Origin: Streptomyces kanamyceticus
Lineage (GTDB): Bacteria > Actinomycetota > Actinomycetes > Streptomycetales > Streptomycetaceae
Direction: 5' to 3'
DNA length: 64,000 nt
Assembly: GCF_008704495.1 (NCBI RefSeq)
Contig: NZ_CP023699.1
Location: forward strand, 1,550,001-1,614,000
The notes under the pieces were generated by a model. That model was not told the DNA's origin and made no database searches. It was given only the letters and a program-made list of their open reading frames with translations. The first letter of the stretch is position 1, and every line of letters begins with the position of its first letter. The translations under genes and the position numbers were made by a program. Shown here piece by piece: positions 1 through 64,000 of the stretch.

Positions 1-297
1 CACCTCGGGCAGCGGAAGCTCTCGCGCTGCCCGCGTCCCCCAGTGGTCGAACACCTTGTTCTTGAGGACCCGGAAGAGCCAGGCCCGCTGGGCGCCGCGG
101 TCGAGTGCACGCAGTCGCTGCCACTGGTGTGCTGCGGCTTGGAAGGCGTCCTGGACGAAGTCGGGCGCGAGCACTCGGTCGTACAGCATGAGATGCGAGG
201 CAAAGGCTTCCAGTTCACCAGCTGCCTCGCAGTAGAGATCTGCGATCTCAACCTTGTAGTGGGGAGGTATCCGGTAGTCGGGAGGCGTCCGATTCAC
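1..297 (-). CDS. ECF-type RNA polymerase sigma factor, 3' part cut by window edge
   Basis: Ninety-nine N-terminal residues are visible before the window ends. The stretch with YDRVLAPDFVQDAFQAA and WLFRVLKNKVFDHW is the helix pattern of sigma-70 region 2, which binds the RNAP coat and the -10 element, so this is probably an extracytoplasmic-function sigma factor. The GTG start at 297 is chosen because AGGAG lies 5-9 bases upstream and the start overlaps the stop of the upstream small gene (GTGA), implying translational coupling. Region 4, needed to confirm the family, lies outside the window. Confidence 0.75.
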   Translation of the reverse strand, partial: MNRTPPDYRIPPHYKVEIADLYCEAAGELEAFASHLMLYDRVLAPDFVQDAFQAAAHQWQRLRALDRGAQRAWLFRVLKNKVFDHWGTRAARELPLPEV

Positions 298-542
298 CGG
301 CTCTCCTGGTGAGGGGAGGTATCTGGTGCGAGTACGGGGGTGCCCACCCGCAGCCACAGGGCAGGCCCACCGGCCCCACGAGCCTGGACCAGGTAGGTAC
401 CGGCTGGTGCCCGTGCCGTCACAGCCACCAGCGTCTTACGCCGTGATCGCTCGGCCAGGAGCCTCAGCGCACCTGAGCCGAGGAACAACAACCCCACTAG
501 AGGGCACCCCAGTTCTGGCAGCAGTTCCCCACACCACGACAT
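294..542 (-). CDS. small membrane protein coupled to the sigma factor gene
   Basis: An 82-residue protein with one hydrophobic stretch near the N-terminus (about residues 8-29, containing LVGLLFLGSGALRLLAE) followed by a basic, soluble tail. The ATG at 542 is preferred over one at 593 because GGAGG sits about 7 bases before it. Its stop overlaps the GTG of the ECF sigma gene, so the two are probably co-translated. A membrane partner or anti-sigma-like role is possible from context only; the sequence has no zinc-binding HxxxCxxC motif. Function unknown. Confidence 0.5.
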   Translation of the reverse strand: MSWCGELLPELGCPLVGLLFLGSGALRLLAERSRRKTLVAVTARAPAGTYLVQARGAGGPALWLRVGTPVLAPDTSPHQESR

Positions 543-593
543 CACTGTCCTCCACCCACGCACGGTGCCACATGCTTCGTCATGCCTATACAT

Positions 594-1041
594 CTGCTGA
601 GCCGCACAAAGTGCTTACTGAACTGTTCGGCCTGTTTCGTTCTCGTAGACAGTTCGGTCCAGATCCGCCTCACTGGACGCGGCACAACCCTCGCCTTCGG
701 GGCGCTCGCCACCCACCTGCGTGACTACGAGGAGATTCGATCGCCCCTCGCCCCGCAGGCACGCAAGCGCTCTCCTCCAGCCTGCGCAAGACCCTGCCCC
801 CCCCCATTACCGTTCTCGTAGTCCCGCAACGGGACTACCGGCCTTCGGAGTTGGCATGACTACCTCCCCTTGTCGAGTGCATGGCCCGGGGGGTGGTGTC
901 ACCGGCTCCGAAGGCACTGACAGACCGCTGATTAGAGGCATGACCACCGGCCTTTCCCCAGGTCGGGAGGCTCTTCGTAATGTGGATGTGGCGATCAGTG
1001 CCGTGGCGAGGCCGGGTGAACAGCACCGAAGGAACCACGAC
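594..1041. other. intergenic region up to the IS110 transposase
   Basis: No convincing gene. A 9-bp perfect stem (GTAGTCCCG, loop CAA) lies at 818-838. A short + strand ORF at 582-821 contains a protein-like run around 640-740 but has no ribosome binding site and degrades into Pro/Arg-rich sequence; it may be a gene remnant. From about 880 on the sequence probably belongs to the IS110 element. Confidence 0.4.
880..1041 (+). ncRNA. possible IS110 bridge RNA region
   Basis: This is inferred from family knowledge. IS110-group recombinases use a structured RNA encoded in the noncoding end next to the 5' side of the transposase gene. About 160 bp are available here. I could not fold it reliably or identify target- and donor-binding loops by eye. 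Confidence 0.25.
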
Positions 1042-2244
1042 GTGATCGACATCAGCGACATCGACGTCTTCCTCGGCCTGGACGTCGGCAAGGGCGAACA
1101 CCACGCCACCGCTGTCACATCGGCCGGGAAGAAGGCCCTCGACAAACGCCTGCCCAACAGCGAACCCAAGCTCCGCGAGGTCTTCACGAAACTCCAGGCC
1201 AAGCACGGCATCGTGCTTGTGGTCGTCGACCAGCCGGCCTCCATCGGAGCCCTGCCGCTGGCCGTTGCCCGAGCCGTCGGCTGCCAGGTCGCCTATCTGC
1301 CCGGACTGACGATGCGGCGGATCGCCGACCTCTATCCGGGCGAAGCCAAGACCGATGCCCGCGACGCGTTCATCATCGCCGACGCCGCCAGGGCGATGCC
1401 GCACACGCTTCGCTCCATCGAGCTGGACGACGAGACCGTCGCCGAGCTGGAGATGCTCGTCGGGTTCGACGACGACCTGGTCGCTGAGGCCAACCGGCTC
1501 TCCAACCGGCTCCGCGGCCTGTTCACGCAGGTCCACCCGCACCTGGAGCGGGTGCTCGGCCCGCGCATGCAGCACCCGGCCGTCCTGGTCCTGCTGGAGA
1601 GGTTGGGCTCGCCCGCCCAGATCCGCCAGACCGGACGCCGCAAGGTCACCCACCTGCTGCGGCCCAAGGCTCCGCGGATGGCGGCCCGTCTGACCGAGGA
1701 CGTCTTCACCGCGCTCGACGAACAGACCGTCGTCGTCCCGGGCACCGAGGCGGCCGCACTGATCGTTCCCAGCCTCGCCCGGTCCCTGACCGCCGTGCTC
1801 GACCAGCGCCGTCTGCTGGAGAAACGACTCGACGAGCTGCTGGAGACACACCCTCTTTCCCAGGTCCTGACGTCGATGCCCGGCGTCGGCGTCAGGACCG
1901 CGGCCCGCCTCCTCATCGACGTCGGCGACGGCACCAGGTTCCCCTCAGCCGCCCACCTCGCCGCCTATGCGGGACTCGCGCCGACGACCCGCAGCTCGGG
2001 CTCCTCGATCCGCGGCGAACAGCAGTCCAGGAGAGGGAACAAGCAGCTCAAGCGGGCTTTCTTCCTCTCCGCGTTCGCCGCCCTGTCCGATCCCGCCTCC
2101 CGCACCTACTACGACAAGAAGATCAAGGAAGGCAAGCATCACACCCAGGCCCTCCTCTGCCTCGCCCGACGCCGAGCCGACGTGCTCTTCGCGATGCTCC
2201 GCGACGGGACCTTCTACCAACCACCAACCCCCGTTGCCCCTTGA
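1042..2244 (+). CDS. IS110-family transposase (DEDD recombinase)
   Basis: A 400-residue protein, normal for IS110. The N-terminal RuvC-like DEDD domain is visible: D14 in FLGLDVGK, D63 in VVVDQ and D105/D108 in KTDARDAFIIAD. The C-terminal IS116/IS110/IS902 domain contains the helix-hairpin-helix-like SMPGVGVRTAARLLIDVGD and the AAYAGLAPTTRSSGSS stretch with the conserved serine. The GTG start at 1042 matches the usual family beginning (VIDISDIDVFLGLDVG); the longer upstream reading frame is Pro/Arg-rich and not coding-like. No frameshift or stop is seen, so it may be active. Confidence 0.9.
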   Translation: MIDISDIDVFLGLDVGKGEHHATAVTSAGKKALDKRLPNSEPKLREVFTKLQAKHGIVLVVVDQPASIGALPLAVARAVGCQVAYLPGLTMRRIADLYPGEAKTDARDAFIIADAARAMPHTLRSIELDDETVAELEMLVGFDDDLVAEANRLSNRLRGLFTQVHPHLERVLGPRMQHPAVLVLLERLGSPAQIRQTGRRKVTHLLRPKAPRMAARLTEDVFTALDEQTVVVPGTEAAALIVPSLARSLTAVLDQRRLLEKRLDELLETHPLSQVLTSMPGVGVRTAARLLIDVGDGTRFPSAAHLAAYAGLAPTTRSSGSSIRGEQQSRRGNKQLKRAFFLSAFAALSDPASRTYYDKKIKEGKHHTQALLCLARRRADVLFAMLRDGTFYQPPTPVAP

Positions 2245-2265
2245 CCGAAGTCATAGAGGCACCCC

Positions 2266-2800
2266 CCCAGGCCGACACTGCACTCAGCTGACGATGAGTA
2301 ACTCGCTCTATTCCTGAGGCCGCGTCATGCATGGTGAGGCGATCTCCCACAGGTCGCCCGGCCCGATCCAACTTCACTCTCCCTGAACGGTGAAAGATGG
2401 CTCCCTCTCACCACACAGGACACGTTCCAGATATGAGAAGTTGATTCTCGGAATTAACTTCCCCCTTTGATTTCATGTGAGTTCTTCCCGCACCCCTGTC
2501 AGAATTTCCGCACGGCCCAGCGCTCTAGGCGTTTCGCAGGTCGTGCAATTTTCGGAATCCCGGAAACTGCCGTGCTCTGGGAAGGGTCGATTCACCTTGA
2601 TATGACGCAAGGCGGCCGATGTGAACTCATCAGGATTCGATCCCAGGGCCGCAACGTGACGTCGCTTCGGGACAACAACTGCTCCGACGGTGCGCGGGCT
2701 CGTACTGCGGGCCCTTCTCAGCAAGGGGAGCCGGTCCCGAACCGGGAGGCTGACACCGGTTCCCGCCTCCGAAGCCCCCAACATGTGGGCGGCTTCCGTA
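2266..2800. other. intergenic region before the adhesin gene
   Basis: About 530 bp without a supported gene. It contains a noticeably AT-richer patch around 2390-2530, which could hold the promoter of the downstream adhesin/transfer operon, but I do not see a clear -35/-10 pair. Confidence 0.35.
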
Positions 2801-2817
2801 AGCAGGAGCACCACTTC

Positions 2818-4851
2818 ATGCGTTCACGCATACCAACCCCGTCCCGGCTCGCCGCCGTCGCTGTGGCCGCTGGGGTGATGGGCACCCTGGCCTGGGCCCC
2901 GTCCGCTACCGCAGCGGACAAGTACGGGCCAGGCTTCAAGGTCCCAGATTCTGAGGGGCACGCGGCGGCCAGCCATATCGGCGCGTACGGTCCGCCTGGT
3001 CTTCAGGTCTGGGGCGACTACGAGACGTATTGCGCGGACCCTTCGCGCCGTGGACCCGACGCGGCTGGCGGGTACTTGGGGCCTCGGCCAGTCTCGCGGT
3101 GGGCCTCATCGGAAACCGGGCGGCAGGTCCCGGCCGCGAACTTGGCGTACGCCTCGTACATCATTGGCAAGTACGGACAGACCCGTTCGGATTCTCAGGC
3201 AGCCGCTGTTGATGCGGCCACGTACGACCTGCTCGCCGGTGGCGCGTACGGGATCCATGAGGTGCGCGGAAAGGCCCGCCTGAACTATCCGAATGTCTCA
3301 GCTAACTCCCGATCTCTCGCGCTTGGTTACCTTGCCGAGGCCAAGAAGCGAGCGGGCCCGTACGAGCTGCATGTCCGGCCGAGATCGAAGGAGGCCACGG
3401 AGGGCACGAAGGTCACGGTGGATGTGGACGTCACGTCCAAGCTGTCCGGCGAGCGGGTGCCAGGAGTCAAGGTGGCTCTCAACTCCAGCTCGGCGCAAGG
3501 AAGCGTCACCACTGGCAAGGACGGCCGTACGAGCTGGACGTTCACCGCGTCGAAGGCGGGCGCCACCGCGGTCAGGGGCACCGCAGCCGGTCTGCCGGGC
3601 TCGCAGCTCAAGGCCCTGGATCCGCACGACAAGCGCGCTCAGCGCATGCTGCTGGCCGGGGACAAGACGACCGCGTGGGATTCCGCGGCCGTCACCGTCA
3701 AGCCCGCTACCGGCGGCGTGGAGATCCGCAAGAAGGACCCGGAGGGCTCCCGCCTGGCCGGTGTCACCTTCCACCTTCTGGACTCCTCCGGGAAGGTCGT
3801 GAAAGAGGGCAAGACCAACAAGGGAGGTGTCCTGGCCTTCGAGGGGCTGGTGGCAGGTAAGTACCGGCTGCACGAGATCTCGACAGGTGATGAGCTGCAC
3901 GAACTGGCGGCCGACCAAGACGTGTTGATCGTGGCCGGGCAGTCCGGCTCGGCCAAGCCCATCACAGTGATCGACCCCTTCAAGGACGCTGAACTCGTCC
4001 TCGAGAAGGTGGACACGGCCACGGGCAAGCCGCTGGCCAACGCGGTCATCGAGATCGACGCGGACGATGTGGACGCCTCCGGGAAGCACAAGCCGGGCAA
4101 GAAGGTCGCCGACTTGACCACCGGCAAGGACGGCCTGGCGAAGGTCAAGCTCGGCGTGGACGTGAAGGCGGGAAACGCGTACTGGGCCAAGGAGATCAAG
4201 GCCCCGGCGCACTACCAGCTGAACGGCACTCCGAAGCGGTTCACGGCCAAGCCCGGCGCAGTGGTGAACCTGACCCTGACCAACGACCCGATCCCGGCAA
4301 CCATGCGCGTCCTCAAGACCGACAAGGACACCGGAAAGGTCCTCGGCGGCATGGGCTTCGACGTCTCGACGGTCAAGGTGGACCCGTCCGGCAAAAAGGT
4401 CCCGGGCACGAAGGTGGCCTCCGGTGTGACCAGTGCGGACGGCAACTCGGCGCCGATCAAGCTCGATGCCACGGTGGAATCCGGTATCGAGTACCTGCTC
4501 AGCGAGACGAAGGCACCGCAGGGATACGACAAGCTCGCCAAGCCGGTCTCCTTCACCGCACGGGCCGACAGCGAGGTCATCGTCCGGGCGCAGGACAGCA
4601 AGACGCCTGTGCCGCCCACGCCGACCCCGACCCCGTCGAAGCCGGGCTCGACACCTCCGACGAAGACCGCGGGCGGCGGTACTCCGCCGGAGACGCCCTC
4701 ATCGGGCTCCCTGGCCAAGACGGGTGCCGAGATGGCGCCCTGGGCTCTGAGCGGGGCCGCCGCTCTGCTCGTCGCTGGTGGCGGAACGGTGTGGTTCACC
4801 CGCCGTCGCCAGCAGGCTCCGGCGAACGCCGGTAACAGCCCGCAGGAGTAG
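2818..4851 (+). CDS. LAXTG-anchored surface protein with thioester-like and Cna_B domains
   Basis: A 677-residue secreted protein. Residues 1-33 form a signal peptide ending ATA-AD. Residues about 60-140 look like a thioester domain: YCAD with Cys72 and SQAAAVDAATY with Gln127, matching the Cys and Gln motifs of Gram-positive thioester adhesins. Then come a bacterial Ig-like segment and three SpaA/Cna_B-type beta-sandwich repeats (starting near 300, 395 and 500; motifs such as VEIRKKDPEG, LVLEKVDTATGKPL, MRVLKTDKDTGKVLGG). A Pro/Thr linker precedes the sortase signal LAKTG (632-636), a TM helix and a RRR tail. LAXTG is the class E sortase motif of Streptomyces. ATG 2818 has AGGAG 9 bases upstream. 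It probably displays an adhesin at the cell wall, perhaps to stabilise mating contacts. Confidence 0.85.
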   Translation: MRSRIPTPSRLAAVAVAAGVMGTLAWAPSATAADKYGPGFKVPDSEGHAAASHIGAYGPPGLQVWGDYETYCADPSRRGPDAAGGYLGPRPVSRWASSETGRQVPAANLAYASYIIGKYGQTRSDSQAAAVDAATYDLLAGGAYGIHEVRGKARLNYPNVSANSRSLALGYLAEAKKRAGPYELHVRPRSKEATEGTKVTVDVDVTSKLSGERVPGVKVALNSSSAQGSVTTGKDGRTSWTFTASKAGATAVRGTAAGLPGSQLKALDPHDKRAQRMLLAGDKTTAWDSAAVTVKPATGGVEIRKKDPEGSRLAGVTFHLLDSSGKVVKEGKTNKGGVLAFEGLVAGKYRLHEISTGDELHELAADQDVLIVAGQSGSAKPITVIDPFKDAELVLEKVDTATGKPLANAVIEIDADDVDASGKHKPGKKVADLTTGKDGLAKVKLGVDVKAGNAYWAKEIKAPAHYQLNGTPKRFTAKPGAVVNLTLTNDPIPATMRVLKTDKDTGKVLGGMGFDVSTVKVDPSGKKVPGTKVASGVTSADGNSAPIKLDATVESGIEYLLSETKAPQGYDKLAKPVSFTARADSEVIVRAQDSKTPVPPTPTPTPSKPGSTPPTKTAGGGTPPETPSSGSLAKTGAEMAPWALSGAAALLVAGGGTVWFTRRRQQAPANAGNSPQE

Positions 4852-4873
4852 CACCTCCGCTTGCCCTGCGAAG

Positions 4874-4912
4874 GGGTGTTGCGGCCCTTCAAGCCTCTGG
4901 GCCGCAACACCC
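4874..4912 (+). terminator. strong rho-independent-like hairpin
   Basis: A 14-bp perfect stem (GGGTGTTGCGGCCC) with an 11-base loop lies directly after the adhesin gene. There is no U-tract, as is usual in Streptomyces. Confidence 0.75.
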
Positions 4913-4954
4913 GCTCCCTCACTTGAACTTCCTGCCCCAAGGTCGTGTTTCCGC

Positions 4955-5557
4955 ATGCCTCGATCCACTCGCTTTCTGCCGATATCTGCCGCATTGTGTG
5001 CTGCGACTTCTCTGCCCGTCCTGGTGTCCGGCTGTGCCAGCTCGACCGGCGACGACGCCGGATCGACCGAATCTCGCCCGAACTCTGTCTCTGCGGGCAT
5101 CACTGCCACGGCCGCGCCATCGGCGAGCGCCTCACGTGCCGCTCCGAGCACGACTGTTCCTGCGGACGTGCGCAAGAGCGCGCGGGCCTTCGCGACCGCC
5201 TACGCGCAGCATGACGCCACCAACGACGGTGACCGCTCGTACGCCGATGCGGGCGCCCGTGCGGCGAAGTTCTCCACCGGGGAGCTGAGGAAGGTTCTGG
5301 CCCAGAAGCGCGCCGGCCAGGACGCTCCTTGGGCAGCGCTGCGGTCCGAACAGGCCAGGCAGACAGTCAAGATCACCTCTGTTGTCGTGCCAGACGGCGC
5401 GCCCGCCGTCACTGCCTCGTCCGCGCTCGTGCGGGTCGGCTACACCCTCACGACGACCCCGAAGTCCGGTCCGGCGCGGCACAGCGGCGAGCAGCTCGCG
5501 CTCCGCCTGGAACACACCGCGCACGGCTGGGCTGTCGCAGCGCTGCCGTGGGCGTGA
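4955..5557 (+). CDS. putative lipoprotein of the transfer cluster
   Basis: A 200-residue protein. A lipobox LVSGC places the lipidated cysteine at residue 27 after a typical hydrophobic signal. A Ser/Thr/Ala-rich linker follows, then a small alpha+beta domain (VRKSARAFATAYAQHDATN...) of the kind seen in accessory proteins of actinobacterial type IV-like secretion clusters. ATG 4955 is chosen because it gives a complete lipoprotein signal; an upstream in-frame ATG would run back into the previous gene. It lies 10 bp before the hydrolase gene, so the two are probably co-transcribed. Exact role unknown. Confidence 0.7.
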   Translation: MPRSTRFLPISAALCAATSLPVLVSGCASSTGDDAGSTESRPNSVSAGITATAAPSASASRAAPSTTVPADVRKSARAFATAYAQHDATNDGDRSYADAGARAAKFSTGELRKVLAQKRAGQDAPWAALRSEQARQTVKITSVVVPDGAPAVTASSALVRVGYTLTTTPKSGPARHSGEQLALRLEHTAHGWAVAALPWA

Positions 5558-5567
5558 CCGGGCCAGG

Positions 5568-6545
5568 ATGAAGAAGGCCCTACGCATCACCCTCGGCCTG
5601 GCCCTCGCCATGGTCCTTTCCGGCCTCCTGCTGCTGACGGTCTTCGGTGGAGCCGGTGGCGCTTCCGCGGACGAGAGCGGGCCCGGTGGAGGAATCACCT
5701 CCGATTCCCCGGTGCCGGGCTGGGTCCGCCCGCTCATCGACAAGCACGCCGGGAAGTGCCCACAGGTCACAGCCTCACTACTCGCCGCCCAGCTCTACAC
5801 CGAGTCGGGCTTCAACCCGAAGGCGAAGAGCCCCGTGGGCGCGCTGGGAATCGCCCAGTTCATGCCTGGCACCTGGGCCCAGTACGGGATGGACGGCGAT
5901 GGCGACCACGACAAGGACGTCTTCAACCCTGAGGACGCCATTGCCGCGCAGGCCAACTACGACTGCGTTCTGGCGAAGGAAGTCAAGAACGTCGCCGGCG
6001 ACTCCACGGACAACATGCTCGCCGCGTACAACGCAGGCGGCGGCGCTGTCATGAAGTACGGCGGCGTCCCGCCCTATCCCGAGACGCGTAACTACGTAAA
6101 GAACATCCGGGAGTTGGCCGACAAGTGGACCGATGCGGTCGGCCCGACCTTGCCCGCCGGAAAGGGCGCCGGGAGAGCCATCGCCGCTGCGAAGACCGCG
6201 GTGGGGTCCTGGTACCAGTGGGGCGGTGACTGCGTGTCGCCCTTCAAGGGACAGCAGGGCTGCGACTGCTCCTCGCTCACCAAGATGGCGTGGGCCGCAG
6301 CCGGGGTGAATCTGCCTCGGGTCACGTACGAGCAGGTCCACGCGGGCAAGCCGGTCAAGAGCGTCTCTCAACTCAAGCCTGGTGACCTCCTGTTCAGCGG
6401 GCCCGGCCATTCCGGCCCGGAACACGTGGGGATGTACCTCGGCAATTCCACGGTCATCGACGCTCCGCACAGCGGAGCCACCGTGCGGATCCAGGGGCTC
6501 GACGAATGGAAGCCCCGGATCATCGCCATGCGGCATATCGGCTAA
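5568..6545 (+). CDS. bifunctional lytic transglycosylase / NlpC-P60 peptidoglycan hydrolase
   Basis: A 325-residue exported protein with an N-terminal membrane anchor or signal (residues 4-27). Residues about 50-190 are an SLT/lysozyme-like transglycosylase domain with catalytic Glu79 in YTESGFN and the GALGIAQFMPGTW motif. Residues about 200-325 are an NlpC/P60 peptidase domain with Cys234 in CDCSSL, His286 in EHVGMYLG and a likely third residue His301. This two-domain arrangement (VirB1/TraG-like, as in Tn916-type systems) locally opens peptidoglycan for a conjugation channel. ATG 5568 has CCAGG just before it. Confidence 0.88.
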   Translation: MKKALRITLGLALAMVLSGLLLLTVFGGAGGASADESGPGGGITSDSPVPGWVRPLIDKHAGKCPQVTASLLAAQLYTESGFNPKAKSPVGALGIAQFMPGTWAQYGMDGDGDHDKDVFNPEDAIAAQANYDCVLAKEVKNVAGDSTDNMLAAYNAGGGAVMKYGGVPPYPETRNYVKNIRELADKWTDAVGPTLPAGKGAGRAIAAAKTAVGSWYQWGGDCVSPFKGQQGCDCSSLTKMAWAAAGVNLPRVTYEQVHAGKPVKSVSQLKPGDLLFSGPGHSGPEHVGMYLGNSTVIDAPHSGATVRIQGLDEWKPRIIAMRHIG

Positions 6546-6594
6546 TTGCCAAACATCATCATTTATCAACTCATCACGCTCATAAGGAAGTTCC

Positions 6595-6933
6595 ATGCAC
6601 AACTTGCTTGCCAGTGCCGCTGACCCGTCCCTTCACACCACCCTCGCGGCGGGCGCCGACGTGGTGACCGGTGTCAAGCCGGACTGGGGCCCGTTCAGCA
6701 AGTTCGGCGGCACCTCGAAGGTCCTGCTGAGTGTCCTTGCTGCCCTCGCCATGGTCATCGGGGCGGCATGCTTCTTGATCGGGCTCGGCAAGAGCAAGGG
6801 CTGGGTCGGTGACGGCCACTCGACCATGGACTCCTCGCGCGGCAAGGGCATGATGGTGGGCGGCCTGGTGGTCGTCTTCCTGGTCGCTTCTTTCGGCACG
6901 ATCTTCGCCGTCACCTACGCCATGGGCGTGTGA
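6595..6933 (+). CDS. two-helix membrane protein, VirB2/TrbC-pilin-like
   Basis: A 112-residue protein with two hydrophobic helices (about 42-64 and 88-108) separated by a short polar segment (SKGWVGDGHSTMDSSRGKG). Size, topology and position between the hydrolase and the large membrane channel genes resemble the pilin-like VirB2/TrbC subunits of type IV secretion systems. No sequence motif proves this. The start has AAGGAAG 6-12 bases upstream. Confidence 0.65.
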   Translation: MHNLLASAADPSLHTTLAAGADVVTGVKPDWGPFSKFGGTSKVLLSVLAALAMVIGAACFLIGLGKSKGWVGDGHSTMDSSRGKGMMVGGLVVVFLVASFGTIFAVTYAMGV

Positions 6934-6936
6934 CCC

Positions 6937-8238
6937 GTGGCCGTACAGACCCGACGAGGAAACGATCCCTCTCCACGAGGTACGTCCAAGGCGAAGTTCT
7001 GGGGCATCGCCGTCGGCGCGGTCGCGGCGCTGACCACCACCGCAATGATCGTGACGCTGGCCACCGGAGACGACTCGGCGCCTACTCACGTCGCTTCGCC
7101 GCAGGCCACACCCGAGCCGAAGCCGGGCAAGGCTCGCGGGCAGGTCACCAGTGGCGTGCCCGTCGGCTACCCCCGGACCGAAGCCGGAGCCAAGGCCGCC
7201 GCGGCGAACTACACCGTGATCAGCGGCAGCTCGGCATTCCTCACCAGCAAGGACGCACGCCACCGTGCCGTATCGGTCATGTCCGCTGGCAACAGGACGT
7301 CAACGGCCATGAAGGAGGCCGACCACGAGGCCAGACGGGCGAGGGCTGAGCTGAAGGGGGACAAGTCCAAGCTCGCCCCGCGCCACGTCATCGCCCGGAC
7401 CGGCATCCTCTCCGCCCATACGCTCGGTGCCGATATCCACAAGGCCACGGTGCGCCTGTGGACAACGACGGCGCGAGGCAGCGCCACGGGGCATGCGACG
7501 CCGAAGGCGGCGTTCCGTTCGGTGACGGTCAGCCTCGTCTGGGAGCGCAACGACTGGAAGATGTCCGGGAGTTCGTCCAGCAGCGGCCTGGTAGCACCGG
7601 TCGATACCCGGCAGGCGACCAACGTCACGAGCGACTTCGCCGATTATGTACCGGCCCGCGCCTCCGATCCCGTCCTGAGCGGCGCCGAGACGAAGGACGG
7701 TCTTCCGGGAGCGTACGAACGTACCGAGCGGGGGGCCCACGCCGCCGCGACGAGTGCGGTGATGCTGCGCGGTGACCCGCGGTTCTTCTCGGACGCGGAG
7801 TGGCGGAACAAGATGCTGACCGCCACGACGGCGTCCAGCGTCCTGGGCACGGCCAAAGCGGACGCCGACTCGATGACTCAGCTCGTCGTGGAGAACCGGT
7901 CGCTCGGCGACGACGGCAAGACTGCGGATGGCGGGCTGCTGGTCACGCGGACTGCCGTCCTCGGCTCCCGAGCCGTGGCGTACTCCGGCCAGACCGCGAG
8001 CATGGAGCTGTGGACCGCCTCCGTCGGCGGGGTCGCGGGGAAGAACGAGAGCGAGCGCCCGCAGATCGGCTTCATCCGGATGACCGTCGACCTCATCTGG
8101 GCTGACGGCACGTGGAAGACGACGGCTGTCACGCCGTCGGAGCCGCTGGTGCCCTCCCCGCCCGCGGCGGAAGAAGCCGCTCCGGCCAGCAGCTTCGCAG
8201 ATGTCGGAGGTGTCAGCGATGCGCCTTCGCTTGCGTGA
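6937..8238 (+). CDS. membrane-anchored transfer-cluster protein
   Basis: A 433-residue protein starting GTG at 6937, four bases after the previous stop. One N-terminal TM helix (about residues 20-41), a Pro/Ala linker and then two similar extracytoplasmic halves: each begins GYPRTEAGAKAAAANYT or GAYERTERGAHAAATSA and ends with a strand such as VSLVWERNDWKMSG or VDLIWADGTWKTT. This looks like an internal duplication of a VirB8-like NTF2-type fold, a scaffold of type IV channels, but the assignment is structural guesswork. It is conserved in position between pilin-like and VirB6-like genes in Streptomyces clusters of this type. Confidence 0.7.
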   Translation: MAVQTRRGNDPSPRGTSKAKFWGIAVGAVAALTTTAMIVTLATGDDSAPTHVASPQATPEPKPGKARGQVTSGVPVGYPRTEAGAKAAAANYTVISGSSAFLTSKDARHRAVSVMSAGNRTSTAMKEADHEARRARAELKGDKSKLAPRHVIARTGILSAHTLGADIHKATVRLWTTTARGSATGHATPKAAFRSVTVSLVWERNDWKMSGSSSSSGLVAPVDTRQATNVTSDFADYVPARASDPVLSGAETKDGLPGAYERTERGAHAAATSAVMLRGDPRFFSDAEWRNKMLTATTASSVLGTAKADADSMTQLVVENRSLGDDGKTADGGLLVTRTAVLGSRAVAYSGQTASMELWTASVGGVAGKNESERPQIGFIRMTVDLIWADGTWKTTAVTPSEPLVPSPPAAEEAAPASSFADVGGVSDAPSLA

Positions 8239-9868
8239 GGACGCCCCGGGGCTGCTGGCCGTCGAGCGGAGCGGGCCGGGCCGTGGATGGGGGCGGCGTC
8301 TTCAGACGGTCGCCTGGGTCAACGTGGTCATCGCCTTCGTCTTCGTTCCGTCCGCGGTGGCCAACCCGTTCTGCTACATCCCGATGGTCTGCGAGGCCAA
8401 GGCGGCCATCGACTTCATCTCGGACCCGCTCGGCTTCCTGCTGCAGAAGCTCACCGAGGCCAACATCTGGTTCCTGCGGAAGATGCTGGAGCTGATCCAG
8501 AACACGACCAAGGTCGACCTGACAAGCCCCGGCTTCTTGAAGCAGTACGCGATCATCTTCGCTGCTTCCTCGCTGATCACGGCGGCGCTGTGGCTCGTCG
8601 CCGTCGCGAAGCGGGCGGTCCGCGGAGTTGCGCTCACCACGGCAGTCAGCGAGGCGATCGGCTTCCTCGTGCTCCAGTTCTTCGTCAATGCGCTGACCCC
8701 CGGTGCCATCGCGCTGTTGATGAAGGCGATCGACGAGGTCACGGCCGTGTTCGAGCCGTATGCCGTCAACAACTTCAAACCGTTCCTGGAGAACATCCTC
8801 AAGATCATGGCGGCGAGCCCCTCCGATGGAGTGGGTCAGCTGATCGTCGTCAACCTGATCATGATGGCTGGCGCGTTGTTGATGTGGGTCGAGATGCTCA
8901 TCCGCGGTGCGGCCATCTACGTGGCCGTGGCCCTGGGCCCGGTGGTCAACGCCGGTCTCGTGGACCGGGACTTGTGGGGCAAGAGCAAGAAGTGGTTCGG
9001 CGCGCTCTTCGCCATCGGCCTGTCGAAACCGGTCCTGTTCGCCCTGCTCGGGCTGGGTGGAGCGATCCTCAGTGACTCGACCGGCAGCATGTCGGATGCC
9101 GTGTCCAAGACGCTGGTCGGCGCGCTGATCCTTCTCCTCGCCGTGTTCGCCTCGGCCACGCTCTACAAGTGGGTGCCCGCTTTCGGCGACGAGATGGCGC
9201 AGCTGCACCACGACCGGAAGGCCGCGCAGTCCTCCGGCCCCGCGTCGGTGGTGGACGGCCCCGCCCAGCACGCCAATCGCGCTCTGAACACGCATATCCA
9301 GGACTCGCTGGTCGGCGGCGGGAAGCCCGCAAGTAAGGCCTCGGCTCCGGCGGCCGGCGGAAAGGGCGCCCCCTCGCCGAAGGTCGGTGGTCAGGCCGGG
9401 ACGGCGAGCGCCAAGGCCGCTTCCGGTTCAGGTGTTGCGGCCAGCGCGGCTGGACCGCTCGGTGCCGCCGGTGCTGCGGTCAAGGCCGGTGGCGACGCTG
9501 CGAAGAACAGGGCGATGGGATCCCCCGGAGCGCAAGGAGCCGATGCCTCGAGCGACAGCGGCGAGCAGTCCCCGGGCGCCAGTGCCTCTGGCACTCCGGT
9601 CGCGGCTCGTTCACGCGCGGCAGGTCCGGGCTCGGTCATCGGATCCGACACCCAGCCCCCGGGCGCCGGAAGCACTCCCGCCTCCAGCGGTGCTCCCGCT
9701 GCGGCACCCGGCCAGGGCGCCCCTTCGGGTCCGGTCGTCGCCCCGAAGGGCACCGCGTCCGCCCCGCCGCCCGCGACCGCGCGCCCCGCATCGTCTCCGT
9801 ACTCGCCACCTGGGCCCCCGTCCGGCGCCGGAACGCCCGTCAAGCCCCCCACCAGCAAGGACCAGTGA
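8219..9868 (+). CDS. polytopic VirB6/TrbL-like channel protein (SCO6881-like)
   Basis: A 549-residue protein with at least six hydrophobic helices between about residues 25 and 320 (e.g. FAASSLITAALWLVAV, LIVVNLIMMAGALLMWVEML, LVGALILLLAVFASATLY) and a long Ala/Gly/Pro/Ser-rich cytoplasmic tail. This is the layout of VirB6/TrbL inner-membrane channel subunits, and it sits immediately before an SCO6880-family gene as in S. coelicolor. ATG 8219 is chosen over 8201 because GGAGG lies 8 bases before it; it then overlaps the previous gene by 20 bp. Confidence 0.75.
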   Translation: MRLRLREDAPGLLAVERSGPGRGWGRRLQTVAWVNVVIAFVFVPSAVANPFCYIPMVCEAKAAIDFISDPLGFLLQKLTEANIWFLRKMLELIQNTTKVDLTSPGFLKQYAIIFAASSLITAALWLVAVAKRAVRGVALTTAVSEAIGFLVLQFFVNALTPGAIALLMKAIDEVTAVFEPYAVNNFKPFLENILKIMAASPSDGVGQLIVVNLIMMAGALLMWVEMLIRGAAIYVAVALGPVVNAGLVDRDLWGKSKKWFGALFAIGLSKPVLFALLGLGGAILSDSTGSMSDAVSKTLVGALILLLAVFASATLYKWVPAFGDEMAQLHHDRKAAQSSGPASVVDGPAQHANRALNTHIQDSLVGGGKPASKASAPAAGGKGAPSPKVGGQAGTASAKAASGSGVAASAAGPLGAAGAAVKAGGDAAKNRAMGSPGAQGADASSDSGEQSPGASASGTPVAARSRAAGPGSVIGSDTQPPGAGSTPASSGAPAAAPGQGAPSGPVVAPKGTASAPPPATARPASSPYSPPGPPSGAGTPVKPPTSKDQ

Positions 9869-9871
9869 TCC

Positions 9872-11398
9872 ATGTCTACGCGTACGTATCAGTTCGGAAA
9901 GCACCGGCCGACCGGCCTGGTGGGCCGCCGCGATCTCGGCGAACAGGTCGTGCTGGGCTGCGGAGCCGGTAGCGGCATCCTGCTGGGCTTCCTCTCCAGC
10001 AGTGCCCCGGTGCTGGCCGTGATCGGCATGGTCGTGCCCATCGCGTTGGCCGTGGTCGTGGTGTACGCGCCGTACCGGCCCAAGGGCACCTCGCAGCGGC
10101 GCACGATCTACCGCTGGTGGCGGATCAAGCAGTACCACCGCCGGGCCTTGGCCCGCACCGGCGGTGTCTGGGTCTCCCCAGCGGTCGAGGCCGGTGTACG
10201 CCGGGACGGCACTCCACCGGACGCGGCGCTGTCCGAGCCCGAGGGCGTCGCCGGGATGACGTGGGTGCCGGTGACCGTGCGCGGTCAGCAGGCCGTCGTG
10301 GTCCTTCAGCCCGCAGCGGGCTGCGTCACCGCGGCCCTGGAGGTCGCCTCGCCCGGTCTGGGCGGCAAGGAGGTCGGGGAGCAGGTCGTGGCCCTGGAGC
10401 GGTGGGGCGAACTGCTCGACGCGTTCGGCAATACCGAGGAGCACCCGGTCAAACGGATTCAGGTGCTCGCCCGGCAGATGAAAAGCGACCCGCACGCACA
10501 CCAGCGGTTCGTCGCCCACCGCGACGAATCGGCGGCGACCGCCGGGGCGCCCCAGTGGCTCAGGGACTCCTACGACACGTTGGCGAAGGCCGTGTCCACC
10601 TCGGCGGAGGAGCACCGGTACTACATCACCGCGCACGCGAAGTTCACCCGCGACCTGGCAGCGGACGGAGCGGCCCGGGGCACCGGGGACGAGGGGGTGG
10701 CCGCCGCGATGGCCGCGTACGTGGAGGAGCTGTGGGCCCGCTGCGAAGACGCCGACCTCTCGGTGATCGCTCCCCTCGATGAGGGCCGGATGACCGCTCT
10801 CATCCGCAACAGCTACGACCCCGATCACGCGATCTGGGACACCGACCTGCCGCGCGCGCACGCCTTCCCCCGCAACGTCGACGTCCGCGACGGCGCGTTC
10901 GTCGCCACCCGGGCCGCGGGGACGACGGACAGCTGGTTCCACGCGACGGCGGCCGTCGTCTCCTGGCCCACCACACCTGTGGGCCCCGACTTCCTCTCGC
11001 CCCTACTCATCGGCATGCCGGACGTGATCCGGACCATCAGCATCACCCAGAACCTGGAGCCGAACGACAAGGCCGTGGAGCGGATGCTCGACGAGGACAC
11101 CAACAACCAGGCCGAGATGCACCGTGACCGGCAGCGCGGCAAGAACGTGGACCCCCGCGACATGATCGCCGCCACCGCCACCGGCTCGCGCGGCATGGCC
11201 CTGGCCACTTCCGGCGCGGCCGGGTCCGCGGTCGTCGGATACATCACCATCTCCACGCGCAGCGCCGCCGCACTGGAGAAGACCAAGCGCACGACCGCCT
11301 CCCGGGCGCGCAATGCCCATCTGCGGATCGAATGGCTCGACCTTGAGCACGCCCGTGCCTTCGCCACGACGCTCCCCTTCGCCGGGGGCATCAAGTGA
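9872..11398 (+). CDS. SCO6880-family conjugation-associated protein
   Basis: A 508-residue protein beginning MSTRTYQFGKHRPTGLVGRR, with two adjacent N-terminal TM helices (about 30-70) and a large cytoplasmic part. The N-terminus resembles the PrgI/VirB3-like membrane module, and the body has the fold-like pattern of the N-terminal part of VirB4 ATPases, with no Walker motif of its own. With the next gene, which supplies the ATPase domain, it probably forms a split VirB3-VirB4 unit. Its stop overlaps the next start (GTGA). Confidence 0.8.
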   Translation: MSTRTYQFGKHRPTGLVGRRDLGEQVVLGCGAGSGILLGFLSSSAPVLAVIGMVVPIALAVVVVYAPYRPKGTSQRRTIYRWWRIKQYHRRALARTGGVWVSPAVEAGVRRDGTPPDAALSEPEGVAGMTWVPVTVRGQQAVVVLQPAAGCVTAALEVASPGLGGKEVGEQVVALERWGELLDAFGNTEEHPVKRIQVLARQMKSDPHAHQRFVAHRDESAATAGAPQWLRDSYDTLAKAVSTSAEEHRYYITAHAKFTRDLAADGAARGTGDEGVAAAMAAYVEELWARCEDADLSVIAPLDEGRMTALIRNSYDPDHAIWDTDLPRAHAFPRNVDVRDGAFVATRAAGTTDSWFHATAAVVSWPTTPVGPDFLSPLLIGMPDVIRTISITQNLEPNDKAVERMLDEDTNNQAEMHRDRQRGKNVDPRDMIAATATGSRGMALATSGAAGSAVVGYITISTRSAAALEKTKRTTASRARNAHLRIEWLDLEHARAFATTLPFAGGIK

Positions 11399-12831
11399 CC
11401 GGCCTCCTCGACCTCAATCCGATGGCCCCGATGGACGAGACCGCGCGGCGCCCGCTGTACACCGAGACCACAACCAGCCAGGCCCTGTACCTGCCCATCG
11501 CGCCGCCCACGTTGGGCACGGCGGGCGCCGTCATCGGCCGTGAGCTGTACTCGGGCAAGGCGTTCATCTACTGCCCCTTCAGCGCCTTCGGCGATGGCCT
11601 GCCCGGCGGCAACATGATCGCGATGGGCGACACCGGCCGCGGCAAGAGCTCGCTCGTCAAGACCTATACCGCCCGGCAGATCCGTCTGGGCCGCAAGGTC
11701 GTCGTGCTCGACACGAAGGAGCAGAAGGAGCGGGAGGAGGGCGAGTGGGCCGCCCTGGGCCGCTCCCTCACCGGTAGGGCCCCGGTGAAGTTCACCCCGG
11801 GCGGCGGGGCGAAAGCCTCCTGCATCAATCCGATGGACCCCGCGATCGCGGGCAAGCGGCAGATCGAGCTGGTCCGCACGATCGTGGAACTCGGTTTGGG
11901 CAGGCCACTGGGTGAGTTCGCCGGGTCCGCCCTGCGCCTGGCGATCCGCCGGGCCCACCAGCGCGCGACCGCCGATAGCCGCTCTCCGGTGCTGGCCGAT
12001 GTCGCGGCCGCGCTGCGGTCCCCGGACGCGACGGACGCCGTGGCCAAGAAGCGTTCGGAGGAGGAACTCCTCAACGACGGCCTCGAAGCCTCCTATGTCC
12101 TGGACCGGCTGTGCGGGACCGAGCAGGACGCGAGCGGCGATCTGCTCGGCATGCTCGACGGACCGACCAGTCTCAGCGTCGACCTCGACGCCGACATGGT
12201 CGTCTTCGACCTGACCAAGGTCCCCTCGGGCGGCGTCGCCATGACGATCCTCGTCGCGGTGATCTCCGTGTTCCTCGAAGAGGTCTGGCTGCGTCCGCTG
12301 TGCGAGTGCGGCGCGGAACCCAGCCAGCACGAGCGCAGGGTCGTGGACACAAGCTCGGGGGCCTGGGAACTCGGCGCGAACCCTGACTCCGGCTGCCACC
12401 GCTACACCCAGCGCAAGCGCATCCTGGTGTGCGAGGAGGCATGGCACATCCTGGGCACTCCCCAACTCGCCGCGCTGTTGGAGAAGTTCCTCAAGTTCGC
12501 CCGTGGCTACGGCCTGAGCTGCATCTTCATCGTGCACCACCTGAGCGACATCGACGACAGTCCCGAGACGCAGGCCGCGTTGAAGATGGCGGACACCGTC
12601 GTCGTGTACTCGATGAAGAAGTCCGAAGCCGAGGACACCGTCAGGCGGCTCGGACTCCCCGCCTGGACGGCGGAGCACATCATGCGCCTGCGCCGCGGTG
12701 TCGCCCTGTGGAAGGTCGGCGAAGTCATCTACCCCGGCGTCCAGCACCTGCTGACCGAAGCAGAGCAGCACCTGTGCTTCTCCAGCGGCTCCATGACGGA
12801 CCTGACCACCAGCTCCCCGGATCTCGAATGA
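11395..12831 (+). CDS. VirB4-like conjugation ATPase
   Basis: A 478-residue ATPase of the HerA/FtsK superfamily. Walker A GDTGRGKSSL is at residues 78-87 and Walker B ILVCEEAWHIL near 343-353, followed by the sensor-type stretch GLSCIFIVHHLSDIDD. It would power substrate or pilin handling at the inner membrane. The GTG start overlaps the previous stop, and its own TGA overlaps the next ATG, so the three genes are tightly coupled. Confidence 0.85.
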   Translation: MTGLLDLNPMAPMDETARRPLYTETTTSQALYLPIAPPTLGTAGAVIGRELYSGKAFIYCPFSAFGDGLPGGNMIAMGDTGRGKSSLVKTYTARQIRLGRKVVVLDTKEQKEREEGEWAALGRSLTGRAPVKFTPGGGAKASCINPMDPAIAGKRQIELVRTIVELGLGRPLGEFAGSALRLAIRRAHQRATADSRSPVLADVAAALRSPDATDAVAKKRSEEELLNDGLEASYVLDRLCGTEQDASGDLLGMLDGPTSLSVDLDADMVVFDLTKVPSGGVAMTILVAVISVFLEEVWLRPLCECGAEPSQHERRVVDTSSGAWELGANPDSGCHRYTQRKRILVCEEAWHILGTPQLAALLEKFLKFARGYGLSCIFIVHHLSDIDDSPETQAALKMADTVVVYSMKKSEAEDTVRRLGLPAWTAEHIMRLRRGVALWKVGEVIYPGVQHLLTEAEQHLCFSSGSMTDLTTSSPDLE

Positions 12832-13214
12832 GTACGTCCGCGCAGCCCAGCCCCGACGCCACCGGCCCCGAGACGGAACACACCCCTGCCATGACGACCC
12901 TCGCCCTCGACCCCGCCGTGCTGCCGACGTATGGCCGCTCCTTCCGGGACGACATCGACCAACTGCACGCCGACTACCTCGACCTCGCCCAGCGCACCGC
13001 CCGGCTCGCCGCCCTGCTCGACCACGGCGACTACTGCGCCGCGGGCGGTCGCGCACGAGCAGCGGTCGGCGCCGCCTGGCGCGGTGCGGAGGAACTCCAC
13101 GCCGCCTTCCACACCGCTCCGCCGCGCTGCTCCGGGCCGGACGCCTCGCTCGCCCGGCTGTGCGGCCGGCGGATGCGCTACCTCGCTGCCCGCATCGCGC
13201 GGAGGGCCGAGTAA
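12828..13214 (+). CDS. small helical protein of the transfer cluster
   Basis: A 128-residue soluble protein, predicted all-helical, with a conserved-looking core (FRDDIDQLHADYLDLAQRTARLAALLDHGDYCAAGG). It overlaps its neighbours by four bases or one base on each side. No recognised domain. Its place between the two ATPase genes suggests an adaptor or structural role in the transfer machine. Confidence 0.65.
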   Translation: MSTSAQPSPDATGPETEHTPAMTTLALDPAVLPTYGRSFRDDIDQLHADYLDLAQRTARLAALLDHGDYCAAGGRARAAVGAAWRGAEELHAAFHTAPPRCSGPDASLARLCGRRMRYLAARIARRAE

Positions 13215-13483
13215 TGGCCTTCGCCTCGGACGCCCTGTCCCTCGCCCTGTATGCCATCGTCGCGGTCTGCGGGCTCGCACTGCTGGCGTTGCGGCACACA
13301 TCGAACCGCAGTCGACGCAACGCCGGATTCGCCTCGAAAGCCCAGCTCAAGCGCCAGTTGTCGGCCAAGTCGGCCCTGCGGGCATCCGAGATCCGGCCGT
13401 CCCTGGCCGACCGTGACACCCGGTCCCGCCCGACCGCGGATCTCTCCCATCTCTCCAAACGCCCGCGCTCCCACGCGTCCTGA
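13214..13483 (+). CDS. membrane-anchor protein, detached N-terminal part of the coupling protein
   Basis: An 89-residue protein: one TM helix (about residues 7-27, LALYAIVAVCGLALLALR) and a basic segment (NAGFASKAQLKRQLSAKSALRASEIRPSL) like the region just before the ATPase core of TraG/VirD4 proteins. The following gene begins exactly where that core would continue. Start ATG 13214 shares one base with the previous stop. It is probably the membrane anchor of a two-piece type IV coupling protein. Confidence 0.65.
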   Translation: MAFASDALSLALYAIVAVCGLALLALRHTSNRSRRNAGFASKAQLKRQLSAKSALRASEIRPSLADRDTRSRPTADLSHLSKRPRSHAS

Positions 13484-13511
13484 CCTCCTCCCCCTCGTTC
13501 CGGAGCACCAC

Positions 13512-14960
13512 ATGCACCACACGCTCGACCCGCTCGACTTCGGCTACTCGCTGGGCGTCTCCCAGCGCCCCAAGGGCATCCCCCTGTACTCGCGGGCGGA
13601 CAAGGCAACCCGCGTCATCGGCCCCATGGGCAGCGGCAAGACGCTGCGGTTCTTCGCCCCGCTCATCCGACGATGGCAAGGCCCGGTCCTGGCCACCTCG
13701 ACCAAGCCGGACCTGGTCGAACTCACCCTGGACGCACGACGTCGTGCCGACCGCCCGGTCCTGGTCTTCGACCCGCAGAACATCGCACCCTCGCTGCCCC
13801 GCTTCCGCTGGCTCCCGATCACGGGCTCGCAGGACACGGAGGTCGCGATGATGCGGGCCAAGGCACTCGTGGCCGGGTCGCGCACCCCCGGCTCTGCAGC
13901 CCAGTCCTCCGAGGGCAGCGCCTTCTACAAGGGACAGGCCGCCAAGGTGCTCGCCGCGCTCCTGCACGCAGCGGCGCTCGATGGCGCCAGCCTCGACCAA
14001 TTCCTGAAGTGGGCCCGGAAGTTCGCTGATCCGGCGCCGCTCGGCATCCTCACCGCGCACCCCGGCGCCGGTCCGGGCTGGGCGGACATGCTCCGCACCT
14101 CCACCACAGGTGACAGCCGTACCGTCGGCAACACCGCGGTCACCTTGGACGCGGCCCTGGAACCCTTCATGCACCAAGCCGTGATCGAGTCACTCCAGGG
14201 CAAGAGGGGCGAGGCGCCCACGGACTTCCGCGAGTTCCTCGACGCGGGCGGCACCATCTACCTCCTGGGCAAGGACTCCGAGGTCAACTCGGTCGCCCCG
14301 CTGACCACGGCGGTCACGGAAGACCTGCTGGACATCGCGGAAGCTCACGCCATCACCTCTCCTGCCGGGCGCCTGGACCCGCCACTCCTGGCGGCTCTCG
14401 ACGAGGCGCCGAACATCGCGCCGATCCCCTCGCTCCGCCAGCGCGTAGCCGACGGCCGGGGACGCGGCATCACGGTCGTCTACGGCCTCCAGGGCTGGGC
14501 GAGCGCCCGGGCCCGCTTCGGCGAGGACACCGCCAACGAACTGGCGAGCTTCACCAACAACGTCGTCGTGTTCGGCGGGGCCAAGGACCCCGACTTCCTC
14601 AAGGAGATGTCCGAACTCTGCGGGCAAGTCGAACGGCTGCGTACGACGCGGACCACCACCAGCGGTGACCGTGGCGGCGAGTCGACCGCGACGCACGCAG
14701 TGCTGGAATCCGTCCTGCGCAGTGACGAGATCAAGGGCCTCGACGAAGGGTGCGCGCTCGTCCTCGCGGACAACCTGCCGCCGGTCATCACCCGCCTCGA
14801 CGGCATGTGGACCTGGGACTCATGGACTGAGATCGAGGGCCACACACGGGACCTGCGCCAGGCGAACGAGACGGAGCGGCTACGACAGCAAGAAGCGAGG
14901 AGCCGACAGGCTGAGGCGCATGCGGCTGCCTGGGCGGACCGTCAGGACGTGTCGGCATGA
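13512..14960 (+). CDS. VirD4/TraG-type coupling protein ATPase
   Basis: A 482-residue soluble ATPase. Walker A GPMGSGKT is at residues 37-44 and Walker B LLAALDEAPNIAPI has D297/E298; the GRGITVVYGLQGWASARARFG segment is typical of TraG/VirD4. It would recruit the relaxase-DNA complex to the channel. It lacks the usual N-terminal TM helices, which are encoded by the preceding gene. ATG 13512 has CCGGAG 7 bases upstream, supporting a genuine separate start. Confidence 0.85.
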   Translation: MHHTLDPLDFGYSLGVSQRPKGIPLYSRADKATRVIGPMGSGKTLRFFAPLIRRWQGPVLATSTKPDLVELTLDARRRADRPVLVFDPQNIAPSLPRFRWLPITGSQDTEVAMMRAKALVAGSRTPGSAAQSSEGSAFYKGQAAKVLAALLHAAALDGASLDQFLKWARKFADPAPLGILTAHPGAGPGWADMLRTSTTGDSRTVGNTAVTLDAALEPFMHQAVIESLQGKRGEAPTDFREFLDAGGTIYLLGKDSEVNSVAPLTTAVTEDLLDIAEAHAITSPAGRLDPPLLAALDEAPNIAPIPSLRQRVADGRGRGITVVYGLQGWASARARFGEDTANELASFTNNVVVFGGAKDPDFLKEMSELCGQVERLRTTRTTTSGDRGGESTATHAVLESVLRSDEIKGLDEGCALVLADNLPPVITRLDGMWTWDSWTEIEGHTRDLRQANETERLRQQEARSRQAEAHAAAWADRQDVSA

Positions 14961-15460
14961 CCAACCCCTTGCCCCGCTTCGCGCCCTTCCCCGAGGCGCC
15001 CGCGCTGATCGCGGACTACCTCGCCGAAAGGAGCGCGGAGGAGTCGGTCGCGGTCGGCCCGGCGCCGTGGGACATCGGCGCTCTGACGGCCGAACTGCTC
15101 GCACCGCTGCCGGGCTGGCTCGATGAGGTGTGCCGCTGGCTGAACCAGACGTACGCATGGCAGCCGCAGCACGTCATCCCGCCCTGCTGGATGGATCACG
15201 AGCAACTGGCTTACGAGATTGCGGCGTTCGCCTTCGCCCGCATCGATGCCTACGACGATGCCGGGTCGGTGGTTCTCTGGCACGAGCAGTACGACCGCTT
15301 CCTCACCCGGATGAACAACGCGCTCGGCAAGGCCGGTGATGACTGCCGCGTGGGTAAGCACGACCCTCGTCCCGCACGGTTCGCGCTCGCAGCCTGGCCC
15401 TCTCGGGCCGAGGCCGTCACGGCCCCGGATGCACCCGCACACGCCGAGGAAACAGCCTGA
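14957..15460 (+). CDS. conserved protein downstream of the coupling ATPase
   Basis: A 167-residue soluble protein (PLPRFAPFPEAPALIADYL; CWMDHEQLAYEIAAFAFARIDAY; LWHEQYDRFLTRM). ATGA overlap with the coupling-protein gene and a similar overlap with the next gene show it belongs to the same operon. I do not recognise a domain; its fixed position suggests a transfer-related function. Confidence 0.65.
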   Translation: MTNPLPRFAPFPEAPALIADYLAERSAEESVAVGPAPWDIGALTAELLAPLPGWLDEVCRWLNQTYAWQPQHVIPPCWMDHEQLAYEIAAFAFARIDAYDDAGSVVLWHEQYDRFLTRMNNALGKAGDDCRVGKHDPRPARFALAAWPSRAEAVTAPDAPAHAEETA

Positions 15461-15909
15461 TGCAACCCGAGCCACATGTGACCTTCGCGCCGGATGCCCG
15501 CCACGGCCTGGTGGCAAGGAGCGGGTGGGAGCAGTCGGAGGTCCGGACAGTTCTGCGGGACCTCGGTTGGGAGTGGGAGGAGCACCTTCATGCACTGGCA
15601 CCACCAGACGATGTTGCTCCCGCCGATGCCGGTGTTCAAGCAGCCCTCGAACTCCACCGGCATGGGCACCGAACGGGCTACCTTCAAGGCCCTTACGGCT
15701 CGATGCGCCTTCGACTGGGAGAGGCAAGCCAGGTCTTCACCAGGATGACCACCGCCCAATCGTCATCATCCACGACTGTGCACTCGCCTGCTTCCGAAGT
15801 GGTCACTCCGACCAAAGAAGCGACAGGCGCGCCATACACCGAGCGATACGGCGATCACGTTGGGCACAGCGGTAGGACTCCCGACACAAGGCTGGGGCCA
15901 ACCCTCTAA
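15460..15909 (+). CDS. conserved small protein, possibly with altered C-terminus
   Basis: A 149-residue protein. The first ~85 residues (HVTFAPDARHGLVARSG; VLRDLGWEWEEHLHALAPP) look like a genuine conserved domain; the last ~60 are low-complexity Ser/Thr/Gly and may be out-of-frame readthrough. It is the last gene of the transfer operon and overlaps the preceding stop by one base. Function unknown. Confidence 0.55.
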   Translation: MQPEPHVTFAPDARHGLVARSGWEQSEVRTVLRDLGWEWEEHLHALAPPDDVAPADAGVQAALELHRHGHRTGYLQGPYGSMRLRLGEASQVFTRMTTAQSSSSTTVHSPASEVVTPTKEATGAPYTERYGDHVGHSGRTPDTRLGPTL

Positions 15910-15922
15910 GTGGAACGACGGC

Positions 15923-16033
15923 ATGGAGAACGTCCAAGACATCAGACGCGCGACCCGTCTCTCCCGAACCACTGTCTACGAAGTCCTCCGCGCCGCTGAT
16001 ATTGATCCCGCCACGCGCGATTCCGAGCAGTGA
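15923..16033 (+). CDS. short helix-turn-helix peptide or gene tail
   Basis: A 36-residue ORF with a clear helix-turn-helix pattern (IRRATRLSRTTVYEVLRAADIDP), like resolvase-type or HTH_38 recognition modules. The reading frame stays open for about 170 bp upstream of this ATG with no good start, so it may be the surviving C-terminal end of a larger regulator rather than a complete gene. Confidence 0.35.
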   Translation: MENVQDIRRATRLSRTTVYEVLRAADIDPATRDSEQ

Positions 16034-16067
16034 GCGCCTAGCTGGATCGCAGCCCGTGGGCCGGCGG

Positions 16068-16817
16068 TCAGAAGTCCTGCTCGCCAGGGGGCTGGCCTAC
16101 GACCCACCACTCGTCGGTTTCGGACTCTTCGAGGTCCCGGAGCAGGCTGTCAATCATGCTGGCTACTCTTGCTTCCGGGCTGTCGGCCGCCAGGCCGACC
16201 CGCTCGGCGCGGGTGACCTCCCAGTACTCCCGGACGAATGGGTTTTGTAGGAAGGCCCGCACGTGCACGAACAGGTTCTCCCACAGCACGGCGCCTGTGG
16301 CCCACGCGAGGACCATGTTTTCGTACATCGCCCGCACGTAGAGAAACTGGCGCTGCTTCTCTGGTGGCACGACGGCATCGCCAATGAACATGGTCGCTGC
16401 GAAGTAGGGGTCGTCCATGGCCCTGGACAGCAGCTCCATGCTGCGCTGGCCAGCCGCGATCAAGGCCTCTTGCCGGCGGGCCTCCCGCCGTTCGCGCTCC
16501 TCCCTCAGCAGCTCGCCCTGCCGCACATCCCGCTCCGCGCTCCGCCAGAACGGCGACCATGGGCGCCGCCCGGAGTCGGGTCGGCGCTGGCGGGTGCGCC
16601 CGGAGCGGGGCGTGGCGGTAGGCGGCTGCTCGACGGGCAGGAGCCGGTCCTGGAAGCGGGCCGCAAAGGCGCGCGCATCGGCTTCCGTTGGCTCACGGCG
16701 TAGTGCGACATCAGCTGTGGCGCGAGCGGCGTCCTGGATCACGCTGTAGGAGGCCTCCGGGAATGAGGTGCCGAGCATCCGCTCGACGACCCGGTCGGCC
16801 GACTCCTTGGGCGCCAT
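16068..16817 (-). CDS. DUF6082-like protein
   Basis: A 249-residue protein. The C-terminal half (RQFLYVRAMYENMVLAW; VLWENLFVHVRAFLQNP; REYWEVTRAER; DEWWVVGQPP) matches my memory of the Streptomyces DUF6082 family; the N-terminal half is Arg-rich with a likely coiled coil (RQGELLREERERREARRQ). Start at 16817 (MAPKESADRVVERM) is chosen because the upstream extension is not coding-like. Function unknown. Confidence 0.7.
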   Translation of the reverse strand: MAPKESADRVVERMLGTSFPEASYSVIQDAARATADVALRREPTEADARAFAARFQDRLLPVEQPPTATPRSGRTRQRRPDSGRRPWSPFWRSAERDVRQGELLREERERREARRQEALIAAGQRSMELLSRAMDDPYFAATMFIGDAVVPPEKQRQFLYVRAMYENMVLAWATGAVLWENLFVHVRAFLQNPFVREYWEVTRAERVGLAADSPEARVASMIDSLLRDLEESETDEWWVVGQPPGEQDF

Positions 16818-16839
16818 GAGACCACCGTAGCGGTCGGGA

Positions 16840-17535
16840 CTACGCCCGGTGGTTCTGATCGCAGACGAAGCACCGGTCCATCTGGGCTGCGTTGAACGCG
16901 GCTGCACGCGCGAGTCGTTCCGCCTCAACTGCGGCTTCCACGGGCGTGAGTCCTTCAAGTCGCGCCCAGTTGTCCGCGACGAACTGAACGGTGGCGCTCC
17001 AGTGCTCCTCAGCTACCTCGCGGTTCCTGGTGTGCGGGCCGGCGACGTACTTCTCGACAAAGCGGCGCCCTTCCCCGCCCTCGGCCTCCAGCTCGGCGAG
17101 CGACCGGATGCGGAGCCCCCGGTCGCGGTCGGGTTCCGGCGTCGCCGGTGGCTCCGGGTTGGCGACCCGCTCGCGGACCTGCTCTTCTGATAGCGGGCGA
17201 CGGGCATCAATCTGGCGGCCCAGGAAGTAGCCCGCGGCGCCACCGATGATCGCGGGCACGAGCAGCCAGCCGGACAGGCTCAACACATAGGCGAAGGCCG
17301 AATGCTGGGTCTGGCCCGGGGCCGTCAGCCCGACGAGAACCTCGTACGCCGCGCGCCAGCCGAGGAATGCACCCCCTGCCGTATACAGCAGCACGAAGGC
17401 CAGCAGCCACCAGGGAGCTCCGGTGAGGAGCCAGTGCGCTGCCCGGTCAAAGAAGGATCGCGCGCCCATCCGGTTCCGCAGCCGCTGTCGGCGGCTGACG
17501 CCCGATGGGGTGGGCGGGTCCGGGGGCGTCGGCAT
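16840..17535 (-). CDS. two-TM membrane protein (DUF6313-like)
   Basis: A 231-residue protein with a basic N-terminus, two hydrophobic helices (about 38-58 and 80-105, the second in LSGWLLVPAIIGGAAGYFLG) and a charged cytoplasmic C-terminal domain ending in CFVCDQNHRA, a possible metal-binding tail. It lies 22 bp upstream of the DUF6082-like gene on the same strand. Similarity to DUF6313 is from memory of the LSGWLLVPAIIGG signature. Confidence 0.6.
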   Translation of the reverse strand: MPTPPDPPTPSGVSRRQRLRNRMGARSFFDRAAHWLLTGAPWWLLAFVLLYTAGGAFLGWRAAYEVLVGLTAPGQTQHSAFAYVLSLSGWLLVPAIIGGAAGYFLGRQIDARRPLSEEQVRERVANPEPPATPEPDRDRGLRIRSLAELEAEGGEGRRFVEKYVAGPHTRNREVAEEHWSATVQFVADNWARLEGLTPVEAAVEAERLARAAAFNAAQMDRCFVCDQNHRA

Positions 17536-17566
17536 GCCGTCAAGTTATCGGAGCTGGCGGGGCCTT

Positions 17567-17580
17567 GGGCTTCGAAGCCC
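17567..17580 (-). terminator. short palindromic terminator candidate
   Basis: A perfect 14-base palindrome GGGCTTCGAAGCCC lies 40 bp after the cyclo-ligase stop. Confidence 0.4.
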
Positions 17581-17621
17581 GTGGGCCGGTTGCAATCCGG
17601 CTGTGGCCGATCCGCACCGAG

Positions 17622-18368
17622 TCATCGATCGTGCGCCGGAGCCCGTGCTGCAAGCACAGGGATGGACGCGATCTTGTCCGCGTCCAGATGCGCCCACACC
17701 AGTCCGGACGGTCGGTGGGGCGCAGGACAGGAGATGACTTCGTCGGGGGTGACGATCAGGTCTACACCGAAGTCGTGCTCAGTGGCTGGCAACTCCTCGT
17801 CGAGTACTTGGAGGGAGTGGACCGTCGACACGACGACAGTCCGGTCGCTGATGAGACCTGCTTCCATCAGGAAGGCGAACTCCAGATCCGAATAGCCCGC
17901 GCCCTTTCCGATGCGTACGCCCTGACGATTCACCGCAACGCTTCCGACAACAACCATGTCCACGGGGCCCAGTGCCGAGACACCCACTCGCGGCGCCACA
18001 CTGGCAGCCACCTTGCTCGATGCTGCCTCGTTCGGCGATACGGACAGCTTCGCCGGATCGAGAAGGTAGAACGGCCGTGCGTCGGCGAGCTTCGGAACGG
18101 CCATGAACACCGTCTTGCCCTCGGCAAGAGCACGCGCCCGTGCGGGCAACTGCGCCTTGTCGGGCACTGCCTTGATGACTCGCGCGTCTCGCCAGGCCGA
18201 AAGTTCAGCGAGACGGTCCGCTGCGGCCTGCGAGCCGATGAAGTTCGGGATCCGGCCGTGCGTGGTGTCGTCGAGGGCGGCACCCCTCGCATCGAGCGTC
18301 TGCCAGACACGCTCGCGAACTCGTTGCTTCTCGGCATCCACCTGTGTGCGCACGTCGGGCTCCTTCAT
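17622..18368 (-). CDS. 5-formyltetrahydrofolate cyclo-ligase family protein
   Basis: A 248-residue protein of the MTHFS/NagB-RpiA-transferase-like fold. Motifs seen are KQRVRERVWQTL at the N-terminus, FMAVPKLADARPFY, GVRIGKGAGYSDLEFAFL (the glycine-rich ATP-binding loop) and VHSLQV / DLIVTPDEVI near the C-terminus. Such enzymes convert 5-formyl-THF to methenyl-THF using ATP. It starts just below the XRE-TPR regulator gene on the same strand, so the two form an operon. Confidence 0.85.
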   Translation of the reverse strand: MKEPDVRTQVDAEKQRVRERVWQTLDARGAALDDTTHGRIPNFIGSQAAADRLAELSAWRDARVIKAVPDKAQLPARARALAEGKTVFMAVPKLADARPFYLLDPAKLSVSPNEAASSKVAASVAPRVGVSALGPVDMVVVGSVAVNRQGVRIGKGAGYSDLEFAFLMEAGLISDRTVVVSTVHSLQVLDEELPATEHDFGVDLIVTPDEVISCPAPHRPSGLVWAHLDADKIASIPVLAARAPAHDR

Positions 18369-18375
18369 GCGGTGG

Positions 18376-19542
18376 TCACGTCGCTTCCATCAACGCCATG
18401 AGCTGATCCTGGGCTTCCTGAACCGTCAGCTCGTTGCGCCACGGACGCAGCTCTCGGGCGGCACGGAAGACAACGTTCATCCCACCACCTCCACGTGTGC
18501 TGTGCAGTTCGTTTACGGCAGTACTGAATGCGACGAGCGCCGCGTCGAGTTCGCCCTGCCGGATCCTGGCCAGGGCCAGATTGCCTAGGACGATAGCCCG
18601 CGACTTCCGCCGGTCGTGCAGCTCGTCCGCGGTCTGGGCCAGCAGCCGTTCGGCTCGGCGGAAGTCGCCCAGTGACAGGTAGCAAGATCCGGCGAGGCGG
18701 CTGATGTGCGTGGGCGAGAACAACTCGTGTGCGGCATCGGTGTCGTGACTCCGCTCCAAGTGCTTCTCGGCATCCACAAGGGCATGCTCGCAATCCCGCG
18801 CCTCGCCCAAGTACGCGTGCGCTTCTGCCGCGTGCAAGAGCGATAGTCCGGTGATGACGTGACTCGTACGTCGAGACGTGCGTGCGGCTTGGCGCGCTAG
18901 GCCGAGACCCTCCCGGTAGTTCGCCGCTCCGTAGAGGGCGACATAGGAGATGCGCAAGAGCGCGTGCCCCTCTGCGTTGGGGTCCCGCAGATGGCGCGCG
19001 ACCTCCGCGCCCTCCAAGTAGTACGTCTTAGCTGTCTCGTGGTCATGTCGCTGGGAGGCGTCCCAGACGAGCTGCCCCATGAAGGTCGCGGCGTCCGCTT
19101 GGAGGCTTCGCATCTCTCTCTGGACTCGGCCCGCAGGTGCGTCTCCGGCAATGAACCCGACGGCGCTGGCGTGCTCAGCCGCGCTGGCCAGAAGCACGGC
19201 TGACGGCTCACGGTCATAGCGCTCACCAAGCTTTTGCATGTCATCTCGCAGCTCGGCGACAGTGGCGAGGTCGACGCTCGACGGATGCCGCATGGCGTAC
19301 TGAGTTCGCTCGCCGACCGGTTGATCGTCGTCTGACGTGATGGCGAGAAGGTCGTCCAGTTCCTCAACGGTCACTTGGAGCAACTGCGCGAGGCGCGGCC
19401 TCATATAGGGGCGGGGCGCAGATTTTCCGGCAGCCCATCGCACGACAGTGGACCGCTCCACATGCAGTTCGTCCGCCAGAGCTTCGTGGGTGAAACCCAC
19501 TGCTTTACGTCGGCGCTCCAGGCGGTGTCGTTTCAACGCCAT
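18376..19542 (-). CDS. XRE-family regulator with TPR-like C-terminus
   Basis: A 388-residue protein. Residues about 10-60 are a Cro/CI-type helix-turn-helix (GFTHEALADELHVERSTVVRW). The rest is a helical repeat region like tetratricopeptide repeats (HALLRISYVALYGAANYREGLGLARQAAR; SCYLSLGDFRRAERLLAQ). This architecture is common in Streptomyces regulators that sense a peptide or small ligand through the TPR part. It ends 7 bp before the cyclo-ligase gene. Confidence 0.85.
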   Translation of the reverse strand: MALKRHRLERRRKAVGFTHEALADELHVERSTVVRWAAGKSAPRPYMRPRLAQLLQVTVEELDDLLAITSDDDQPVGERTQYAMRHPSSVDLATVAELRDDMQKLGERYDREPSAVLLASAAEHASAVGFIAGDAPAGRVQREMRSLQADAATFMGQLVWDASQRHDHETAKTYYLEGAEVARHLRDPNAEGHALLRISYVALYGAANYREGLGLARQAARTSRRTSHVITGLSLLHAAEAHAYLGEARDCEHALVDAEKHLERSHDTDAAHELFSPTHISRLAGSCYLSLGDFRRAERLLAQTADELHDRRKSRAIVLGNLALARIRQGELDAALVAFSTAVNELHSTRGGGGMNVVFRAARELRPWRNELTVQEAQDQLMALMEAT

Positions 19543-19732
19543 GGGCTGGATCTCCCCGCCTTGTTCCTCAAGATGTCCGCTGTCACAGCATCACAGGTCA
19601 TGCCCCAAGACGCCCCAGAGATGCCACATCCTCGCGCCATCTCTGCTCTGGCACCGAGATCCGCTTGGCGGTTCCGTGGACCCTCACACGGAGACAAGAC
19701 CCCACGCGCACCAAGCGCGGACGGAGAACGTC

Positions 19733-20176
19733 ATGTCAGCAACTCCACCTGAACTGCCTCAATTTGCCCCACAGCAAAGAACGTTCAGCCCCCATTCCGC
19801 ATCTGTGGGTATGGCGCGGACGTTTGTCCTGAAGACGCTTACGGAATGGGGCGTGGAAGGTCGGTCCGAGGATGTGCAGTACTGCGTCTCGGAGCTTGCG
19901 ACGAACGCCTTGATTCACGGATCCAGCGCAGCAGGGTTCTCGGTTCAGCTGAACATCGGTGACGACCTGATCCGGATAGAAGTAGGCGATCTCAGCGCGG
20001 AGATGCCGCAGACCGCCACCCCGGACTGCGAGAGCGACGGCGGTCGAGGACTACTCCTCGTCGCCTCCTTCGCTGACATGTGGGGGGTGGAACCGGACCC
20101 ACGGGGCGGCAAGACCGTTTGGACCGAGTTCAAGGTTGCCGGTCTTCAACGTGTGCCGAGTGGAGCGGCTCTGTGA
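19733..20176 (+). CDS. ATP-binding anti-sigma-type protein (RsbW/HATPase_c)
   Basis: A 147-residue GHKL ATPase domain protein. The N-box ELATNALIHG is at residues 54-63 and the G2 box GGRGLLLV at 103-110. Stand-alone domains of this kind in Streptomyces act like the anti-sigma kinase SpoIIAB/RsbW. The ATG at 19733 follows GGAG by 6 bases. It heads a run of four overlapping genes reading rightward. Confidence 0.85.
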   Translation: MSATPPELPQFAPQQRTFSPHSASVGMARTFVLKTLTEWGVEGRSEDVQYCVSELATNALIHGSSAAGFSVQLNIGDDLIRIEVGDLSAEMPQTATPDCESDGGRGLLLVASFADMWGVEPDPRGGKTVWTEFKVAGLQRVPSGAAL

Positions 20177-20379
20177 CGTCTTGGAGGCAGACACGAGCGC
20201 CGGGCGCTGCGGCCCCGCCGACTGCTGGCCTTCCCGCTTCGATGGCCACGTGGTTCTGGGTCGAGCCCGCGCAGGACGGCAACGTCGCATTCTTGCTATT
20301 CGCGTACCGGCTAGAGCGACAGGCAGACGGGGCAGCGACCTGGCGCGTCCTCGCGGTCCCCGCAAGGCGGTCACGATGA
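20173..20379 (+). CDS. small orphan protein coupled to the anti-sigma ATPase
   Basis: A 68-residue protein beginning at a GTG that overlaps the previous stop (GTGA). Its C-terminal part (MATWFWVEPAQDGNVAFLLF then AYRLERQADGAATWRVLAVP) alternates hydrophobic residues like a small beta-sheet domain. Its own TGA overlaps the next ATG. Function unknown. Confidence 0.6.
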   Translation: MTSWRQTRAPGAAAPPTAGLPASMATWFWVEPAQDGNVAFLLFAYRLERQADGAATWRVLAVPARRSR

Positions 20380-20774
20380 CTCTCTCCACACAGGCCTGCA
20401 CCGAGCTGATGATCCGGCCGTACACCGTTGAGGACACCGTGGCGGGCCGACTGCTTGTGGGGCTACGACGCTCCAAGGCCAGGGACGGTGTGGACGCCGA
20501 CGCGCTGTACGACGATCTGAACACCGTGCTCGATGAGCAACATCGGCCCACCTCGGCGGAGATCAGTCGCCTGGCCGACCGGTTCCGTCAGGTGACGCTC
20601 GTGCTGATCGAGCTCGTGCCGCTCACGGTCACGCCGTACCCGGTGGACGCGATGCAGCTCCTGATCGAACTGCGCGCGAACCAGCCGTGCCCCCAGCGCT
20701 CGCACCGACACATCCTGCGCTTCGCCCTGGCCATCGTCGATGTCCTCAACCTGATGGGAGATGACGCGCCATGA
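20376..20774 (+). CDS. helical protein, DUF6415-like
   Basis: A 132-residue helical protein with the pattern ARRLADRF...LVLIELVPL and HILRFALAIVDVLNLM that recalls the Streptomyces DUF6415 family. It overlaps neighbours on both sides by four bases. Function unknown. Confidence 0.6.
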   Translation: MTLSTQACTELMIRPYTVEDTVAGRLLVGLRRSKARDGVDADALYDDLNTVLDEQHRPTSAEISRLADRFRQVTLVLIELVPLTVTPYPVDAMQLLIELRANQPCPQRSHRHILRFALAIVDVLNLMGDDAP

Positions 20775-20869
20775 GACACGCCTCACTCCTCAGGCGTGCC
20801 TGTCGCCTCGGCTACATGGTCCACGACCTGCTGGCAGAACCGATCACGGCCTTACGGAACGGCGAATGA
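20771..20869 (+). CDS. 32-residue coupled micro-ORF
   Basis: MRHASLLRRACRLGYMVHDL is the N-terminal part. The ATG overlaps the stop of the gene before (ATGA), and its own stop TGA is embedded in the tandem ATGATG start of the next gene. This perfect threading makes it likely to be translated, either as a micro-protein or to carry ribosomes to the next gene. Confidence 0.5.
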   Translation: MRHASLLRRACRLGYMVHDLLAEPITALRNGE

Positions 20870-21363
20870 TGCATGACCTCGGGACCAAAGATCACCCGCC
20901 TGCGAACGCTGTCGTGATGGCTCCGCGGGAGGCGTACGACTTCGACTACTACGCGCAGCGGATCGCGGACCCGGAACTGCTGGTGAAGAGCGTGGCGGTG
21001 CGCATGGTTCGCATGCCGCTGCTTGCGGTCCCGGTCGGTGGGACACGCCGTGGGGGGTACTTCCCGGTGCCATGTTTCTGCCTGGGGCTGGCGGTGCGTG
21101 ACGTGCTCCAAGGCCAGCCGGGCTTTTGGGACTTGCGGTTGGGTTCGGCGTTGTACCCGGAGGGCGAAGCCGTCGAGTGGGGTGAGCGCCCGCCGGAGTT
21201 CCCTCCGTGCCCTGACGCCGATGCGGATTCCGCCTTGGGGCGCTTCTACGGCTACAGCGACGCTGCCATCCAGCAGTACACCGCGGCCCGGCGCGCTCGG
21301 GCGCTAATCACTCCCGCCTCCTGCTCAGTGTTCTCGTTCTCGCCCGAGCAGCCCCCTGTCTGA
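20866..21363 (+). CDS. orphan conserved protein
   Basis: A 165-residue protein (MAPREAYDFDYYAQRIADPELL; GYFPVPCFCLGLAVRDVLQGQPGFWDLRLG) with no recognised domain. It is coupled to the micro-ORF and lies 22 bp before the next gene. The start is one of two adjacent ATGs, at 20866 or 20869. Confidence 0.6.
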   Translation: MMHDLGTKDHPPANAVVMAPREAYDFDYYAQRIADPELLVKSVAVRMVRMPLLAVPVGGTRRGGYFPVPCFCLGLAVRDVLQGQPGFWDLRLGSALYPEGEAVEWGERPPEFPPCPDADADSALGRFYGYSDAAIQQYTAARRARALITPASCSVFSFSPEQPPV

Positions 21364-21385
21364 GCACGTCCGAGAGGAAGCACGG

Positions 21386-22225
21386 ATGTCTGTGTACAAG
21401 ATCCCCAGGGCTGGCCTTGTTGCGGCCGACCGCGACGTCGGCTCGGAGCGTCCCTGGGGGCTGAGCCAGCGGCTGCGCACCGTTGTGCGACGGCGAGCTC
21501 GGCGGCCGTCTCTACGTCCCACTCCCCGGCTTGAGGCCGGTGGCCCCGCACCGGTTAGCCCCCAGGGCAGGAGTCGCGTCGGAGGCGCGACGCGGAGGCT
21601 GATCCCCTACATCACGGCCCGCGAGGGCGAGGTGGACGAGTCCCTCGTCGACTTACGCGCTTCCTTCACCAGTGCCGGGGGAAGCCGCCTCAGCTACGCG
21701 GACGAGCGGCCCGAGGACCGTGACGTCCAGGGCGCTTTGTGGGCGCGGGTCTCCCAGTCCCTCGACGAGCACGGGGTGCCGACTGGCGCGCCGCTCTGGC
21801 GGATGGTCAACCCGATCCGGCAGCGCGAGACGATGCTGCGGCTGCGGTGCCAGTTCTGCCGCGAGCCCGCCAGGACCCAGGACGGGATCCTGTTCGTCCT
21901 GAGCGCCGAGGAGTGCGTACCCGAGGCCACCACCACGGTCCGCACCGCCCAGCCGCCGTTCTGCCTCAAGCACGCACGCATGGCCCCTCGGCGGTGTTCC
22001 CACCTCGCCGAGCACGGACACGTCGCGCTGCTGGCGCAGAGCGCGCCCCTGTATGGCGTCATCGGCACGCCACACCGATATGCCGCCGCCGATCGCAGCA
22101 TCCACGTCCTGGCGAGCGACGGCGTCCCGGTGCCCTACGGGGGCGCCGCCCTGGACTGGATGATCGCCGCCCAACTGGTGCGCACACTGCGGGCGTTCAA
22201 GGTCATCAACCTGGACGACCTGTAG
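21386..22225 (+). CDS. zinc-knuckle-type orphan protein
   Basis: A 279-residue protein. The recognisable part starts near residue 70 (RRLIPYITAREGEVDESLVDLR) and includes a metal-binding pair, RCQFCREPA and later PPFCLKHARMAP, suggesting a zinc site of the CxxC...CxxH type. The first ~65 residues are Arg/Pro-rich and may be outside the true start. It is common upstream of LuxR-like genes in Streptomyces accessory regions. Function unknown. Confidence 0.6.
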   Translation: MSVYKIPRAGLVAADRDVGSERPWGLSQRLRTVVRRRARRPSLRPTPRLEAGGPAPVSPQGRSRVGGATRRLIPYITAREGEVDESLVDLRASFTSAGGSRLSYADERPEDRDVQGALWARVSQSLDEHGVPTGAPLWRMVNPIRQRETMLRLRCQFCREPARTQDGILFVLSAEECVPEATTTVRTAQPPFCLKHARMAPRRCSHLAEHGHVALLAQSAPLYGVIGTPHRYAAADRSIHVLASDGVPVPYGGAALDWMIAAQLVRTLRAFKVINLDDL

Positions 22226-22320
22226 CGGCGCACGCCCCAGACGGCCGCTCGGTGAGCCGGAGGTACACACCCGGCGCATCGAGCGGCACACCACCCCCAA
22301 CACCAAGAGAGAGGACAGAG

Positions 22321-22779
22321 GTGACCGCCAACACCACGATCTCGTTCACCACCCGCGAGAGAGAGGTCGTCCAAGGACTCGCCGAGGGCAGGTACGTCTA
22401 CGAGATCGCGCATCTCCTTCGCCTCAAGGAGAACACGGTCAAGCACTACATCACCGTCGCCTCGCGGACGCTGGGCGTGAGGGGGCGGACGGTTGTCGTC
22501 GACCGCGCCTACGAGCTGGGACTCATTCGGCAGCCTGACCGCGAGCAGGGCACGCTCGACCTGATGCCCCGGCATCTGGAGGTGCTGCCTCTGCTCGCGC
22601 AGAGCCTGACCAGGGTCCAAATCGGCCTGTTGACAGGCCGATCGAAGGAGCAGGTCACCAGGGACATCAACGGCCTGATGGCGGAATTGGGGGCTCGGAC
22701 CCGGCCCCACGTGGTGACCCTAGCCCGGATGTACGGCCTGCCGACGGCGGCGCACGCCCCAAGCGCCGCCCGCACCTAG
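22321..22779 (+). CDS. LuxR-type helix-turn-helix regulator
   Basis: A 152-residue DNA-binding protein without a sensor domain. The first half is a GerE/LuxR helix-turn-helix (TTREREVVQGLAEGRYVYEIAHLLRLKENTVKHYI). The second half (MPRHLEVLPLLAQSLTRVQIGLLTGRSKEQVTRDINGLMAELGART) looks like a second, diverged copy. GTG 22321 follows a GA-rich stretch. It is the last gene of the run starting at 19.7 kb. Confidence 0.75.
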   Translation: MTANTTISFTTREREVVQGLAEGRYVYEIAHLLRLKENTVKHYITVASRTLGVRGRTVVVDRAYELGLIRQPDREQGTLDLMPRHLEVLPLLAQSLTRVQIGLLTGRSKEQVTRDINGLMAELGARTRPHVVTLARMYGLPTAAHAPSAART

Positions 22780-22806
22780 CTTCCCCCGACTGGGCTTCCT
22801 CCAGGC

Positions 22807-23055
22807 CTAGTGGATCGCCATGCCCCCCGCTGGCGGACCCGAGGCCACGTCGAGTGGAGGAAGCGGCGCTCCCGCACCGCGGCCCCGCGGGAGCGCCCCG
22901 GCCGCCGTCGTTCCGTGGGGGGAACGCGGCGGCCGGCCACCCGCCCCCTCTCCACCAGCGTGCTGGATCTCCCTCCAACCGCTGGTGGGGAGGGCACCCC
23001 ACACCCCTTCTGCGCAATCACCGGAAAACCCCCAATACCCCAGATAGGCCACTAG
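22807..23055. repeat. triple-hairpin intergenic element
   Basis: Three consecutive strong stems: 22865-22875/22887-22897 (11 bp perfect), 22900-22934 (two-part stem with GGCCGCC and GTTCC arms), and 22952-22960/22980-22988 (9 bp perfect). The block is bracketed by CTAGTGG at 22807 and its inverse CCACTAG at 23049, just before the next start codon. It could be a terminator cluster, a structured leader or a small mobile element. Confidence 0.5.
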
Positions 23056-23057
23056 CG

Positions 23058-23258
23058 ATGTGCCATCACATGCCGCCGTGCCCGACGGCGGACGCCTCCG
23101 ACCGGGAAGCCGCGCTCCTCATAGCGAGCCACCCGGAACAGGGCTGGAGCCTGCTCTGCAACGGCATCCTGCTCTTCGAGGACACCGGCGAGATCTTGCC
23201 CAACGGCGCGATCATCGCCCCCCACCGGCCCCCCGCCGACGCGAGCGTGGCCGCGTGA
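23058..23258 (+). CDS. DUF5999-like small protein
   Basis: A 66-residue protein: MCHHMPPCPTADASDREAA, then HPEQGWSLLCNGILLFEDTG and an IIAPHRP end, which matches the Streptomyces DUF5999 family from memory. The N-terminal Cys/His cluster (CxHxxPxC) may bind metal. Its stop overlaps the GTG of the following membrane protein. Confidence 0.75.
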   Translation: MCHHMPPCPTADASDREAALLIASHPEQGWSLLCNGILLFEDTGEILPNGAIIAPHRPPADASVAA

Positions 23259-24352
23259 CGAACCCGCTCGCCCCCAGCAGGCCGCCCGTCCTGCTGCACG
23301 GCGCGGCAGCACGCCGGGCCCTGCGTCACGCCATCGCACTGCTGCTGCTCGCGTCCATCGTCCCTGTGGCCAACGCGGCAATCTCGCTCGGCTATCTGTA
23401 CGGGGTGCCCTGGCCTCCGCGCACAGGTCACTACCTCGGCGTGATGCGTGTCTGCGTGGCCATCGTCGTGTTCTTCTGGCTGCCCTGGGTGGTGATAGGC
23501 CGCACCACCCTGGACCGGGTCACCCCGCGACGGCGCCTGGCCCAGCGCGGCGCGGCAGTCGCCTGCGGCTCAGCGGCCATCTTCGCGGCCGATCCCTCGG
23601 TGGCTTTCACCCCCCTGGCGATGATCATTTTCTGGGGCACGTTCGCGTGGCTCACGCTGGAGGTGTGCCGGTCCCACGGCATCGTCCTGGAACGCCCCCG
23701 CGGTGAGACGGATCCGCGGCGCAGGCGGGCACACACATGGGAGCTCTCGCAGCGCGCCTTCAACTTCTGCGTGGCAGGCGGGTTTCTGGCCTTCCTGAGC
23801 GCGCAGGCCCTGCTCTTCCTGGACGTGGATGTGCTGCCCGTCATGGACGATCAGCTCGCCGCACTCGGCATCGAGGGCGACCTCGGCCGCACTCTCGCCG
23901 CGGTGACATCGACCGTGGTCCTGGAGGACGTCGTCATCGTGGCGGCCGTCGCAGCCCTGATGACGGCCGCGCGACGGCCCGTCTGGCAGATCTACACCAC
24001 GATCTGCGTGGTCGAAGTCGCGGTTCACGCCTACTTCGGGCTTCCCGCCCTCGCCATGGCCATCTTCGCCGCAGGCCGTCTCCAGATCTTCCTGCACTAC
24101 GGCCGCGTCGTACCGCTGATGATCGCCCACGGCATCTTCGACCTGGCGGGCACCCTCCTCAAGCCGGTCCCGCTCCCCTACCGCATCGCGGCGGGTTGTG
24201 TGCTCGCTATCGCGCTCCCGATGATCGAGAAGCGTGCGACAGGGGCGGCTGATGCAGAGGAGCAGGCCGATCCGGACCCAGCGGCCCACCCGGACGAGCC
24301 GCCTGCCCGGGACCGCGCCAACGCGGTCAGTTCTCCTGCGAAGGACTCGTGA
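23255..24352 (+). CDS. CPBP-like polytopic membrane protein
   Basis: A 365-residue protein with about eight TM helices. The C-terminal half resembles CPBP/Abi intramembrane proteases: an acidic pair in VVLEDVVIVAAV, a histidine in VAVHAYFG and an HGIFDL motif. The canonical EExxxR is degenerate here, so catalytic activity is doubtful. The GTG start overlaps the DUF5999-like stop, indicating co-expression. Confidence 0.6.
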   Translation: MTNPLAPSRPPVLLHGAAARRALRHAIALLLLASIVPVANAAISLGYLYGVPWPPRTGHYLGVMRVCVAIVVFFWLPWVVIGRTTLDRVTPRRRLAQRGAAVACGSAAIFAADPSVAFTPLAMIIFWGTFAWLTLEVCRSHGIVLERPRGETDPRRRRAHTWELSQRAFNFCVAGGFLAFLSAQALLFLDVDVLPVMDDQLAALGIEGDLGRTLAAVTSTVVLEDVVIVAAVAALMTAARRPVWQIYTTICVVEVAVHAYFGLPALAMAIFAAGRLQIFLHYGRVVPLMIAHGIFDLAGTLLKPVPLPYRIAAGCVLAIALPMIEKRATGAADAEEQADPDPAAHPDEPPARDRANAVSSPAKDS

Positions 24353-24591
24353 TCGTGATGACGATGCATCTCGTTCGCAAGATTGTCGCCTTTGAGACGG
24401 TGGCGTTGGAGGGCTGATGCCTGACGTCTAGGCGACCGCCTGGCAGCCCGGATGCGCCGGGCCGAACTGCCGGGCGGTTAACCACCTCGGCGCGGGGCTG
24501 TCGCCTCGTCCCTGACGCGCGACCGGCCCGACGGAGGAAGGACAGCAGTTCGGTGACACCTCCCCGAATCGCTGGGTACCGGAAGACGCCG

Positions 24592-24623
24592 GAAGCCCGT
24601 CGCTACGGATGGCGGCGGGCTTC
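24592..24623. terminator. bidirectional terminator between convergent genes
   Basis: Stem GAAGCCCG / CGGGCTTC with a 16-base loop lies between the rightward membrane-protein gene and the leftward graspetide cluster. The 24353-24658 stretch holds nothing else I can identify. Confidence 0.55.
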
Positions 24624-24658
24624 TGGTTTAGAAACTAGGCATGACGAGCACCGTGGGG

Positions 24659-24961
24659 TCACTCCTCTGGCCGGGGTTTGCGGTGCCGCCCTCGTCCCGC
24701 CTGGAGCGGCTGAGGCTGGGGTGCCGACACAGTCGGATGCTCCTCGTCACGCGGGTGCAAGAGCCGCTGGGCCTCAGCGAGGTTCGCCGCGAACCCGTGC
24801 GGCTCCCAGGCGTACCCGTTCCACCGCTGGATGGCACGCGGCGCGTCGGGGTTGAGATGTGAGCCCTTCGGGCCGTCGCCGGACACCAGCGGGACGGCTC
24901 GAAGGCGTCCGATCTTCGCGTCCCGGCGATCCACCCAGTCCGACAGCGGCTCGTCGTCCAT
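24659..24961 (-). CDS. DUF6087-like protein of the graspetide cluster
   Basis: A 100-residue protein: MDDEPLSDWVDRRDAKIGRL, GDGPKGSHLNPDAPRAIQRW and EPHGFAANLAEAQRLLHP resemble the Streptomyces DUF6087 family. AGAGGGAAG is the ribosome binding site. It is the last gene downstream of the ATP-grasp/methyltransferase pair (73 bp gap). A role in the RiPP pathway is suggested by position only. Confidence 0.65.
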   Translation of the reverse strand: MDDEPLSDWVDRRDAKIGRLRAVPLVSGDGPKGSHLNPDAPRAIQRWNGYAWEPHGFAANLAEAQRLLHPRDEEHPTVSAPQPQPLQAGRGRHRKPRPEE

Positions 24962-25034
24962 CGTGCTTCCCTCTGCTCCGGCAGCTCCTGACCCGGCAGA
25001 GTAGTGCGCTGCGCCGGTGATCGCGTTCGGTCGG

Positions 25035-26204
25035 TCAGATGAGGTCGTGCTGCCAGCGGAGCGCGGGGTGGCCATCGATCCAGTAGGTGTGGGCCTTCTT
25101 CGTGACGCGGAGCCGTACCTCGGTGATGTCGGGGCGGTCCGCGTCCTGCCAGGCGGTGAGGGCCTGCTCGATCGTGTCCCACAGCGCCGTGGGGCCGCCC
25201 TGGCGGACGGTCCAGGTGCCGTCGTTCTCCGTGAAGGAGGCGAAGGACTCGCGGTCCGGGTCGAAGAGGTGCAGCAGCCGGTTTCCCTCCAGCGATGTGG
25301 CGCGGGTGAAGCGCGCCCCCGGGGCAGCGAGCTGGGCCAGGAACGCTGGCATCCAGTCCTCCAGCAGCAGCGGGGACACCTTGGTTTCGTGCTCGCTGTC
25401 GGCGTAGGCGGTGCGGGCCGACAGGTCGCCGCCGATGGGTACTTCCGCCTGGGACCGGGCCTGCATGAAGGAGCTGCGGCCGATGATCTGGCCCTCGGCG
25501 GTGCCGTCGTCGGCGACGGTGACCTTCGCCAGGCCGGTGCCGTAGTGCCAGGAACCGCCGACCGTGGTGAGGACGATGCCGCCCGGCTTGGTCTGCCTGA
25601 TCCAGGTGTAGGGGATGCGGCGTACGGCGCAGGTGGCGATGACCCGGTCGTACGGCGCGCGGCGGGGGTGGCCGAGGAGTCCATCTCCGGTGAGGGTCCA
25701 GGTGGAGTATCCGGCGGTCTCCAAGGCAGCGTCGGCGCGGGCCGAGACGTCCGGGTCCACCTCGATGGTGGTGACGTTGTCCTCGCCGAGGCGGAAGCAC
25801 ATCAGGGCGGAGGAGTAGCCGGTTCCCGTGCCGATCTCCAGGACCTGGTGGCCGTCCTCCACTTCCAGCTTCTCCAGCATGTCCACGACGGTGACCGGCG
25901 TGGTGGAGGAGGAGGTCGGGGAGCCGGTCACGGGGCCGCTGGCCTGGTCGGCGGTGAGGTGTCCATCAAGCTGGGTGGTTAGGGACTCGTCGCGGTACGC
26001 GATCTTTACCCACTGGGCCGGGTCGGTGCCGACCGCGGTCACCGGCTGCCACCGGCCCCCCTCCGCGGGCAGGAACACTCCGGGGTTCAGGAACAGCTCG
26101 CGGGGAACGGCCTCCACCGCCGCCCGCCAGCGAGGGCTGGAGAGGATGCCCGCCTTCGTCAGGCGGTCGGCGAGGGCGCGCCGCTCATAGGCGGTGTCGG
26201 TCAT
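25035..26204 (-). CDS. tgmC: graspetide-associated PCMT-like O-methyltransferase
   Basis: A 389-residue protein homologous to protein-L-isoaspartate O-methyltransferase. The SAM-binding motif VLEIGTGTGYSS is at residues 121-132, and post-motifs YDRVIATCAVRRIPYTWIRQ and GGIVLTTVGG follow; the C-terminal extension is typical of the version found beside ATP-grasp RiPP maturases (TIGR04188 type). In fuscimiditide-like pathways this enzyme methylates an Asp of the macrocyclised peptide, leading to aspartimide. The start overlaps the ATP-grasp stop by four bases. Confidence 0.85.
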   Translation of the reverse strand: MTDTAYERRALADRLTKAGILSSPRWRAAVEAVPRELFLNPGVFLPAEGGRWQPVTAVGTDPAQWVKIAYRDESLTTQLDGHLTADQASGPVTGSPTSSSTTPVTVVDMLEKLEVEDGHQVLEIGTGTGYSSALMCFRLGEDNVTTIEVDPDVSARADAALETAGYSTWTLTGDGLLGHPRRAPYDRVIATCAVRRIPYTWIRQTKPGGIVLTTVGGSWHYGTGLAKVTVADDGTAEGQIIGRSSFMQARSQAEVPIGGDLSARTAYADSEHETKVSPLLLEDWMPAFLAQLAAPGARFTRATSLEGNRLLHLFDPDRESFASFTENDGTWTVRQGGPTALWDTIEQALTAWQDADRPDITEVRLRVTKKAHTYWIDGHPALRWQHDLI

Positions 26205-27160
26205 GGCGCAACTCCTTGCGTCAGCAGGTCAGCGAATGCGGCGGACATCGGGAGGTCGGTGGATTCTTCCAGCCACCCCCACTGTCCGTTCGGGTTCAGC
26301 TCCAGCCACCAGAGATCACCGGCCTTGTCCACGGCGAGGTCGAAGCTCCCCGACACCAGCCCGAAGTGCTCCAGGTAGGCGAGGAGCGCCTTCTCCACCC
26401 GGCCGGGCAGATCCACCACGCGGTAGGACAGGGCCGAGTAGTCCTTGCGCCAGTCCAGCATCTCGGACTCGATCCGTACGGCGAACACCTCGCGGCCGAC
26501 GACCAGCACGCGCAGATCTGCTGCCTTGTCGACCACGGCCTGGAACAGGTGCGGCACTACGGCGACGCTCTCGTTGATCTCGGTCGCGGTGACCGGGTCG
26601 GCCCACCCGGTAACGGGAACGCCGTCGCGCTGGTAGGGCGTCCACCGGAGCGTCTTGAAGATCACCTGATCGTGGCTGCCGACGAAGGCCCGCGCCTCGT
26701 GCGGGTCGTTGGTGACGAGCGTCGGCGGCACGGTCAGCCCAAGGCGCTGGGCGATGGCGAGCTGGGCGGGCTTGTAGTCGGCGGCGGCGTTGTGCAGTGG
26801 GTGGTTGACCCACAGCGGCCCGTCGAGGGCGTACAGGGTGCCGCCGAGCCCGTAGCGGGTCTGGGCCGCCGCGAACCGCGCGTCGTCCGGGCCGAGGTGG
26901 CCGAAGGCGGGCCACACCGGGCGGCGCCAGTACACCGACCGGACCTGGGCCAGGTCCACGGTCCGCGACGGGGTGCGGAGTTGCCCGGCCACGGGGGCCG
27001 GGCAGCTTCCGAACTGAGCGGAGACCGTCAGGGCCGCCCCGATGTCGGCGGGGTTGAACCTGGTCACCGGCACGCCTCGCCGGTTCAGCTCGTTGATCAC
27101 CATGTCGGCGGTGAGGTCATCCGCCTCGGTGGCCACGAGCACCGGCCTCTCGTCGGTCAT
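26201..27160 (-). CDS. tgmB: ATP-grasp graspetide maturase
   Basis: A 319-residue ATP-grasp ligase. Visible are the N-terminal pre-ATP domain (VLVATEADDLTADMVINELNRRG), the SVYWRRP motif and NHPLHNAAADYKPAQL shared by MvdD/TgmB-type maturases, the nucleotide-binding strand VIFKTL, and the Mg-binding WWLELNPNGQWGWLE near the C-terminus. It forms ester or amide side-chain crosslinks in the precursor peptide. The precursor gene lies immediately upstream (3 bp gap). Confidence 0.9.
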   Translation of the reverse strand: MTDERPVLVATEADDLTADMVINELNRRGVPVTRFNPADIGAALTVSAQFGSCPAPVAGQLRTPSRTVDLAQVRSVYWRRPVWPAFGHLGPDDARFAAAQTRYGLGGTLYALDGPLWVNHPLHNAAADYKPAQLAIAQRLGLTVPPTLVTNDPHEARAFVGSHDQVIFKTLRWTPYQRDGVPVTGWADPVTATEINESVAVVPHLFQAVVDKAADLRVLVVGREVFAVRIESEMLDWRKDYSALSYRVVDLPGRVEKALLAYLEHFGLVSGSFDLAVDKAGDLWWLELNPNGQWGWLEESTDLPMSAAFADLLTQGVAP

Positions 27161-27163
27161 CGG

Positions 27164-27418
27164 TCAGTCCTGCTCGTCGTCCTGGTCGCTCCCCTGATCG
27201 GGCGCGGAGTCCGAGTTCGTGGTCGTGCTCGTCTCGGTGCCCTTACTGGTGCCGTGCTTGCCCATCTCGATCACCGTGCCGACGTGGTCGGTGAAGACGC
27301 CGAGCTGGGAGTCGGGGTCGAGCGTGACCGTGGTGTGCGGGCGGTGCGTGACGGTCGGGTACGGGGCGAGCCGATCGGCTCCCCAGGGACGCACGCGGGG
27401 CTCAACTGCGGTGGACAT
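27164..27418 (-). CDS. tgmA: graspetide precursor peptide
   Basis: An 84-residue peptide. The leader contains PWGADRLAPYPT (11-22) and the conserved LDPDSQLGVFTDHVGTVIEM (33-52) seen in putative ATP-grasp target RiPPs (TIGR04186). The C-terminal core (about 54-84) is rich in Thr/Ser nucleophiles (KHGTSKGTETSTTTNS) followed by Asp/Glu acceptors (DQGSDQDDEQD), as expected for side-chain omega-ester crosslinking. AAGGAGG lies 6 bases before the ATG at 27418, a very strong ribosome binding site. Confidence 0.88.
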   Translation of the reverse strand: MSTAVEPRVRPWGADRLAPYPTVTHRPHTTVTLDPDSQLGVFTDHVGTVIEMGKHGTSKGTETSTTTNSDSAPDQGSDQDDEQD

Positions 27419-27531
27419 CCTGGCCTCCTTGATGGCGATGGCTGCTGCCGAATCAGAAGCTACGGTCACCGTGGATGCAGTAGGACTGACTGTGGGTACG
27501 GGTTAGACGGACCGAGGGCACAGGGGGCGGC

Positions 27532-28635
27532 ATGGCCGCGAAGGAAGTGACCCGCGGACGCGCGACCGCGGGCACGATCGCCGGGTTCGTCCTGCGCGTC
27601 GCCCGGGAGAGTACGAGCATCCGCACACAGGTCGGCATGGCCGAAGCGATCGGCGTCGATCTCGCCACCTGGCAGGGCTGGGAGACCGGACGACGACCGC
27701 TCGCCAACGTGAAGGCCGGGGCCCTCCTCAACATCCGGCGCCGGTTACTCGCGCTCGGCGCGGACCCCCATGTCCTTCACCTTCTCGACCCGGCGATGGA
27801 CGCGGACCGCGTCATCACCTCCACGATCCATCCGGAGATCAACGACCTTCACCCTCTCGCGAGTTGGGTGCACACCCGCGATACGGCCCACATGATCGCC
27901 TGGGCGCTGAACGGGACCGCTCCACGCGCTCTCGTTCGCAGCGCGACGACGGGACGTCGCGGCCCCGTCGCCAAGGCCCCGCTCTTACCCACGTCCGACC
28001 GCGACGTGTTCTTCGCGCACCTCCGGGAGACCGCCGAATCCGCGTTGCGCGCCGGAGACGGCGGTTTGCTGCTGCACCGCCAGACCCTCTACCTCTGCTC
28101 CTACGACCGAGGCTCCGAGGCGACGTCGTGGATGGTGCACGCGCTACACGGCCGCCGCGACCTGATTTCCGCACGCGGCTGGACCCCGCACTGGGCCACC
28201 GCAAGGTCAACCGCCGCCGCGCTGGTACGGCTCGGTGACCGTCAACCGCTGCTCGACTTCATCGAGCGAGGCTTGGCGGACGACGACTCCGCAGAGATCG
28301 CGAACCTCAACTACTGGGCCTACTGGCTCGGTTCGATCCGCGAGCCGCAGCCAGACGATGGCTTCATGCGGCGCGGCCCAACCAACTGGGAGCCCGTACG
28401 GCTCCTTCGGGGCCTCGCCGCCGGTCTTCAGCAGGCTCCGGCGTACATGGACCTCTACGTCCACTCACTCTGGGCCCTCCTCACTACCAACCGGTGGCTA
28501 CCCCTGGCAGATCCCGTCCTCGCTGACAAGCTCGCCGCGCACACCGCCCGACTCCTCGATCACGACGGGATCTCCCCGCGAGCCAGGCGGGAACTCAGTT
28601 CGGTGCATTACGTTCTACGCGAGAACCGCACATGA
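27532..28635 (+). CDS. XRE-like regulator divergent from the graspetide cluster
   Basis: A 367-residue protein with an N-terminal helix-turn-helix resembling Cro/CI (GFVLRVARESTSIRTQVGMAEAIGVDLATWQGWETGRR, residues about 18-55) and a long helical C-terminal domain. It is transcribed divergently from the RiPP precursor gene with 113 bp between them, so it is a candidate regulator of that cluster. Its stop overlaps an ATG of the HD-domain frame. Confidence 0.75.
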   Translation: MAAKEVTRGRATAGTIAGFVLRVARESTSIRTQVGMAEAIGVDLATWQGWETGRRPLANVKAGALLNIRRRLLALGADPHVLHLLDPAMDADRVITSTIHPEINDLHPLASWVHTRDTAHMIAWALNGTAPRALVRSATTGRRGPVAKAPLLPTSDRDVFFAHLRETAESALRAGDGGLLLHRQTLYLCSYDRGSEATSWMVHALHGRRDLISARGWTPHWATARSTAAALVRLGDRQPLLDFIERGLADDDSAEIANLNYWAYWLGSIREPQPDDGFMRRGPTNWEPVRLLRGLAAGLQQAPAYMDLYVHSLWALLTTNRWLPLADPVLADKLAAHTARLLDHDGISPRARRELSSVHYVLRENRT

Positions 28636-28655
28636 CACATCGGAGGACGCATCTC

Positions 28656-29237
28656 ATGGCGGACACAGAGCAGGAGCAGGCAAAGGGCACCACGGGCTTC
28701 CTGCTGGAGATGGGGATGCTCAAGCGTGCCAAGCGGTCGGGCTGGTGGATCGCCGGGGTCAAGGACCCCGAGACCATCGCCGAGCACAGCTTCAGGGTCG
28801 CGCTCATCGGCTCCGTGCTCGCCATGATGGAGGGCGCCGACCCGGCGAAGACCGCCCTCCTCGGCCTGTGGCACGACACCCAGGAGACCCGCGTCAGCGA
28901 CATCCCCCACATCGGCCGCCGCTACCTCGAAGCCGCCAGCAACGAGAAGGTCACCGCCGACCAAGTATCGGCCGCACACCCGGCGGTGAAGGCCGGGGCC
29001 CAACGGATCGTGGAGGAGTACGAGAACGGCGACTCCCTCGAAGTCATCTGCGCGCACGACGCCGACAAACTCGAATGCCTCCTCCAAGCTGTCGAGTACC
29101 GCGAACAGGGCTGCTCGAACGTCCAGCCCTGGATCGACAGCAGCGTCGCCAAGCTCAAGACCACCTCCGCGCAGTCCCTCGCCGACGCCGCGCTCACCAT
29201 GACCTCGATCGAGTGGCAGCAGACGTATCTCCGCTGA
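28656..29237 (+). CDS. HD-domain hydrolase, YfbR/HDDC2-like
   Basis: A 193-residue metal-dependent phosphohydrolase. Motifs are ETIAEHSFRVALIG (first His), LLGLWHDTQETRVSDIPH (HD) and ICAHDADKLECLLQA (distal Asp), the pattern of 5'-deoxynucleotidase YfbR and HDDC2 proteins. ATG 28656 is preferred because GGAGG lies about 10 bases upstream; an in-frame ATG at 28632 overlaps the previous stop. It might dephosphorylate nucleotides; no cluster role is established. Confidence 0.85.
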   Translation: MADTEQEQAKGTTGFLLEMGMLKRAKRSGWWIAGVKDPETIAEHSFRVALIGSVLAMMEGADPAKTALLGLWHDTQETRVSDIPHIGRRYLEAASNEKVTADQVSAAHPAVKAGAQRIVEEYENGDSLEVICAHDADKLECLLQAVEYREQGCSNVQPWIDSSVAKLKTTSAQSLADAALTMTSIEWQQTYLR

Positions 29238-29305
29238 AGGGAGATTGGCCCGGTGCACCGTTCCTCCCCAGGGCGAGCAGCGGGCTCGACCTCATCACGA
29301 CGTCG

Positions 29306-32300
29306 CTACACGGGCGGTGCGTCGTGAGCGCTGTCCGGCGGTGCGGCCTGTGTGTGGCCCATCGCGGTTCGGTTGGCGTACGAGGAGTCGGGTTTCGGAG
29401 ATGAGGGCGCCGCGGCCTCTTCGGCGTCGACGTGCTGACGCCCGTGCTCAGCTCGCAGACTCGCCTCCTTCTGGAGGCCGGACATGCGGTGGTCTGCGCC
29501 GTGAGCAGTGCTGCGAGCCTTGATGGCCTCGGCCCGGAGCTGCTTGGCTGCCTCGTTGTCCTTGGCCTTGGCCCGCCGAAGCAGCGCGGCCTTCTCCTGC
29601 TGCGGCATGTCCGCTTCCCTCAGCACTGCTTCGTACTCGTTGACGGGTCCGGCCTGCCGGGTAACGTCCTGGAGCCGCGTGTCCATCTGCTCCAGCTCCT
29701 GGACGGTCTCCTCACGGGTACGAAGGAGTGCTTCCCGGTCTGCCTCGACCGCAGCACGCTCGTCACCACGGAGTGCCGCCCGGCCGAAACGGCCCGTCGC
29801 GGCCAGCTGCTGTTCAAGACCTCCGATACGGGCTTCTGTGCCGTTCAGTCGAGCGGTGCGTTCCGCGATCGTGCCGTCCAGCAACAGGACTTCGCGGATG
29901 GCCACGGCCCGTTCGGCAACGTCCTGATGACGGCGTTGGAGCGCGAGCGACTTGGGGCCTGCTCCGGCAGCAGCCTCCTGTTCGGCACGATCGGCGGCGC
30001 CTTCCGCCTTGTCCGCCGCCGCCGTCGTGGCGCGGGCGGCGATGGCAGCCTTGCGCACGGCGTCACGCAGTGCCGAGTTACCGAGGTGAGCGTATGGACG
30101 GTCAGCCGTCGGCGCGGGTTCCGAACGTGTGGCCGACTCCGTGGTCGGCTCGGCGTTCGCCAGTATGGGGCGGTCCTCGTGGTCCGGAGTCTCCTCGGGA
30201 GTGTCGGCGTCGTGGTGCTCGTCGGCGCCGGGGGCTCGCGGGATCGGGAGGTCCGCTACGGCCTGACGGACGTGGGCGGGGACCGCGTTCTTGGGGAGTT
30301 CGGTGAGGATCATGCGTTCCTCGGTGCCGTTCTCGATCTCGCGGATGAGGCCCGAGACGGCGCGGTCAAGCTGCTCCTGGTCGGTGAGTGCGTCGCCGTG
30401 GCGGGCGCGGTCGGCGTCGGTCTCGTAGACGGAGAGCGGCAGGAAGAGGTGGGACTCGGCCTTGTCCCTCGACATCATGGTGTAGAGGGCGTTCGCCTGA
30501 GCGCCGGGTCCGTAGACCAGGGCCTCTTGGACGGTGAGGCCCTGCGACTTGTGGCCGGTGATCGCGTATCCGAGGCTGAGTCCGCCCTGTGCGATGTAGT
30601 CGGCGTCGATCCATTCGGCAACGTCGCGGTGGCCGTCCTCGGTCTTCTCTCGCCACTCGACCAGCACCCGGCGTTCCTCGTCCACGGCTCGCACGATTCC
30701 GCGGTAGCCGTTCAGGACGTCTTCGCTCGCGCCTCGGCTCTTCTTGCCTCGGTAGTCGTTGACCCGTAGGAGGACCTGGTCGCCGACGGACAGGGTCAGC
30801 TCGCCGCCACCGGGCAGCGCGTATGCGTGCTCGGGGCCGGTGAGGTCGCCGTTCTCCTTCCGCAGTGCGCGGGCGCCGGTGTTCAGCTCTTCCACGATCT
30901 CGTTGGTGGCGGCGAGCATGAGGAGCTGCTGCACGGCGGTGTGGTCGTCGGTGTGCGCGGCCCGCTTGTCGGCCCAGACGGTGAGCATCGCGGCGAGGGT
31001 GGCGTCCTTGTCCGCGAGAGCGTGCACGCGCCCGGTCCCGGCGAAGATGCGGAGCGATTCCACGCGGTTGTCGTCGCGCCAGAGCTCCAGTGCCCGGCGC
31101 TCGACCATGTCCTTCTGGCGGAAATTCTGGCTGAGGGTGAGTCCGCCGACGATGTGGTGCACGGCAGCGAAGGAACCGCCGATGCCGGGCGAGTGGAGCT
31201 GCTTGGGGTCACCGATACCGACGATCTTCGTGTCGGTTTCCGCGGCGTGGGTGAGGAGTTCGGCGATGTCGCGGTCATCGCACATCGCGGCCTCGTCCAC
31301 GACCAACACGTCCACGCCGGTGAGGCCGGAGCCTCCGTTGCGGATGCCGGTCAACCAGGACGCGAGGGTGCGGGACTCGATGCCCGCCTCGGCCTTCAGG
31401 TTCGCGGCGGCGACGGCGGCCGTGCTCGCGCCGGCGATGACGAGACCGTGCGCCTCCCACGCCTGCCGCGCGGTGTCCATGATCGTGGTCTTGCCCGCTC
31501 CGGCGATGCCCACGACGGCGTCGATTCCGTGCCCGGCCGTGAGCAGCCGTTCGAGGACGGCACGCTGTTCGTCGGAGAACGTGAAGCTGCCACCGTGCTG
31601 GGCCTCGACGGTGGACAGCGTCATGTCGACCGTGTCGCTGCTGACGACGGCGGCCTGAGTCCCGAGCCGGTTCGTGGCTTCGGAGACGATCAGCGCTTCG
31701 GCCGCCACGACATCCGCCGTGGTGTACCGCTCGGCGTGCGCGAAGTGCTGGGCGCCCTTCGGGCTGAGCTGGACCGCGTACCCGGCTTGCCGCAGTACGG
31801 AGTTGGTGAGCTGTTCGGCCTCGGCGGCGTCCGCGACGCCGTACGGGAGGGCGTCCAGCACGGCGGCGATGGCGGCGGCGTGGGTGAACTCCTTGGAGTG
31901 GCTGGTCAAACCGGTCTTCGGGTCGAAGACCTGGGCGCACAGCTCGTCCAGGGTGGGGTTCTGGTCTGCTCGGTCCTGTTCCATCGCGCTGGCTGCGATG
32001 GCGTCGGGGTCGTCTCCGGCCGCCCGGCCCTCGGCCTGCCAGTAGGCGCGGAGAACATCGTCCCCGACCCCGGCGGCCTCGCCGTTCTTCGCGGCCTTGG
32101 ACGCGGTGGAGGCGGCGGTACGCTCGCGGGTCGTGGCGCTGTCGTAGTCGATGCCGAGTTTCGTCAGCAGGTCCCGGACCTGGCTGTCGCGCTTGCTGAA
32201 CAGCCGGATCGTGGCCTCGGGAATCGCTGCGATCTCCCAGGCTCCGGTCCGCTCCTCACGACGGAAGCTGATGCCGAACGTGTCGGTCAGCTCGCGGCGG

Positions 32301-33751
32301 ATGCGGGCGTTCATGAGGGACTGGGTCGCGCGGGTGTGCCGGTGGAGATCGCGGCCCCCACTGGCCATCGTGGACCACTTGCCGTCGGCGCCCTTGACCA
32401 TGTTGGCGAGGGTGAAGTGCAGGTGGAAGTGGGGGTCCCCGTACGGGGCTCCGTCGACGGGGCGGGCGGCGCGGTGGACCATCATCCAGCCGGAGAACCC
32501 GCTCGTCTTCACGATCTCCGCTTCTTCGCCGTCGCCGTGGTGGCCGCGCATGGCGTACGCGGTCCACCGCTCCAGGGCGCCGATGGACTCGCGGCCGGCG
32601 GTCGTGTAGATGCCCTCGACCTGGGCGGCGATCTCCTCGGGCGCGTACGCGAGGAACGCGGACTTCGACTTCGCCAGGTCCAAGGTGACGTCGGCACCGC
32701 GGTTGCCGACCTGCACGCGACCTTCGAGGAGGGCGGCCTTGATCTCCTCGGCGTCCCACACGTCCTCGGGCGTGAGCCCTGCCGCCTTGGCCATCGCGAC
32801 GGCTTCGCGGACATCCATCGGCAGGTCCCGGAGACGACGGCCACCTTCGCCTTCGGTCTGGGCGTATCGGCGCTTCATGGACGCCGCGTCGAACAGGTCG
32901 GCGGGCTGCTGTCCGGTCTCGGCGGCGCGGGCCTCGACCGCGCGCAGGAGGGCACGGGCGTCCAGGTGACCGCCCGCCTCGGCGGCGACGGCCTTCTCCA
33001 CCGTGTCCTCGCCGTAGAGGTCGACGGCGTTGATGCCGACGGCATCGGCGAGCTTCAGCACCGTCGAGACGGGGACGCGGTGCGTCTCGCCGAATCGCTT
33101 GAGCTGGCTCTCCATCCGGCGGAATGCGTCCTGCTTGCGCTTGGAATCGAGCAGGGAGGTCGGGTTCACGCTGCGTTCGGCGGCGGCGCGACGGATGGCG
33201 CGGGCCAGTGGGGCGGCGGGGAGTTTGGCGGCCGAGGCGATGGCCAGCTTGGGTTCCACGCGGGTCTGCCCGGTCCGGGGGTCTTCCCCGAGCATGAGGC
33301 GCCGGGCGGCCGCGAACTGCTCGGGGACGAGGGTGCTGCCGGGCGTGATGTCGAACTCGGTGAGCCCGCCGCCGATCCAGACCAGGGGCCTTTCGCTGGC
33401 GTCCAGGTGGTAGTCCACCTGTCCGTCGGAGGCTCTCGGGGGAAGGGCCTGTTCGCCGTAGAGGTCGCGGGCGTCGAGCCCGGCTGCGGCGGCGACTTCA
33501 ACGGCGTCGAACCCGGTGAACCGCGCAGCGCCCTTGCTGCGGAGGAGTCCGCGGGCACGGAAGAAGGCGCGCTTGGCCTCGCGGTTGGCGAGCAGGGAGG
33601 CGACGGGGGCACCGGCGGCTTCGGCCTTCGCCTCGATGGCGGCAATGAGGGGCGCGGCGTCGACCGCGACGGACTTCCCGCATCCGTGGCCGCCGGTAAG
33701 GCGGTACTCAACCTGCCCGTCGGAGGGGCCGATCATGGTCACCCATCCCAT
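29306..33751 (-). CDS. MobF-family relaxase-helicase (TrwC/TraA-like)
   Basis: A 1,481-residue protein. The N-terminal ~330 residues contain QVEYRL- and QVDYHL-type strands and three similar short modules (e.g. AAAAGLDARDLYGE, LADAVGINAVDLYGE). The TrwC relaxase domain follows with the metal-binding HFHLH triad (His441, 443, 445). A RecD-like helicase has Walker A GIAGAGKTT (Lys754) and Walker B VLVVDEAAM, ending with the YAITGHKSQGLTV motif. A helical, charged C-terminal tail lies beyond about residue 1,200. It should nick oriT and unwind DNA for transfer. ATG 33751 is chosen; an in-frame TTG at 33763 and ATG at 33736 are alternatives. Confidence 0.9.
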   Translation of the reverse strand: MGWVTMIGPSDGQVEYRLTGGHGCGKSVAVDAAPLIAAIEAKAEAAGAPVASLLANREAKRAFFRARGLLRSKGAARFTGFDAVEVAAAAGLDARDLYGEQALPPRASDGQVDYHLDASERPLVWIGGGLTEFDITPGSTLVPEQFAAARRLMLGEDPRTGQTRVEPKLAIASAAKLPAAPLARAIRRAAAERSVNPTSLLDSKRKQDAFRRMESQLKRFGETHRVPVSTVLKLADAVGINAVDLYGEDTVEKAVAAEAGGHLDARALLRAVEARAAETGQQPADLFDAASMKRRYAQTEGEGGRRLRDLPMDVREAVAMAKAAGLTPEDVWDAEEIKAALLEGRVQVGNRGADVTLDLAKSKSAFLAYAPEEIAAQVEGIYTTAGRESIGALERWTAYAMRGHHGDGEEAEIVKTSGFSGWMMVHRAARPVDGAPYGDPHFHLHFTLANMVKGADGKWSTMASGGRDLHRHTRATQSLMNARIRRELTDTFGISFRREERTGAWEIAAIPEATIRLFSKRDSQVRDLLTKLGIDYDSATTRERTAASTASKAAKNGEAAGVGDDVLRAYWQAEGRAAGDDPDAIAASAMEQDRADQNPTLDELCAQVFDPKTGLTSHSKEFTHAAAIAAVLDALPYGVADAAEAEQLTNSVLRQAGYAVQLSPKGAQHFAHAERYTTADVVAAEALIVSEATNRLGTQAAVVSSDTVDMTLSTVEAQHGGSFTFSDEQRAVLERLLTAGHGIDAVVGIAGAGKTTIMDTARQAWEAHGLVIAGASTAAVAAANLKAEAGIESRTLASWLTGIRNGGSGLTGVDVLVVDEAAMCDDRDIAELLTHAAETDTKIVGIGDPKQLHSPGIGGSFAAVHHIVGGLTLSQNFRQKDMVERRALELWRDDNRVESLRIFAGTGRVHALADKDATLAAMLTVWADKRAAHTDDHTAVQQLLMLAATNEIVEELNTGARALRKENGDLTGPEHAYALPGGGELTLSVGDQVLLRVNDYRGKKSRGASEDVLNGYRGIVRAVDEERRVLVEWREKTEDGHRDVAEWIDADYIAQGGLSLGYAITGHKSQGLTVQEALVYGPGAQANALYTMMSRDKAESHLFLPLSVYETDADRARHGDALTDQEQLDRAVSGLIREIENGTEERMILTELPKNAVPAHVRQAVADLPIPRAPGADEHHDADTPEETPDHEDRPILANAEPTTESATRSEPAPTADRPYAHLGNSALRDAVRKAAIAARATTAAADKAEGAADRAEQEAAAGAGPKSLALQRRHQDVAERAVAIREVLLLDGTIAERTARLNGTEARIGGLEQQLAATGRFGRAALRGDERAAVEADREALLRTREETVQELEQMDTRLQDVTRQAGPVNEYEAVLREADMPQQEKAALLRRAKAKDNEAAKQLRAEAIKARSTAHGADHRMSGLQKEASLRAEHGRQHVDAEEAAAPSSPKPDSSYANRTAMGHTQAAPPDSAHDAPPV

Positions 33752-33805
33752 CGGCCCGCTCAACCCCCGCTCTCATTCGGTCAGTTTCAGTCGTCTTGGC
33801 TGATT

Positions 33806-33828
33806 GTATCGTCACGAAGTGACGATAC
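33806..33828. promoter_or_regulatory. perfect inverted repeat upstream of the relaxase gene
   Basis: Arms GTATCGTCAC / GTGACGATAC separated by GAA, 55-77 bp before the relaxase start, in an AT-richer patch. It looks like an operator for a dimeric repressor or a relaxosome binding site. Confidence 0.65.
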
Positions 33829-33903
33829 CTTGGTCCTCTCAAATCAAGATCATGATCACCGGGGGAACCTCGGACACTCGGACCGGCTTGGTCACTCCTG
33901 CGG

Positions 33904-33924
33904 ATCAGGCTCCTGAAGCCTGAT
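33904..33924. repeat. inverted repeat, oriT candidate
   Basis: Arms ATCAGGCT / AGCCTGAT with a 5-base spacer lie about 150 bp upstream of the relaxase gene in a ~280 bp noncoding stretch. MobF oriTs commonly hold such a short inverted repeat next to the nic site; the nick position cannot be read from the sequence. Confidence 0.4.
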
Positions 33925-34045
33925 GTCCTGTTGGACTGTTACCTCTGTGCGAGGTGCGTGGGCTCAGGTGCCGTACGTGGCTGAGGCGGTGTGACGATCC
34001 GATGTCGGTGCGGTACCTGCGCGGGGCCGGGTCGTTGGTCGGCGT

Positions 34046-34246
34046 ATGGAGCACACCCCGTATCCGGCGGCTTCCCGCCGGTTCGCCGAGTTGTCGGGCC
34101 CGTACTGGATGTCCTCGGACTCCCCGGCGTACGGGGACGACACCGAGGGCCGGTTCGGACCGGGACGTCAGACTCCGCCCTCGTACCCGGGCGATCCGCC
34201 GGAGGGCGGAGCGGGCTCTCGCTCAGTGGGGGCTCGTAGCCGCTGA
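34046..34246 (+). CDS. small orphan protein
   Basis: A 66-residue ORF (MEHTPYPAASRRFAELSGPY...) rich in Pro, Gly and Tyr. Third codon positions are strongly G/C as in real local genes, but there is no obvious ribosome binding site. It is the only rightward ORF in this backbone section, divergent from the relaxase gene. Confidence 0.4.
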   Translation: MEHTPYPAASRRFAELSGPYWMSSDSPAYGDDTEGRFGPGRQTPPSYPGDPPEGGAGSRSVGARSR

Positions 34247-34312
34247 TCCGTCGCCTGCTGTCGGGTCGTGTGGTCGTGGTTGGGCCCTGCTCGATCCGCA
34301 GCGCCTAGTGAC

Positions 34313-34357
34313 ATGACGAAGGTCCCCGCTCCGGAACGGAGCGGGGACCTTCGTCAT
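34313..34357. terminator. very strong bidirectional hairpin
   Basis: A 21-bp perfect stem with a GAA loop between the small rightward ORF and the leftward zinc-finger gene. Confidence 0.8.
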
Positions 34358-34382
34358 GCTGGCCGTGTGGTTCGGCCGACGG

Positions 34383-34559
34383 CTACGTGTTCAGAGGCCA
34401 CTCACCGAACGGCACCGGCGCCTGACCGTGGGCCTCGCGTACGGCTTCGTCCGTACCGCACGTGGTGCAGATGAAGACCTCGCGGTCAGCGGTCAGCCGG
34501 GAGCGTGCGGGTCGTTCACCGAGCGGGCCGCCGCAGCGCGGACAGCGGGTGTCGGTCAC
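34383..34559 (-). CDS. small zinc-ribbon protein
   Basis: A 58-residue protein starting GTG with two CxxC pairs (CPRCGG and CTTCGT) that would form one zinc ribbon. It lies 3 bp downstream of the preceding gene in the leftward operon. Likely a small nucleic-acid-binding protein; specific role unknown. Confidence 0.7.
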   Translation of the reverse strand: MTDTRCPRCGGPLGERPARSRLTADREVFICTTCGTDEAVREAHGQAPVPFGEWPLNT

Positions 34560-34562
34560 GGG

Positions 34563-35216
34563 TTACTCCTCGGGGTGTTCGCGGGCGGTCTTGAGGATCA
34601 GGTTCCAGACCGTACGGGAGTACTCCTTCTCCATCTGAGCTTGAAGTCCCGCGATCAGGTCGGCGTTCTTGGCCCCCGGGTTGGCGTTGAGGGCCTGCCG
34701 GGCGAGCGTGAGCCGTTCGTCTCCCTGGTAGGGGTAGGCCAGTCCGCGGCGGCCCTTGGGTCGCCCGCCGGCATGGCCGCGGCCCTTCCGGTCGGCGAGG
34801 TACTGCCACAGCCTCCAGCGCTTCCACTTCGGGCGCCGCCGGGTGGGGAGTTCGTCCCAGTCGTCGGGCTCGGGCCATCCTTCCGGCGGGTTCTTGACGT
34901 AGTGGGAGACGGTGGTGGAGTTGGCGAACCCGCAGACCTTCGCGGCTTCGGCGGGGCCGACCATCTCTTCGGGGTCGCCGTCGAGCTTGGGCGGGTTCGT
35001 GGTGTTCGCGGCGGCTCGCTTGCGCTGGAGCTCGTGGTGCCACTTCGCCCAGGCGTCGGCGTCCCAGTGCATGACGCCGTCGATCATCTCTGCGATGGGC
35101 GGGTGGTCGTTGTTCTCGCGGTCGGTCCAGAGGTTCTGAAGGGTGGGCTCGCTGATGCCGTGGGCCTTGCGGAGGTCCGCGCGTGAGTAGAGCGTGCGGC
35201 CGGTCTTGCGGGGCAC
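34563..35216 (-). CDS. plasmid-type DNA-binding protein with HTH modules
   Basis: A 217-residue basic protein. TLYSRADLRKAHGISEPTLQ and VGPAEAAKVCGFANSTTVSHYVK look like two helix-turn-helix modules, the second like an excisionase-type recognition helix. The C-terminal part has a Gly/Arg run (GRGHAGGRPKGRRG) and a helical end. GTG 35216 follows AGGAG by 6 bases. It could be a transfer or replication regulator. Confidence 0.65.
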   Translation of the reverse strand: MPRKTGRTLYSRADLRKAHGISEPTLQNLWTDRENNDHPPIAEMIDGVMHWDADAWAKWHHELQRKRAAANTTNPPKLDGDPEEMVGPAEAAKVCGFANSTTVSHYVKNPPEGWPEPDDWDELPTRRRPKWKRWRLWQYLADRKGRGHAGGRPKGRRGLAYPYQGDERLTLARQALNANPGAKNADLIAGLQAQMEKEYSRTVWNLILKTAREHPEE

Positions 35217-35260
35217 GGTCGTCTCCTGTTCTTGGTCGGGCTCGTGACCGCTTGGCTCGG

Positions 35261-35539
35261 TCACTGGATGTCGTCCGGGTCCGGGGCGGGCGCCCACGTA
35301 CGGCTGCCCGCTGGTTCGAGCCGGGTGAGGGTTGCTATGTCGGCCAGGGGGACGGCGGCGGCCCAGTCGGCGCGGCCGGGGTGGTCGGCGGGCAGGTTGA
35401 GCACGAGGTGTCGGCCGGTCGGGGGGAAGTCCTCGACGATGACGAAGCAGTCGGTGGGATCGGCGTCGATGCTGTTACCCGTCGTGAGCTGGGCAATGTC
35501 CCCGGGCTGGGGACAGTCGGCATGTCGGTCGCATAGCAT
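35261..35539 (-). CDS. small orphan protein with conserved leader
   Basis: A 92-residue protein (MLCDRHADCPQPGDIAQLTT; HLVLNLPADHPGRADWAAAVPLADI) of unknown function. It is preceded by the CTCTCACCAG leader and lies 44 bp before the next gene in the operon. Confidence 0.6.
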   Translation of the reverse strand: MLCDRHADCPQPGDIAQLTTGNSIDADPTDCFVIVEDFPPTGRHLVLNLPADHPGRADWAAAVPLADIATLTRLEPAGSRTWAPAPDPDDIQ

Positions 35540-35713
35540 GGTGGGGTTCTTTCTGGTGAGAGAACACTGACGGCCAGCGCCTTGTTGCCCTTGTGCGCTG
35601 GCCGTCGTCTGTTGTCTGAGGGTGCGTGGCGCCCGCGGGACGCACGGTCGGTCGGAGGTTGCCCGCTCCGCTGACGGCGGGGTAATTAAACCACCTTTGG
35701 GTTGAGCGGGGTG
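35540..35713 (-). promoter_or_regulatory. promoter box and structured leader (divergent member)
   Basis: The -10-like TTTAAT is at 35685-35690 inside TAATTAAA; the -35 position (CACCCC at 35708-35713) is poor. The leader contains GGAGCGGGCAACCTCC, a 12-bp stem at 35569-35580/35595-35606 and then CTCTCACCAG at 35554-35563, ahead of the ATG at 35539. Confidence 0.55.
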
Positions 35714-35740
35714 GGGCCCTGATCCGGACGACGGCGGTCA

Positions 35741-36349
35741 TCAGAAGAGGGCGCCCTGATCTGCGGGGCGTCGGTCCCGGTCGATGGGTGGCCGGGCGAC
35801 GCGGAGTTCGTAGCGGGGGCGTCCCGCGTGCGGAGGAGCGTGAGCTTCGCGGCGGTACCGCCTCCACGCCACGACGGGGGCGCCTTGGTCGATCCAGTCG
35901 GCCGGGTAGCGGGCGGTGTGCTGAGCCCAGCGGCTCCCGCTCCGCGGGACGGCCCATCGGTCCTCGAAGGTGGTGAGCGTCGGCAGCGTCCTCCAGCCGG
36001 GGAACGCATGGTCGTGTGCCTGCTCCACCGCCTCGTTGTCGCCGTCCCCGAACCCGTCGCCGCAGTGGACGGGGCCCTCCCACGGGCACGCGAGACACCC
36101 CCCACGGAACTCCTGCTTCTCCCCCCGGCGGCCGGTCGGCCGGGTGCGGGAGAGCAGGGTCGGGGTGTGGTGTGCGGGCGGGTCCAGTTCGTGGCCGAGA
36201 TCGCTGTACGCGCCGCCGGGGTGTCCGGGCTGGATGTGCCACGCCTGGGCCGCGCTCACGGGTCGGTGGCGTGTCCGCGCGTTGCGCACTCGCCAGTAGT
36301 ACGTCTGCCGTGCCCGTGCTCCGGTCGGCTCGGCGACGGTGGCGGTCAC
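35741..36349 (-). CDS. DUF6349-like protein with CPWEGP motif
   Basis: A 202-residue protein. The central GGCLACPWEGPVHCGD and AHDHAFPGWRTLPTL, followed by YPADWIDQGAPVV, resemble the Streptomyces plasmid/phage family DUF6349. The paired cysteines and histidines suggest metal binding. The start overlaps the preceding stop (ATGA). Function unknown. Confidence 0.7.
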   Translation of the reverse strand: MTATVAEPTGARARQTYYWRVRNARTRHRPVSAAQAWHIQPGHPGGAYSDLGHELDPPAHHTPTLLSRTRPTGRRGEKQEFRGGCLACPWEGPVHCGDGFGDGDNEAVEQAHDHAFPGWRTLPTLTTFEDRWAVPRSGSRWAQHTARYPADWIDQGAPVVAWRRYRREAHAPPHAGRPRYELRVARPPIDRDRRPADQGALF

Positions 36350-36744
36350 GACGTCCTGCTTCCGGCGGCGAGCACTTCGCGGAGCGGGTCCGCGAGCACG
36401 GACTGTTCGTCGGGGGCGTCGAGGAACCGGGGCCCATACGCCCGGCGCACGGCGCGGCGGGCGTCCTGGTGGCGGTCGAGCTCCGGGTAGTACGGCGAGC
36501 GGTCGAGCACGTCGTAGCCGTGCTGGGTGAGCACGTCGGCGATGAGCGATCGGACCTGCACCGGGTCGAGGGCGGTGAGGTCGGTTTCCCCGGGGGCCGC
36601 GAGGAGTACGCGGATCAGCTCGGTCGCGCTGAGCCGGGGGCGGAGGGGAACGCTGAGTCGGTGGACGCCGTCCCGGCTGGGAGTGGCGGCTCCTCGGCGG
36701 CTCGGCGTCCTGGTGGTGCTGCGGTCTTCTGTCGTCTCATCCAT
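36346..36744 (-). CDS. orphan protein upstream of the DUF6349-like gene
   Basis: A 132-residue protein: a Thr/Arg-rich start, then LSVPLRPRLSATELIRVLLAAPGETDL and a helical Asp/Arg-rich end. The first residue is set at the ATG at 36744 because the upstream frame crosses a perfect palindrome and is not coding-like. Coupled to the next gene by ATGA. Function unknown. Confidence 0.6.
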   Translation of the reverse strand: MDETTEDRSTTRTPSRRGAATPSRDGVHRLSVPLRPRLSATELIRVLLAAPGETDLTALDPVQVRSLIADVLTQHGYDVLDRSPYYPELDRHQDARRAVRRAYGPRFLDAPDEQSVLADPLREVLAAGSRTS

Positions 36745-36788
36745 CGTGCTGGCCTTCGATGACTCGGGATGCTGGTGGGCGCCGTGGC

Positions 36789-36816
36789 CTGAGTGACCCA
36801 AATTTGGGTCACTCAG
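36789..36816. promoter_or_regulatory. 28-bp perfect palindrome
   Basis: Half-site CTGAGTGACCCAAA is followed immediately by its exact reverse complement. It lies between two leftward genes, 45 bp before the start at 36744. The absence of a loop and the AAATTT centre fit an operator better than a terminator, but either is possible. Confidence 0.6.
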
Positions 36817-36829
36817 ACCGCGGTGGAGG

Positions 36830-37258
36830 TCAGAACAGGGCATGTTCGGCGCGGGCGGCGGCAGTGCGGAACGCGCGGGCGGCGTCGGCGGCGGTACGTC
36901 CGGGCTCGGCGCTCCACCGGTCGATGACCTCGCGGTGCAGGGTCCTGGCGGCGGTGGGCACGTCGGCGTCGACGGGGTGCCCGGCGAGGGTTTCCGCGAG
37001 GATGGCGAACGCCTGGTCGCGGGCGTGGTTGATGCGGTCCCAGTCGTACGTCCGGCCAGCGGCTCCCCGGCCGTGGCCGGCGGCGACGTCGAGGGCGCCG
37101 CGCGGCCAGCACGGCAGTGTGGCCGTACGGCCGGGACCAGCGAACAGACGCGGGCCCTGGTGGATGCCGACGTGTTCGATGTGGCGGGCGGCCCATTCCA
37201 GGATCGCGGCTGGGGTGTCCGCGATGACGATGCTCTCGGGGATGTGGCGGGTCGGCAC
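36830..37258 (-). CDS. DUF6197-like protein
   Basis: A 142-residue protein. TPAAILEWAARHIEHVGIHQG, the LPCWPRGALDVAAG segment and the C-terminal WSAEPGRTAADAARAFRTAA match the layout of DUF6197 proteins of Streptomyces plasmids. The GTG at 37258 has GAAGGA 7-12 bases upstream. A frameshifted relative lies at 48.0-48.5 kb. Confidence 0.65.
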   Translation of the reverse strand: MPTRHIPESIVIADTPAAILEWAARHIEHVGIHQGPRLFAGPGRTATLPCWPRGALDVAAGHGRGAAGRTYDWDRINHARDQAFAILAETLAGHPVDADVPTAARTLHREVIDRWSAEPGRTAADAARAFRTAAARAEHALF

Positions 37259-37282
37259 GGTGCTGTCCTTCGGGAAAGGCAA

Positions 37283-37307
37283 GGGCGGCGGCGGGCTGCC
37301 GCCGCCC
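37283..37307 (-). terminator. terminator hairpin
   Basis: 10-bp perfect stem GGGCGGCGGC with a 5-base loop, 14 bp after the stop of the gene at 37322. Confidence 0.65.
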
Positions 37308-37321
37308 CCGGGGTCGGGCTG

Positions 37322-37972
37322 CTAGTGGTAGGCGGGGATCAGTCGGCGGACCTTGTCCTCTCCGATGCACCCGCCCTTGTGGCGGCGCGCGCTCGGCGGC
37401 TCTCCGTTGCGCCCGCGCAGGTGTGACCAGAACTTCGGGCCCTCCCACGGGCACAGTTCACAGCTGAGGAACCAGTGGTTGTCGCTGCCGGGGAAGCCGG
37501 TGAGGACTGCCCGCCAGTGGTGGGCCGCGAGTCCGGCGAACGCGATCTGCGCGCCTTCGATGTTGCGATCGTTGACCGGCATCCGCGGGTGCAGGAGGGG
37601 TACCGGCCCGCACAACGGCGTCGGGGCCTCGGCGATCACCTGGTCCAGGGGCACGGTGCCGATCCGACCGGCGGCGTACTCCTCGGCGAGATGGGCGGCG
37701 GCCATGTCGGTGCCGGGGGTTCCCTTGGGCGGGCGGCGGAGGTTGCGTTCGCCCGCGGTGGTGAGGACGAGCCAATCCCGGTGCCACCGGTAGGCGCGGC
37801 CGATGACCTGGTCTTCGCCAACGATCACGGAGTATCGGCACTGAATGTCGGGGGTGCCAACGCGGTACGTCGAGACGGTGGTGCTGCCCCCCGTCGCGGG
37901 GACGATGAGCCTGCCCACTTCGGTGTCGGGGACGGTGATGGTCGCGGGTCGTTCGAGGAGTTGCGTGGTCAT
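37322..37972 (-). CDS. orphan protein with C-terminal CPWEGP metal-binding motif
   Basis: A 216-residue protein. The N-terminal half is beta-rich (VSTYRVGTPDIQCRYSVIVG; AYRWHRDWLVLTTAGERNLR). Near the C-terminus SCELCPWEGPKFWSHLRGRN and ARRHKGGC carry Cys and His residues and repeat the CPWEGP signature of the gene at 35741. The ATG at 37972 follows the CTCTCACCAG leader. Function unknown. Confidence 0.6.
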   Translation of the reverse strand: MTTQLLERPATITVPDTEVGRLIVPATGGSTTVSTYRVGTPDIQCRYSVIVGEDQVIGRAYRWHRDWLVLTTAGERNLRRPPKGTPGTDMAAAHLAEEYAAGRIGTVPLDQVIAEAPTPLCGPVPLLHPRMPVNDRNIEGAQIAFAGLAAHHWRAVLTGFPGSDNHWFLSCELCPWEGPKFWSHLRGRNGEPPSARRHKGGCIGEDKVRRLIPAYH

Positions 37973-38043
37973 GGTGGTGCCCTGTTCTGGTGAGAGAGGG
38001 GCCCGCCCCGGCGCGTTCGGCCGCCGGGGCGGGCAGGGCGTGG
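37973..38043 (-). promoter_or_regulatory. structured leader (hairpin plus CTCTCACCAG)
   Basis: A 13-bp perfect stem (38001-38013 / 38022-38034) is followed by CTCTCACCAG at 37988-37997 and the ATG at 37972. There is no promoter box, so it is probably transcribed from upstream. Confidence 0.6.
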
Positions 38044-39438
38044 TTACGCGGCCTCGGCCGGGGCCTGCGGGACAGTGGCCCACTCGCGGCGCGGGGTGAT
38101 GCCCAGCTCGTCCAGGACCGGGGCGTGGCTGCCGTTGTCCGGGACCCACTCCCAGTCGGCGCCCTCGGTGCCGGGCTGTTCGGTCCAGGTGAGCATGTAG
38201 GAGCGGCCGGAGGTGCGGGGGTCGCCGCACACTGCCTGTGCCTCGCGGCGGGTCATCGCCCACAAGGCTCGCTTGCGACGGCGCGGGGAGTTCTTCGAGG
38301 CGATCAGCACCAGCGCCATGCCGTCCAGCCAGCTCGCGCCCGGGGCGGGGGCCGCTGCGGCGGTCGGCTCCTCGACTCGTACCGGTTCCTCGACCGCCGG
38401 GGACTGCTCGGCTGGCGACTGCGGTTCAGTGGCCGGATCCTGGGGCGGCTGCTGCATCTCGTCGGCGCTCTTACGTCCGGATACTCCGTCGTAGGGGGCG
38501 GTCCATGTCCAGTTGTCGTGCTGGTTGCCGGTGGCGCGGACGATGCGCTTGCCGGTGCCGTTGTGGATGTGCGGGATGGTCACGGACTTCGGGTTGGCCC
38601 GGAGGACCTCGTACCAGGTGCCTCGGTAGAGAACGAAGTCACCGCGCTTGAAGTCGGCCCGCGACCACACCTTGAAGCCCTCGGCTTCGGCGTCCTTGAT
38701 GACCTTCTCCCAGTGGGCGATCTCCTCGGTCAGCTCCTGGTGCTCGATCTCCAGCTCCGGGTCTGCCGGGTTCCGGGAGAATCCCTTGGCGGACTGGCCG
38801 CGCTGCCACTTCTCGACCGCGCGGAGGTCGGCCCGCAGCTTGTCGAGACGGCGGAGCGTGCGGCCGGGGTCCTTCTTGAACTGCTGGTAATTCGCGGCGG
38901 CTTGTGCCCGGCCGGTCCAGTGGGCGGCGCGGTCGCGCTCGCCGATGCTCTTGCGCATCGCGTCGTCCATCCGCGCATGATCGCGGCGGGCGCGGCCCTC
39001 GGAGTGGTGACCGATGAGGATCGGTTGCCCCCCAGCGAACCGCTCGGATATGTCGTGGCTCTTCTTCCACGCGGTCTCGGAGTTCCGGGCGGCGGCATCG
39101 GCGTATCCAGCGAACCGCTCGGCGCGGCCCTCGGCCCGCTCGACGCGGTCTTGCTCGGCCTCGGCGAAGCTGCGGCGGTCGGTGTCGTCGATGGTGACGG
39201 TGACCTCGAACCCCTCTGCGCGGAGCCGTTCGGCTAGGGCTTCCAGCATCGGCGGGGAGGTGCGCTTGTCGCGGCTGTAGGGGAGGTACCAGCACCCGAG
39301 GTTGCGCGACCACTTGGCGAGCGTGGTGTATCCGGATGCGTAGTGGCGGGTCCGGAGGACTTCCTTCGATCCGTCGTTGCGGCTCGTGCCCTCGATGAGG
39401 GTGCCTTCGCGGCGGGTGTGGGTGATCTCGATAGTCAC
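38044..39438 (-). CDS. DUF3560-domain protein
   Basis: A 464-residue protein. The first ~70 residues (VTIEITHTRREGTLIEGTSR; LGCWYLPYSRDK) and the helical part with RAERFAGYADAAARNSETAW and GQPILIGHHSEGRARRDHAR are typical of DUF3560 proteins found on actinobacterial plasmids. A long coiled coil follows, then a beta segment (KRGDFVLYRGTWYEVLRANP) and a Pro/Glu-rich tail. GTG 39438 is chosen from the conserved leader. DNA or RNA metabolism is plausible, not shown. Confidence 0.8.
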   Translation of the reverse strand: MTIEITHTRREGTLIEGTSRNDGSKEVLRTRHYASGYTTLAKWSRNLGCWYLPYSRDKRTSPPMLEALAERLRAEGFEVTVTIDDTDRRSFAEAEQDRVERAEGRAERFAGYADAAARNSETAWKKSHDISERFAGGQPILIGHHSEGRARRDHARMDDAMRKSIGERDRAAHWTGRAQAAANYQQFKKDPGRTLRRLDKLRADLRAVEKWQRGQSAKGFSRNPADPELEIEHQELTEEIAHWEKVIKDAEAEGFKVWSRADFKRGDFVLYRGTWYEVLRANPKSVTIPHIHNGTGKRIVRATGNQHDNWTWTAPYDGVSGRKSADEMQQPPQDPATEPQSPAEQSPAVEEPVRVEEPTAAAAPAPGASWLDGMALVLIASKNSPRRRKRALWAMTRREAQAVCGDPRTSGRSYMLTWTEQPGTEGADWEWVPDNGSHAPVLDELGITPRREWATVPQAPAEAA

Positions 39439-39768
39439 TGAACTGGTCTTTTCTGGTGAGAGTTTGTGGTCCGGCCGCAGGGCGGACCGTGCGTTGGCAG
39501 CGGCGCTGCACCACCGGCGCGGGCCGTGAGGGACGATCGGCTCGCGGGTCGTCGCGCCTGCGCGACGACAGGGGCAGTCGCGCCCCCGCGGGGCGCGTCC
39601 GCTGCGGTCCGGTGCCCGTCGTCGGTCGGCGGAGCCGCCTGCGGCGGAGCCGGCCGACGACGGTGAACGCACCGGACTTGTCCTGCCGCCCCGAAGGGGT
39701 GTCCGCTGGGGTGCTGGGGGCCTGCCGGTCCGGAGGGTTGCCCTCCCCCGGACCGGCAAGGCTGGGTG
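39439..39768 (-). promoter_or_regulatory. 330-bp structured noncoding leader
   Basis: No ORF is supported. Reading leftward it holds a 10-bp perfect stem with the AGGGCAAC loop (39724-39733 / 39748-39757), a 14-bp stem with one G-U-type mismatch (39617-39630 / 39649-39662), a 10-bp stem (39548-39557 / 39560-39569), a small GGTCCG stem and CTCTCACCAG (39453-39462) just before the GTG at 39438. Confidence 0.6.
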
Positions 39769-40188
39769 TCAGCTGCGGTGGAGCGTGTGGCGGGCGGTCG
39801 GGTCGGCGTCGGCAAGGCCGGTCCGCTCGCGCCATGCCTGGCGGACGGCGGCGCGGAGCGCGTCTCCGTCGTCGTAGGCGAACCGGCCCCGGCGCAGGCT
39901 GCGGACGATGTCGCGGAACGTGTCCTGGTGCATCGTGGTGAGCGTGTCATCCAGCGGGGTCAGCTCGTGCGGGAACATCGCCTGGACCGAGTCGCCCGGC
40001 TGCGGCGCACCGAGGGTGAAGTACCAGACCACGGACATGGTGGCCTCGTCCGCGAACTCCGAACCGCCGAACGGGCCGACGACGGCGGGGCGGGTGTCGA
40101 GCTGGTGGCCACGGAACCAGGGTCCGGCGATCACGAGCGTCGCGGTGGGGAAGTCCTGGACGGTGGGCTTCTGGTCGGTGGCGAGCAT
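39769..40188 (-). CDS. orphan plasmid protein
   Basis: A 139-residue protein (DFPTATLVIAGPWFRGHQLD; ATMSVVWYFTLGAPQPGDSV; TTMHQDTFRDIVRSLRRGRF) with an alpha+beta appearance and no recognised domain. ATG 40188 follows CTCTCACCAG and an AGGGA motif. Function unknown. Confidence 0.6.
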   Translation of the reverse strand: MLATDQKPTVQDFPTATLVIAGPWFRGHQLDTRPAVVGPFGGSEFADEATMSVVWYFTLGAPQPGDSVQAMFPHELTPLDDTLTTMHQDTFRDIVRSLRRGRFAYDDGDALRAAVRQAWRERTGLADADPTARHTLHRS

Positions 40189-40312
40189 GTCGTATCCCTG
40201 TCTGGTGAGAGGTTCCGCCGGGGCCGGTCGGCCCCGGCGGGGGTGTCGGTCGGGGGGTTGCCCTCCCCCTTCCGATACCATTAATTAAACCATGTTATTG
40301 GGTTCGGGTCAA
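40189..40312 (-). promoter_or_regulatory. TTAATTAA-type promoter and structured leader
   Basis: -35 TTGACC (40307-40312), 17-bp spacer, -10 TTTAAT (40284-40289). The leader has GGGGGAGGGCAACCCCCC hairpin A, a perfect GCCGGGGCC/GGCCCCGGC hairpin B and CTCTCACCAG (40202-40211). The -35 contains the stop codon of the upstream gene. Confidence 0.75.
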
Positions 40313-41163
40313 CCGGTCACGGCAAGTTCGCGGCGGCGCTCGGCGGCGGCCCGGACGGTGCTTGCGATGGCGCGTCCGGTCTCGATGGCCCGTACGGCGG
40401 ACTCGTGAACCGGGGGCTTCTTGCCGTCGGTGATGATGCCCGCGAGCGGCGGCATGACGGCGGGGCCCGGAGTGATTCCGAGGATGAGCGCGGCGACGTG
40501 GGCGGCGGACGCAACTTCCGCTTCGCGCTGCCCGTACACGGGGGCGTCAAGTTCGCTGATGCGCTGAAGCGCCGCGTTGTAGAGGTGGAGGCGTACGGCG
40601 TAGTCGCACTCCCCGTCGGCGTCGGGTATGCCGTCGGCCCCGGAGATGGCGGCCCAGACTTCTTCGACGGTGAACCGCGCGGGCGTGGGCGGCTCATAGG
40701 CGTCGCCGTCGGTCTGGCTGATGTCGAAAACCGGCCCGGCCTTGAAGCCGGACACCTTGCGCGCCTCACCCCCGGCGGCCTCCTCGGCGGCCTCTCGCTG
40801 CCCGCCGTCGGCGACTGCGGTCGTGGCCTCCTGGCCCCCCTCGGGCCGCCGCTTGATCGGCGTCCAGATACGGAGCGAGGTGGAGCCCTTGGCGGGGAAG
40901 CGTCCGACCTTCCGCCAGTCGCCGGAGCTGAGTATGTGGGTGGCGTTGGGGTGCTGGGCGGCGACGGCAATGCAGTTGGTGGGGCTGCGGTCGTCACGGT
41001 CCGTGTGGGTGAGGTTCGCGGCCGTGCGCATGACGGCGGTCCAGAAGTCTTCGCTGCTGACCATCGCGCCGTACGCACGATCCATGACGGCTTCGAGTTC
41101 ACCGCGCATCTTGGCGGAGTAGGCCCGGCGCTCTTCGTCGGTCATCTTCGGCTTACGGGGCAT
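40309..41163 (-). CDS. ArdC-like ssDNA-binding protein
   Basis: A 284-residue protein. Residues about 30-105 (FWTAVMRTAANLTHTDRDDR, SPTNCIAVAAQHPNATHIL, SGDWRKVGRFPAKGSTSLRI and WTPIK) follow the pattern of the N-terminal ArdC domain, a ssDNA-binding fold in plasmid antirestriction and transfer proteins. A variable linker precedes KVSGFKAGPVFDISQTDGD. The usual C-terminal metalloprotease motif of ArdC is absent. It could protect incoming ssDNA. Confidence 0.75.
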   Translation of the reverse strand: MPRKPKMTDEERRAYSAKMRGELEAVMDRAYGAMVSSEDFWTAVMRTAANLTHTDRDDRSPTNCIAVAAQHPNATHILSSGDWRKVGRFPAKGSTSLRIWTPIKRRPEGGQEATTAVADGGQREAAEEAAGGEARKVSGFKAGPVFDISQTDGDAYEPPTPARFTVEEVWAAISGADGIPDADGECDYAVRLHLYNAALQRISELDAPVYGQREAEVASAAHVAALILGITPGPAVMPPLAGIITDGKKPPVHESAVRAIETGRAIASTVRAAAERRRELAVTG

Positions 41164-41285
41164 GTCGCGGTCCTCCTGGTGAGAGATGAGCATCCGGGGT
41201 CGACTGACCCTCGGGGTGCCGGTCGGGGGGTTGCCCTCCCCCTTCCGGCGCCATTAATTAAACCATGTTATTAGGTGATCGGCAA
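41164..41285 (-). promoter_or_regulatory. TTAATTAA-type promoter and structured leader
   Basis: -35 TTGCCG (41280-41285), 17-bp spacer, -10 TTTAAT (41257-41262). Hairpin A (GGGGGAGGGCAACCCCCC), hairpin B (CCGAGGGTC/GACCCCGG arms) and CTCTCACCAG at 41178-41187, then GGAGGA and the ATG at 41163. Confidence 0.75.
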
Positions 41286-41289
41286 CCTT

Positions 41290-41649
41290 CTAAATCCAGT
41301 ACAGCCCTGCTTCGTTGCTCGCGGCGCGGTATGCGGCTATAACCTCGTCCTCTATTCGCGTCCAGCGTTCGAGGATATCGGGGGCGGTCTTCTTGTCGCT
41401 GGCCGCACGCGTGGCCCTGCGCCACTCAATGGCGATTTTGAGTGTGCGGAGTTGGGAGCGGGTGAGTTCCCATCGGCCGGAATCCGGGAGTTCATTACCG
41501 TAGGCCATCCCAACGGCGTTGTTGATGTGCTCGGTACCGGACCACACGTTATATGCGGACTGGAGCGCAAGGGCGCGTTTGAGGGTGCACCGTAGGTGCG
41601 GGGCCTGCACGATCCATTGCGGTTCGATCGTGAATACGTCGGCGCTCAT
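41290..41649 (-). CDS. orphan helical protein
   Basis: A 119-residue protein (LKRALALQSAYNVWSGTEHI; TRSQLRTLKIAIEWRRATRA; DILERWTRIEDEVIAAYRAA). It is noticeably richer in AT than its neighbours. A leader with a perfect 10-bp GGCGGCGCGC stem and a variant CTCCCCAG precedes the ATG. Function unknown. Confidence 0.55.
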   Translation of the reverse strand: MSADVFTIEPQWIVQAPHLRCTLKRALALQSAYNVWSGTEHINNAVGMAYGNELPDSGRWELTRSQLRTLKIAIEWRRATRAASDKKTAPDILERWTRIEDEVIAAYRAASNEAGLYWI

Positions 41650-41709
41650 CCTGGGCCTTTCTGGGGAGGGCGGCGCGCCGGGCAGCGCGCCGCCACAACG
41701 CGCAGGGAA

Positions 41710-42342
41710 TTAGAGGGTGTATCCGTCGACGTACTCGCCGCGCTCCCCCTCGGGGGTCTGGACGTGGGGCAGGAATCGACTCACCGCGAATACGACGGCG
41801 TCCGCGATGATCCGGGGCGCGTCATTGAGTACGAGACTCACAGTGTCGCCGTCGAGTCCGATACGGACTTCGCCCGGCTCAAGATCCATGTAGACAAAAG
41901 CGGTTGTGCCGTCGATTCGGGTTCGCGCTCCGGGGAGTCGGGCGGAGAGATCGCATGCGGCTTCCTCAACGTCCCGGCGCATTTCGGCCTGTGCGCGGTT
42001 GTGGTCCTTCACGCGCTCGTGAACGTCACGGTGCGCGGGGATGAGATCGGCGGCGATCCGGGCCGCGATGTCCGCCGGGTCCTCGCTCATGGCGACTCGG
42101 ACCGTGTCGCGCTCGCCCCTGCGGAACGGGTAGTCGGTGGTGGGGAATGCGCCCCGGATGTGCAGGTGTCCGGGGTCGTCGAACCGCTCGGACAGGTGGA
42201 GCTGTCGGCCGTCCAGGTGCGTGAACGTGGCGGCGTGGTCCAGTTCCTGGATGCCGTGGCGCGCGGGCTGCGGTCGCCAGTTCCCGCCGAGTTCGAGGGC
42301 GATCGGGTGGGACAGCTTCGCGACGGTGAGAGGCGTGTTCAT
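41710..42342 (-). CDS. orphan plasmid protein
   Basis: A 210-residue alpha+beta protein (DHAATFTHLDGRQLHLSERF; ITARIAADLIP-type helix; GTTAFVYMDLEPGEVRIGLD) with no recognised domain. Start at 42342 lies 10 bases after CTCTCACCAGGAG, which here also supplies the ribosome binding site. Function unknown. Confidence 0.6.
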   Translation of the reverse strand: MNTPLTVAKLSHPIALELGGNWRPQPARHGIQELDHAATFTHLDGRQLHLSERFDDPGHLHIRGAFPTTDYPFRRGERDTVRVAMSEDPADIAARIAADLIPAHRDVHERVKDHNRAQAEMRRDVEEAACDLSARLPGARTRIDGTTAFVYMDLEPGEVRIGLDGDTVSLVLNDAPRIIADAVVFAVSRFLPHVQTPEGERGEYVDGYTL

Positions 42343-42459
42343 CGTCCGTCTCCTGGTGAGAGTGGGTGTCGGCGGCCGGTCGGCCCGCCGTTCGCCGGTT
42401 GGGGGTTGCCCTCCCCTTCCGACATTACTAATTAAACCGCGTTATAGGGGGTGGCGCAA
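42343..42459 (-). promoter_or_regulatory. TTAATTAA-type promoter and structured leader
   Basis: -35 TTGCGC (42454-42459), 17-bp spacer, -10 TTTAAT (42431-42436). Hairpin A GGGGAGGGCAACCCCC, hairpin B GGCGG/CCGCC and CTCTCACCAG at 42353-42362. Confidence 0.7.
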
Positions 42460-42771
42460 CCCGGATGCGGGCTCTGACCTGCTCTTTTCTACCCCCGTCG
42501 ACCCGCACCTGTTCGGCCGGGCCCGGCCACAACGGGCCTGGGCGGGGTTCCCTCCTCGGTCGGACAGCTCCGCCGTATCAGGGTTCCGGGCGCGGTGTCC
42601 TGGCTCGCGTAGCGACCGCGTAGCGGCTCGGCCTGGACGCCGTGTCCGGGTTCCTGGTACGCCCCTTGGGGTGTCCGGCCGAGGAGGGAACCCCGCCTTC
42701 ACCCGCACCACAACGTTCCTGCACCCGACCGACCAGCCCTCTCCCCCTCCGAGGAGGACCCGCCGGAGGCA
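42457..42771 (-). repeat. long-hairpin intergenic element, copy 1
   Basis: About 315 bp between the gene ending at 42852 and the promoter. It contains 25-base inverted arms at 42541-42565 and 42673-42697 with one G-U-compatible mismatch, and imperfect inner arms between them. Blocks next to the promoter and at the far end match copy 2 at 49402-49746. Confidence 0.65.
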
Positions 42772-42851
42772 ACCTGATCGCTCTCGCCGACACCCAACGG
42801 AGCTGTTCGCCGGATCGTGGTTGGTCGGGTCGCGCCTCGGATGCGTCGCCG

Positions 42852-43961
42852 TCACCACAGGGCAGGTTGAACGGCGGTGTGCCGGTGCAGGGGCAGGATG
42901 ATCCGGACGGGCGGGCTCGCGACGGATTCCACCGCGGGGCGCGGAGTGTGGGCGCCGGGGCAGTGGCCGCCCTCGTCCTCCCATCGGACGGCGGCGTCGC
43001 GCTCGGCGCGGGCCCGCTGTTCGGTGAGGGTTACCGGCTTCCGGTACAGGTTTCGGGCACTGGAATCCAGCGGCGGAAGCACACGGGCGGCGGCCTTCTG
43101 GTCGTCGCGGCGCTTGTGGCGTCGCCGGACCCGGGTGAACCGCGCCTCGTAAGCGGCCTGGTCGTTGTCGTGGAGTCCGGCGGGGTGGAGCCGGGCCAGT
43201 TCAAGGGCGGTCTGCCCCATCGGGCTGGGGGCCAGTACGCGGGTGCTGTCGTCCTGGCGGACGGCGAGGAGGAACCGTGCGGCGAAGAGTGCCTCGGTCC
43301 GGTCGCGGCTGATCCGTCGGCCACCGTTCCACACGCCGCGCCGTGCTGCTTGCCGGGCCTGCCCACCTCGCCAGTACAGGCGCCCGGACTCGGCGGCCTC
43401 CAGCACACGGACGTGCCCGGCCGTCCAACCGAGTGCGGCAACGTGTCCTTCGGCGAGATACCGGTTCCTCGCCGCCCGGTCCCGGTTGTCCGCGTCCATG
43501 CCGGTGGCAGCGCGCTCCTCGACCTCCCGCTCGGCCTCTTCCCGTCGGCGTTCGGTCTCCCGCTCGGCGTACTCGGCCGCCGTCAGCTTGCGCTCCAGCT
43601 CGGCCCGCAGGTCTTCGGCCGTCGTCTCGACTCCGGCGGCCGACTGCGCCCGAACAGCGTGGTCGACGGCCGCACGGGCGCAGTACAAGGGGGCGCTGCT
43701 CGGCATGGTGGGGTCGTCGGCGTACTGCTCGGCGCGGTCCGCGTGCCGCTCGGCTTCGACGGCTTCCTTGTGGGCCGCGTGCATGGCCGCCTCCGGACGG
43801 GCGGCGGCACTGGACCGGCTGTGACACACGGCGGTCATGGCGTCGTCGGCTGCGGTGACGGCGAGGATCGCGGCCTGCCGGGCGACCTGGATGCAGGTCT
43901 GCGGAGACGGGTCTCCTGCGGGGACAACCTGATGATGGACGGCGGATGCGTTCTTGGGCAT
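42852..43961 (-). CDS. coiled-coil plasmid protein
   Basis: A 369-residue protein. The first half is strongly helical and Ala/Glu/Arg-rich with a likely coiled coil (KLTAAEYAERETERRREEAE). The second half has GHVRVLEAAESGRLYWRGGQ and FLLAVRQDDSTRVLAPSPMGQTA, a pattern like a winged-helix or restriction-associated fold. No recognised family. The start lacks the conserved leader (GAGGAACACCC precedes ATG). Confidence 0.6.
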   Translation of the reverse strand: MPKNASAVHHQVVPAGDPSPQTCIQVARQAAILAVTAADDAMTAVCHSRSSAAARPEAAMHAAHKEAVEAERHADRAEQYADDPTMPSSAPLYCARAAVDHAVRAQSAAGVETTAEDLRAELERKLTAAEYAERETERRREEAEREVEERAATGMDADNRDRAARNRYLAEGHVAALGWTAGHVRVLEAAESGRLYWRGGQARQAARRGVWNGGRRISRDRTEALFAARFLLAVRQDDSTRVLAPSPMGQTALELARLHPAGLHDNDQAAYEARFTRVRRRHKRRDDQKAAARVLPPLDSSARNLYRKPVTLTEQRARAERDAAVRWEDEGGHCPGAHTPRPAVESVASPPVRIILPLHRHTAVQPALW

Positions 43962-44329
43962 GGGTGTTCCTCGGGGTCTCGGTGGTGCGGTCGGCGACGT
44001 GCCGTACCGCCGTCGGGGAGATGCCGCCCGTCATCGTGCGGAGCGCGATGGACAGTGCCGTCGTGCCCGCAGGGCACGTCCGTTGGCCCGGCGTCCGGAC
44101 GGGGCGGGAAGGCCGCCTGCGGCCTGGACGTCCCGGCCGGCTGCGAGCCGGGCCATGCTGAGCCATCCCCGCGGGACGTCCTTTTGCATTCCGGTGCGAC
44201 GGCCGCCGCTGACTCCGGGGGCTTGTTCGGCGGTGGGCGCGCGGGGTGCGGGCGGCTCGATGCCGCCCGCACCCCAGTCCCGGCGGCCAGGGTCCGGCCG
44301 GGCGGTGGCGGTCCGCCCGGCCGGTGGTC
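43962..44329 (-). terminator. GC-rich intergenic region with two strong hairpins
   Basis: A 368-bp gap without a supported gene. A 10-bp perfect stem GGCCGGGCGG/CCGCCCGGCC (44296-44305 / 44313-44322) directly follows the stop of the gene at 44330 and is a likely terminator. A 13-bp stem lies at 44243-44255 / 44263-44275. Smaller stems include GTGCCC-GCA-GGGCAC. Confidence 0.6.
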
Positions 44330-45547
44330 TTACGCTGCGGCTAGCTCGCGCTCGGCGACGCGGCACCGGGTCAGTACGGTCTGCGTGACCTCGCCGTAGG
44401 TGCTGTGGTCCTTGACCGTGCCGGTGAGCTGGACCTCGTCGTCCTTGTCGGGCACGTTGGCGGCGCTGCTGAACCAGACGTACACGTTGCCTTCCGGGTC
44501 CTGGAACTTGACCAGTCGGCGGCGCTGGGCGTGGTAGCCGTAGTGGCGCTCTTCCAGCTCGATCACGGTCGTCACGGTGGCGGTGACGGTGAGCCGTTCT
44601 CCTTTGGTGCCCTGCGGCTTCGAGTTGCGGGCGGCGCGCTCGGCGGCGGCCTGCTCCTGGTCGCGGTGCCATCCCGCGATCGCGGAGACAAGGGTGGGGA
44701 GGTGGCGCGGGTCGACGGTTTCCGCCTTGGCCAGCTGGCCGACCTTGTGGCGGTAGTCGTTCAGGCTGCCGTATCCCTGGACGGCCCATTCCCTGACGGC
44801 GGCGGCCGTGGCGGTCGCGTCGGGCTCGGCGTCGATGTCCGCGCGCCACTCCATCGGGGCCTTGCGGCTGAAGAAGTACGCCTCGACTCCGTCTGCGGTC
44901 GGGGACTTCGCCCACTGCTCGGAACGGCTGTAGAAGCGGCCTTCCTGGGCCACGATCGCGGCGGTCACCCGGAGCACCTCGACCACGGGGACGCGAAGAT
45001 CGTCGGGGAATCCACCCTCGCTGTCGTCCCAATCGGAGTCCTTCAGCTTGCCGAACCGCCACAGCGCCTCAAGGCCCTTGATCGGAAGTCCGGTGTACGG
45101 CTCCACGCAAGTGGTGCCCAACTGCCGATACTCGCCGCTGTCGTGGCGGGCAAGGTAGGTCGCGGTTCGGTGCCGCGCGATGTTGCAGCCGTGGCAGACG
45201 TTCGCGGTCATCCGCTGTGCGCTCGCCTCGGCGGCGAGCTGCTCGGGCAGTCCGGGGAACAGGCTGAGGAGCGTCTCGCCCTCCTCGTCGTGGTCCAGCC
45301 GGGCCACGACCGTCCAGCCGCTGTGATGCGGGATCTCCCCGAAGATCGTCACGGTGACCGTGGGCCGCTGGCCGACGATGCGGCCGTCGTACGGATCCTT
45401 GTAGTCCGCGAGGAACGGCGCGGAAAAGTCGAGCTGGTAGCCGGTGAGTCCGTGGACGGCGGCGCGGGTGTTGGTGGTCTCGACGAGCTGACGGACGCGG
45501 CGGGCAGACGTGGCCGGGACGTCGAAACGCATGGCTGCGCTGTTCAT
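44330..45547 (-). CDS. zinc-motif / OB-fold-like plasmid protein
   Basis: A 405-residue protein. A zinc-type site ANVCHGCNIARHRTATYLAR followed by YRQLGTTCVEPYTG resembles a protein family shared by phages and conjugative plasmids. The C-terminal ~90 residues (LTVTATVTTVIELEERHYGY; NVYVWFSSAANVPDKDDEVQ; LTGTVKDHSTYGEVTQTVLT) look like an OB-fold, hinting at single-strand nucleic acid binding. ATG 45547 follows the CTCTCACCAG leader and AGGAG. Confidence 0.7.
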   Translation of the reverse strand: MNSAAMRFDVPATSARRVRQLVETTNTRAAVHGLTGYQLDFSAPFLADYKDPYDGRIVGQRPTVTVTIFGEIPHHSGWTVVARLDHDEEGETLLSLFPGLPEQLAAEASAQRMTANVCHGCNIARHRTATYLARHDSGEYRQLGTTCVEPYTGLPIKGLEALWRFGKLKDSDWDDSEGGFPDDLRVPVVEVLRVTAAIVAQEGRFYSRSEQWAKSPTADGVEAYFFSRKAPMEWRADIDAEPDATATAAAVREWAVQGYGSLNDYRHKVGQLAKAETVDPRHLPTLVSAIAGWHRDQEQAAAERAARNSKPQGTKGERLTVTATVTTVIELEERHYGYHAQRRRLVKFQDPEGNVYVWFSSAANVPDKDDEVQLTGTVKDHSTYGEVTQTVLTRCRVAERELAAA

Positions 45548-45710
45548 CGTGGGTACTCCTGCTGGTGAGAGGTGATGAGCGCCCGGCCGGGCGGGTTGCC
45601 CTCCGCGTTCGGCCGGACCTGGTGGGCCGCATGCGGCCCGGTGGTCGGAGGGGGTGTTGCCCTCCCCCTCCAACATCATTAATTAACCCATGTTTTGAGG
45701 TGTGGGGCAA
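45548..45710 (-). promoter_or_regulatory. TTAATTAA-type promoter and structured leader
   Basis: -35 TTGCCC (45705-45710), 17-bp spacer, -10 GTTAAT (45682-45687). Two AGGGCAAC-loop hairpins, a CGCCC/GGGCG stem and CTCTCACCAG (45563-45572). The stop codon of the upstream gene lies inside the -10 element. Confidence 0.7.
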
Positions 45711-46105
45711 ACATCGCGACCGGGGATGTCCAGTGCAGCGCGGTCTCTCAGGAACGCGGCGAACAGGGCGGCGGTGCAGCTGTCGGCAGTGCCGTAGGTG
45801 CGCCGACATTCCAGGGCTCCGATGCGCTCGCCTCGGTGCTGAACGGGGAACGGCTGACCGGGTGCGGGGATAGCGAGTGCGTACAGTCCGCGCGGGGTGT
45901 CCACCCACAGCACGACGGCGGCGGCCTCGTGGTCGTAGGCGGCGGACCAGCGGGCGGGCCCGATGCCGAACTCCGCGAGTCCGCCCGCGATGGCGCGGGC
46001 CTGCATGATGTCGGCCGTGGTGCCGGGGCCGGGCTCGGCGGGGGCGGGGACACATCCGCAACCGTGGTCGTCGGCGTGGGTCTCGAACAGAGCTGTACGG
46101 GTCAC
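45683..46105 (-). CDS. orphan plasmid protein ending inside a promoter
   Basis: A 140-residue protein starting GTG after CCAGGAG. It has a Cys pair near the N-terminus (HGCGCVP), ITPQARAIAGGLAEF-type helices, and a C-terminal ECRRTYGTADSCTAALFAAF. Its last residues, CPTPQNMG, are encoded by the spacer and -10 of the next promoter. Function unknown. Confidence 0.6.
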   Translation of the reverse strand: MTRTALFETHADDHGCGCVPAPAEPGPGTTADIMQARAIAGGLAEFGIGPARWSAAYDHEAAAVVLWVDTPRGLYALAIPAPGQPFPVQHRGERIGALECRRTYGTADSCTAALFAAFLRDRAALDIPGRDVCPTPQNMG

Positions 46106-46170
46106 TGCGTGGCTCCTGGGGCGGCCGGGGCAGGTGCGTTTCCCGCCCCGGCGTAGTACGGCTGAGGGTC

Positions 46171-47919
46171 TTAGGCGGCGGCCGCATCGGCGGCGGGCTG
46201 TTCGCCGTCGGCGGGCATCTGGTCGGCCTGCTCGGGTGCAGCGCTGGCCGTGATCGCGGCGCGCTTCTTCTTGTACGGGTCGTACGGCTCGTCGTCCTTG
46301 ACGGCCTGCTCGATGGGGGTGAGCTGGTATCCGAGCGCTTCGAGGATCTCGAACCACCTTCCGGTGGGGTTCCGTGCCCACGGGGCCCGTTGGGCATCGG
46401 TCCGCCATGCGGAGCGGGTCGCGTGCTTTTCCCGCACTGCCGCGAGGGCGGCCCACTGGAGTTGCACGGCGCGGCGGGGGTCCTTGGCGACGTGGTCGGG
46501 GAAGTTCGTGCGGTACTTCGCCTTGTCGCCGGTGATACCGAGCAGGGTTGCCAGGATCTCGGTCGTGGGCTCCTTGTTCAGGTCGTCGCAGATGCCCCAA
46601 GTACCCGCGAGCAGAGCCGCGTTGATGTGCGCGGTCAAGGTGTTGGTGGTGTCCTTGGGGAGGTTGCGCCGCTTGACCATGTCGGCGAGCCACTGGCGGC
46701 GCCTGCCCTCAGCCGCGTCCCATTCCAGGTTCCCCTTCTTGACGGCTGCGCGGGCGGCCTTCTCCGCCTCCTTCTCGGCGGCGTTCTTCGTCCCGTTGCC
46801 GCCCAGGGAGCTGCCGGGTTCGGCGTGGCCGTACAGGACGGGAGAGGTGCAGTACGGCTTCAGCTTCTCGTCGTCATCCTCCTCCAGCACCCATACCTGA
46901 CCTTGGCACTCGGCGTGATCCTCGGTGGTGATGCGCTCCCCGTCGGGGGTCCTGAGCCTCCATACCGGGGTGGCCCGTTCGGACAGCTCCGTCATGTCCC
47001 GGACCTTCTGCCCGGCCTTCTCCAGCTCGGCGCGGTGAGCCTCGGCCTTCGCCTGCTTCTCGCGCTTGGTCCGCTCGATCTGGATGGTCCAGTCGATCTC
47101 GTCGGCGGCGTCTTCGTCTTCTGCGGCCTTGGTGATCGCGGTGAGCGCCTCGGCGTCGTCGGCGAACTCGCTGAGGGCGGCCAATTGGTCGAAGGTCCAT
47201 GCGTAGGCGGAGTTCGCGACGGCGCCGCTCAGGGCCTTGTCGTTCTTGACCTTGACGACGGTCTTGACGTCCTTCTGCCGCACCCCTGCGGCCTTGGCGA
47301 TACGACCCACTTGGGCGCCCGCTTCGGCGGCACTGAACATCGCGGCGGTCATCTCGCCCTGTGTCAGGGGCTTGCGGTGCTGGGCGGTCGTGATCATGTC
47401 GAGGAACTGCCCGGCGGCGTCGCGGTCGTCATCCTCCCACTCGTAGGGGAGGTGGGTGAGCCCGGCGTCCTGGCCCCCGAAGTAGCGACGGTTTCCGTCG
47501 TTGACCTGGAGGACTCCGCCGTCAAGTCGCTGGATCTTGACGGGAATGCGGCACCCCTCGCAGCGGAGAGAGTCCACGAACGGCGCGTTGATGTCGAGAT
47601 CTTCGCGGGCGTTCTCCGGGTGCGGAGTGAGCGCGTCAATCCGAATGACCGGGCGAGGCGTGACCGGCACGGCCTCAAGTCCTGCGGCGAGTGCGGCGGC
47701 GAGACGCTGGAAACCGTCGATGATCTGCGGCACGTCGCCATGCGTCCGCACGACGTACAGCGGCTCGACGACGCCGTTGCCCTTCACGTCGGCGAGCAGA
47801 TCGGCCGGGGCCTCGATGTCGCGGAAGTTGCCGGGGTGCGCGGCGAGCTCGGCGGCCGCAAGGGTCGGCCACGGGGCAGGGGCAGTCTGGACGCTGGCCT
47901 GGGTCTTGACGTTGGTCAT
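46171..47919 (-). CDS. ParB/Spo0J-like protein with two ParB N-domains
   Basis: A 582-residue protein. Residues about 18-75 (AELAAHPGNFRD, VVEPLYVVRT, QIIDGFQRLAAALAAG) and about 88-150 (ALTPHPENAREDLDINAPFV, GCRIPVKIQ, LQVNDGNRRYFGG) are two consecutive ParB nuclease-like domains. A helical HTH-type part follows (MTAAMFSAAEAGAQVGRIAK, AAGVRQKDVKTV) and then an Ala/Glu-rich tail with a Cys-containing segment. Such proteins regulate plasmid partition or transfer. No ParA gene is nearby. ATG 47919 is chosen from the leader. Confidence 0.85.
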   Translation of the reverse strand: MTNVKTQASVQTAPAPWPTLAAAELAAHPGNFRDIEAPADLLADVKGNGVVEPLYVVRTHGDVPQIIDGFQRLAAALAAGLEAVPVTPRPVIRIDALTPHPENAREDLDINAPFVDSLRCEGCRIPVKIQRLDGGVLQVNDGNRRYFGGQDAGLTHLPYEWEDDDRDAAGQFLDMITTAQHRKPLTQGEMTAAMFSAAEAGAQVGRIAKAAGVRQKDVKTVVKVKNDKALSGAVANSAYAWTFDQLAALSEFADDAEALTAITKAAEDEDAADEIDWTIQIERTKREKQAKAEAHRAELEKAGQKVRDMTELSERATPVWRLRTPDGERITTEDHAECQGQVWVLEEDDDEKLKPYCTSPVLYGHAEPGSSLGGNGTKNAAEKEAEKAARAAVKKGNLEWDAAEGRRRQWLADMVKRRNLPKDTTNTLTAHINAALLAGTWGICDDLNKEPTTEILATLLGITGDKAKYRTNFPDHVAKDPRRAVQLQWAALAAVREKHATRSAWRTDAQRAPWARNPTGRWFEILEALGYQLTPIEQAVKDDEPYDPYKKKRAAITASAAPEQADQMPADGEQPAADAAAA

Positions 47920-48040
47920 CGGACTTTCGCTTTCTGGTGAGAGTTCGTCGGGCCATTCGGCCCGGTGAAGGTGCCGGTCGGGGGGTTGCCCTCCCCCTTC
48001 CGACGTCATTAATTAAACCATGTTCTTGGAGGTGGGGCAA
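47920..48040 (-). promoter_or_regulatory. TTAATTAA-type promoter and structured leader
   Basis: -35 TTGCCC (48035-48040), 17-bp spacer, -10 TTTAAT (48012-48017). Hairpin A GGGGGAGGGCAACCCCCC, hairpin B CGGGCC/GGCCCG and CTCTCACCAG (47934-47943). It overlaps the 3' end of the upstream reading frame. Confidence 0.75.
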
Positions 48041-48470
48041 CTGCGGCTGCCGTGTTCGCCGATACCCAGGGACAGGGCTGCGGCGGCGCGGATCATCTCG
48101 GCCGCCTCGGCGGCGGTCCGCTCGGGTTCGTCACCCCAGCACCACAGCATGGTGCGCCGGTAGGTGTCCTCGCTGAGCTTCAGCTTTCGCCACCGCACGC
48201 CGGACACAGGACGGCCGTTGATGTGGTTGGTGAGCACCACAAGGGAGTCGGCAAGGGCTCGGTGGAAGTTGTCCCACGGTTCACCGCGCACGGACCACCG
48301 GGGCCGGGTGGAGCGTACGCCGCGCTCCCATGCGTGCAGCACGGGGCGGTGTCGGCCATCCGGCCGGGCTGCCAGAGGTGGTCGCCCTGGTAGAGGCCGA
48401 CGCGTTCGATGTGGTCGGCTGCGGCAGCGAGGATGCGGGCGGGGGTGGCCGGTGGCTTTCGAGACGGCAC
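48013..48470 (-). pseudogene. DUF6197-like gene with a frameshift
   Basis: The N-terminal frame from GTG 48470 reads PATPARILAAAADHIERVGL, YQGDHLWQPGRMADTAPC, then loses sense. A second frame continues the family pattern with PWDNFHRALADSLVVLTNHI and ends WGDEPERTAAEAAEMIRAAA...CPTSKNMV. Both halves align with the intact relative at 36830-37258. The shift falls around 48270-48340. It is either a real decay event or a sequencing error. AGGAGG lies 7 bases before the GTG. Confidence 0.65.
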
Positions 48471-48547
48471 GATCATGCCTCCTAGGGGTAGGTCGCGGGT
48501 TCGGTGACCGGGGGCGGCGGACGACCGCCCCCGGGCCTCGACGGGGC

Positions 48548-49288
48548 TTACGCGGATATGGATCCGGCCGTGGATCGGCCGATCCGCTTGCCGCCGATGT
48601 CTGCGCGGCTTCCCGCGACCCAACCGGCTCCGTAGCCGTTGCCGGTCACGGTGGTCGTGCCGCCCTTGCGTGAACGCGGGTAAGCCTGCTGGTAGTTGCG
48701 GGAGACAACGGTCTTGCGGTCGGCGAGCACCAGGGCCGCACTGCGGCCGGTGGCGGCGGTCTCTGCCCTGGCCTCGTCGCGCGCTCCGCGCTCGGCCTGC
48801 TCGATGCGGTCGCCAATGCGGTTGATGAAGCCGAGGAGCCAGGAGCGGCGCCATGCGCGCGCACCCTGCCCGCCCGGGACCGACTGCGCGGCCAGACCGC
48901 CGTTCATCTGGAGGAGAAGGGAGGTGTAGAGCAGTTCGACCCGCTCAAGGTCGCTCGCGTACCCGAAGATGTGGACCCGGCGACCCGGGCCGCCGCCGTC
49001 CCGGCCGAGGTGGATGAGCTTGCAGCCGAGAGCGAGCGCGATGCGGTTGACGAGGCGGACCCGCTCCATCGCCCACGGGTTGTCCAGAACGATCTGACGG
49101 TCCGTCGGGGCGTCGCTGCCAGGCTTGGCGTCGTTGAGCATTGCCTGCTCGACGCCGTACTTCGCCATCATCTCGAACGCCCGCTTCCGGGCCAGCTCCG
49201 CTTCCGACTCCGGCGTACGGGGGTCTTCCGCCTTGGCGAGCAGGGCGCGGATGGTTTCGAGCTTCGCGGGGACCTTGGTCTCGTTCAT
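48548..49288 (-). CDS. DUF2786-domain protein
   Basis: A 246-residue protein. The N-terminal 45 residues (KLETIRALLAKAEDPRTPES; FEMMAKYGVEQAML) are the DUF2786 signature found in plasmid, phage and actinobacterial proteins. The middle (ALALGCKLIHLGRD, RRVHIFGYASDLERVELLYT, SLLLQMN) and the basic C-terminus are conserved in such proteins. It starts the long leftward backbone. Function unproven. Confidence 0.8.
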   Translation of the reverse strand: MNETKVPAKLETIRALLAKAEDPRTPESEAELARKRAFEMMAKYGVEQAMLNDAKPGSDAPTDRQIVLDNPWAMERVRLVNRIALALGCKLIHLGRDGGGPGRRVHIFGYASDLERVELLYTSLLLQMNGGLAAQSVPGGQGARAWRRSWLLGFINRIGDRIEQAERGARDEARAETAATGRSAALVLADRKTVVSRNYQQAYPRSRKGGTTTVTGNGYGAGWVAGSRADIGGKRIGRSTAGSISA

Positions 49289-49404
49289 GTGCGTTCTCCT
49301 GGTGAGAGAGGTTGTCGGCGGCCGGTCGGCCCGCCGGTGCCGGTCGGGGGTTGCCCTCCCCTTCCGACATAATTAATTAAACCATATTCTAAGGGTTGGG
49401 TCAA
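49289..49404 (-). promoter_or_regulatory. TTAATTAA-type promoter and structured leader (best example)
   Basis: -35 TTGACC (49399-49404), 17-bp spacer, -10 TTTAAT (49376-49381). Hairpin A GGGGAGGGCAACCCCC, hairpin B GGCGG/CCGCC, then CTCTCACCAGGAG at 49296-49308 and the ATG at 49288. Confidence 0.8.
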
Positions 49405-49746
49405 CCCGGATACCGCCTCTGACCTGCCCTTTTCATACACCGTCGCCCCCGTACTCACGTGGCCGGACCCGGCCACAACGGACCTGGGCGGGGTTCCCTC
49501 CTCGGTCGGACGGCACTGCCCGGCGCGCCGTGGTGCAGGGCCGCATGGTGGAGCGCCCGGAAGCGCCAACTTCCGGAGGCACGGAGGAAGTTGGCGATCC
49601 GGACGTACGACCGTGCGGCCCTGCGGCGCGGTGCGCGAAGCTGGGACGGCCGATCGAGGAGGGAACCCCGCCCTTCACCTCGACCACGACGGCGCCGCAG
49701 CCAAACGACTCGCCCCTCCCCCTCCGAGGGAGGACCCGCCGGAGGC
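49402..49746 (-). repeat. long-hairpin intergenic element, copy 2
   Basis: Homologous to the element at 42457-42771 in its promoter-proximal block and arms. Arms of 17 perfect bp lie at 49487-49503 and 49656-49672; inner stems include CGCCAACTTCC/GGAAGTTGGCG and GCAGGGCCGCA/TGCGGCCCTGC. It separates the leftward backbone from the rightward genes at 49.8 kb. Confidence 0.65.
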
Positions 49747-49820
49747 ATGGAGGTCGTGAGGTCGGCGCCGATGACGCTTTCATGGGACTTCTTCCCGGCC
49801 CCGTGCTTACCGTGCGCGCC

Positions 49821-50075
49821 ATGAGCAGGCATTCCGAGCAGTATCGCGTCGAGATCGAGGAAGCCGTCCAGACCCTGATCGGAGAGATGGAGGACGTCGT
49901 GCACCACCAGGTCGCCGACAGCCGCTGGCATCCGGCCTTCAAAGAGGTGGAGGACCTGACGGACGACGAATTGCGTGAAGCGGCCGATCAGTTGGCACGG
50001 CAGCTGATGAGGTCGGGCCTCAAGGTGCTCGCCGCGACTGCGCACGATCACGACTTCAACGGGGAGGGCCGATGA
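49821..50075 (+). CDS. small helical protein
   Basis: An 84-residue acidic, helical protein (YRVEIEEAVQTLIGEMEDVV; TDDELREAADQLARQLMRSG). The start at 49821 has no good ribosome binding site, so it may be leaderless or start slightly upstream. Overlaps the next ATG (ATGA). Function unknown. Confidence 0.55.
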   Translation: MSRHSEQYRVEIEEAVQTLIGEMEDVVHHQVADSRWHPAFKEVEDLTDDELREAADQLARQLMRSGLKVLAATAHDHDFNGEGR

Positions 50076-50521
50076 CCACCGCATCGTCAGCAGGGGTGAG
50101 TGCGGCCGAACTCCGGCGCCGGGTACGGGCGATTGAGGCGCTCCAGGCAAAGACTCGTGAGCTGGCGGCAGCGAACGTCCTGACGGCGAGAAAGGCCGCG
50201 GCGGAGGCGGCAGCGACGAAGGAGTCGGCTGATGTGTCGGCCCGCGAAGCGGCAGCGGCGGCTCTACGGCTCTTCGACAACGACGCCAGGCTTGTCTCCG
50301 GGCTCCTCGGCGTACCGGCCGAGGAACTGGAGCGCGAGGCGAAGCCTGTTACCGCGGCCCGGGCCAAGGAGATCATCGAGTCACTGCGCGCTCGTGCGGA
50401 ACGCCCGCGGACCCGCCGCTCACGCTCTTCCCGGTCGACGGCATCGCAGTCCTCAACGTCGGCTCCGGCTGTTGCGGCGGCGGCCCCGGTTTCGGCCGAC
50501 GGCGACGCTGATGCCGCGTGA
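50072..50521 (+). CDS. Ala-rich helical accessory protein
   Basis: A 149-residue protein: a long helical Ala/Glu/Arg region (ELRRRVRAIEALQAKTRELA) with coiled-coil potential, then VSGLLGVPAEELEREAKPVT and a Ser/Arg/Ala-rich tail. Size and composition recall small mobilisation accessory proteins, but no motif proves it. It is coupled to the gene before it and overlaps the next by 11 bp. Confidence 0.55.
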   Translation: MTTASSAGVSAAELRRRVRAIEALQAKTRELAAANVLTARKAAAEAAATKESADVSAREAAAAALRLFDNDARLVSGLLGVPAEELEREAKPVTAARAKEIIESLRARAERPRTRRSRSSRSTASQSSTSAPAVAAAAPVSADGDADAA

Positions 50522-51152
50522 GGACGGTCCCGGGTCCGGCCTGTTCCCGCTGTCCACGGTGGATCGAGCCGGGCTCGGTCCGGCAGAGGATCGGCCCGAG
50601 CAGCTCGCGCTGATCGGGGAACCGTCACCGGTACGCATTCCGGCGGCCGAGTGGGCCCTCTGGCTCGCCGACGAGTCGGTCCTAGCCCGGTACTGGGCGA
50701 AGGTCCACCGCACGGCGGGGGCGGAGTGCTGGTTCTGGTGCGCGGGGATCTCCAGCACGGGCCACGCGAGCTTCCGTGCGGCGTCGCTTCCGGGCCGGAC
50801 TCGGCGGGGCACCGTGCCGGGGCACCTTTACGGGTACCAGCTCGCGCACGGCGTGATCCCCCGGCTCGGGTGGGGCAACGACAGCCCCACCGTCTGCCAC
50901 ACCTGCGATAACCACTCGTGCCAGCAGCCGAAGCACCTGAGGCTCGGCACCCCGGCGGAGAACCGGGCCGAGTGGCTGGCGCGGCGCCGCAATCCCGGCA
51001 GTCCTCTCGCTGACCTCCGCGGGCCCGCTGGCCGATCGCGGGCCATCGGCTCGGCGATACGGGACGGCTTGGCTCTCGGCGAATCCGATGCGCAGATCAC
51101 TCATCGCGTCCGCGCCGTGGCAGCGGCTGGCAGACCCCTGAGCCTGTGGTGA
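50511..51152 (+). CDS. HNH endonuclease-like protein
   Basis: A 213-residue protein. The pattern CWFWCAGISSTGHASFR, GHLYGYQLAHGVIPRLG, VCHTCDNHSCQQPKHLRLGT, ENRAEWLARRR matches phage-type HNH endonucleases with a zinc-binding loop (compare CW-W...AH..AYELAHG...HxCDNxxCxxPxHLxLGT). The first HNH His appears in GHLYGY and the N/H positions in CDNHSC and KHLRLGT. It may act on plasmid or phage DNA. Confidence 0.75.
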   Translation: MPREDGPGSGLFPLSTVDRAGLGPAEDRPEQLALIGEPSPVRIPAAEWALWLADESVLARYWAKVHRTAGAECWFWCAGISSTGHASFRAASLPGRTRRGTVPGHLYGYQLAHGVIPRLGWGNDSPTVCHTCDNHSCQQPKHLRLGTPAENRAEWLARRRNPGSPLADLRGPAGRSRAIGSAIRDGLALGESDAQITHRVRAVAAAGRPLSLW

Positions 51153-51182
51153 CCCTGACGCCGGAGCCGGTCTCGCGCTCCG

Positions 51183-51287
51183 ACTGCTTCCCCTAATGCC
51201 GCCTCGGCCAGACCAGAGGAAGATGCCGACGATGCGGAGACCGGCCAGATAGATCGTCGCGGTCTTCTCGTAGCTGGTAACACTCAC
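51183..51287 (-). pseudogene. IS5-type transposase C-terminal remnant
   Basis: The peptide SYEKTATIYLAGLRIVGIFLW followed by SGRGG corresponds to the usual C-terminus (YEKTATIYLAGLHIAGIFLWSAR) of Streptomyces IS5-like transposases as I remember it. The normal stop has been lost. Nothing else of the transposase remains. Confidence 0.6.
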
Positions 51288-51667
51288 TTAAGTGACGGTG
51301 CTGTGGCCCTGGTGCCAGGCGCAGAGTCCGAGCGAAGCACCGCGTAGCGGGCGATGCCCGCGTGCAGCTCCGCCTGCTCATGCTCGGGCAGAGCGGCGCC
51401 CTGGGCGAACGTCAGGATGTGCTCGGCAACGTCGCGCAGCTTGACGTTGGTGCGCTGGGACACGTCACGTAGAACCCGCCACGCGCCCTCCGGCGGCATG
51501 CCGCCCAGGGTGACGACGACGCCGATCGCTTGGTCGACGGTGGCGTGCGAGGTCACGGCGGTCTTCAACTGGTCGACCTGTACAAGCAGGCGAGCGTGCT
51601 CGTCGGCGAGTTCAGCGGCGGAGAGCAGCACCAACGGCTTGGTGGGGTGCACGGCGAAGAAGGCCAT
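51284..51667 (-). CDS. ANTAR-domain protein
   Basis: A 127-residue protein. TSHATVDQAIGVVVTLGGMPPEGAWRVLRDVSQRTNVKLRDVAEHI is the three-helix ANTAR RNA-binding domain, which in actinobacteria acts in transcription antitermination; a short helical N-terminal part could be a coiled coil. There is no PAS or GAF sensor. Its ATG overlaps the stop of an upstream truncated reading frame (TGATG). Confidence 0.8.
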   Translation of the reverse strand: MAFFAVHPTKPLVLLSAAELADEHARLLVQVDQLKTAVTSHATVDQAIGVVVTLGGMPPEGAWRVLRDVSQRTNVKLRDVAEHILTFAQGAALPEHEQAELHAGIARYAVLRSDSAPGTRATAPSLK

Positions 51668-51864
51668 CAACTCGAGGGGCCCTTCCGCGTCGGGAAGCCC
51701 GGCCCGCGTAGGAACTCCAGGAGACGATGGTTGCGGCCCAGCCAGTCGGCCCACCGAGGACTGAGAGTAACGGCCGCCTGGCCCCAGTCACCGCGCCTGG
51801 GCAGGCACTCTTCGAGCTTTTCATACCAATGGCGCCACCGTGGAAGATTCGCAAATTACGGCAT
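51667..51864 (-). pseudogene. 5'-truncated gene coupled to the ANTAR gene
   Basis: A protein-like frame without a start codon: LPRWRHWYEKLEECLPRRGD, WGQAAVTLSPRWADWLGRNH, RLLEFLRGPGFP. It ends with a TGA overlapping the ANTAR ATG, the usual arrangement of a co-translated partner. Upstream the frame hits TAA and the sequence turns AT-rich, so the 5' part has been lost. Confidence 0.5.
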
Positions 51865-52586
51865 GTTCAAGCGGAATGATCTGGTTCGAATTCCACTGAA
51901 GGCTAGAGAGTTTCTCTCTTCCGGGTATTTTCAGCGCTGTTCGCGCTCCTGGGCAGCGCAAGGAGTTTGTAGCAGGTCCCCGTTTAGGTCCGCACAGGCG
52001 AACTGACCGCCTCCCCCTTCACCTCCATGGCTCTGAGCTGCGAATAGGACGGAAGTACGCAGAAGTCAGCCCCTTGCAAGCATGTGCCGAGCGCAGCCAT
52101 TCGGCGCATGACTACCTCCGCCTGCCTGACTATGCGTCAGCACACACTACGCTCTAGCGCGCCGCCCCTTCTCGATTCGCGAGGCCACGGTATACCGCCC
52201 GCAAGTGAGGCAAAACGCCCATCCATAGGCGCCCCAATGACGGCCTGAACTTGCCTAGAGACTATGCCGGAAGCTCAGTAACGTACATGTACCGCTTCCC
52301 CATCGACCCCATCAGCCCTTAACCGCACCCGTGTTAGCAGTCTGCACTGAGCGGTATTTAAGAAGGCCTGACTTCGATAGCGCTCTCAAGGGCGTATGGA
52401 CGGGTACAGACTGTCCGTCCGTACGGCCAGTAAAGGAGGCAGCACTGCGAGCGGCTTGAGCGCAGATCACCCAAGGCCCAACAGATCCATCACAATACCC
52501 AAATCCGGAATACCCCGTTGGAGGCGCCTGGAAATAACAAAAGAAGCCACGGCACGTTCGAGCAAAACCAATTGGAGGGACCACCC
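51865..52586. other. AT-richer intergenic region
   Basis: About 720 bp without a convincing gene and visibly lower in GC than the backbone. It holds the likely promoter of the metalloprotease gene but I see no clear motif. Confidence 0.4.
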
Positions 52587-53627
52587 ATGCTCACACTCTT
52601 CCGAAATCTTCGCACGCCAGTAGAGGGAAGGCCGCACCGCAGCTTCGCGCTAACCAGCCTGCTGGTTAGCTTTGCGCTCGGAGCAGCCGCCACACTCGCC
52701 CCCAGCGCGGGGGAAGCCACCGCAAGTGAAAAGTTAGCCGACGCCAGATGTAATCTCCCTCAGGGTGTACTGTCCCCCAGCGACCTCCCTTCCGGATCAT
52801 CTGTCGTTGAGTGCCAGGCCGTTGGGCGCATGGTGCGCTCCGAGGGGGTTGAGCTCACAATTCCGGAGCCGGGAATGGGGGTGTCGTTCGAGGGAGTTTC
52901 GGCACTAGGTACGGACCCGCAGCATTTCCAACTCGAAGTATCGACCGATGGGGTCATCAGGTACCCCGAACCTAGAGCGCCCGAAGGAGGCGTAGAATCC
53001 AATAATCCCGCACCTGCAGCAGATCCCGACGCTTGCGATGACGGGGCGAATGCATGGCTGGACTGGTCGGCGTACCCCACCTACAAGTGGTACATCGGCG
53101 ATGGCGGAATGCCTGGCGCGCTCTCTCGGTCAGCAGCGCAGAAGGCATTCGCAGATGCCATCAATAACATAACTGCGAGCTACAACGACTGCGGACTTTC
53201 TGACGAGGTGTCAGTGGGTCACGACTACGCGGGGACGACGACCTACGAGAGCGACATGACCGCTACCGGCTGCGCCGAGCGCGACAAAGTCGGCACCTGG
53301 GATGCGGGAGATCTCGCGGTTGGAACTCTGGCAGCGACATGTGCCTGGTATTTCACAGGCGGCGGATCGTTCGGCCAACTCGAAGAGGCTGACGTGCGCT
53401 ACAACACCAAGGACTACGACTTCACGAACGACCCGGTCGCCGGACCCTGCACCAACAAGTACGACATACGATCCGTCGGCACGCATGAAGCTGGCCATGT
53501 ATACGGGATGGCCCACGTCGGCAACGGGCATTCGAACCTGACCATGTACACCAACTCCTTCCTCTGCAACACAAAGGCCAGGACCCTGGGCAAGGGTGAT
53601 GTCCTTGGCCTCCGGAAGCACTACTGA
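52587..53627 (+). CDS. secreted zinc metalloprotease (metzincin)
   Basis: A 346-residue exported protein with a signal peptide (residues 1-46). The zinc site HEAGHVYGMAH is at residues 300-310, with a Met-turn-like LTMYT 18 residues on. A Cys-containing domain with ACDDGANAWLDWSAYPTYKW precedes it. GGAGGG lies 9 bases before ATG 52587. GC content and codon use are lower than in the surrounding genes, suggesting recent transfer. Substrate unknown. Confidence 0.85.
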   Translation: MLTLFRNLRTPVEGRPHRSFALTSLLVSFALGAAATLAPSAGEATASEKLADARCNLPQGVLSPSDLPSGSSVVECQAVGRMVRSEGVELTIPEPGMGVSFEGVSALGTDPQHFQLEVSTDGVIRYPEPRAPEGGVESNNPAPAADPDACDDGANAWLDWSAYPTYKWYIGDGGMPGALSRSAAQKAFADAINNITASYNDCGLSDEVSVGHDYAGTTTYESDMTATGCAERDKVGTWDAGDLAVGTLAATCAWYFTGGGSFGQLEEADVRYNTKDYDFTNDPVAGPCTNKYDIRSVGTHEAGHVYGMAHVGNGHSNLTMYTNSFLCNTKARTLGKGDVLGLRKHY

Positions 53628-53992
53628 CCAACACCAGCTCATTCATTCGGCCACAACCGTCGACGGCTGTCTTGCGCTCCAAGTCGGCCTGCTGAGACCG
53701 ACCTCCGCCGGATGATCCCGCCGCGCCATCATCGTGCGGGCCGGGTGGCGGCGTCCATACTGCAACGGATCACTCCGGAACGTAGACCGTTGTGGCTCAG
53801 CGCCACCCGGCTCGCGCGGGAGCACCCCAGGCTGCCTGCAGAAAACTGTCGCGGGACATCTCCACCGTGACCAGCCTGGCGGCTTGATGAAACCTGCTGA
53901 GAGCCTCATACGTCACACCCTCAGGGCGGCATGCCGCTGCCCGTCACCTGTCTCGGACAGGTCCCGGAGATGCACGTGGACGGAGGTAGTTC
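53628..53992. other. intergenic region
   Basis: No supported gene or motif in 365 bp between the protease and the lipoprotein gene. Confidence 0.4.
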
Positions 53993-54490
53993 ATGGCAAG
54001 TCCTGTGCAGTCACGAAGAATACCTACCTGGGCCAGCGTTGTTACTGTGGGCGCCATTCTCACTGCTGGGTGCGCGCCGCAGTCGGATGAGGGCGTCAGT
54101 ACACCGCGTCGACATCAGGAAGAAGGCGCACCAGCACAGAAGCAGGGCGGGGGAGCAGCTGCATCCTGCGCAAAAGGAGTGACCTTCAAAGGGAGCTCCT
54201 ATTGGGATCTTGGACGCATGGAGTTCACCGTCGGCGACAAGCTGGGCACTGCTCGCTCCATTCCCTGTGACGATGTGGATGGCGTCGACGTAGGAGAGAA
54301 CCACGGTCGCGACCGTCATAAATCGGCTGATCCACAGTCAGCTTCCTACAATGTCTACAGGGTCAAAGGGATTGACACGAGCATCGCCATCGCGATCGGT
54401 CAATCACCGGCGGAATCCACTCTCTTCTCTGTTCACAAGGAGAACGAAGGGTTGCCGCCGGAGGTTCAGCGACTCGTCAACTCTGCCTGA
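53993..54490 (+). CDS. DUF6281-like lipoprotein
   Basis: A 165-residue protein. A lipobox LTAGC (Cys27) follows a hydrophobic segment. The later part, ASCAKGVTFKGSSYWDLGRM, then ARSIPCDDVDG, AIAIGQSPAES and the ending LPPEVQRLVNSA, resembles Streptomyces DUF6281 proteins. It has two further Cys that could form a disulphide. Outer-surface function unknown. Confidence 0.7.
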   Translation: MASPVQSRRIPTWASVVTVGAILTAGCAPQSDEGVSTPRRHQEEGAPAQKQGGGAAASCAKGVTFKGSSYWDLGRMEFTVGDKLGTARSIPCDDVDGVDVGENHGRDRHKSADPQSASYNVYRVKGIDTSIAIAIGQSPAESTLFSVHKENEGLPPEVQRLVNSA

Positions 54491-54745
54491 CGACCTCGTG
54501 CATGGTCGACCGTGGGGCGTGATGGTGGCACTTGTCGATGGGGTTCATCCTGCAGTTCCCGGCGGAAGTTGGCGGCCTCTCCGGCAGCGGCCAGGTCCGG
54601 CGACAGCCGGAACGATCTCGTCGAGGCGTCCGCGGCGGCCGTGGTGACGAGCTAAGGCCCACCAGTTCCTTAGATGGGCGATGCGAACTGCATCCAAATA
54701 CCGGCGATCTCGTACCGTGAACTCTTTCCAACCTGTCGCCCGATG

Positions 54746-56092
54746 TCAGCGACCGAGGTACGTGTCGACCTGGCCACGATGGTAGCCGCGACGCCTCAGG
54801 TTGAAGGCCGGGATTGGTCCCCGTTCGTCGGCAGGCAGCGAGAGGTAAGCGTCAACCTCTTCCCGGTCGTAGCCACGCCGAACCAACTCAAACCCCACCG
54901 GGCGTCGTGAATCGGCGTCCCCCTCTTCCTTGGTGCCGGGATCGGCCGTGGTGACGCGGACACGGCCGAGGTACTCGTCGACCTGGTCACAGTCATAGCC
55001 GTGGCGAACCAGATTGAAGCTCGGGATTGGTCCCCGTTCGTCGGCAGGCAGCGAGAGGTAGACGTCAACCTCTTCCCGGTCGTAGCCACGCCGAACCAGC
55101 TCAAACCCCACCCTCGGGAGTGCTGAGGGAATCGCAGCTGGCTTCCGACCCTGCTCAGGTTCGGAGCCCGCCGCGCCAAGCCTGGCGGTAGCGCCGAGAC
55201 TGGCGCGCGTTGCGGTTGGGGCGCCCATAGCACCCGGCCCCGGTCGACGGCCGCTTTCCAGCCTGCGGAGGGCATCGGAGACGTCGGCGGCGGTTGCGTA
55301 GCGCTGTTCGGGTTCCTTGCGTAGCAGGGTCAGCACGAGTTCGTCCCAGTCGGACGGGATGTGCGCAGCAACCGAGCTGGGAGCTGGCGGGGGCTGGGTG
55401 AGATGGGCAGTGAGGTACCCCACGGCGTCGGGAGCTTGGAACGGCAGGCGCCCGGTGATCAACTCGAAGAGGAGGCAGCCGAGCGCATACAGATCGCTGC
55501 GTGATTCTGGGAAGCCGCGCGCTTGTTCGGGGGCCATATACGGGGGCGTGCCCACAATGAAGCCGGTCTGAGTGAGCCGGTTCGCCGTCGCGTAGGGGTC
55601 GGCGGCTCGCGCGATACCGAAGTCAAGGACCTTCACACGGCCAGTCGCCGTGATGAGTACGTTCGAGGGTTTGATGTCGCGGTGCAGCACTCCGGCCTCG
55701 TGGGCGTCGGCCAGGGCGTCACAGATCTGCGCGCCCCACCGGGCCGCGTCCGGCAGCGAGACAGGTCCGCGGCGTACCAACGCGTCGAGTGCCTCACCCC
55801 GCAGGAGCTCCATCACCAGAAAAGGTGCTGTGCCGTTCTCACCGTTCGCTTGCCCGAGGTCGTGGACGGTCACGACGTTCGGGTGATGCAGCGCGGCGGT
55901 GATTCGTGCCTCGCGCAGGAACCTGGCTCGCGCTTCATCGCCTTTGTTGTTGCCCCCGGCCAGCATGGCGATCAACTTGACTGCGACCAGGCGCCCCAAC
56001 GTCTCGTCCCGAGCTTCCCAGACCTGGCCCATGCCGCCCTCGCCGAGCTGCCGCAAGAGCCGGTAGCGGTCCCCGAGGAGTTGGTCTGCCAC
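54746..56092 (-). CDS. Ser/Thr protein kinase with four DivIVA-like C-terminal motifs
   Basis: A 448-residue protein. Residues about 10-275 form a PknB-type kinase: glycine loop GEGGMGQV (17-24), Lys39, HRDIKPSN (137-144), DFG (157-159) and APE (187-189). No TM helix is seen. The tail repeats a 20-residue motif four times (from 328, 357, 399 and 430), e.g. GFELVRRGYDREEVDVYL, resembling the short DivIVA-type motif. GTG 56092 follows GGAGG by about 8 bases. The tail could direct the kinase to cell-pole or division proteins. Confidence 0.85.
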   Translation of the reverse strand: MADQLLGDRYRLLRQLGEGGMGQVWEARDETLGRLVAVKLIAMLAGGNNKGDEARARFLREARITAALHHPNVVTVHDLGQANGENGTAPFLVMELLRGEALDALVRRGPVSLPDAARWGAQICDALADAHEAGVLHRDIKPSNVLITATGRVKVLDFGIARAADPYATANRLTQTGFIVGTPPYMAPEQARGFPESRSDLYALGCLLFELITGRLPFQAPDAVGYLTAHLTQPPPAPSSVAAHIPSDWDELVLTLLRKEPEQRYATAADVSDALRRLESGRRPGPGAMGAPTATRASLGATARLGAAGSEPEQGRKPAAIPSALPRVGFELVRRGYDREEVDVYLSLPADERGPIPSFNLVRHGYDCDQVDEYLGRVRVTTADPGTKEEGDADSRRPVGFELVRRGYDREEVDAYLSLPADERGPIPAFNLRRRGYHRGQVDTYLGR

Positions 56093-56459
56093 CGTTGTGC
56101 CTCCACTGGCTTGAGCGTGATGCCTGTCGGCATGGAGCGGCAGGCTCGGTACGGGTCTGCTGTGTGACCATGTCACGCCCGCGTGTTCAACGTGCCAATC
56201 GTGAGGGGGCGTGGCCAAGATCTCCACTAGGATCCGGACCATTTTGTGACGCCCAGAAGATGCCTTTCCGAGCAGCGAGGCGGAGCCGGACTGCGATCCC
56301 CCTTGCTCCCTATTTGCAGTTGCGCGAATGTCCGTGGCTACCGTGGCAGGAACGGCCCGATCTTCGCGGCGGGTAAAACGAAGTTGCCGTTGTGACTCTT
56401 GCGGGGGCCGTAGCCTGATCGGGAGAGGCCGATGAGTTGGGGTGGGACTACAGCGTGCC
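56093..56459. other. intergenic region up to the IS5 element
   Basis: No supported gene. From about 56420 to the IS, the sequence reads in frame (ending ...DYSV) with the coding fragment that resumes at 57351 after the IS. Confidence 0.4.
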
Positions 56460-57349
56460 ACTGAGCCTCTCCAAGCTAGCGGCGCTGACCGAGAGTTGAA
56501 CAAACCTACGCGATGGCGAAGCTCCTGGTAGACGGGTTCTCGACCAAGATCACCCGTGTCCGCCAAGAGCTTCGCGTGCTTGTCTATCCGTCCTCGATTG
56601 ATCTGTCCAGCCGCACCCTGCGGTTTCTGACCGGACAACTGACAGCCAGGCGCCAGGACATCGGGACGCGGTGGCGGCGGCTTCCCGCAGCACGACAGGC
56701 CCTGCTCGCCCTGGCCCACCTGCGGTGCGGTGACACCTACACCCAACTCGCGGCCGCGTTCGGTATCGGGATTGCGACTGTCTACCGCTACATACGCGAG
56801 GCCATCGCATCCCTGTCTGCCCTCGCCCCGTCCCTGACCGATGCGATGAAGACGATCCAGAAGAAGGCGTTCGTCATCCTCGATGGCACCCTGCTGCCCA
56901 TCGATCGCATCGCCGCCGATACCCCGTACTACTCCGGGAAACACAAACGCCACGGCATGAACGTCCAGGTCCTCACCGATCCGTTCGGACGGCTGCTCTG
57001 GGCATCGCCAGCTTTGCCCGGCTCGACTCACGACCTGACCGCCGCGCGACAGCACGGGATCATCGACGACCTCACCGATGCGGGCCTCAAATGCTGGGCG
57101 GACAAGGCGTATCAAGGAGCCGGCGGACCCGTCCGGGTACCGTTCCGAGGCCGCCGCCTGAAGAGGTGGAAGCGCCACCACAACACCACCCACGCCAAGA
57201 TCCGCTGTCTCGGCGAGCAGGCCATGGCGGCCCTCAAGGGCTGGCGGCTCCTGCGGGAGCTCCGCTGCAGCACCAACCGCATCACCAACATCGTGAAGGC
57301 CATCCTCGCCCTCCACCACCACGCGTCAGCGTGAGGTTGGAAAGAGCTC
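56460..57349 (+). mobile_element. IS5-family insertion sequence
   Basis: An ~890-bp element with one transposase gene. The right end reads GAGGTTGGAAAGAGCTC (57333-57349); the left end carries the related but imperfect GAGCCTCTCCAAG (56463-56475). CGTGCC lies just outside both proposed ends (56454-56459 and 57350-57355), a possible target duplication. Confidence 0.65.
56576..57334 (+). CDS. IS5-family transposase (DDE)
   Basis: A 252-residue transposase: an N-terminal HTH part (DTYTQLAAAFGIGIATVYRYIREA) and a DDE_Tnp_4-type catalytic core. Candidate acidic residues are D103 in VILDGTLLP, D153 in GSTHDL or D176 in WADKAYQG, and E214 in CLGEQAMAALKGW. GTG 56576 is preferred as the usual family start (VLVYPSSIDLSSRTLRFL); a frame from ATG 56513 is possible. 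It appears intact. Confidence 0.88.
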   Translation: MLVYPSSIDLSSRTLRFLTGQLTARRQDIGTRWRRLPAARQALLALAHLRCGDTYTQLAAAFGIGIATVYRYIREAIASLSALAPSLTDAMKTIQKKAFVILDGTLLPIDRIAADTPYYSGKHKRHGMNVQVLTDPFGRLLWASPALPGSTHDLTAARQHGIIDDLTDAGLKCWADKAYQGAGGPVRVPFRGRRLKRWKRHHNTTHAKIRCLGEQAMAALKGWRLLRELRCSTNRITNIVKAILALHHHASA

Positions 57350-57350
57350 C

Positions 57351-57569
57351 GTGCCGCCCGTGATCGTGCGCGAGGACAGGGCGGGCCTGTACTCACACCA
57401 GGAGCGCATCCGCAGCAAGGGCTCGGGGCAGGACAGCGCGTGGGTGGAGGAGGTGCGGGCCGGCTACCGCATGCTGCTGTCTCTCGATGTGCCCGAGGTG
57501 TGGGAGAACGACACCGTTCTGGTGGTCGAGGCGCGCGACGAGCAGGCTGCAGAGCCTACATATCGGTGA
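57351..57569 (+). pseudogene. gene fragment interrupted by the IS5 element
   Basis: A 72-residue coding-like frame (VIVREDRAGLYSHQERIRSK; WVEEVRAGYRMLLSLDVPEV; ENDTVLVVEARDEQ) that starts right at the IS end. Removing the IS and one CGTGCC joins it in frame to DELGWDYSV upstream. No family recognised. Confidence 0.5.
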
Positions 57570-57687
57570 CCGCTCAGGGCGCCGTGTCGTCGCTTCCTGT
57601 GCTGCGAACGGTTTGTCATGGGTCGGCCGCATAGCGTTGGGGCCCCGCGCGTACAGCGAGCACGAACTGGACGGAGGCGGCCAGCGC

Positions 57688-58265
57688 CCTACTGGGCCCC
57701 CGCCTACGGGGAGCACTTGCCGGTCTGGCCCAGAACGCGGACGCCGTCGGGACCACCCCCGCGCGTGCGGGGAGCAGATGGCGCAGTGGGAGGCGGGCGG
57801 CTACCGGGAGGGGCCATCCCCGCGGGCGCGGGGAGCAGGCGTGCGTGGACTTCTTCGCCCCGCCCTTGTTGGGTCCATCCCCGCGGGCGCGGGGAGCAGG
57901 GGCGGGGGTGCTCATTGCGGCGTCCTCTTCTGGGTCCATCCCCGCGGGCGCGGGGAGCAGTCGGGGGACGTCTTGCCTTCGGCCAGGGCTTTGGGTCCAT
58001 CCCCGCGGGCGCGGGGAGCAGCCTGCGGCCGACGGGATCCGTGTGCGGTACGCGGGTCCATCCCCGCGGGCGCGGGGAGCAGAGCAGGTCGTCGATGAAC
58101 AGGGCGTCCGCGTCGGGTCCATCCCCGCGGGCGCGGGGAGCAGTGCCCGCAGTGCGGCACACGCGGTGCCGAGGAGGGTCCATCCCCGCGGGCGCGGGGA
58201 GCAGCGTTCGGCGGCCGCGCGCCTGCCCAGGACGTCGGGTCCATCCCCGCGGGCGCGGGGAGCAG
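57688..58265 (-). CRISPR. type I-E CRISPR array, ten repeats, nine 32-nt spacers
   Basis: 29-nt repeats start at 57688, 57749, 57810, 57871, 57932, 57993, 58054, 58115, 58176 and 58237, spaced exactly 61 bp. The seven from 57871 are identical; 57810 differs by one base, and 57749 and 57688 are increasingly degenerate. The crRNA-sense strand is the minus strand (repeat beginning CTGCTCCCCGCGCCC, a Streptomyces I-E type), with the stem CCCCGCG/CGCGGGG. Degeneration at the low-coordinate end places the leader on the cas3 side. Confidence 0.95.
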
Positions 58266-58497
58266 ACTGATTGACCTGCAGAGATGCCCGGTCCCCTTCG
58301 TCGTTTTCGGCACATTCATCAATTTGGACATGTAACACGAAGCGGCACGAGAGGCATTCGTCTGGCCAGACGAGACTTCACCACTAGAGGCTCCCTTCGA
58401 GAGCATCGTCGCAACCGGGACAGCGGAAGATGAAGAATCCGCCCATCGGCGTCGGGGATTGCACTTGGATGTCGTTGTGGATGAGCGGCGGAGCCGG
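58266..58497. promoter_or_regulatory. CRISPR leader and divergent cas3 upstream region
   Basis: 232 bp, AT-richer than its surroundings, between the newest repeat and cas3. A perfect 16-bp palindrome TCGTCTGGCCAGACGA lies at 58358-58373 in the middle, a candidate operator. Confidence 0.6.
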
Positions 58498-61359
58498 ATG
58501 ACGCACGGCATCAACGAAGGTCTTTCAGATCCTGCCCGCAAGGTGTGGGCGAAGTACGACGCAGGGACGGATGGCTGGCTGCCGTTGTGGCGACACATGG
58601 CCGACAGCGCTGCGGTGGCCGGTCTGCTGTGGGATCGATGGTTGCCCGAAGCGGTGCGGCGACTTGTTGCCGAGGTGCTGCCAGAGGGCCTGGCGGATGC
58701 GCGTCGACTGGTGGTGTGGCTGGCAGGGGTGCATGACATCGGGAAGGCAACGCCGGCCTTCGCCTGTCAGGTGGAGGGTCTGGCGGAGCCGATGCGCCGG
58801 GCGGGTCTGGCGATGCGCTCAGAGCGGGAGTTGAGGCCGGAGCGGAGACTGGCGCCCCACGCGCTGGCCGGGCAGGCGTTGTTACAGGAGTGGCTGGAGC
58901 AGGAGCACGGGTGGCCGGGCCGGGCCACCGCGCAGTTCGCCGTCGTGTTGGGTGGGCATCACGGGGCTCCGCCGGAGGATGCTCAAATCTATGACCTGGC
59001 CTGTCATCCCGGGCTGCTGCGGACTCCCGGTGGGAGTGCGGCCCTGTGGCGGCGAGTGCAGGTCGAATTACTCGACATGTGTGCCCAAGAGTTCGGCGTA
59101 CGGCATCGTCTGGCCGACTGGCGGGCGGTCAAACTGCCCCAGCCCGTGCAGGTGCTGTTGTCGGCACTGGTTATCGTCGCGGACTGGATCGCGAGTAACC
59201 GAGATCTTTTCCCGTACTTTCCCGAGGCGGCCGGGCAGGGACAGGACGAGCGTGTTGCGGCGGCCTGGCGCGGGCTGGCGCTGCCCGAGCCGTGGCGGCC
59301 GGTGGCGCCGGACGGCTCGGCCGCCGAGCTGTTTGCCGCTCGCTTCGATCTGCCCGATGGGGCCGCGCCCCGTCCCGTGCAGGAGGCGGCGGTTCAGGTG
59401 GCGCGGGAGATGGCGACGCCCGGTCTGCTGGTCATCGAGGCGCCGATGGGGGAGGGCAAGACCGAGGCGGCGCTGGCGGCGGCCGAGATATTGGCGGCCA
59501 GGGCCGGGGCGGGCGGGGTGTTCTTCGCGCTGCCGACGATGGCCACCGGGAATGCGATGTTCCCGCGCCTGCTGAACTGGCTGGACCAGCTGCCCACCCT
59601 GGAGGGGAAGCGGCTGTCGGTTCAACTGGTGCACTCCAAAGCCGCGTTGAACAAGGACTTCGAGGTGCTGATGCGCGCCTCGCGGCAGCACATAGCCGCG
59701 ATCGACGCCGAGGCCGGACAGGAGTTGCCCCGCCCCGGTGCATCGCGGCGTCTGGCGCCCGCGGAGCTGGTGGCGCACGAGTGGCTGCGGGGACGCAAGA
59801 AGGCGATGCTGGCGTCGTTCACCGTGGGGACGGTGGATCAGCTGCTGTTCGCCGGGCTGAAGAGCCGCCACCTGGCGCTGCGTCATCTCGCGCTGGCGGG
59901 CAAGGTCGTCGTCATCGATGAGGCGCACGCCTACGACACGTACATGAACTCCTACCTGGACCGGGTGCTGTCGTGGCTGGGCGCCTATCGGGTGCCGGTG
60001 GTGGTGCTGTCGGCGACGCTGCCCGCCGGGCGGCGCCGAGCCCTGGCGGAGGCCTACGCGGGTGTCGCGGCGGGTGCCTATGAGGTGGTGGAGAAGGCGC
60101 AGGAGTATCCGCTGGTGACTGCGGTCGCTCCCGGCCAGGAGCCGCTGCTGGTGCGCCCGGAGGCCTCCGGGCGCACCAGCACGGTGTGCGTCGAGCCGTT
60201 GGTGGATCGTCTGGAGGTGCTTGCGGACCGGTTGGAGGATGAACTCGTCGATGGCGGGTGCGTGTTGGTGGTGCGGAACACGGTGAACCGGGTGCTGGAG
60301 ACGGCGCGGGTGCTGCGGGAGCGGTTCGGCGAGGACGCGGTGACGGTGGCGCACGCCCGGTTCGTGGATGTGGATCGGGCGGCGAAGGACCAGGATCTGT
60401 TGGACCGGTTCGGCCCGGACCCCACCCTGCGGCCCCGGCGGCACATTGTGGTGGCCAGTCAGGTCGCCGAGCAGTCGCTGGATGTCGACTTCGACCTGCT
60501 GGTCACCGATCTGGCGCCGGTCGACCTGGTGCTGCAGCGGATGGGGCGCCTGCACCGGCATCGGCGTGGGTCACGGCCCGAGCGGCTGCGTACGCCGCGC
60601 TGTTTGGTGACCGGTGTCGACTGGAGCACGGGCCCGCCCGATCCGGTGCGCGGCTCGCAGTTGGTCTATGGGCGGCACGCGCTGCTGCGTTCCCTGGCCG
60701 TTCTTCAGCCGCATCTTGAGGGTGAGGTGGGCCCGGTGCGGCTGCCGCAGGACATCAGCCCGCTGGTGCAGGACGCCTACGGCGACGGGCCGGTGGGGCC
60801 GCGGGGCTGGGGCGAGGTGATGGAGGAGGCGCGGACGCAGCACGAGCGGCAGCAGGACTTGAAGGAACAGCGTGCCGGCGCGTTCCGGCTCGGGGCGCAG
60901 GCGAAGGCCGGGCGGGCGCTGACGGGCTGGGTCGCGGGCGGGGCCGGGGATGCGGACGACACCCGGGCCGGGCGGGCGCAAGTCCGCGACAGTCAGGAGA
61001 GCCTGGAGGTTCTCCTGGTCCAGCAGCATGCGGACGGCTCGCTGACGACGCCGGAGTGGATTGGCGAGGGCCGGGGCGCTCTGCCGCTGCCCCTGGACGC
61101 GGTGCCGTCGGCGCGGGCGGCGAAGGCCGCGGCGGCGTGCGGACTGCGGCTGCCGCTGCAGCTCTCCCATCCCAAGGTCGTCGATCAAGTGATCGCCGAG
61201 CTGGAGGAGTTCTGCGTACCGGCATGGCAGACCAAGCAGAGTCCGTGGCTGGCAGGGGAGCTTATTTTGCCTGTTCACAGCGATTGTCAGACCTGCCTGG
61301 CAGGGTTCGTCCTCAGCTACTCCCCCAACGACGGGCTTGAGGTGCGACGTGACGCATGA
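58498..61359 (+). CDS. cas3: Cas3 nuclease-helicase
   Basis: A 953-residue protein. The N-terminal HD nuclease has WRHMADSA (His33), the HD pair at 79-80 in LAGVHDIGK and a later GGHHGAPPED. The SF2 helicase has Walker A MGEGKT (Lys321), DEAH at 474-477 (VVIDEAHAYDTYMNSYL), SATLPAGRR and VVASQVAEQSLDVDFD. It unwinds and degrades DNA marked by Cascade. ATG 58498 follows CGGAG; an in-frame ATG at 58459 lacks such a site. It overlaps casA by 11 bp. Confidence 0.95.
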   Translation: MTHGINEGLSDPARKVWAKYDAGTDGWLPLWRHMADSAAVAGLLWDRWLPEAVRRLVAEVLPEGLADARRLVVWLAGVHDIGKATPAFACQVEGLAEPMRRAGLAMRSERELRPERRLAPHALAGQALLQEWLEQEHGWPGRATAQFAVVLGGHHGAPPEDAQIYDLACHPGLLRTPGGSAALWRRVQVELLDMCAQEFGVRHRLADWRAVKLPQPVQVLLSALVIVADWIASNRDLFPYFPEAAGQGQDERVAAAWRGLALPEPWRPVAPDGSAAELFAARFDLPDGAAPRPVQEAAVQVAREMATPGLLVIEAPMGEGKTEAALAAAEILAARAGAGGVFFALPTMATGNAMFPRLLNWLDQLPTLEGKRLSVQLVHSKAALNKDFEVLMRASRQHIAAIDAEAGQELPRPGASRRLAPAELVAHEWLRGRKKAMLASFTVGTVDQLLFAGLKSRHLALRHLALAGKVVVIDEAHAYDTYMNSYLDRVLSWLGAYRVPVVVLSATLPAGRRRALAEAYAGVAAGAYEVVEKAQEYPLVTAVAPGQEPLLVRPEASGRTSTVCVEPLVDRLEVLADRLEDELVDGGCVLVVRNTVNRVLETARVLRERFGEDAVTVAHARFVDVDRAAKDQDLLDRFGPDPTLRPRRHIVVASQVAEQSLDVDFDLLVTDLAPVDLVLQRMGRLHRHRRGSRPERLRTPRCLVTGVDWSTGPPDPVRGSQLVYGRHALLRSLAVLQPHLEGEVGPVRLPQDISPLVQDAYGDGPVGPRGWGEVMEEARTQHERQQDLKEQRAGAFRLGAQAKAGRALTGWVAGGAGDADDTRAGRAQVRDSQESLEVLLVQQHADGSLTTPEWIGEGRGALPLPLDAVPSARAAKAAAACGLRLPLQLSHPKVVDQVIAELEEFCVPAWQTKQSPWLAGELILPVHSDCQTCLAGFVLSYSPNDGLEVRRDA

Positions 61360-63052
61360 CCAGAGGGCCGAGACGGCGCAGGGTCCGCTGTCGTTCGACC
61401 TGACCGACCGGCCGTGGCTGCCGGTGCAGCTGTTCGATGGCAGCCAGACGGTGCTGTCGTTACGGGAGATCTTCGCCCGGGCTGGCAGCGTCCGGCGGCT
61501 GGCCGGTGATGTTCCCACCCAGGACTTCGCTCTGGTGCGGCTGCTGGTCGCCATCCTCCATGACGCGCTGGATGGACCCCAGGACCTGGACGATTGGGCG
61601 GAGTTGTGGGAGTCGGACGAGCCGTTCGCGCCGGTGCCCGGCTATCTGGACTCCCATCGACAGCGGTTCGACCTGCTGCACCCGGTCTCCCCGTTCTTCC
61701 AGACGCCGGGTCTGCGGACAGCCAAGGGGGAGGTCTTCCCGCTCGACCGGATCGTGGCGGACGTGCCCAACGGCACGCTGTTCTTCACGATGCGACCCCA
61801 GGGCGCCAAGAGGATCTCCTTTGCGGAGGCGGCCTGTTGGGTGGTGCACGCGCAGGCGTACGACACCTCCGGGATCAAGACCGGGGTGGTCGGTGACGAG
61901 AGGGCCAAGGCTGGCAAGGCCTACCCGCAGGGTGTGGCCTGGGCAGGCAGCATCGGCGGGGTGCTGGCCGAAGGGCCCACCCTCCGCGAGACGCTGCTGC
62001 TGAACCTCATCGCCGCCGACGGCCCCATCACGGCGGTGGGCGGCAAGGACCGACCCGCCTGGCGCGGCGGGCCCGCCCGGCCGGGAGCCGCAGCCGACCT
62101 CGCGCTACGGCCGTATGGGGTGCGCGACCTGTACACCTGGCAGTCGCGCCGCCTGCTGCTGCACGCGGACGCCGACGGAGTGCACGGCGTCGTACTCACC
62201 TACGGTGATCCCCTCCCCCCGCAGAACCGGCAGGGGCTCGAGCCGATGTCCGGCTGGCGGCGCAGCCAGGCCCAGGAGAAGAAGCACCAGCAGGCTTTGG
62301 TGTACATGCCGCAGGAGCACGACCCGGCCCGCGCTGCCTGGCGGGGCCTGGCCGCGCTCATCGCCCCGCGCGATCACAACACCGCGCCGCGCGGTGAGCC
62401 GCCCTCCCGGCTGCGGCCCGGCCTGGTCGACTGGATCGCCCGTCTGATCAATGAACGGGTGCTGCCTGACCGGATGTTGATCCGGATACGCACCTACGGC
62501 GTGGTGTACGGCACTCAGCAGTCCGTTGTCGACGAGATCACGGAGGACGCCGTCACGCTGTCCGTGGTCCTGCTCAGCGAGGCCGACCGCGGTCTGGGGC
62601 AGTGCGCGGTGGATGCCGTGGCTGATGCGGAGACGGCCGTCACCGCGCTCGGCGCGCTGGCCGCCGCCCTCGCGCAGGCGTCCGGCAGCGAGGTGGAGGC
62701 TCCCAAGGACACCGCCCGCGACCTGGGGTTCGGCGCCCTCGATGGCCCCTACCGGGCTTGGCTGGCCGCCCTCCACCCTGGCGATGATCCCCAGCAGGCC
62801 CGCGCCCAGTGGCAACAGACGGCGCGCCGGACGCTCGCCCGCATTGGCGCCCAACTCGTCGCGCAGGCGGGCGAGGCCGCCCGGCAGGGGCGGGTCATCG
62901 AGCTGGCTAAGGGCGGCCAGCTGTGGCTCAACTCAGCCTCGGCCGACCTGCGTTTCCGCACCAGGCTCAACGCATGTCTGCCGCTCGCCTCACCCCCCGC
63001 CCCCGGGTCCGAGGAGTCGCCGGGCGGCCGTCCCCGGAAGGTGTCCGCATGA
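61349..63052 (+). CDS. casA: Cascade large subunit Cse1/CasA (Cas8e)
   Basis: A 567-residue protein, typical length. The N-terminal FDLTDRPWLPVQLFDGSQTV and LVRLLVAILHDAL, YLDSHRQRFDLLHPVSPFFQ and WVVHAQAYDTSGIKTGVVGD are Cse1 signatures; the C-terminal part is helical. Cse1 recognises the PAM and recruits Cas3. The GTG at 61349 follows GAGG by 7 bases; a TTG at 61337 is the alternative. Confidence 0.92.
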   Translation: MTHDQRAETAQGPLSFDLTDRPWLPVQLFDGSQTVLSLREIFARAGSVRRLAGDVPTQDFALVRLLVAILHDALDGPQDLDDWAELWESDEPFAPVPGYLDSHRQRFDLLHPVSPFFQTPGLRTAKGEVFPLDRIVADVPNGTLFFTMRPQGAKRISFAEAACWVVHAQAYDTSGIKTGVVGDERAKAGKAYPQGVAWAGSIGGVLAEGPTLRETLLLNLIAADGPITAVGGKDRPAWRGGPARPGAAADLALRPYGVRDLYTWQSRRLLLHADADGVHGVVLTYGDPLPPQNRQGLEPMSGWRRSQAQEKKHQQALVYMPQEHDPARAAWRGLAALIAPRDHNTAPRGEPPSRLRPGLVDWIARLINERVLPDRMLIRIRTYGVVYGTQQSVVDEITEDAVTLSVVLLSEADRGLGQCAVDAVADAETAVTALGALAAALAQASGSEVEAPKDTARDLGFGALDGPYRAWLAALHPGDDPQQARAQWQQTARRTLARIGAQLVAQAGEAARQGRVIELAKGGQLWLNSASADLRFRTRLNACLPLASPPAPGSEESPGGRPRKVSA

Positions 63053-63708
63053 CCACCCAGACCTCATCCCGCGCCGCGCTCGGCAGCGTCGGCACTCTGG
63101 TGGACGGCCAGATCCGCCGTCTCCAGCAGGGCCACCTCGCCGACCGCTCCGACGCGGTCGCCACCCTGGCCCGGCTGCGCCGCGGTGCGGGCCGGGCTCC
63201 GATGGCCGTCCCCGACCTCTGGGCCCTGATCGACCTGACGGAGCTGTCCGCCGACCCCCAGTTCAGCGGCGAGGCCGCGCAGACCCGTGCCCAGAACGCC
63301 ACGTACGCCGCGTTGACCCTGTGGGCCCTGCATCAGCAGTCCCGCCAACGGCCCATGCACCGTCGGGACGGCCTTGGCCTGGGCGGGGCCGTGCGCCGCC
63401 TCATGCCCGGCAACGAGATTGACGACCCCGTCCGCAAACGCTTCGTACGGGTCGGCGCGGCACCCACCTGGGACGCCCTGGCCGTCCGGCTGCGGGAGGT
63501 GGTGACCCTGCTGCGGCGCGAGGAGATCAGCCTCGACTACGCCCTGCTGGCCGACCAGCTCCACACCTGGCAGTACCCCCACCGCCGCGCGGCCGTCCGG
63601 GATGCCTGGGGGCGCTCCTTCCACGCCTACCGCCCCCAGACAAGCACTCCCACCGACGGTGCCGACAACAGTGCCGTTGACGAGACCGACCCGAAGGACA
63701 CGCCGTGA
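63049..63708 (+). CDS. casB: Cascade small subunit Cse2/CasB
   Basis: A 219-residue helical protein ([83 protein letters not shown]) with the Cse2 pattern. ATGA overlap with casA and GTGA overlap with casC. It stabilises crRNA and the non-target strand in Cascade. Confidence 0.92.
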
Positions 63709-64000
63709 CCAGCCGCATCATCCTCGACGTGCACGCGCTGCAGAACGTCCCGCCGAGCAACCTCAACCGCGACGACACCGGGGCCCCGAAGTCCGCCGTC
63801 TATGGCGGGGTCACCCGCGCCCGGGTCTCCAGTCAGGCCTGGAAACGCGCCACCCGCCGCTACTTCGCCGCCCTCCTGGACCCGGCCGAACTGGGCGTGC
63901 GCACCAAGCGTGTCGCCGAGCTGCTCGCCGAGCACATCACCGCCCTGGATGAATCCATCGACCCCGCCCAGGCCCTGAAGATCGCCGCAGAGACGCTCCA
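63705..64000 (+). CDS. casC: Cascade backbone Cas7e/CasC, 5' part
   Basis: The first ~98 residues are visible: [20 protein letters not shown] and [20 protein letters not shown] are diagnostic of the Cas7e (Cse4) RAMP. Six copies coat the crRNA in Cascade. The gene runs off the window; cas5e, cas6e, cas1 and cas2 would be expected beyond. Confidence 0.93.

What the first reader, a model, noticed from the sequence alone, without database searches (positions are those of the whole stretch)
35540..49375. Modular 5' leader RNA shared by about ten plasmid genes, with covarying hairpins
Between promoter and start codon the same parts recur: hairpin A with a GAGGGCAACC-type loop, hairpin B whose sequence differs from gene to gene but whose pairing is kept (for example GGCGG/CCGCC, GCCGGGGCC/GGCCCCGGC, CGGGCC/GGCCCG, a 13-bp GCCCGCCCCGGCG stem, a 12-bp GACGGCCAGCGC stem), then CTCTCACCAG 8-20 bases before the ATG/GTG (starts at 49288, 47919, 45547, 42342, 41163, 40188, 39438, 37972, 35539; variant CTCCCCAG at 41649). 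Changing sequence with constant pairing argues for a selected RNA structure. It is not an RNA family I recognise and could be a translational switch common to the whole backbone.
Basis: partly seen in the sequence, partly recalled or inferred. Interest (0 to 1): 0.9.

Follow-up and report, generated by a model that had tools for sequence, protein, structure and literature searches.

The report
Plasmid-specific RNA leaders of conjugation genes
In Streptomyces mobile elements, many genes of the block next to the DNA-transfer gene begin with a similar small RNA hairpin and the same short tag before the ribosome site, and each element uses its own version of that tag, which points to an undescribed way of controlling many of its genes together.

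Summary
Nine minus-strand genes (35.5-49.3 kb) carry CTCTCACCAG 10-14 nt before the start codon; seven also have a sigma70-type promoter followed at once by a hairpin with a GGGCAA loop. The tenth copy (41649) is not convincing. The copy is not on a free plasmid: it lies in a 10.1-Mb contig near T4SS and TrwC-relaxase genes.

Relatives occur on Streptomyces plasmids and one Kitasatospora plasmid. Hairpin A keeps its pairing while its letters change (86 double-changed cells against 9 in shuffles); no Rfam family matches. Elements differ in dialect of loop and pre-SD tag (CTCTCACCAG, CTTCACGA, CTCAACGA, CCACCAACA, CCTTCAAC, CTCGAAACC). One plasmid has 40 tags in its leader region, none on the other strand. 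Hairpin plus tag also precede genes without a promoter, so the unit acts per cistron, in RNA. In 20 of 20 elements where a relaxase was found on the same contig, it lies on the same strand and nearest downstream, as expected for a leading region.

I read it as an RNA-level establishment regulon. A trans-acting factor is inferred, not found; a purely cis-acting leader is the main rival.

The parts
49286..49404 (-). Leader of the DUF2786 gene (start 49288): -35 49399-49404, -10 49376-49381, hairpin A 49338-49369, hairpin B 49316-49336, tag CTCTCACCAG 49299-49308
   Evidence: gene family
47917..48040 (-). Leader of the ParB_N gene (start 47919): -35 48035-48040, -10 48012-48017, hairpin A 47973-48004, hairpin B 47949-47964, tag 47934-47943
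   Evidence: gene family
45545..45710 (-). Leader of the 405-aa gene (start 45547): -35 45705-45710, -10 GTTAAT 45682-45687, hairpin A 45644-45674, hairpin B 45624-45639, second GGGCAAC hairpin 45582-45620, tag 45562-45571
42340..42459 (-). Leader of gene 42342: -35 42454-42459, -10 42431-42436, hairpin A 42394-42423, hairpin B 42370-42390, tag 42353-42362
41161..41285 (-). Leader of gene 41163: -35 41280-41285, -10 41257-41262, hairpin A 41218-41249, hairpin B 41194-41214, tag 41176-41185
40186..40312 (-). Leader of the DUF6409 gene (start 40188): -35 40307-40312, -10 40284-40289, hairpin A 40242-40279, hairpin B 40215-40240, tag 40202-40211
   Evidence: gene family
39436..39757 (-). Region before the DUF3560 gene (start GTG 39438): GGGCAAC hairpin 39723-39757, no promoter of this type, hairpin 39468-39488, tag 39453-39462
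   Evidence: gene family
37970..38034 (-). Leader of gene 37972 without promoter: 13-bp hairpin 38001-38034 (no GGGCAAC loop), tag 37987-37996
35537..35690 (-). Leader of the DUF6211 gene (start 35539): -10 35685-35690 without a clear -35, hairpin A 35647-35675, hairpin with inner GGGCAAC 35569-35606, tag 35553-35562
   Evidence: gene family
41647..41694 (-).
34563..35297 (-). ORF of the HTH-like protein (likely start 35216), the most widely shared family in the leader regions compared
   Evidence: no Pfam family
29306..33763 (-). TrwC-type (MOBF) relaxase with helicase domains, downstream of the leader genes on the same strand
5382..14960 (+). T4SS region: SLT plus NlpC/P60 protein 5382-6545, VirB4-like ATPase 11395-12831 (weak AAA_10 match), TraG/VirD4-type coupling protein 13251-14960

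Best explanation
An undescribed family of per-cistron RNA leaders serves many genes of the relaxase-proximal (probably leading) region of Streptomyces T4SS plasmids and integrated elements. A unit is a hairpin with a 5-8-nt apical loop around KGGMA (AGGGCAA, AUGGCA(G), CGGGAA), in some dialects a second hairpin with a mostly GACC/GAAC loop, then a C/A-rich tag upstream of the Shine-Dalgarno, 6-29 nt before the start codon. First genes of operons have it directly behind a sigma70-type promoter; inner genes have it alone. Most likely mechanism (inferred): one factor, made by the element or the host, recognises loop and tag and sets translation or stability of these mRNAs together, so that establishment genes (ArdC-like, DNA methyltransferases, ParB_N-like, others) are made in a burst in the new host and then held down. 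All copies in one element must match the same factor, which keeps them alike. Shown: anatomy, covariation, per-cistron placement, dialects, orientation. Inferred: leading region (oriT not mapped), the factor, the timing.
For: Covariation: 97 distinct rows, 92.7% of cells paired, double changes in all 11 pairs, 86 such cells against 9.2 shuffled and 8-20 slid. Sense hairpin more stable than its complement in 75 of 85; 70 G-U against 37 A-C cells (43 against 34 without the pair 16-58). KGGMA-loop hairpin within 90 nt upstream of 172 of 231 tags in 22 elements against 16.6 in shuffles. Tags: 138 sense, 0 antisense in the leader regions of 13 elements. Promoterless units. Relaxase same strand and nearest downstream in 20 of 20. 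Cargo: ArdC, methyltransferases, ParB_N.
Against: No factor found: no protein family is in every element (best 14 of 17), RapZ_C is not universal. The tag is not more exposed than scrambled tags (0.63 against 0.60). In W06 only 34 of 62 annotated leading-region CDS have the tag within 60 nt. 11 of 123 ORFs with any tag near their start have only another dialect's tag. A6 was fitted to the model and its rows are related. Expression and timing are untested.
Confidence: 0.45

Rival explanations
1. A purely cis-acting expression cassette: a 5'-terminal or intercistronic hairpin that stabilises the mRNA plus an unstructured C/A-rich stretch that helps the ribosome dock. No dedicated factor; copies within one element resemble each other through duplication and gene conversion.
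For: The hairpin follows the promoter at once; no common plasmid factor was found; in the window the leaders at 42342 and 49288 are 82% identical over 111 nt, so copying happens.
Against: Loop and tag stay constant while stems change, which copying alone does not explain; a generic cis enhancer would not need a different constant tag in each element.
Confidence: 0.35
2. Transcription-level establishment regulon: an element-encoded DNA-binding protein (for instance the three-HTH-like protein at 34563-35297) represses the shared promoters, as Reg does on p576; the RNA hairpins are secondary.
For: Near-identical promoters within an element; the HTH-like protein is the most widely shared family, 14 of 17 elements and 9 of 10 dialect groups, one of them (W06) only by a short partial match.
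Against: Units without promoter carry the same loop and tag; covarying stems and sense-strand bias point to RNA.
Confidence: 0.12
3. Single-stranded DNA promoters or priming sites on the transferred strand (Frpo/ssi-like).
For: Orientation fits a T-strand template if oriT lies by the relaxase gene (20 of 20); long inverted repeats stand upstream of some leaders.
Against: On the folded T-strand the -35/-10 boxes are not consistently paired (0.14-0.71 over 45 leaders of 5 elements); hairpin A lies downstream of the promoter; some units have no promoter; sense-RNA bias.
Confidence: 0.05

Closest known systems
EGeRS1 of Bacillus plasmid pLS20 and kin (PMC8708921: abstract, parts 1-2 of 3 of the Results and section 4.1 read)
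   Same: Repeated structured sequences just upstream of the RBS of establishment operons, more alike within a plasmid than between plasmids, mechanism stated as unknown
   Different: EGeRS1 is 420-750 bp, 4-5 copies per plasmid, without a detected promoter, and the transferred strand is the non-template strand; here about 100 bp, up to 40 copies, sigma70-type promoter in part of the units, promoterless units too, and inferred template strand
EGeRS2 / Reg of p576 (same paper)
   Same: Several promoters of establishment genes sharing one sequence
   Different: EGeRS2 uses heptamer operators for an RHH repressor; no such operator was recognised here by eye (not searched), and the constant parts lie in the RNA
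Frpo / ssi single-stranded promoters (PMC11541004: passages read)
   Same: Leading-region genes, hairpins, orientation
   Different: In Frpo the promoter is inside the hairpin; here it is outside and not consistently paired in ssDNA
SAS/ESAS of cluster K mycobacteriophages (PMC3203893 and PMC12699233: passages read)
   Same: Short conserved string at many gene starts, with inverted repeats upstream in about half; role unproven
   Different: Phage, not conjugative; SAS is GGGATAGGAGCCC and ESAS a fairly conserved 17-bp inverted repeat; here stems vary and loop and tag are constant
T4 RegA, MS2 coat protein (recalled, no call)
   Same: One protein binding many RBS regions, or a hairpin with a fixed loop
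   Different: No such protein has been identified here

Membership tests
Any Rfam 15 family | Match at the gathering score | tested here: not met
   0 matches in the window and in L040, L006, L008, L005, L002, L045; the four sub-threshold matches in 35-50 kb do not fall on the leaders, the best (MIR839) lies on the long inverted repeat at 49467-49688
Frpo/ssi ssDNA promoter | -35 and -10 inside a fold-back stem of the transferred strand | tested here: not met
   Pairing probability 0.14-0.71, not consistent
Frpo/ssi ssDNA promoter | Transcription from single-stranded DNA | not testable with these tools
   needs an experiment
EGeRS1 | 400-750-bp conserved multi-hairpin region without promoter before establishment operons | tested here: not met
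   Units are about 100 nt and 7 of 9 in the window have a promoter
EGeRS2 | Promoter flanked by TTATCCC dual motifs bound by an RHH repressor | not tested
   motif and RHH gene not searched for
SAS/ESAS | GGGATAGGAGCCC at gene starts | not tested
   not searched as such; none of the 9 window leaders printed shows it
Leading region of a conjugative element | Genes on one strand, ahead of and co-directional with the relaxase gene | tested here: met
   20 of 20 elements where both lie on one contig; several elements are close relatives
Leading region of a conjugative element | Anti-restriction, methyltransferase and similar genes next to a mapped oriT | tested here: inconclusive
   ArdC N-terminal domain, ArdC and methyltransferase annotations, ParB_N; oriT not mapped
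Cis-regulatory RNA in general | Pairing kept through changes on both sides | tested here: met
   orthologous hairpin B stems; R-scape not available

The most novel reading that the evidence does not exclude
A plasmid-private RNA code: each conjugative element marks the mRNAs of its establishment region, up to about 40 genes, with its own loop-plus-tag signature read by a dedicated RNA-binding factor, so that the incoming element's genes are translated as one regulon, insulated from host and rival elements. It would be the first large post-transcriptional establishment regulon that I know of (recall plus the paper searches, which listed none).
Probability: 0.3. Interest if true: 0.9.

Novelty: new variant of a known kind. 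Interest (0 to 1): 0.77.

Why it matters
How transferred DNA gets its protective genes made in time is known for a few plasmids (ssDNA promoters, a repressor); for pLS20 the authors state that the mechanism is unknown (PMC8708921). Here the regulatory unit is small, repeated up to 40 times in one plasmid, and comes in natural dialects on many comparable elements. That makes cause and effect testable by swapping one loop or one tag. The tag also offers a sequence-only way to list candidate establishment genes in Streptomyces elements, many of which have no known function.

Tried and rejected
Tested and not supported: SD masking by the tag (SD-tag pairing 0.19 against 0.23 for scrambled tags, above the scramble in 57 of 181 copies from 17 elements; but in the window dialect 4 of 5 elements lie above it, the window itself 0.46 against 0.32 over 6 copies, so it is not excluded there). 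A fully complementary antisense sRNA on the plasmid (whole records of 5 plasmids: no exact antisense tag in W04, W05, W06, W07, one in W01; one-mismatch copies in each; not tested in the others). RapZ_C as common factor (W04 and W06 but not W01, W02, W03, W05, W07; only the chromosomal copy in the window's genome). ssDNA promoter. Special openness of the tag (0.63 against 0.60; above the scramble in 88 of 146). Phage origin: the viral scan gave one contig with an AT-rich unrelated context, the phage collection none (one leader). A first hairpin-B script cut off the 5' arm and gave mean z -1.3 over 37 segments; one search replaced it after I had seen that result.

Led nowhere: paper searches for a Streptomyces counterpart and for the long inverted repeat; the library holds open papers only. 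Structure prediction, fold search and the large protein search were not used.

Caveats on counts: elements are not independent (window, W01, G006, G023, G025, G085 and G113 share one dialect; W06/G103 and W05/G547 share theirs; W03 holds its element twice). The loop pattern was written down after seeing W02-W07; in nine elements added later (W08, W09, W10, W12, W14, G061, G103, G111, G547) it scored 69 of 93. Some counted loops are not the intended one (for example GTTGGAA 4 times in W06 and 5 times in G103). W01 scored 1 of 6, W09 1 of 4. W11, W13, G571, G167, G225 and the second G113 contig were left out because I had no clear tag. In one search 136 of 138 tags have a start 4-45 nt downstream, but a random position does so in 44-55%, so the narrow spacing is the informative part. 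The 68 homologous pairs were chosen because both members carry their own element's tag; 4 also contain the partner's. Some of the 85 rows are not promoter-type hairpins. Relaxase position could not be judged for W05 (no hit) and G547 (hits on other contigs) and was not searched in G111, G113, G167, G225, G571, G099, G142, G157. On circular records 'nearest downstream' means the shorter way round (W02, W08, W13, W14, G103). R2 over plasmid records also gave weak opposite-strand matches; all at E 1e-4 or better are on one strand per record. That the window's genus is Streptomyces is inferred: unnamed contig G103:C3 has the length, 125,386, of Streptomyces xanthii plasmid NZ_CP061283.1.
Full report
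What is in the sequence. On the minus strand between 49.4 and 35.5 kb nine genes carry CTCTCACCAG 10-14 nt before their start codons. Seven of the nine have, about 90-150 nt before the start, a promoter-like pair: -10 TTTAAT (once GTTAAT) preceded by TGG or once CGG, with a TTG-type -35 17 nt upstream in six of the seven. Hairpin A follows at once, so it would sit at the very 5' end of the transcript (inferred from usual spacing). Its usual form is GUCGG-AA-GGGG(G)-A-GGGCAAC-CCCC-GA-CCGGC; at 45547 the internal loop is replaced by Watson-Crick pairs. Hairpin B follows, with a variable stem and a mostly 4-nt loop (GACC, GAAU, AGUC). The genes at 39438 and 37972 have a tag and a hairpin but no such promoter. 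The window is bases 1550001-1614000 of a 10.13-Mb contig. It holds T4SS genes at 5-15 kb and a TrwC relaxase at 29.3-33.8 kb, and a tyrosine recombinase lies 9.7 kb beyond its right end. So it is probably an integrated conjugative element; its ends were not mapped.

Chance. Tag and promoter strings are far above shuffles. In the whole genome there are 18 exact tags, 9 of them here, against 8 for the pattern read backwards. The GGGAGGGCAACCC core with three mismatches allowed is not enriched. Single-leader folding scores are modest for most; the case for structure rests on comparison.

Relatives. BLAST with one leader found 9 plasmid records, 8 Streptomyces and 1 Kitasatospora. Queries from five of those records found 2, 14, 8, 3 and 2 records, their own included and overlapping. 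A covariance model of promoter plus hairpin A (R1) matches 8 of 295 genomes of the window's genus; one built from all dialects (R2) matches 14 of 295 and 3 of 394 class-wide genomes, all three in that genus (strict filters lose weak matches). Rfam has no match at gathering score.

Structure. Over 119 matches (97 distinct rows) 92.7% of cells pair. All 11 pairs show changes on both sides, with 86 such cells against 9.2 in shuffles and 8-20 when partners are slid. The alignment was fitted to the model and rows are related, so this leans in favour. Orthologous hairpin B stems of the 40188 gene change in step: CCGCCGGGGCC/GGCCCCGGCGG in the window, CCGCCGGGGTC/GACCCCGGCGG in G006, CCGTCGGGGCC/GGCTCCGACGG in G113. 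The RNA sense is favoured: sense hairpin more stable than its complement in 75 of 85, the complement in 9; 70 G-U against 37 A-C cells, of which 27 G-U come from one pair.

Dialects. Tags found: CTCTCACCA(G) (window, W01, G006, G023, G025, G085, G113), CTTCACGA (W02), TTCACACC (W14), CTCAACG(A) (W03, W07, W10, W12, G111; less clear in W09), CCTCAAC (W08, G061), CCACCAACA (W04), CCTTCAAC (W05, G547), CTCGAAACC (W06, G103). In the leader regions of 13 elements 138 tags lie on the sense strand and none on the other; start codons follow after 6-29 nt in 136. In W06 (NZ_CP108495.1) 42 exact sense copies exist, 40 of them in the 46 kb upstream of mobF; 34 of 62 annotated plus-strand CDS there have a tag (one mismatch allowed) within 60 nt, against 1 of 1000 random stretches elsewhere. 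There, inner genes have a different stem (CCGGGGCGGCGG-AUGGCA-CCGCCGCCCCGG) but the same kind of loop and the same tag as the promoter-type units. Over 22 elements 172 of 231 tags have a hairpin with a KGGMA loop within 90 nt upstream; 16.6 are expected from shuffles. Among 68 homologous gene pairs between dialects, chosen because each member carries its own element's tag, only 4 also carry the partner's; 11 of 123 ORFs with any tag near the start have only a foreign one. So the signature mostly follows the element, and it is a per-cistron RNA feature rather than a promoter feature.

Where in the element. In 20 of 20 elements with leaders and a relaxase on one contig, the relaxase gene is on the same strand and nearest downstream, whether TrwC type or PF03432 type (window, G006, G023, G025, G085, G061, G103, W01-W04, W06-W14). 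Relaxase genes usually lie next to oriT and are transferred last (recalled), so these genes are probably the leading region with the transferred strand as template. Cargo fits: ArdC-like proteins, methyltransferases, ParB_N proteins. The 405-aa protein (44330-45547) looks like an OB-fold protein by eye only; no family matched it.

Mechanism. Shown: conserved loop, conserved tag, covarying stems, per-cistron placement, element-specific signature, one-strand clustering before the relaxase. Inferred: control of translation or mRNA life by a factor that reads loop and tag. Tests of simple alternatives are in Tried and rejected. The most widely shared gene family of these regions is the HTH-like protein at 34563-35297 (14 of 17 elements, 9 of 10 dialect groups). 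It looks DNA-binding by eye (other rows), so it may serve promoters or oriT rather than the RNA. I give about 0.9 to the anatomy, 0.8 to the leading-region reading, and 0.4 to a dedicated trans factor.

Known relatives. The nearest published idea is EGeRS1 of pLS20 (PMC8708921): structured leaders before the RBS of establishment operons, alike within a plasmid, mechanism unknown. This is the same kind of thing but compact, per-cistron, promoter-linked and far more numerous. Frpo (PMC11541004, passages) fails on promoter placement. SAS/ESAS of cluster K phages (PMC3203893, PMC12699233, passages) is the closest in form, a start-site string plus upstream inverted repeat, with different sequences and also without a proven role. 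Streptomyces ICEs with relaxase and T4SS are described in PMC9513070 (passages), where the passages seen say nothing of leaders.

Noticed in passing
window 42541-42697 and 49486-49673: Long inverted repeats (arms 26 nt at 96% and 76 nt at 78%) stand about 100 nt upstream of two leader promoters, 7 kb apart. Similar repeats precede 2 of 5 or 2 of 7 leaders in G006, G023, G025, G085 and 5 of 12 in W05 and G547, but 0 of 15 in W06, 0 of 3 in W03, W04 and W07; 28 plasmid records have a match, 10 seen. Could be a second-strand start site or terminator; not resolved.
   Followed up: partly
window 37322-37972: A leader-bearing gene whose homologues occur in 14 of 17 leader regions (8 of 10 dialect groups), with a Cys/His-rich C-terminal part; no Pfam or NCBIfam match.
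   Followed up: partly
L052:6701-7141 and L052:12616-13008 (NZ_CP108495.1): Two stand-alone RapZ C-terminal (RNA-binding adapter) domains in the leader region of a conjugative plasmid.
   Followed up: partly
window 58459-61359: Cas3 helicase/nuclease gene (HD, C-terminal domains) to the right of the leader region.
   Followed up: no
window 26201-27160: Protein with a weak match to the MvdD pre-ATP-grasp domain, below cut-off; perhaps a RiPP (graspetide-type) gene.
   Followed up: no
G000:C1:1624530, about 10.5 kb right of the window: An exact CTCTCACCAG on the opposite strand, about 250 nt past the tyrosine recombinase domain match.
   Followed up: no
CP109196.1 (W03): The 136,312-bp plasmid record seems to be a head-to-tail dimer: relaxase and leader matches recur about 68.2 kb apart.
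   Followed up: no
NZ_CP108495.1 (W06): Recorded as linear, but the leader region runs on from one end of the record to the other without a break, as in a circular molecule.
   Followed up: no
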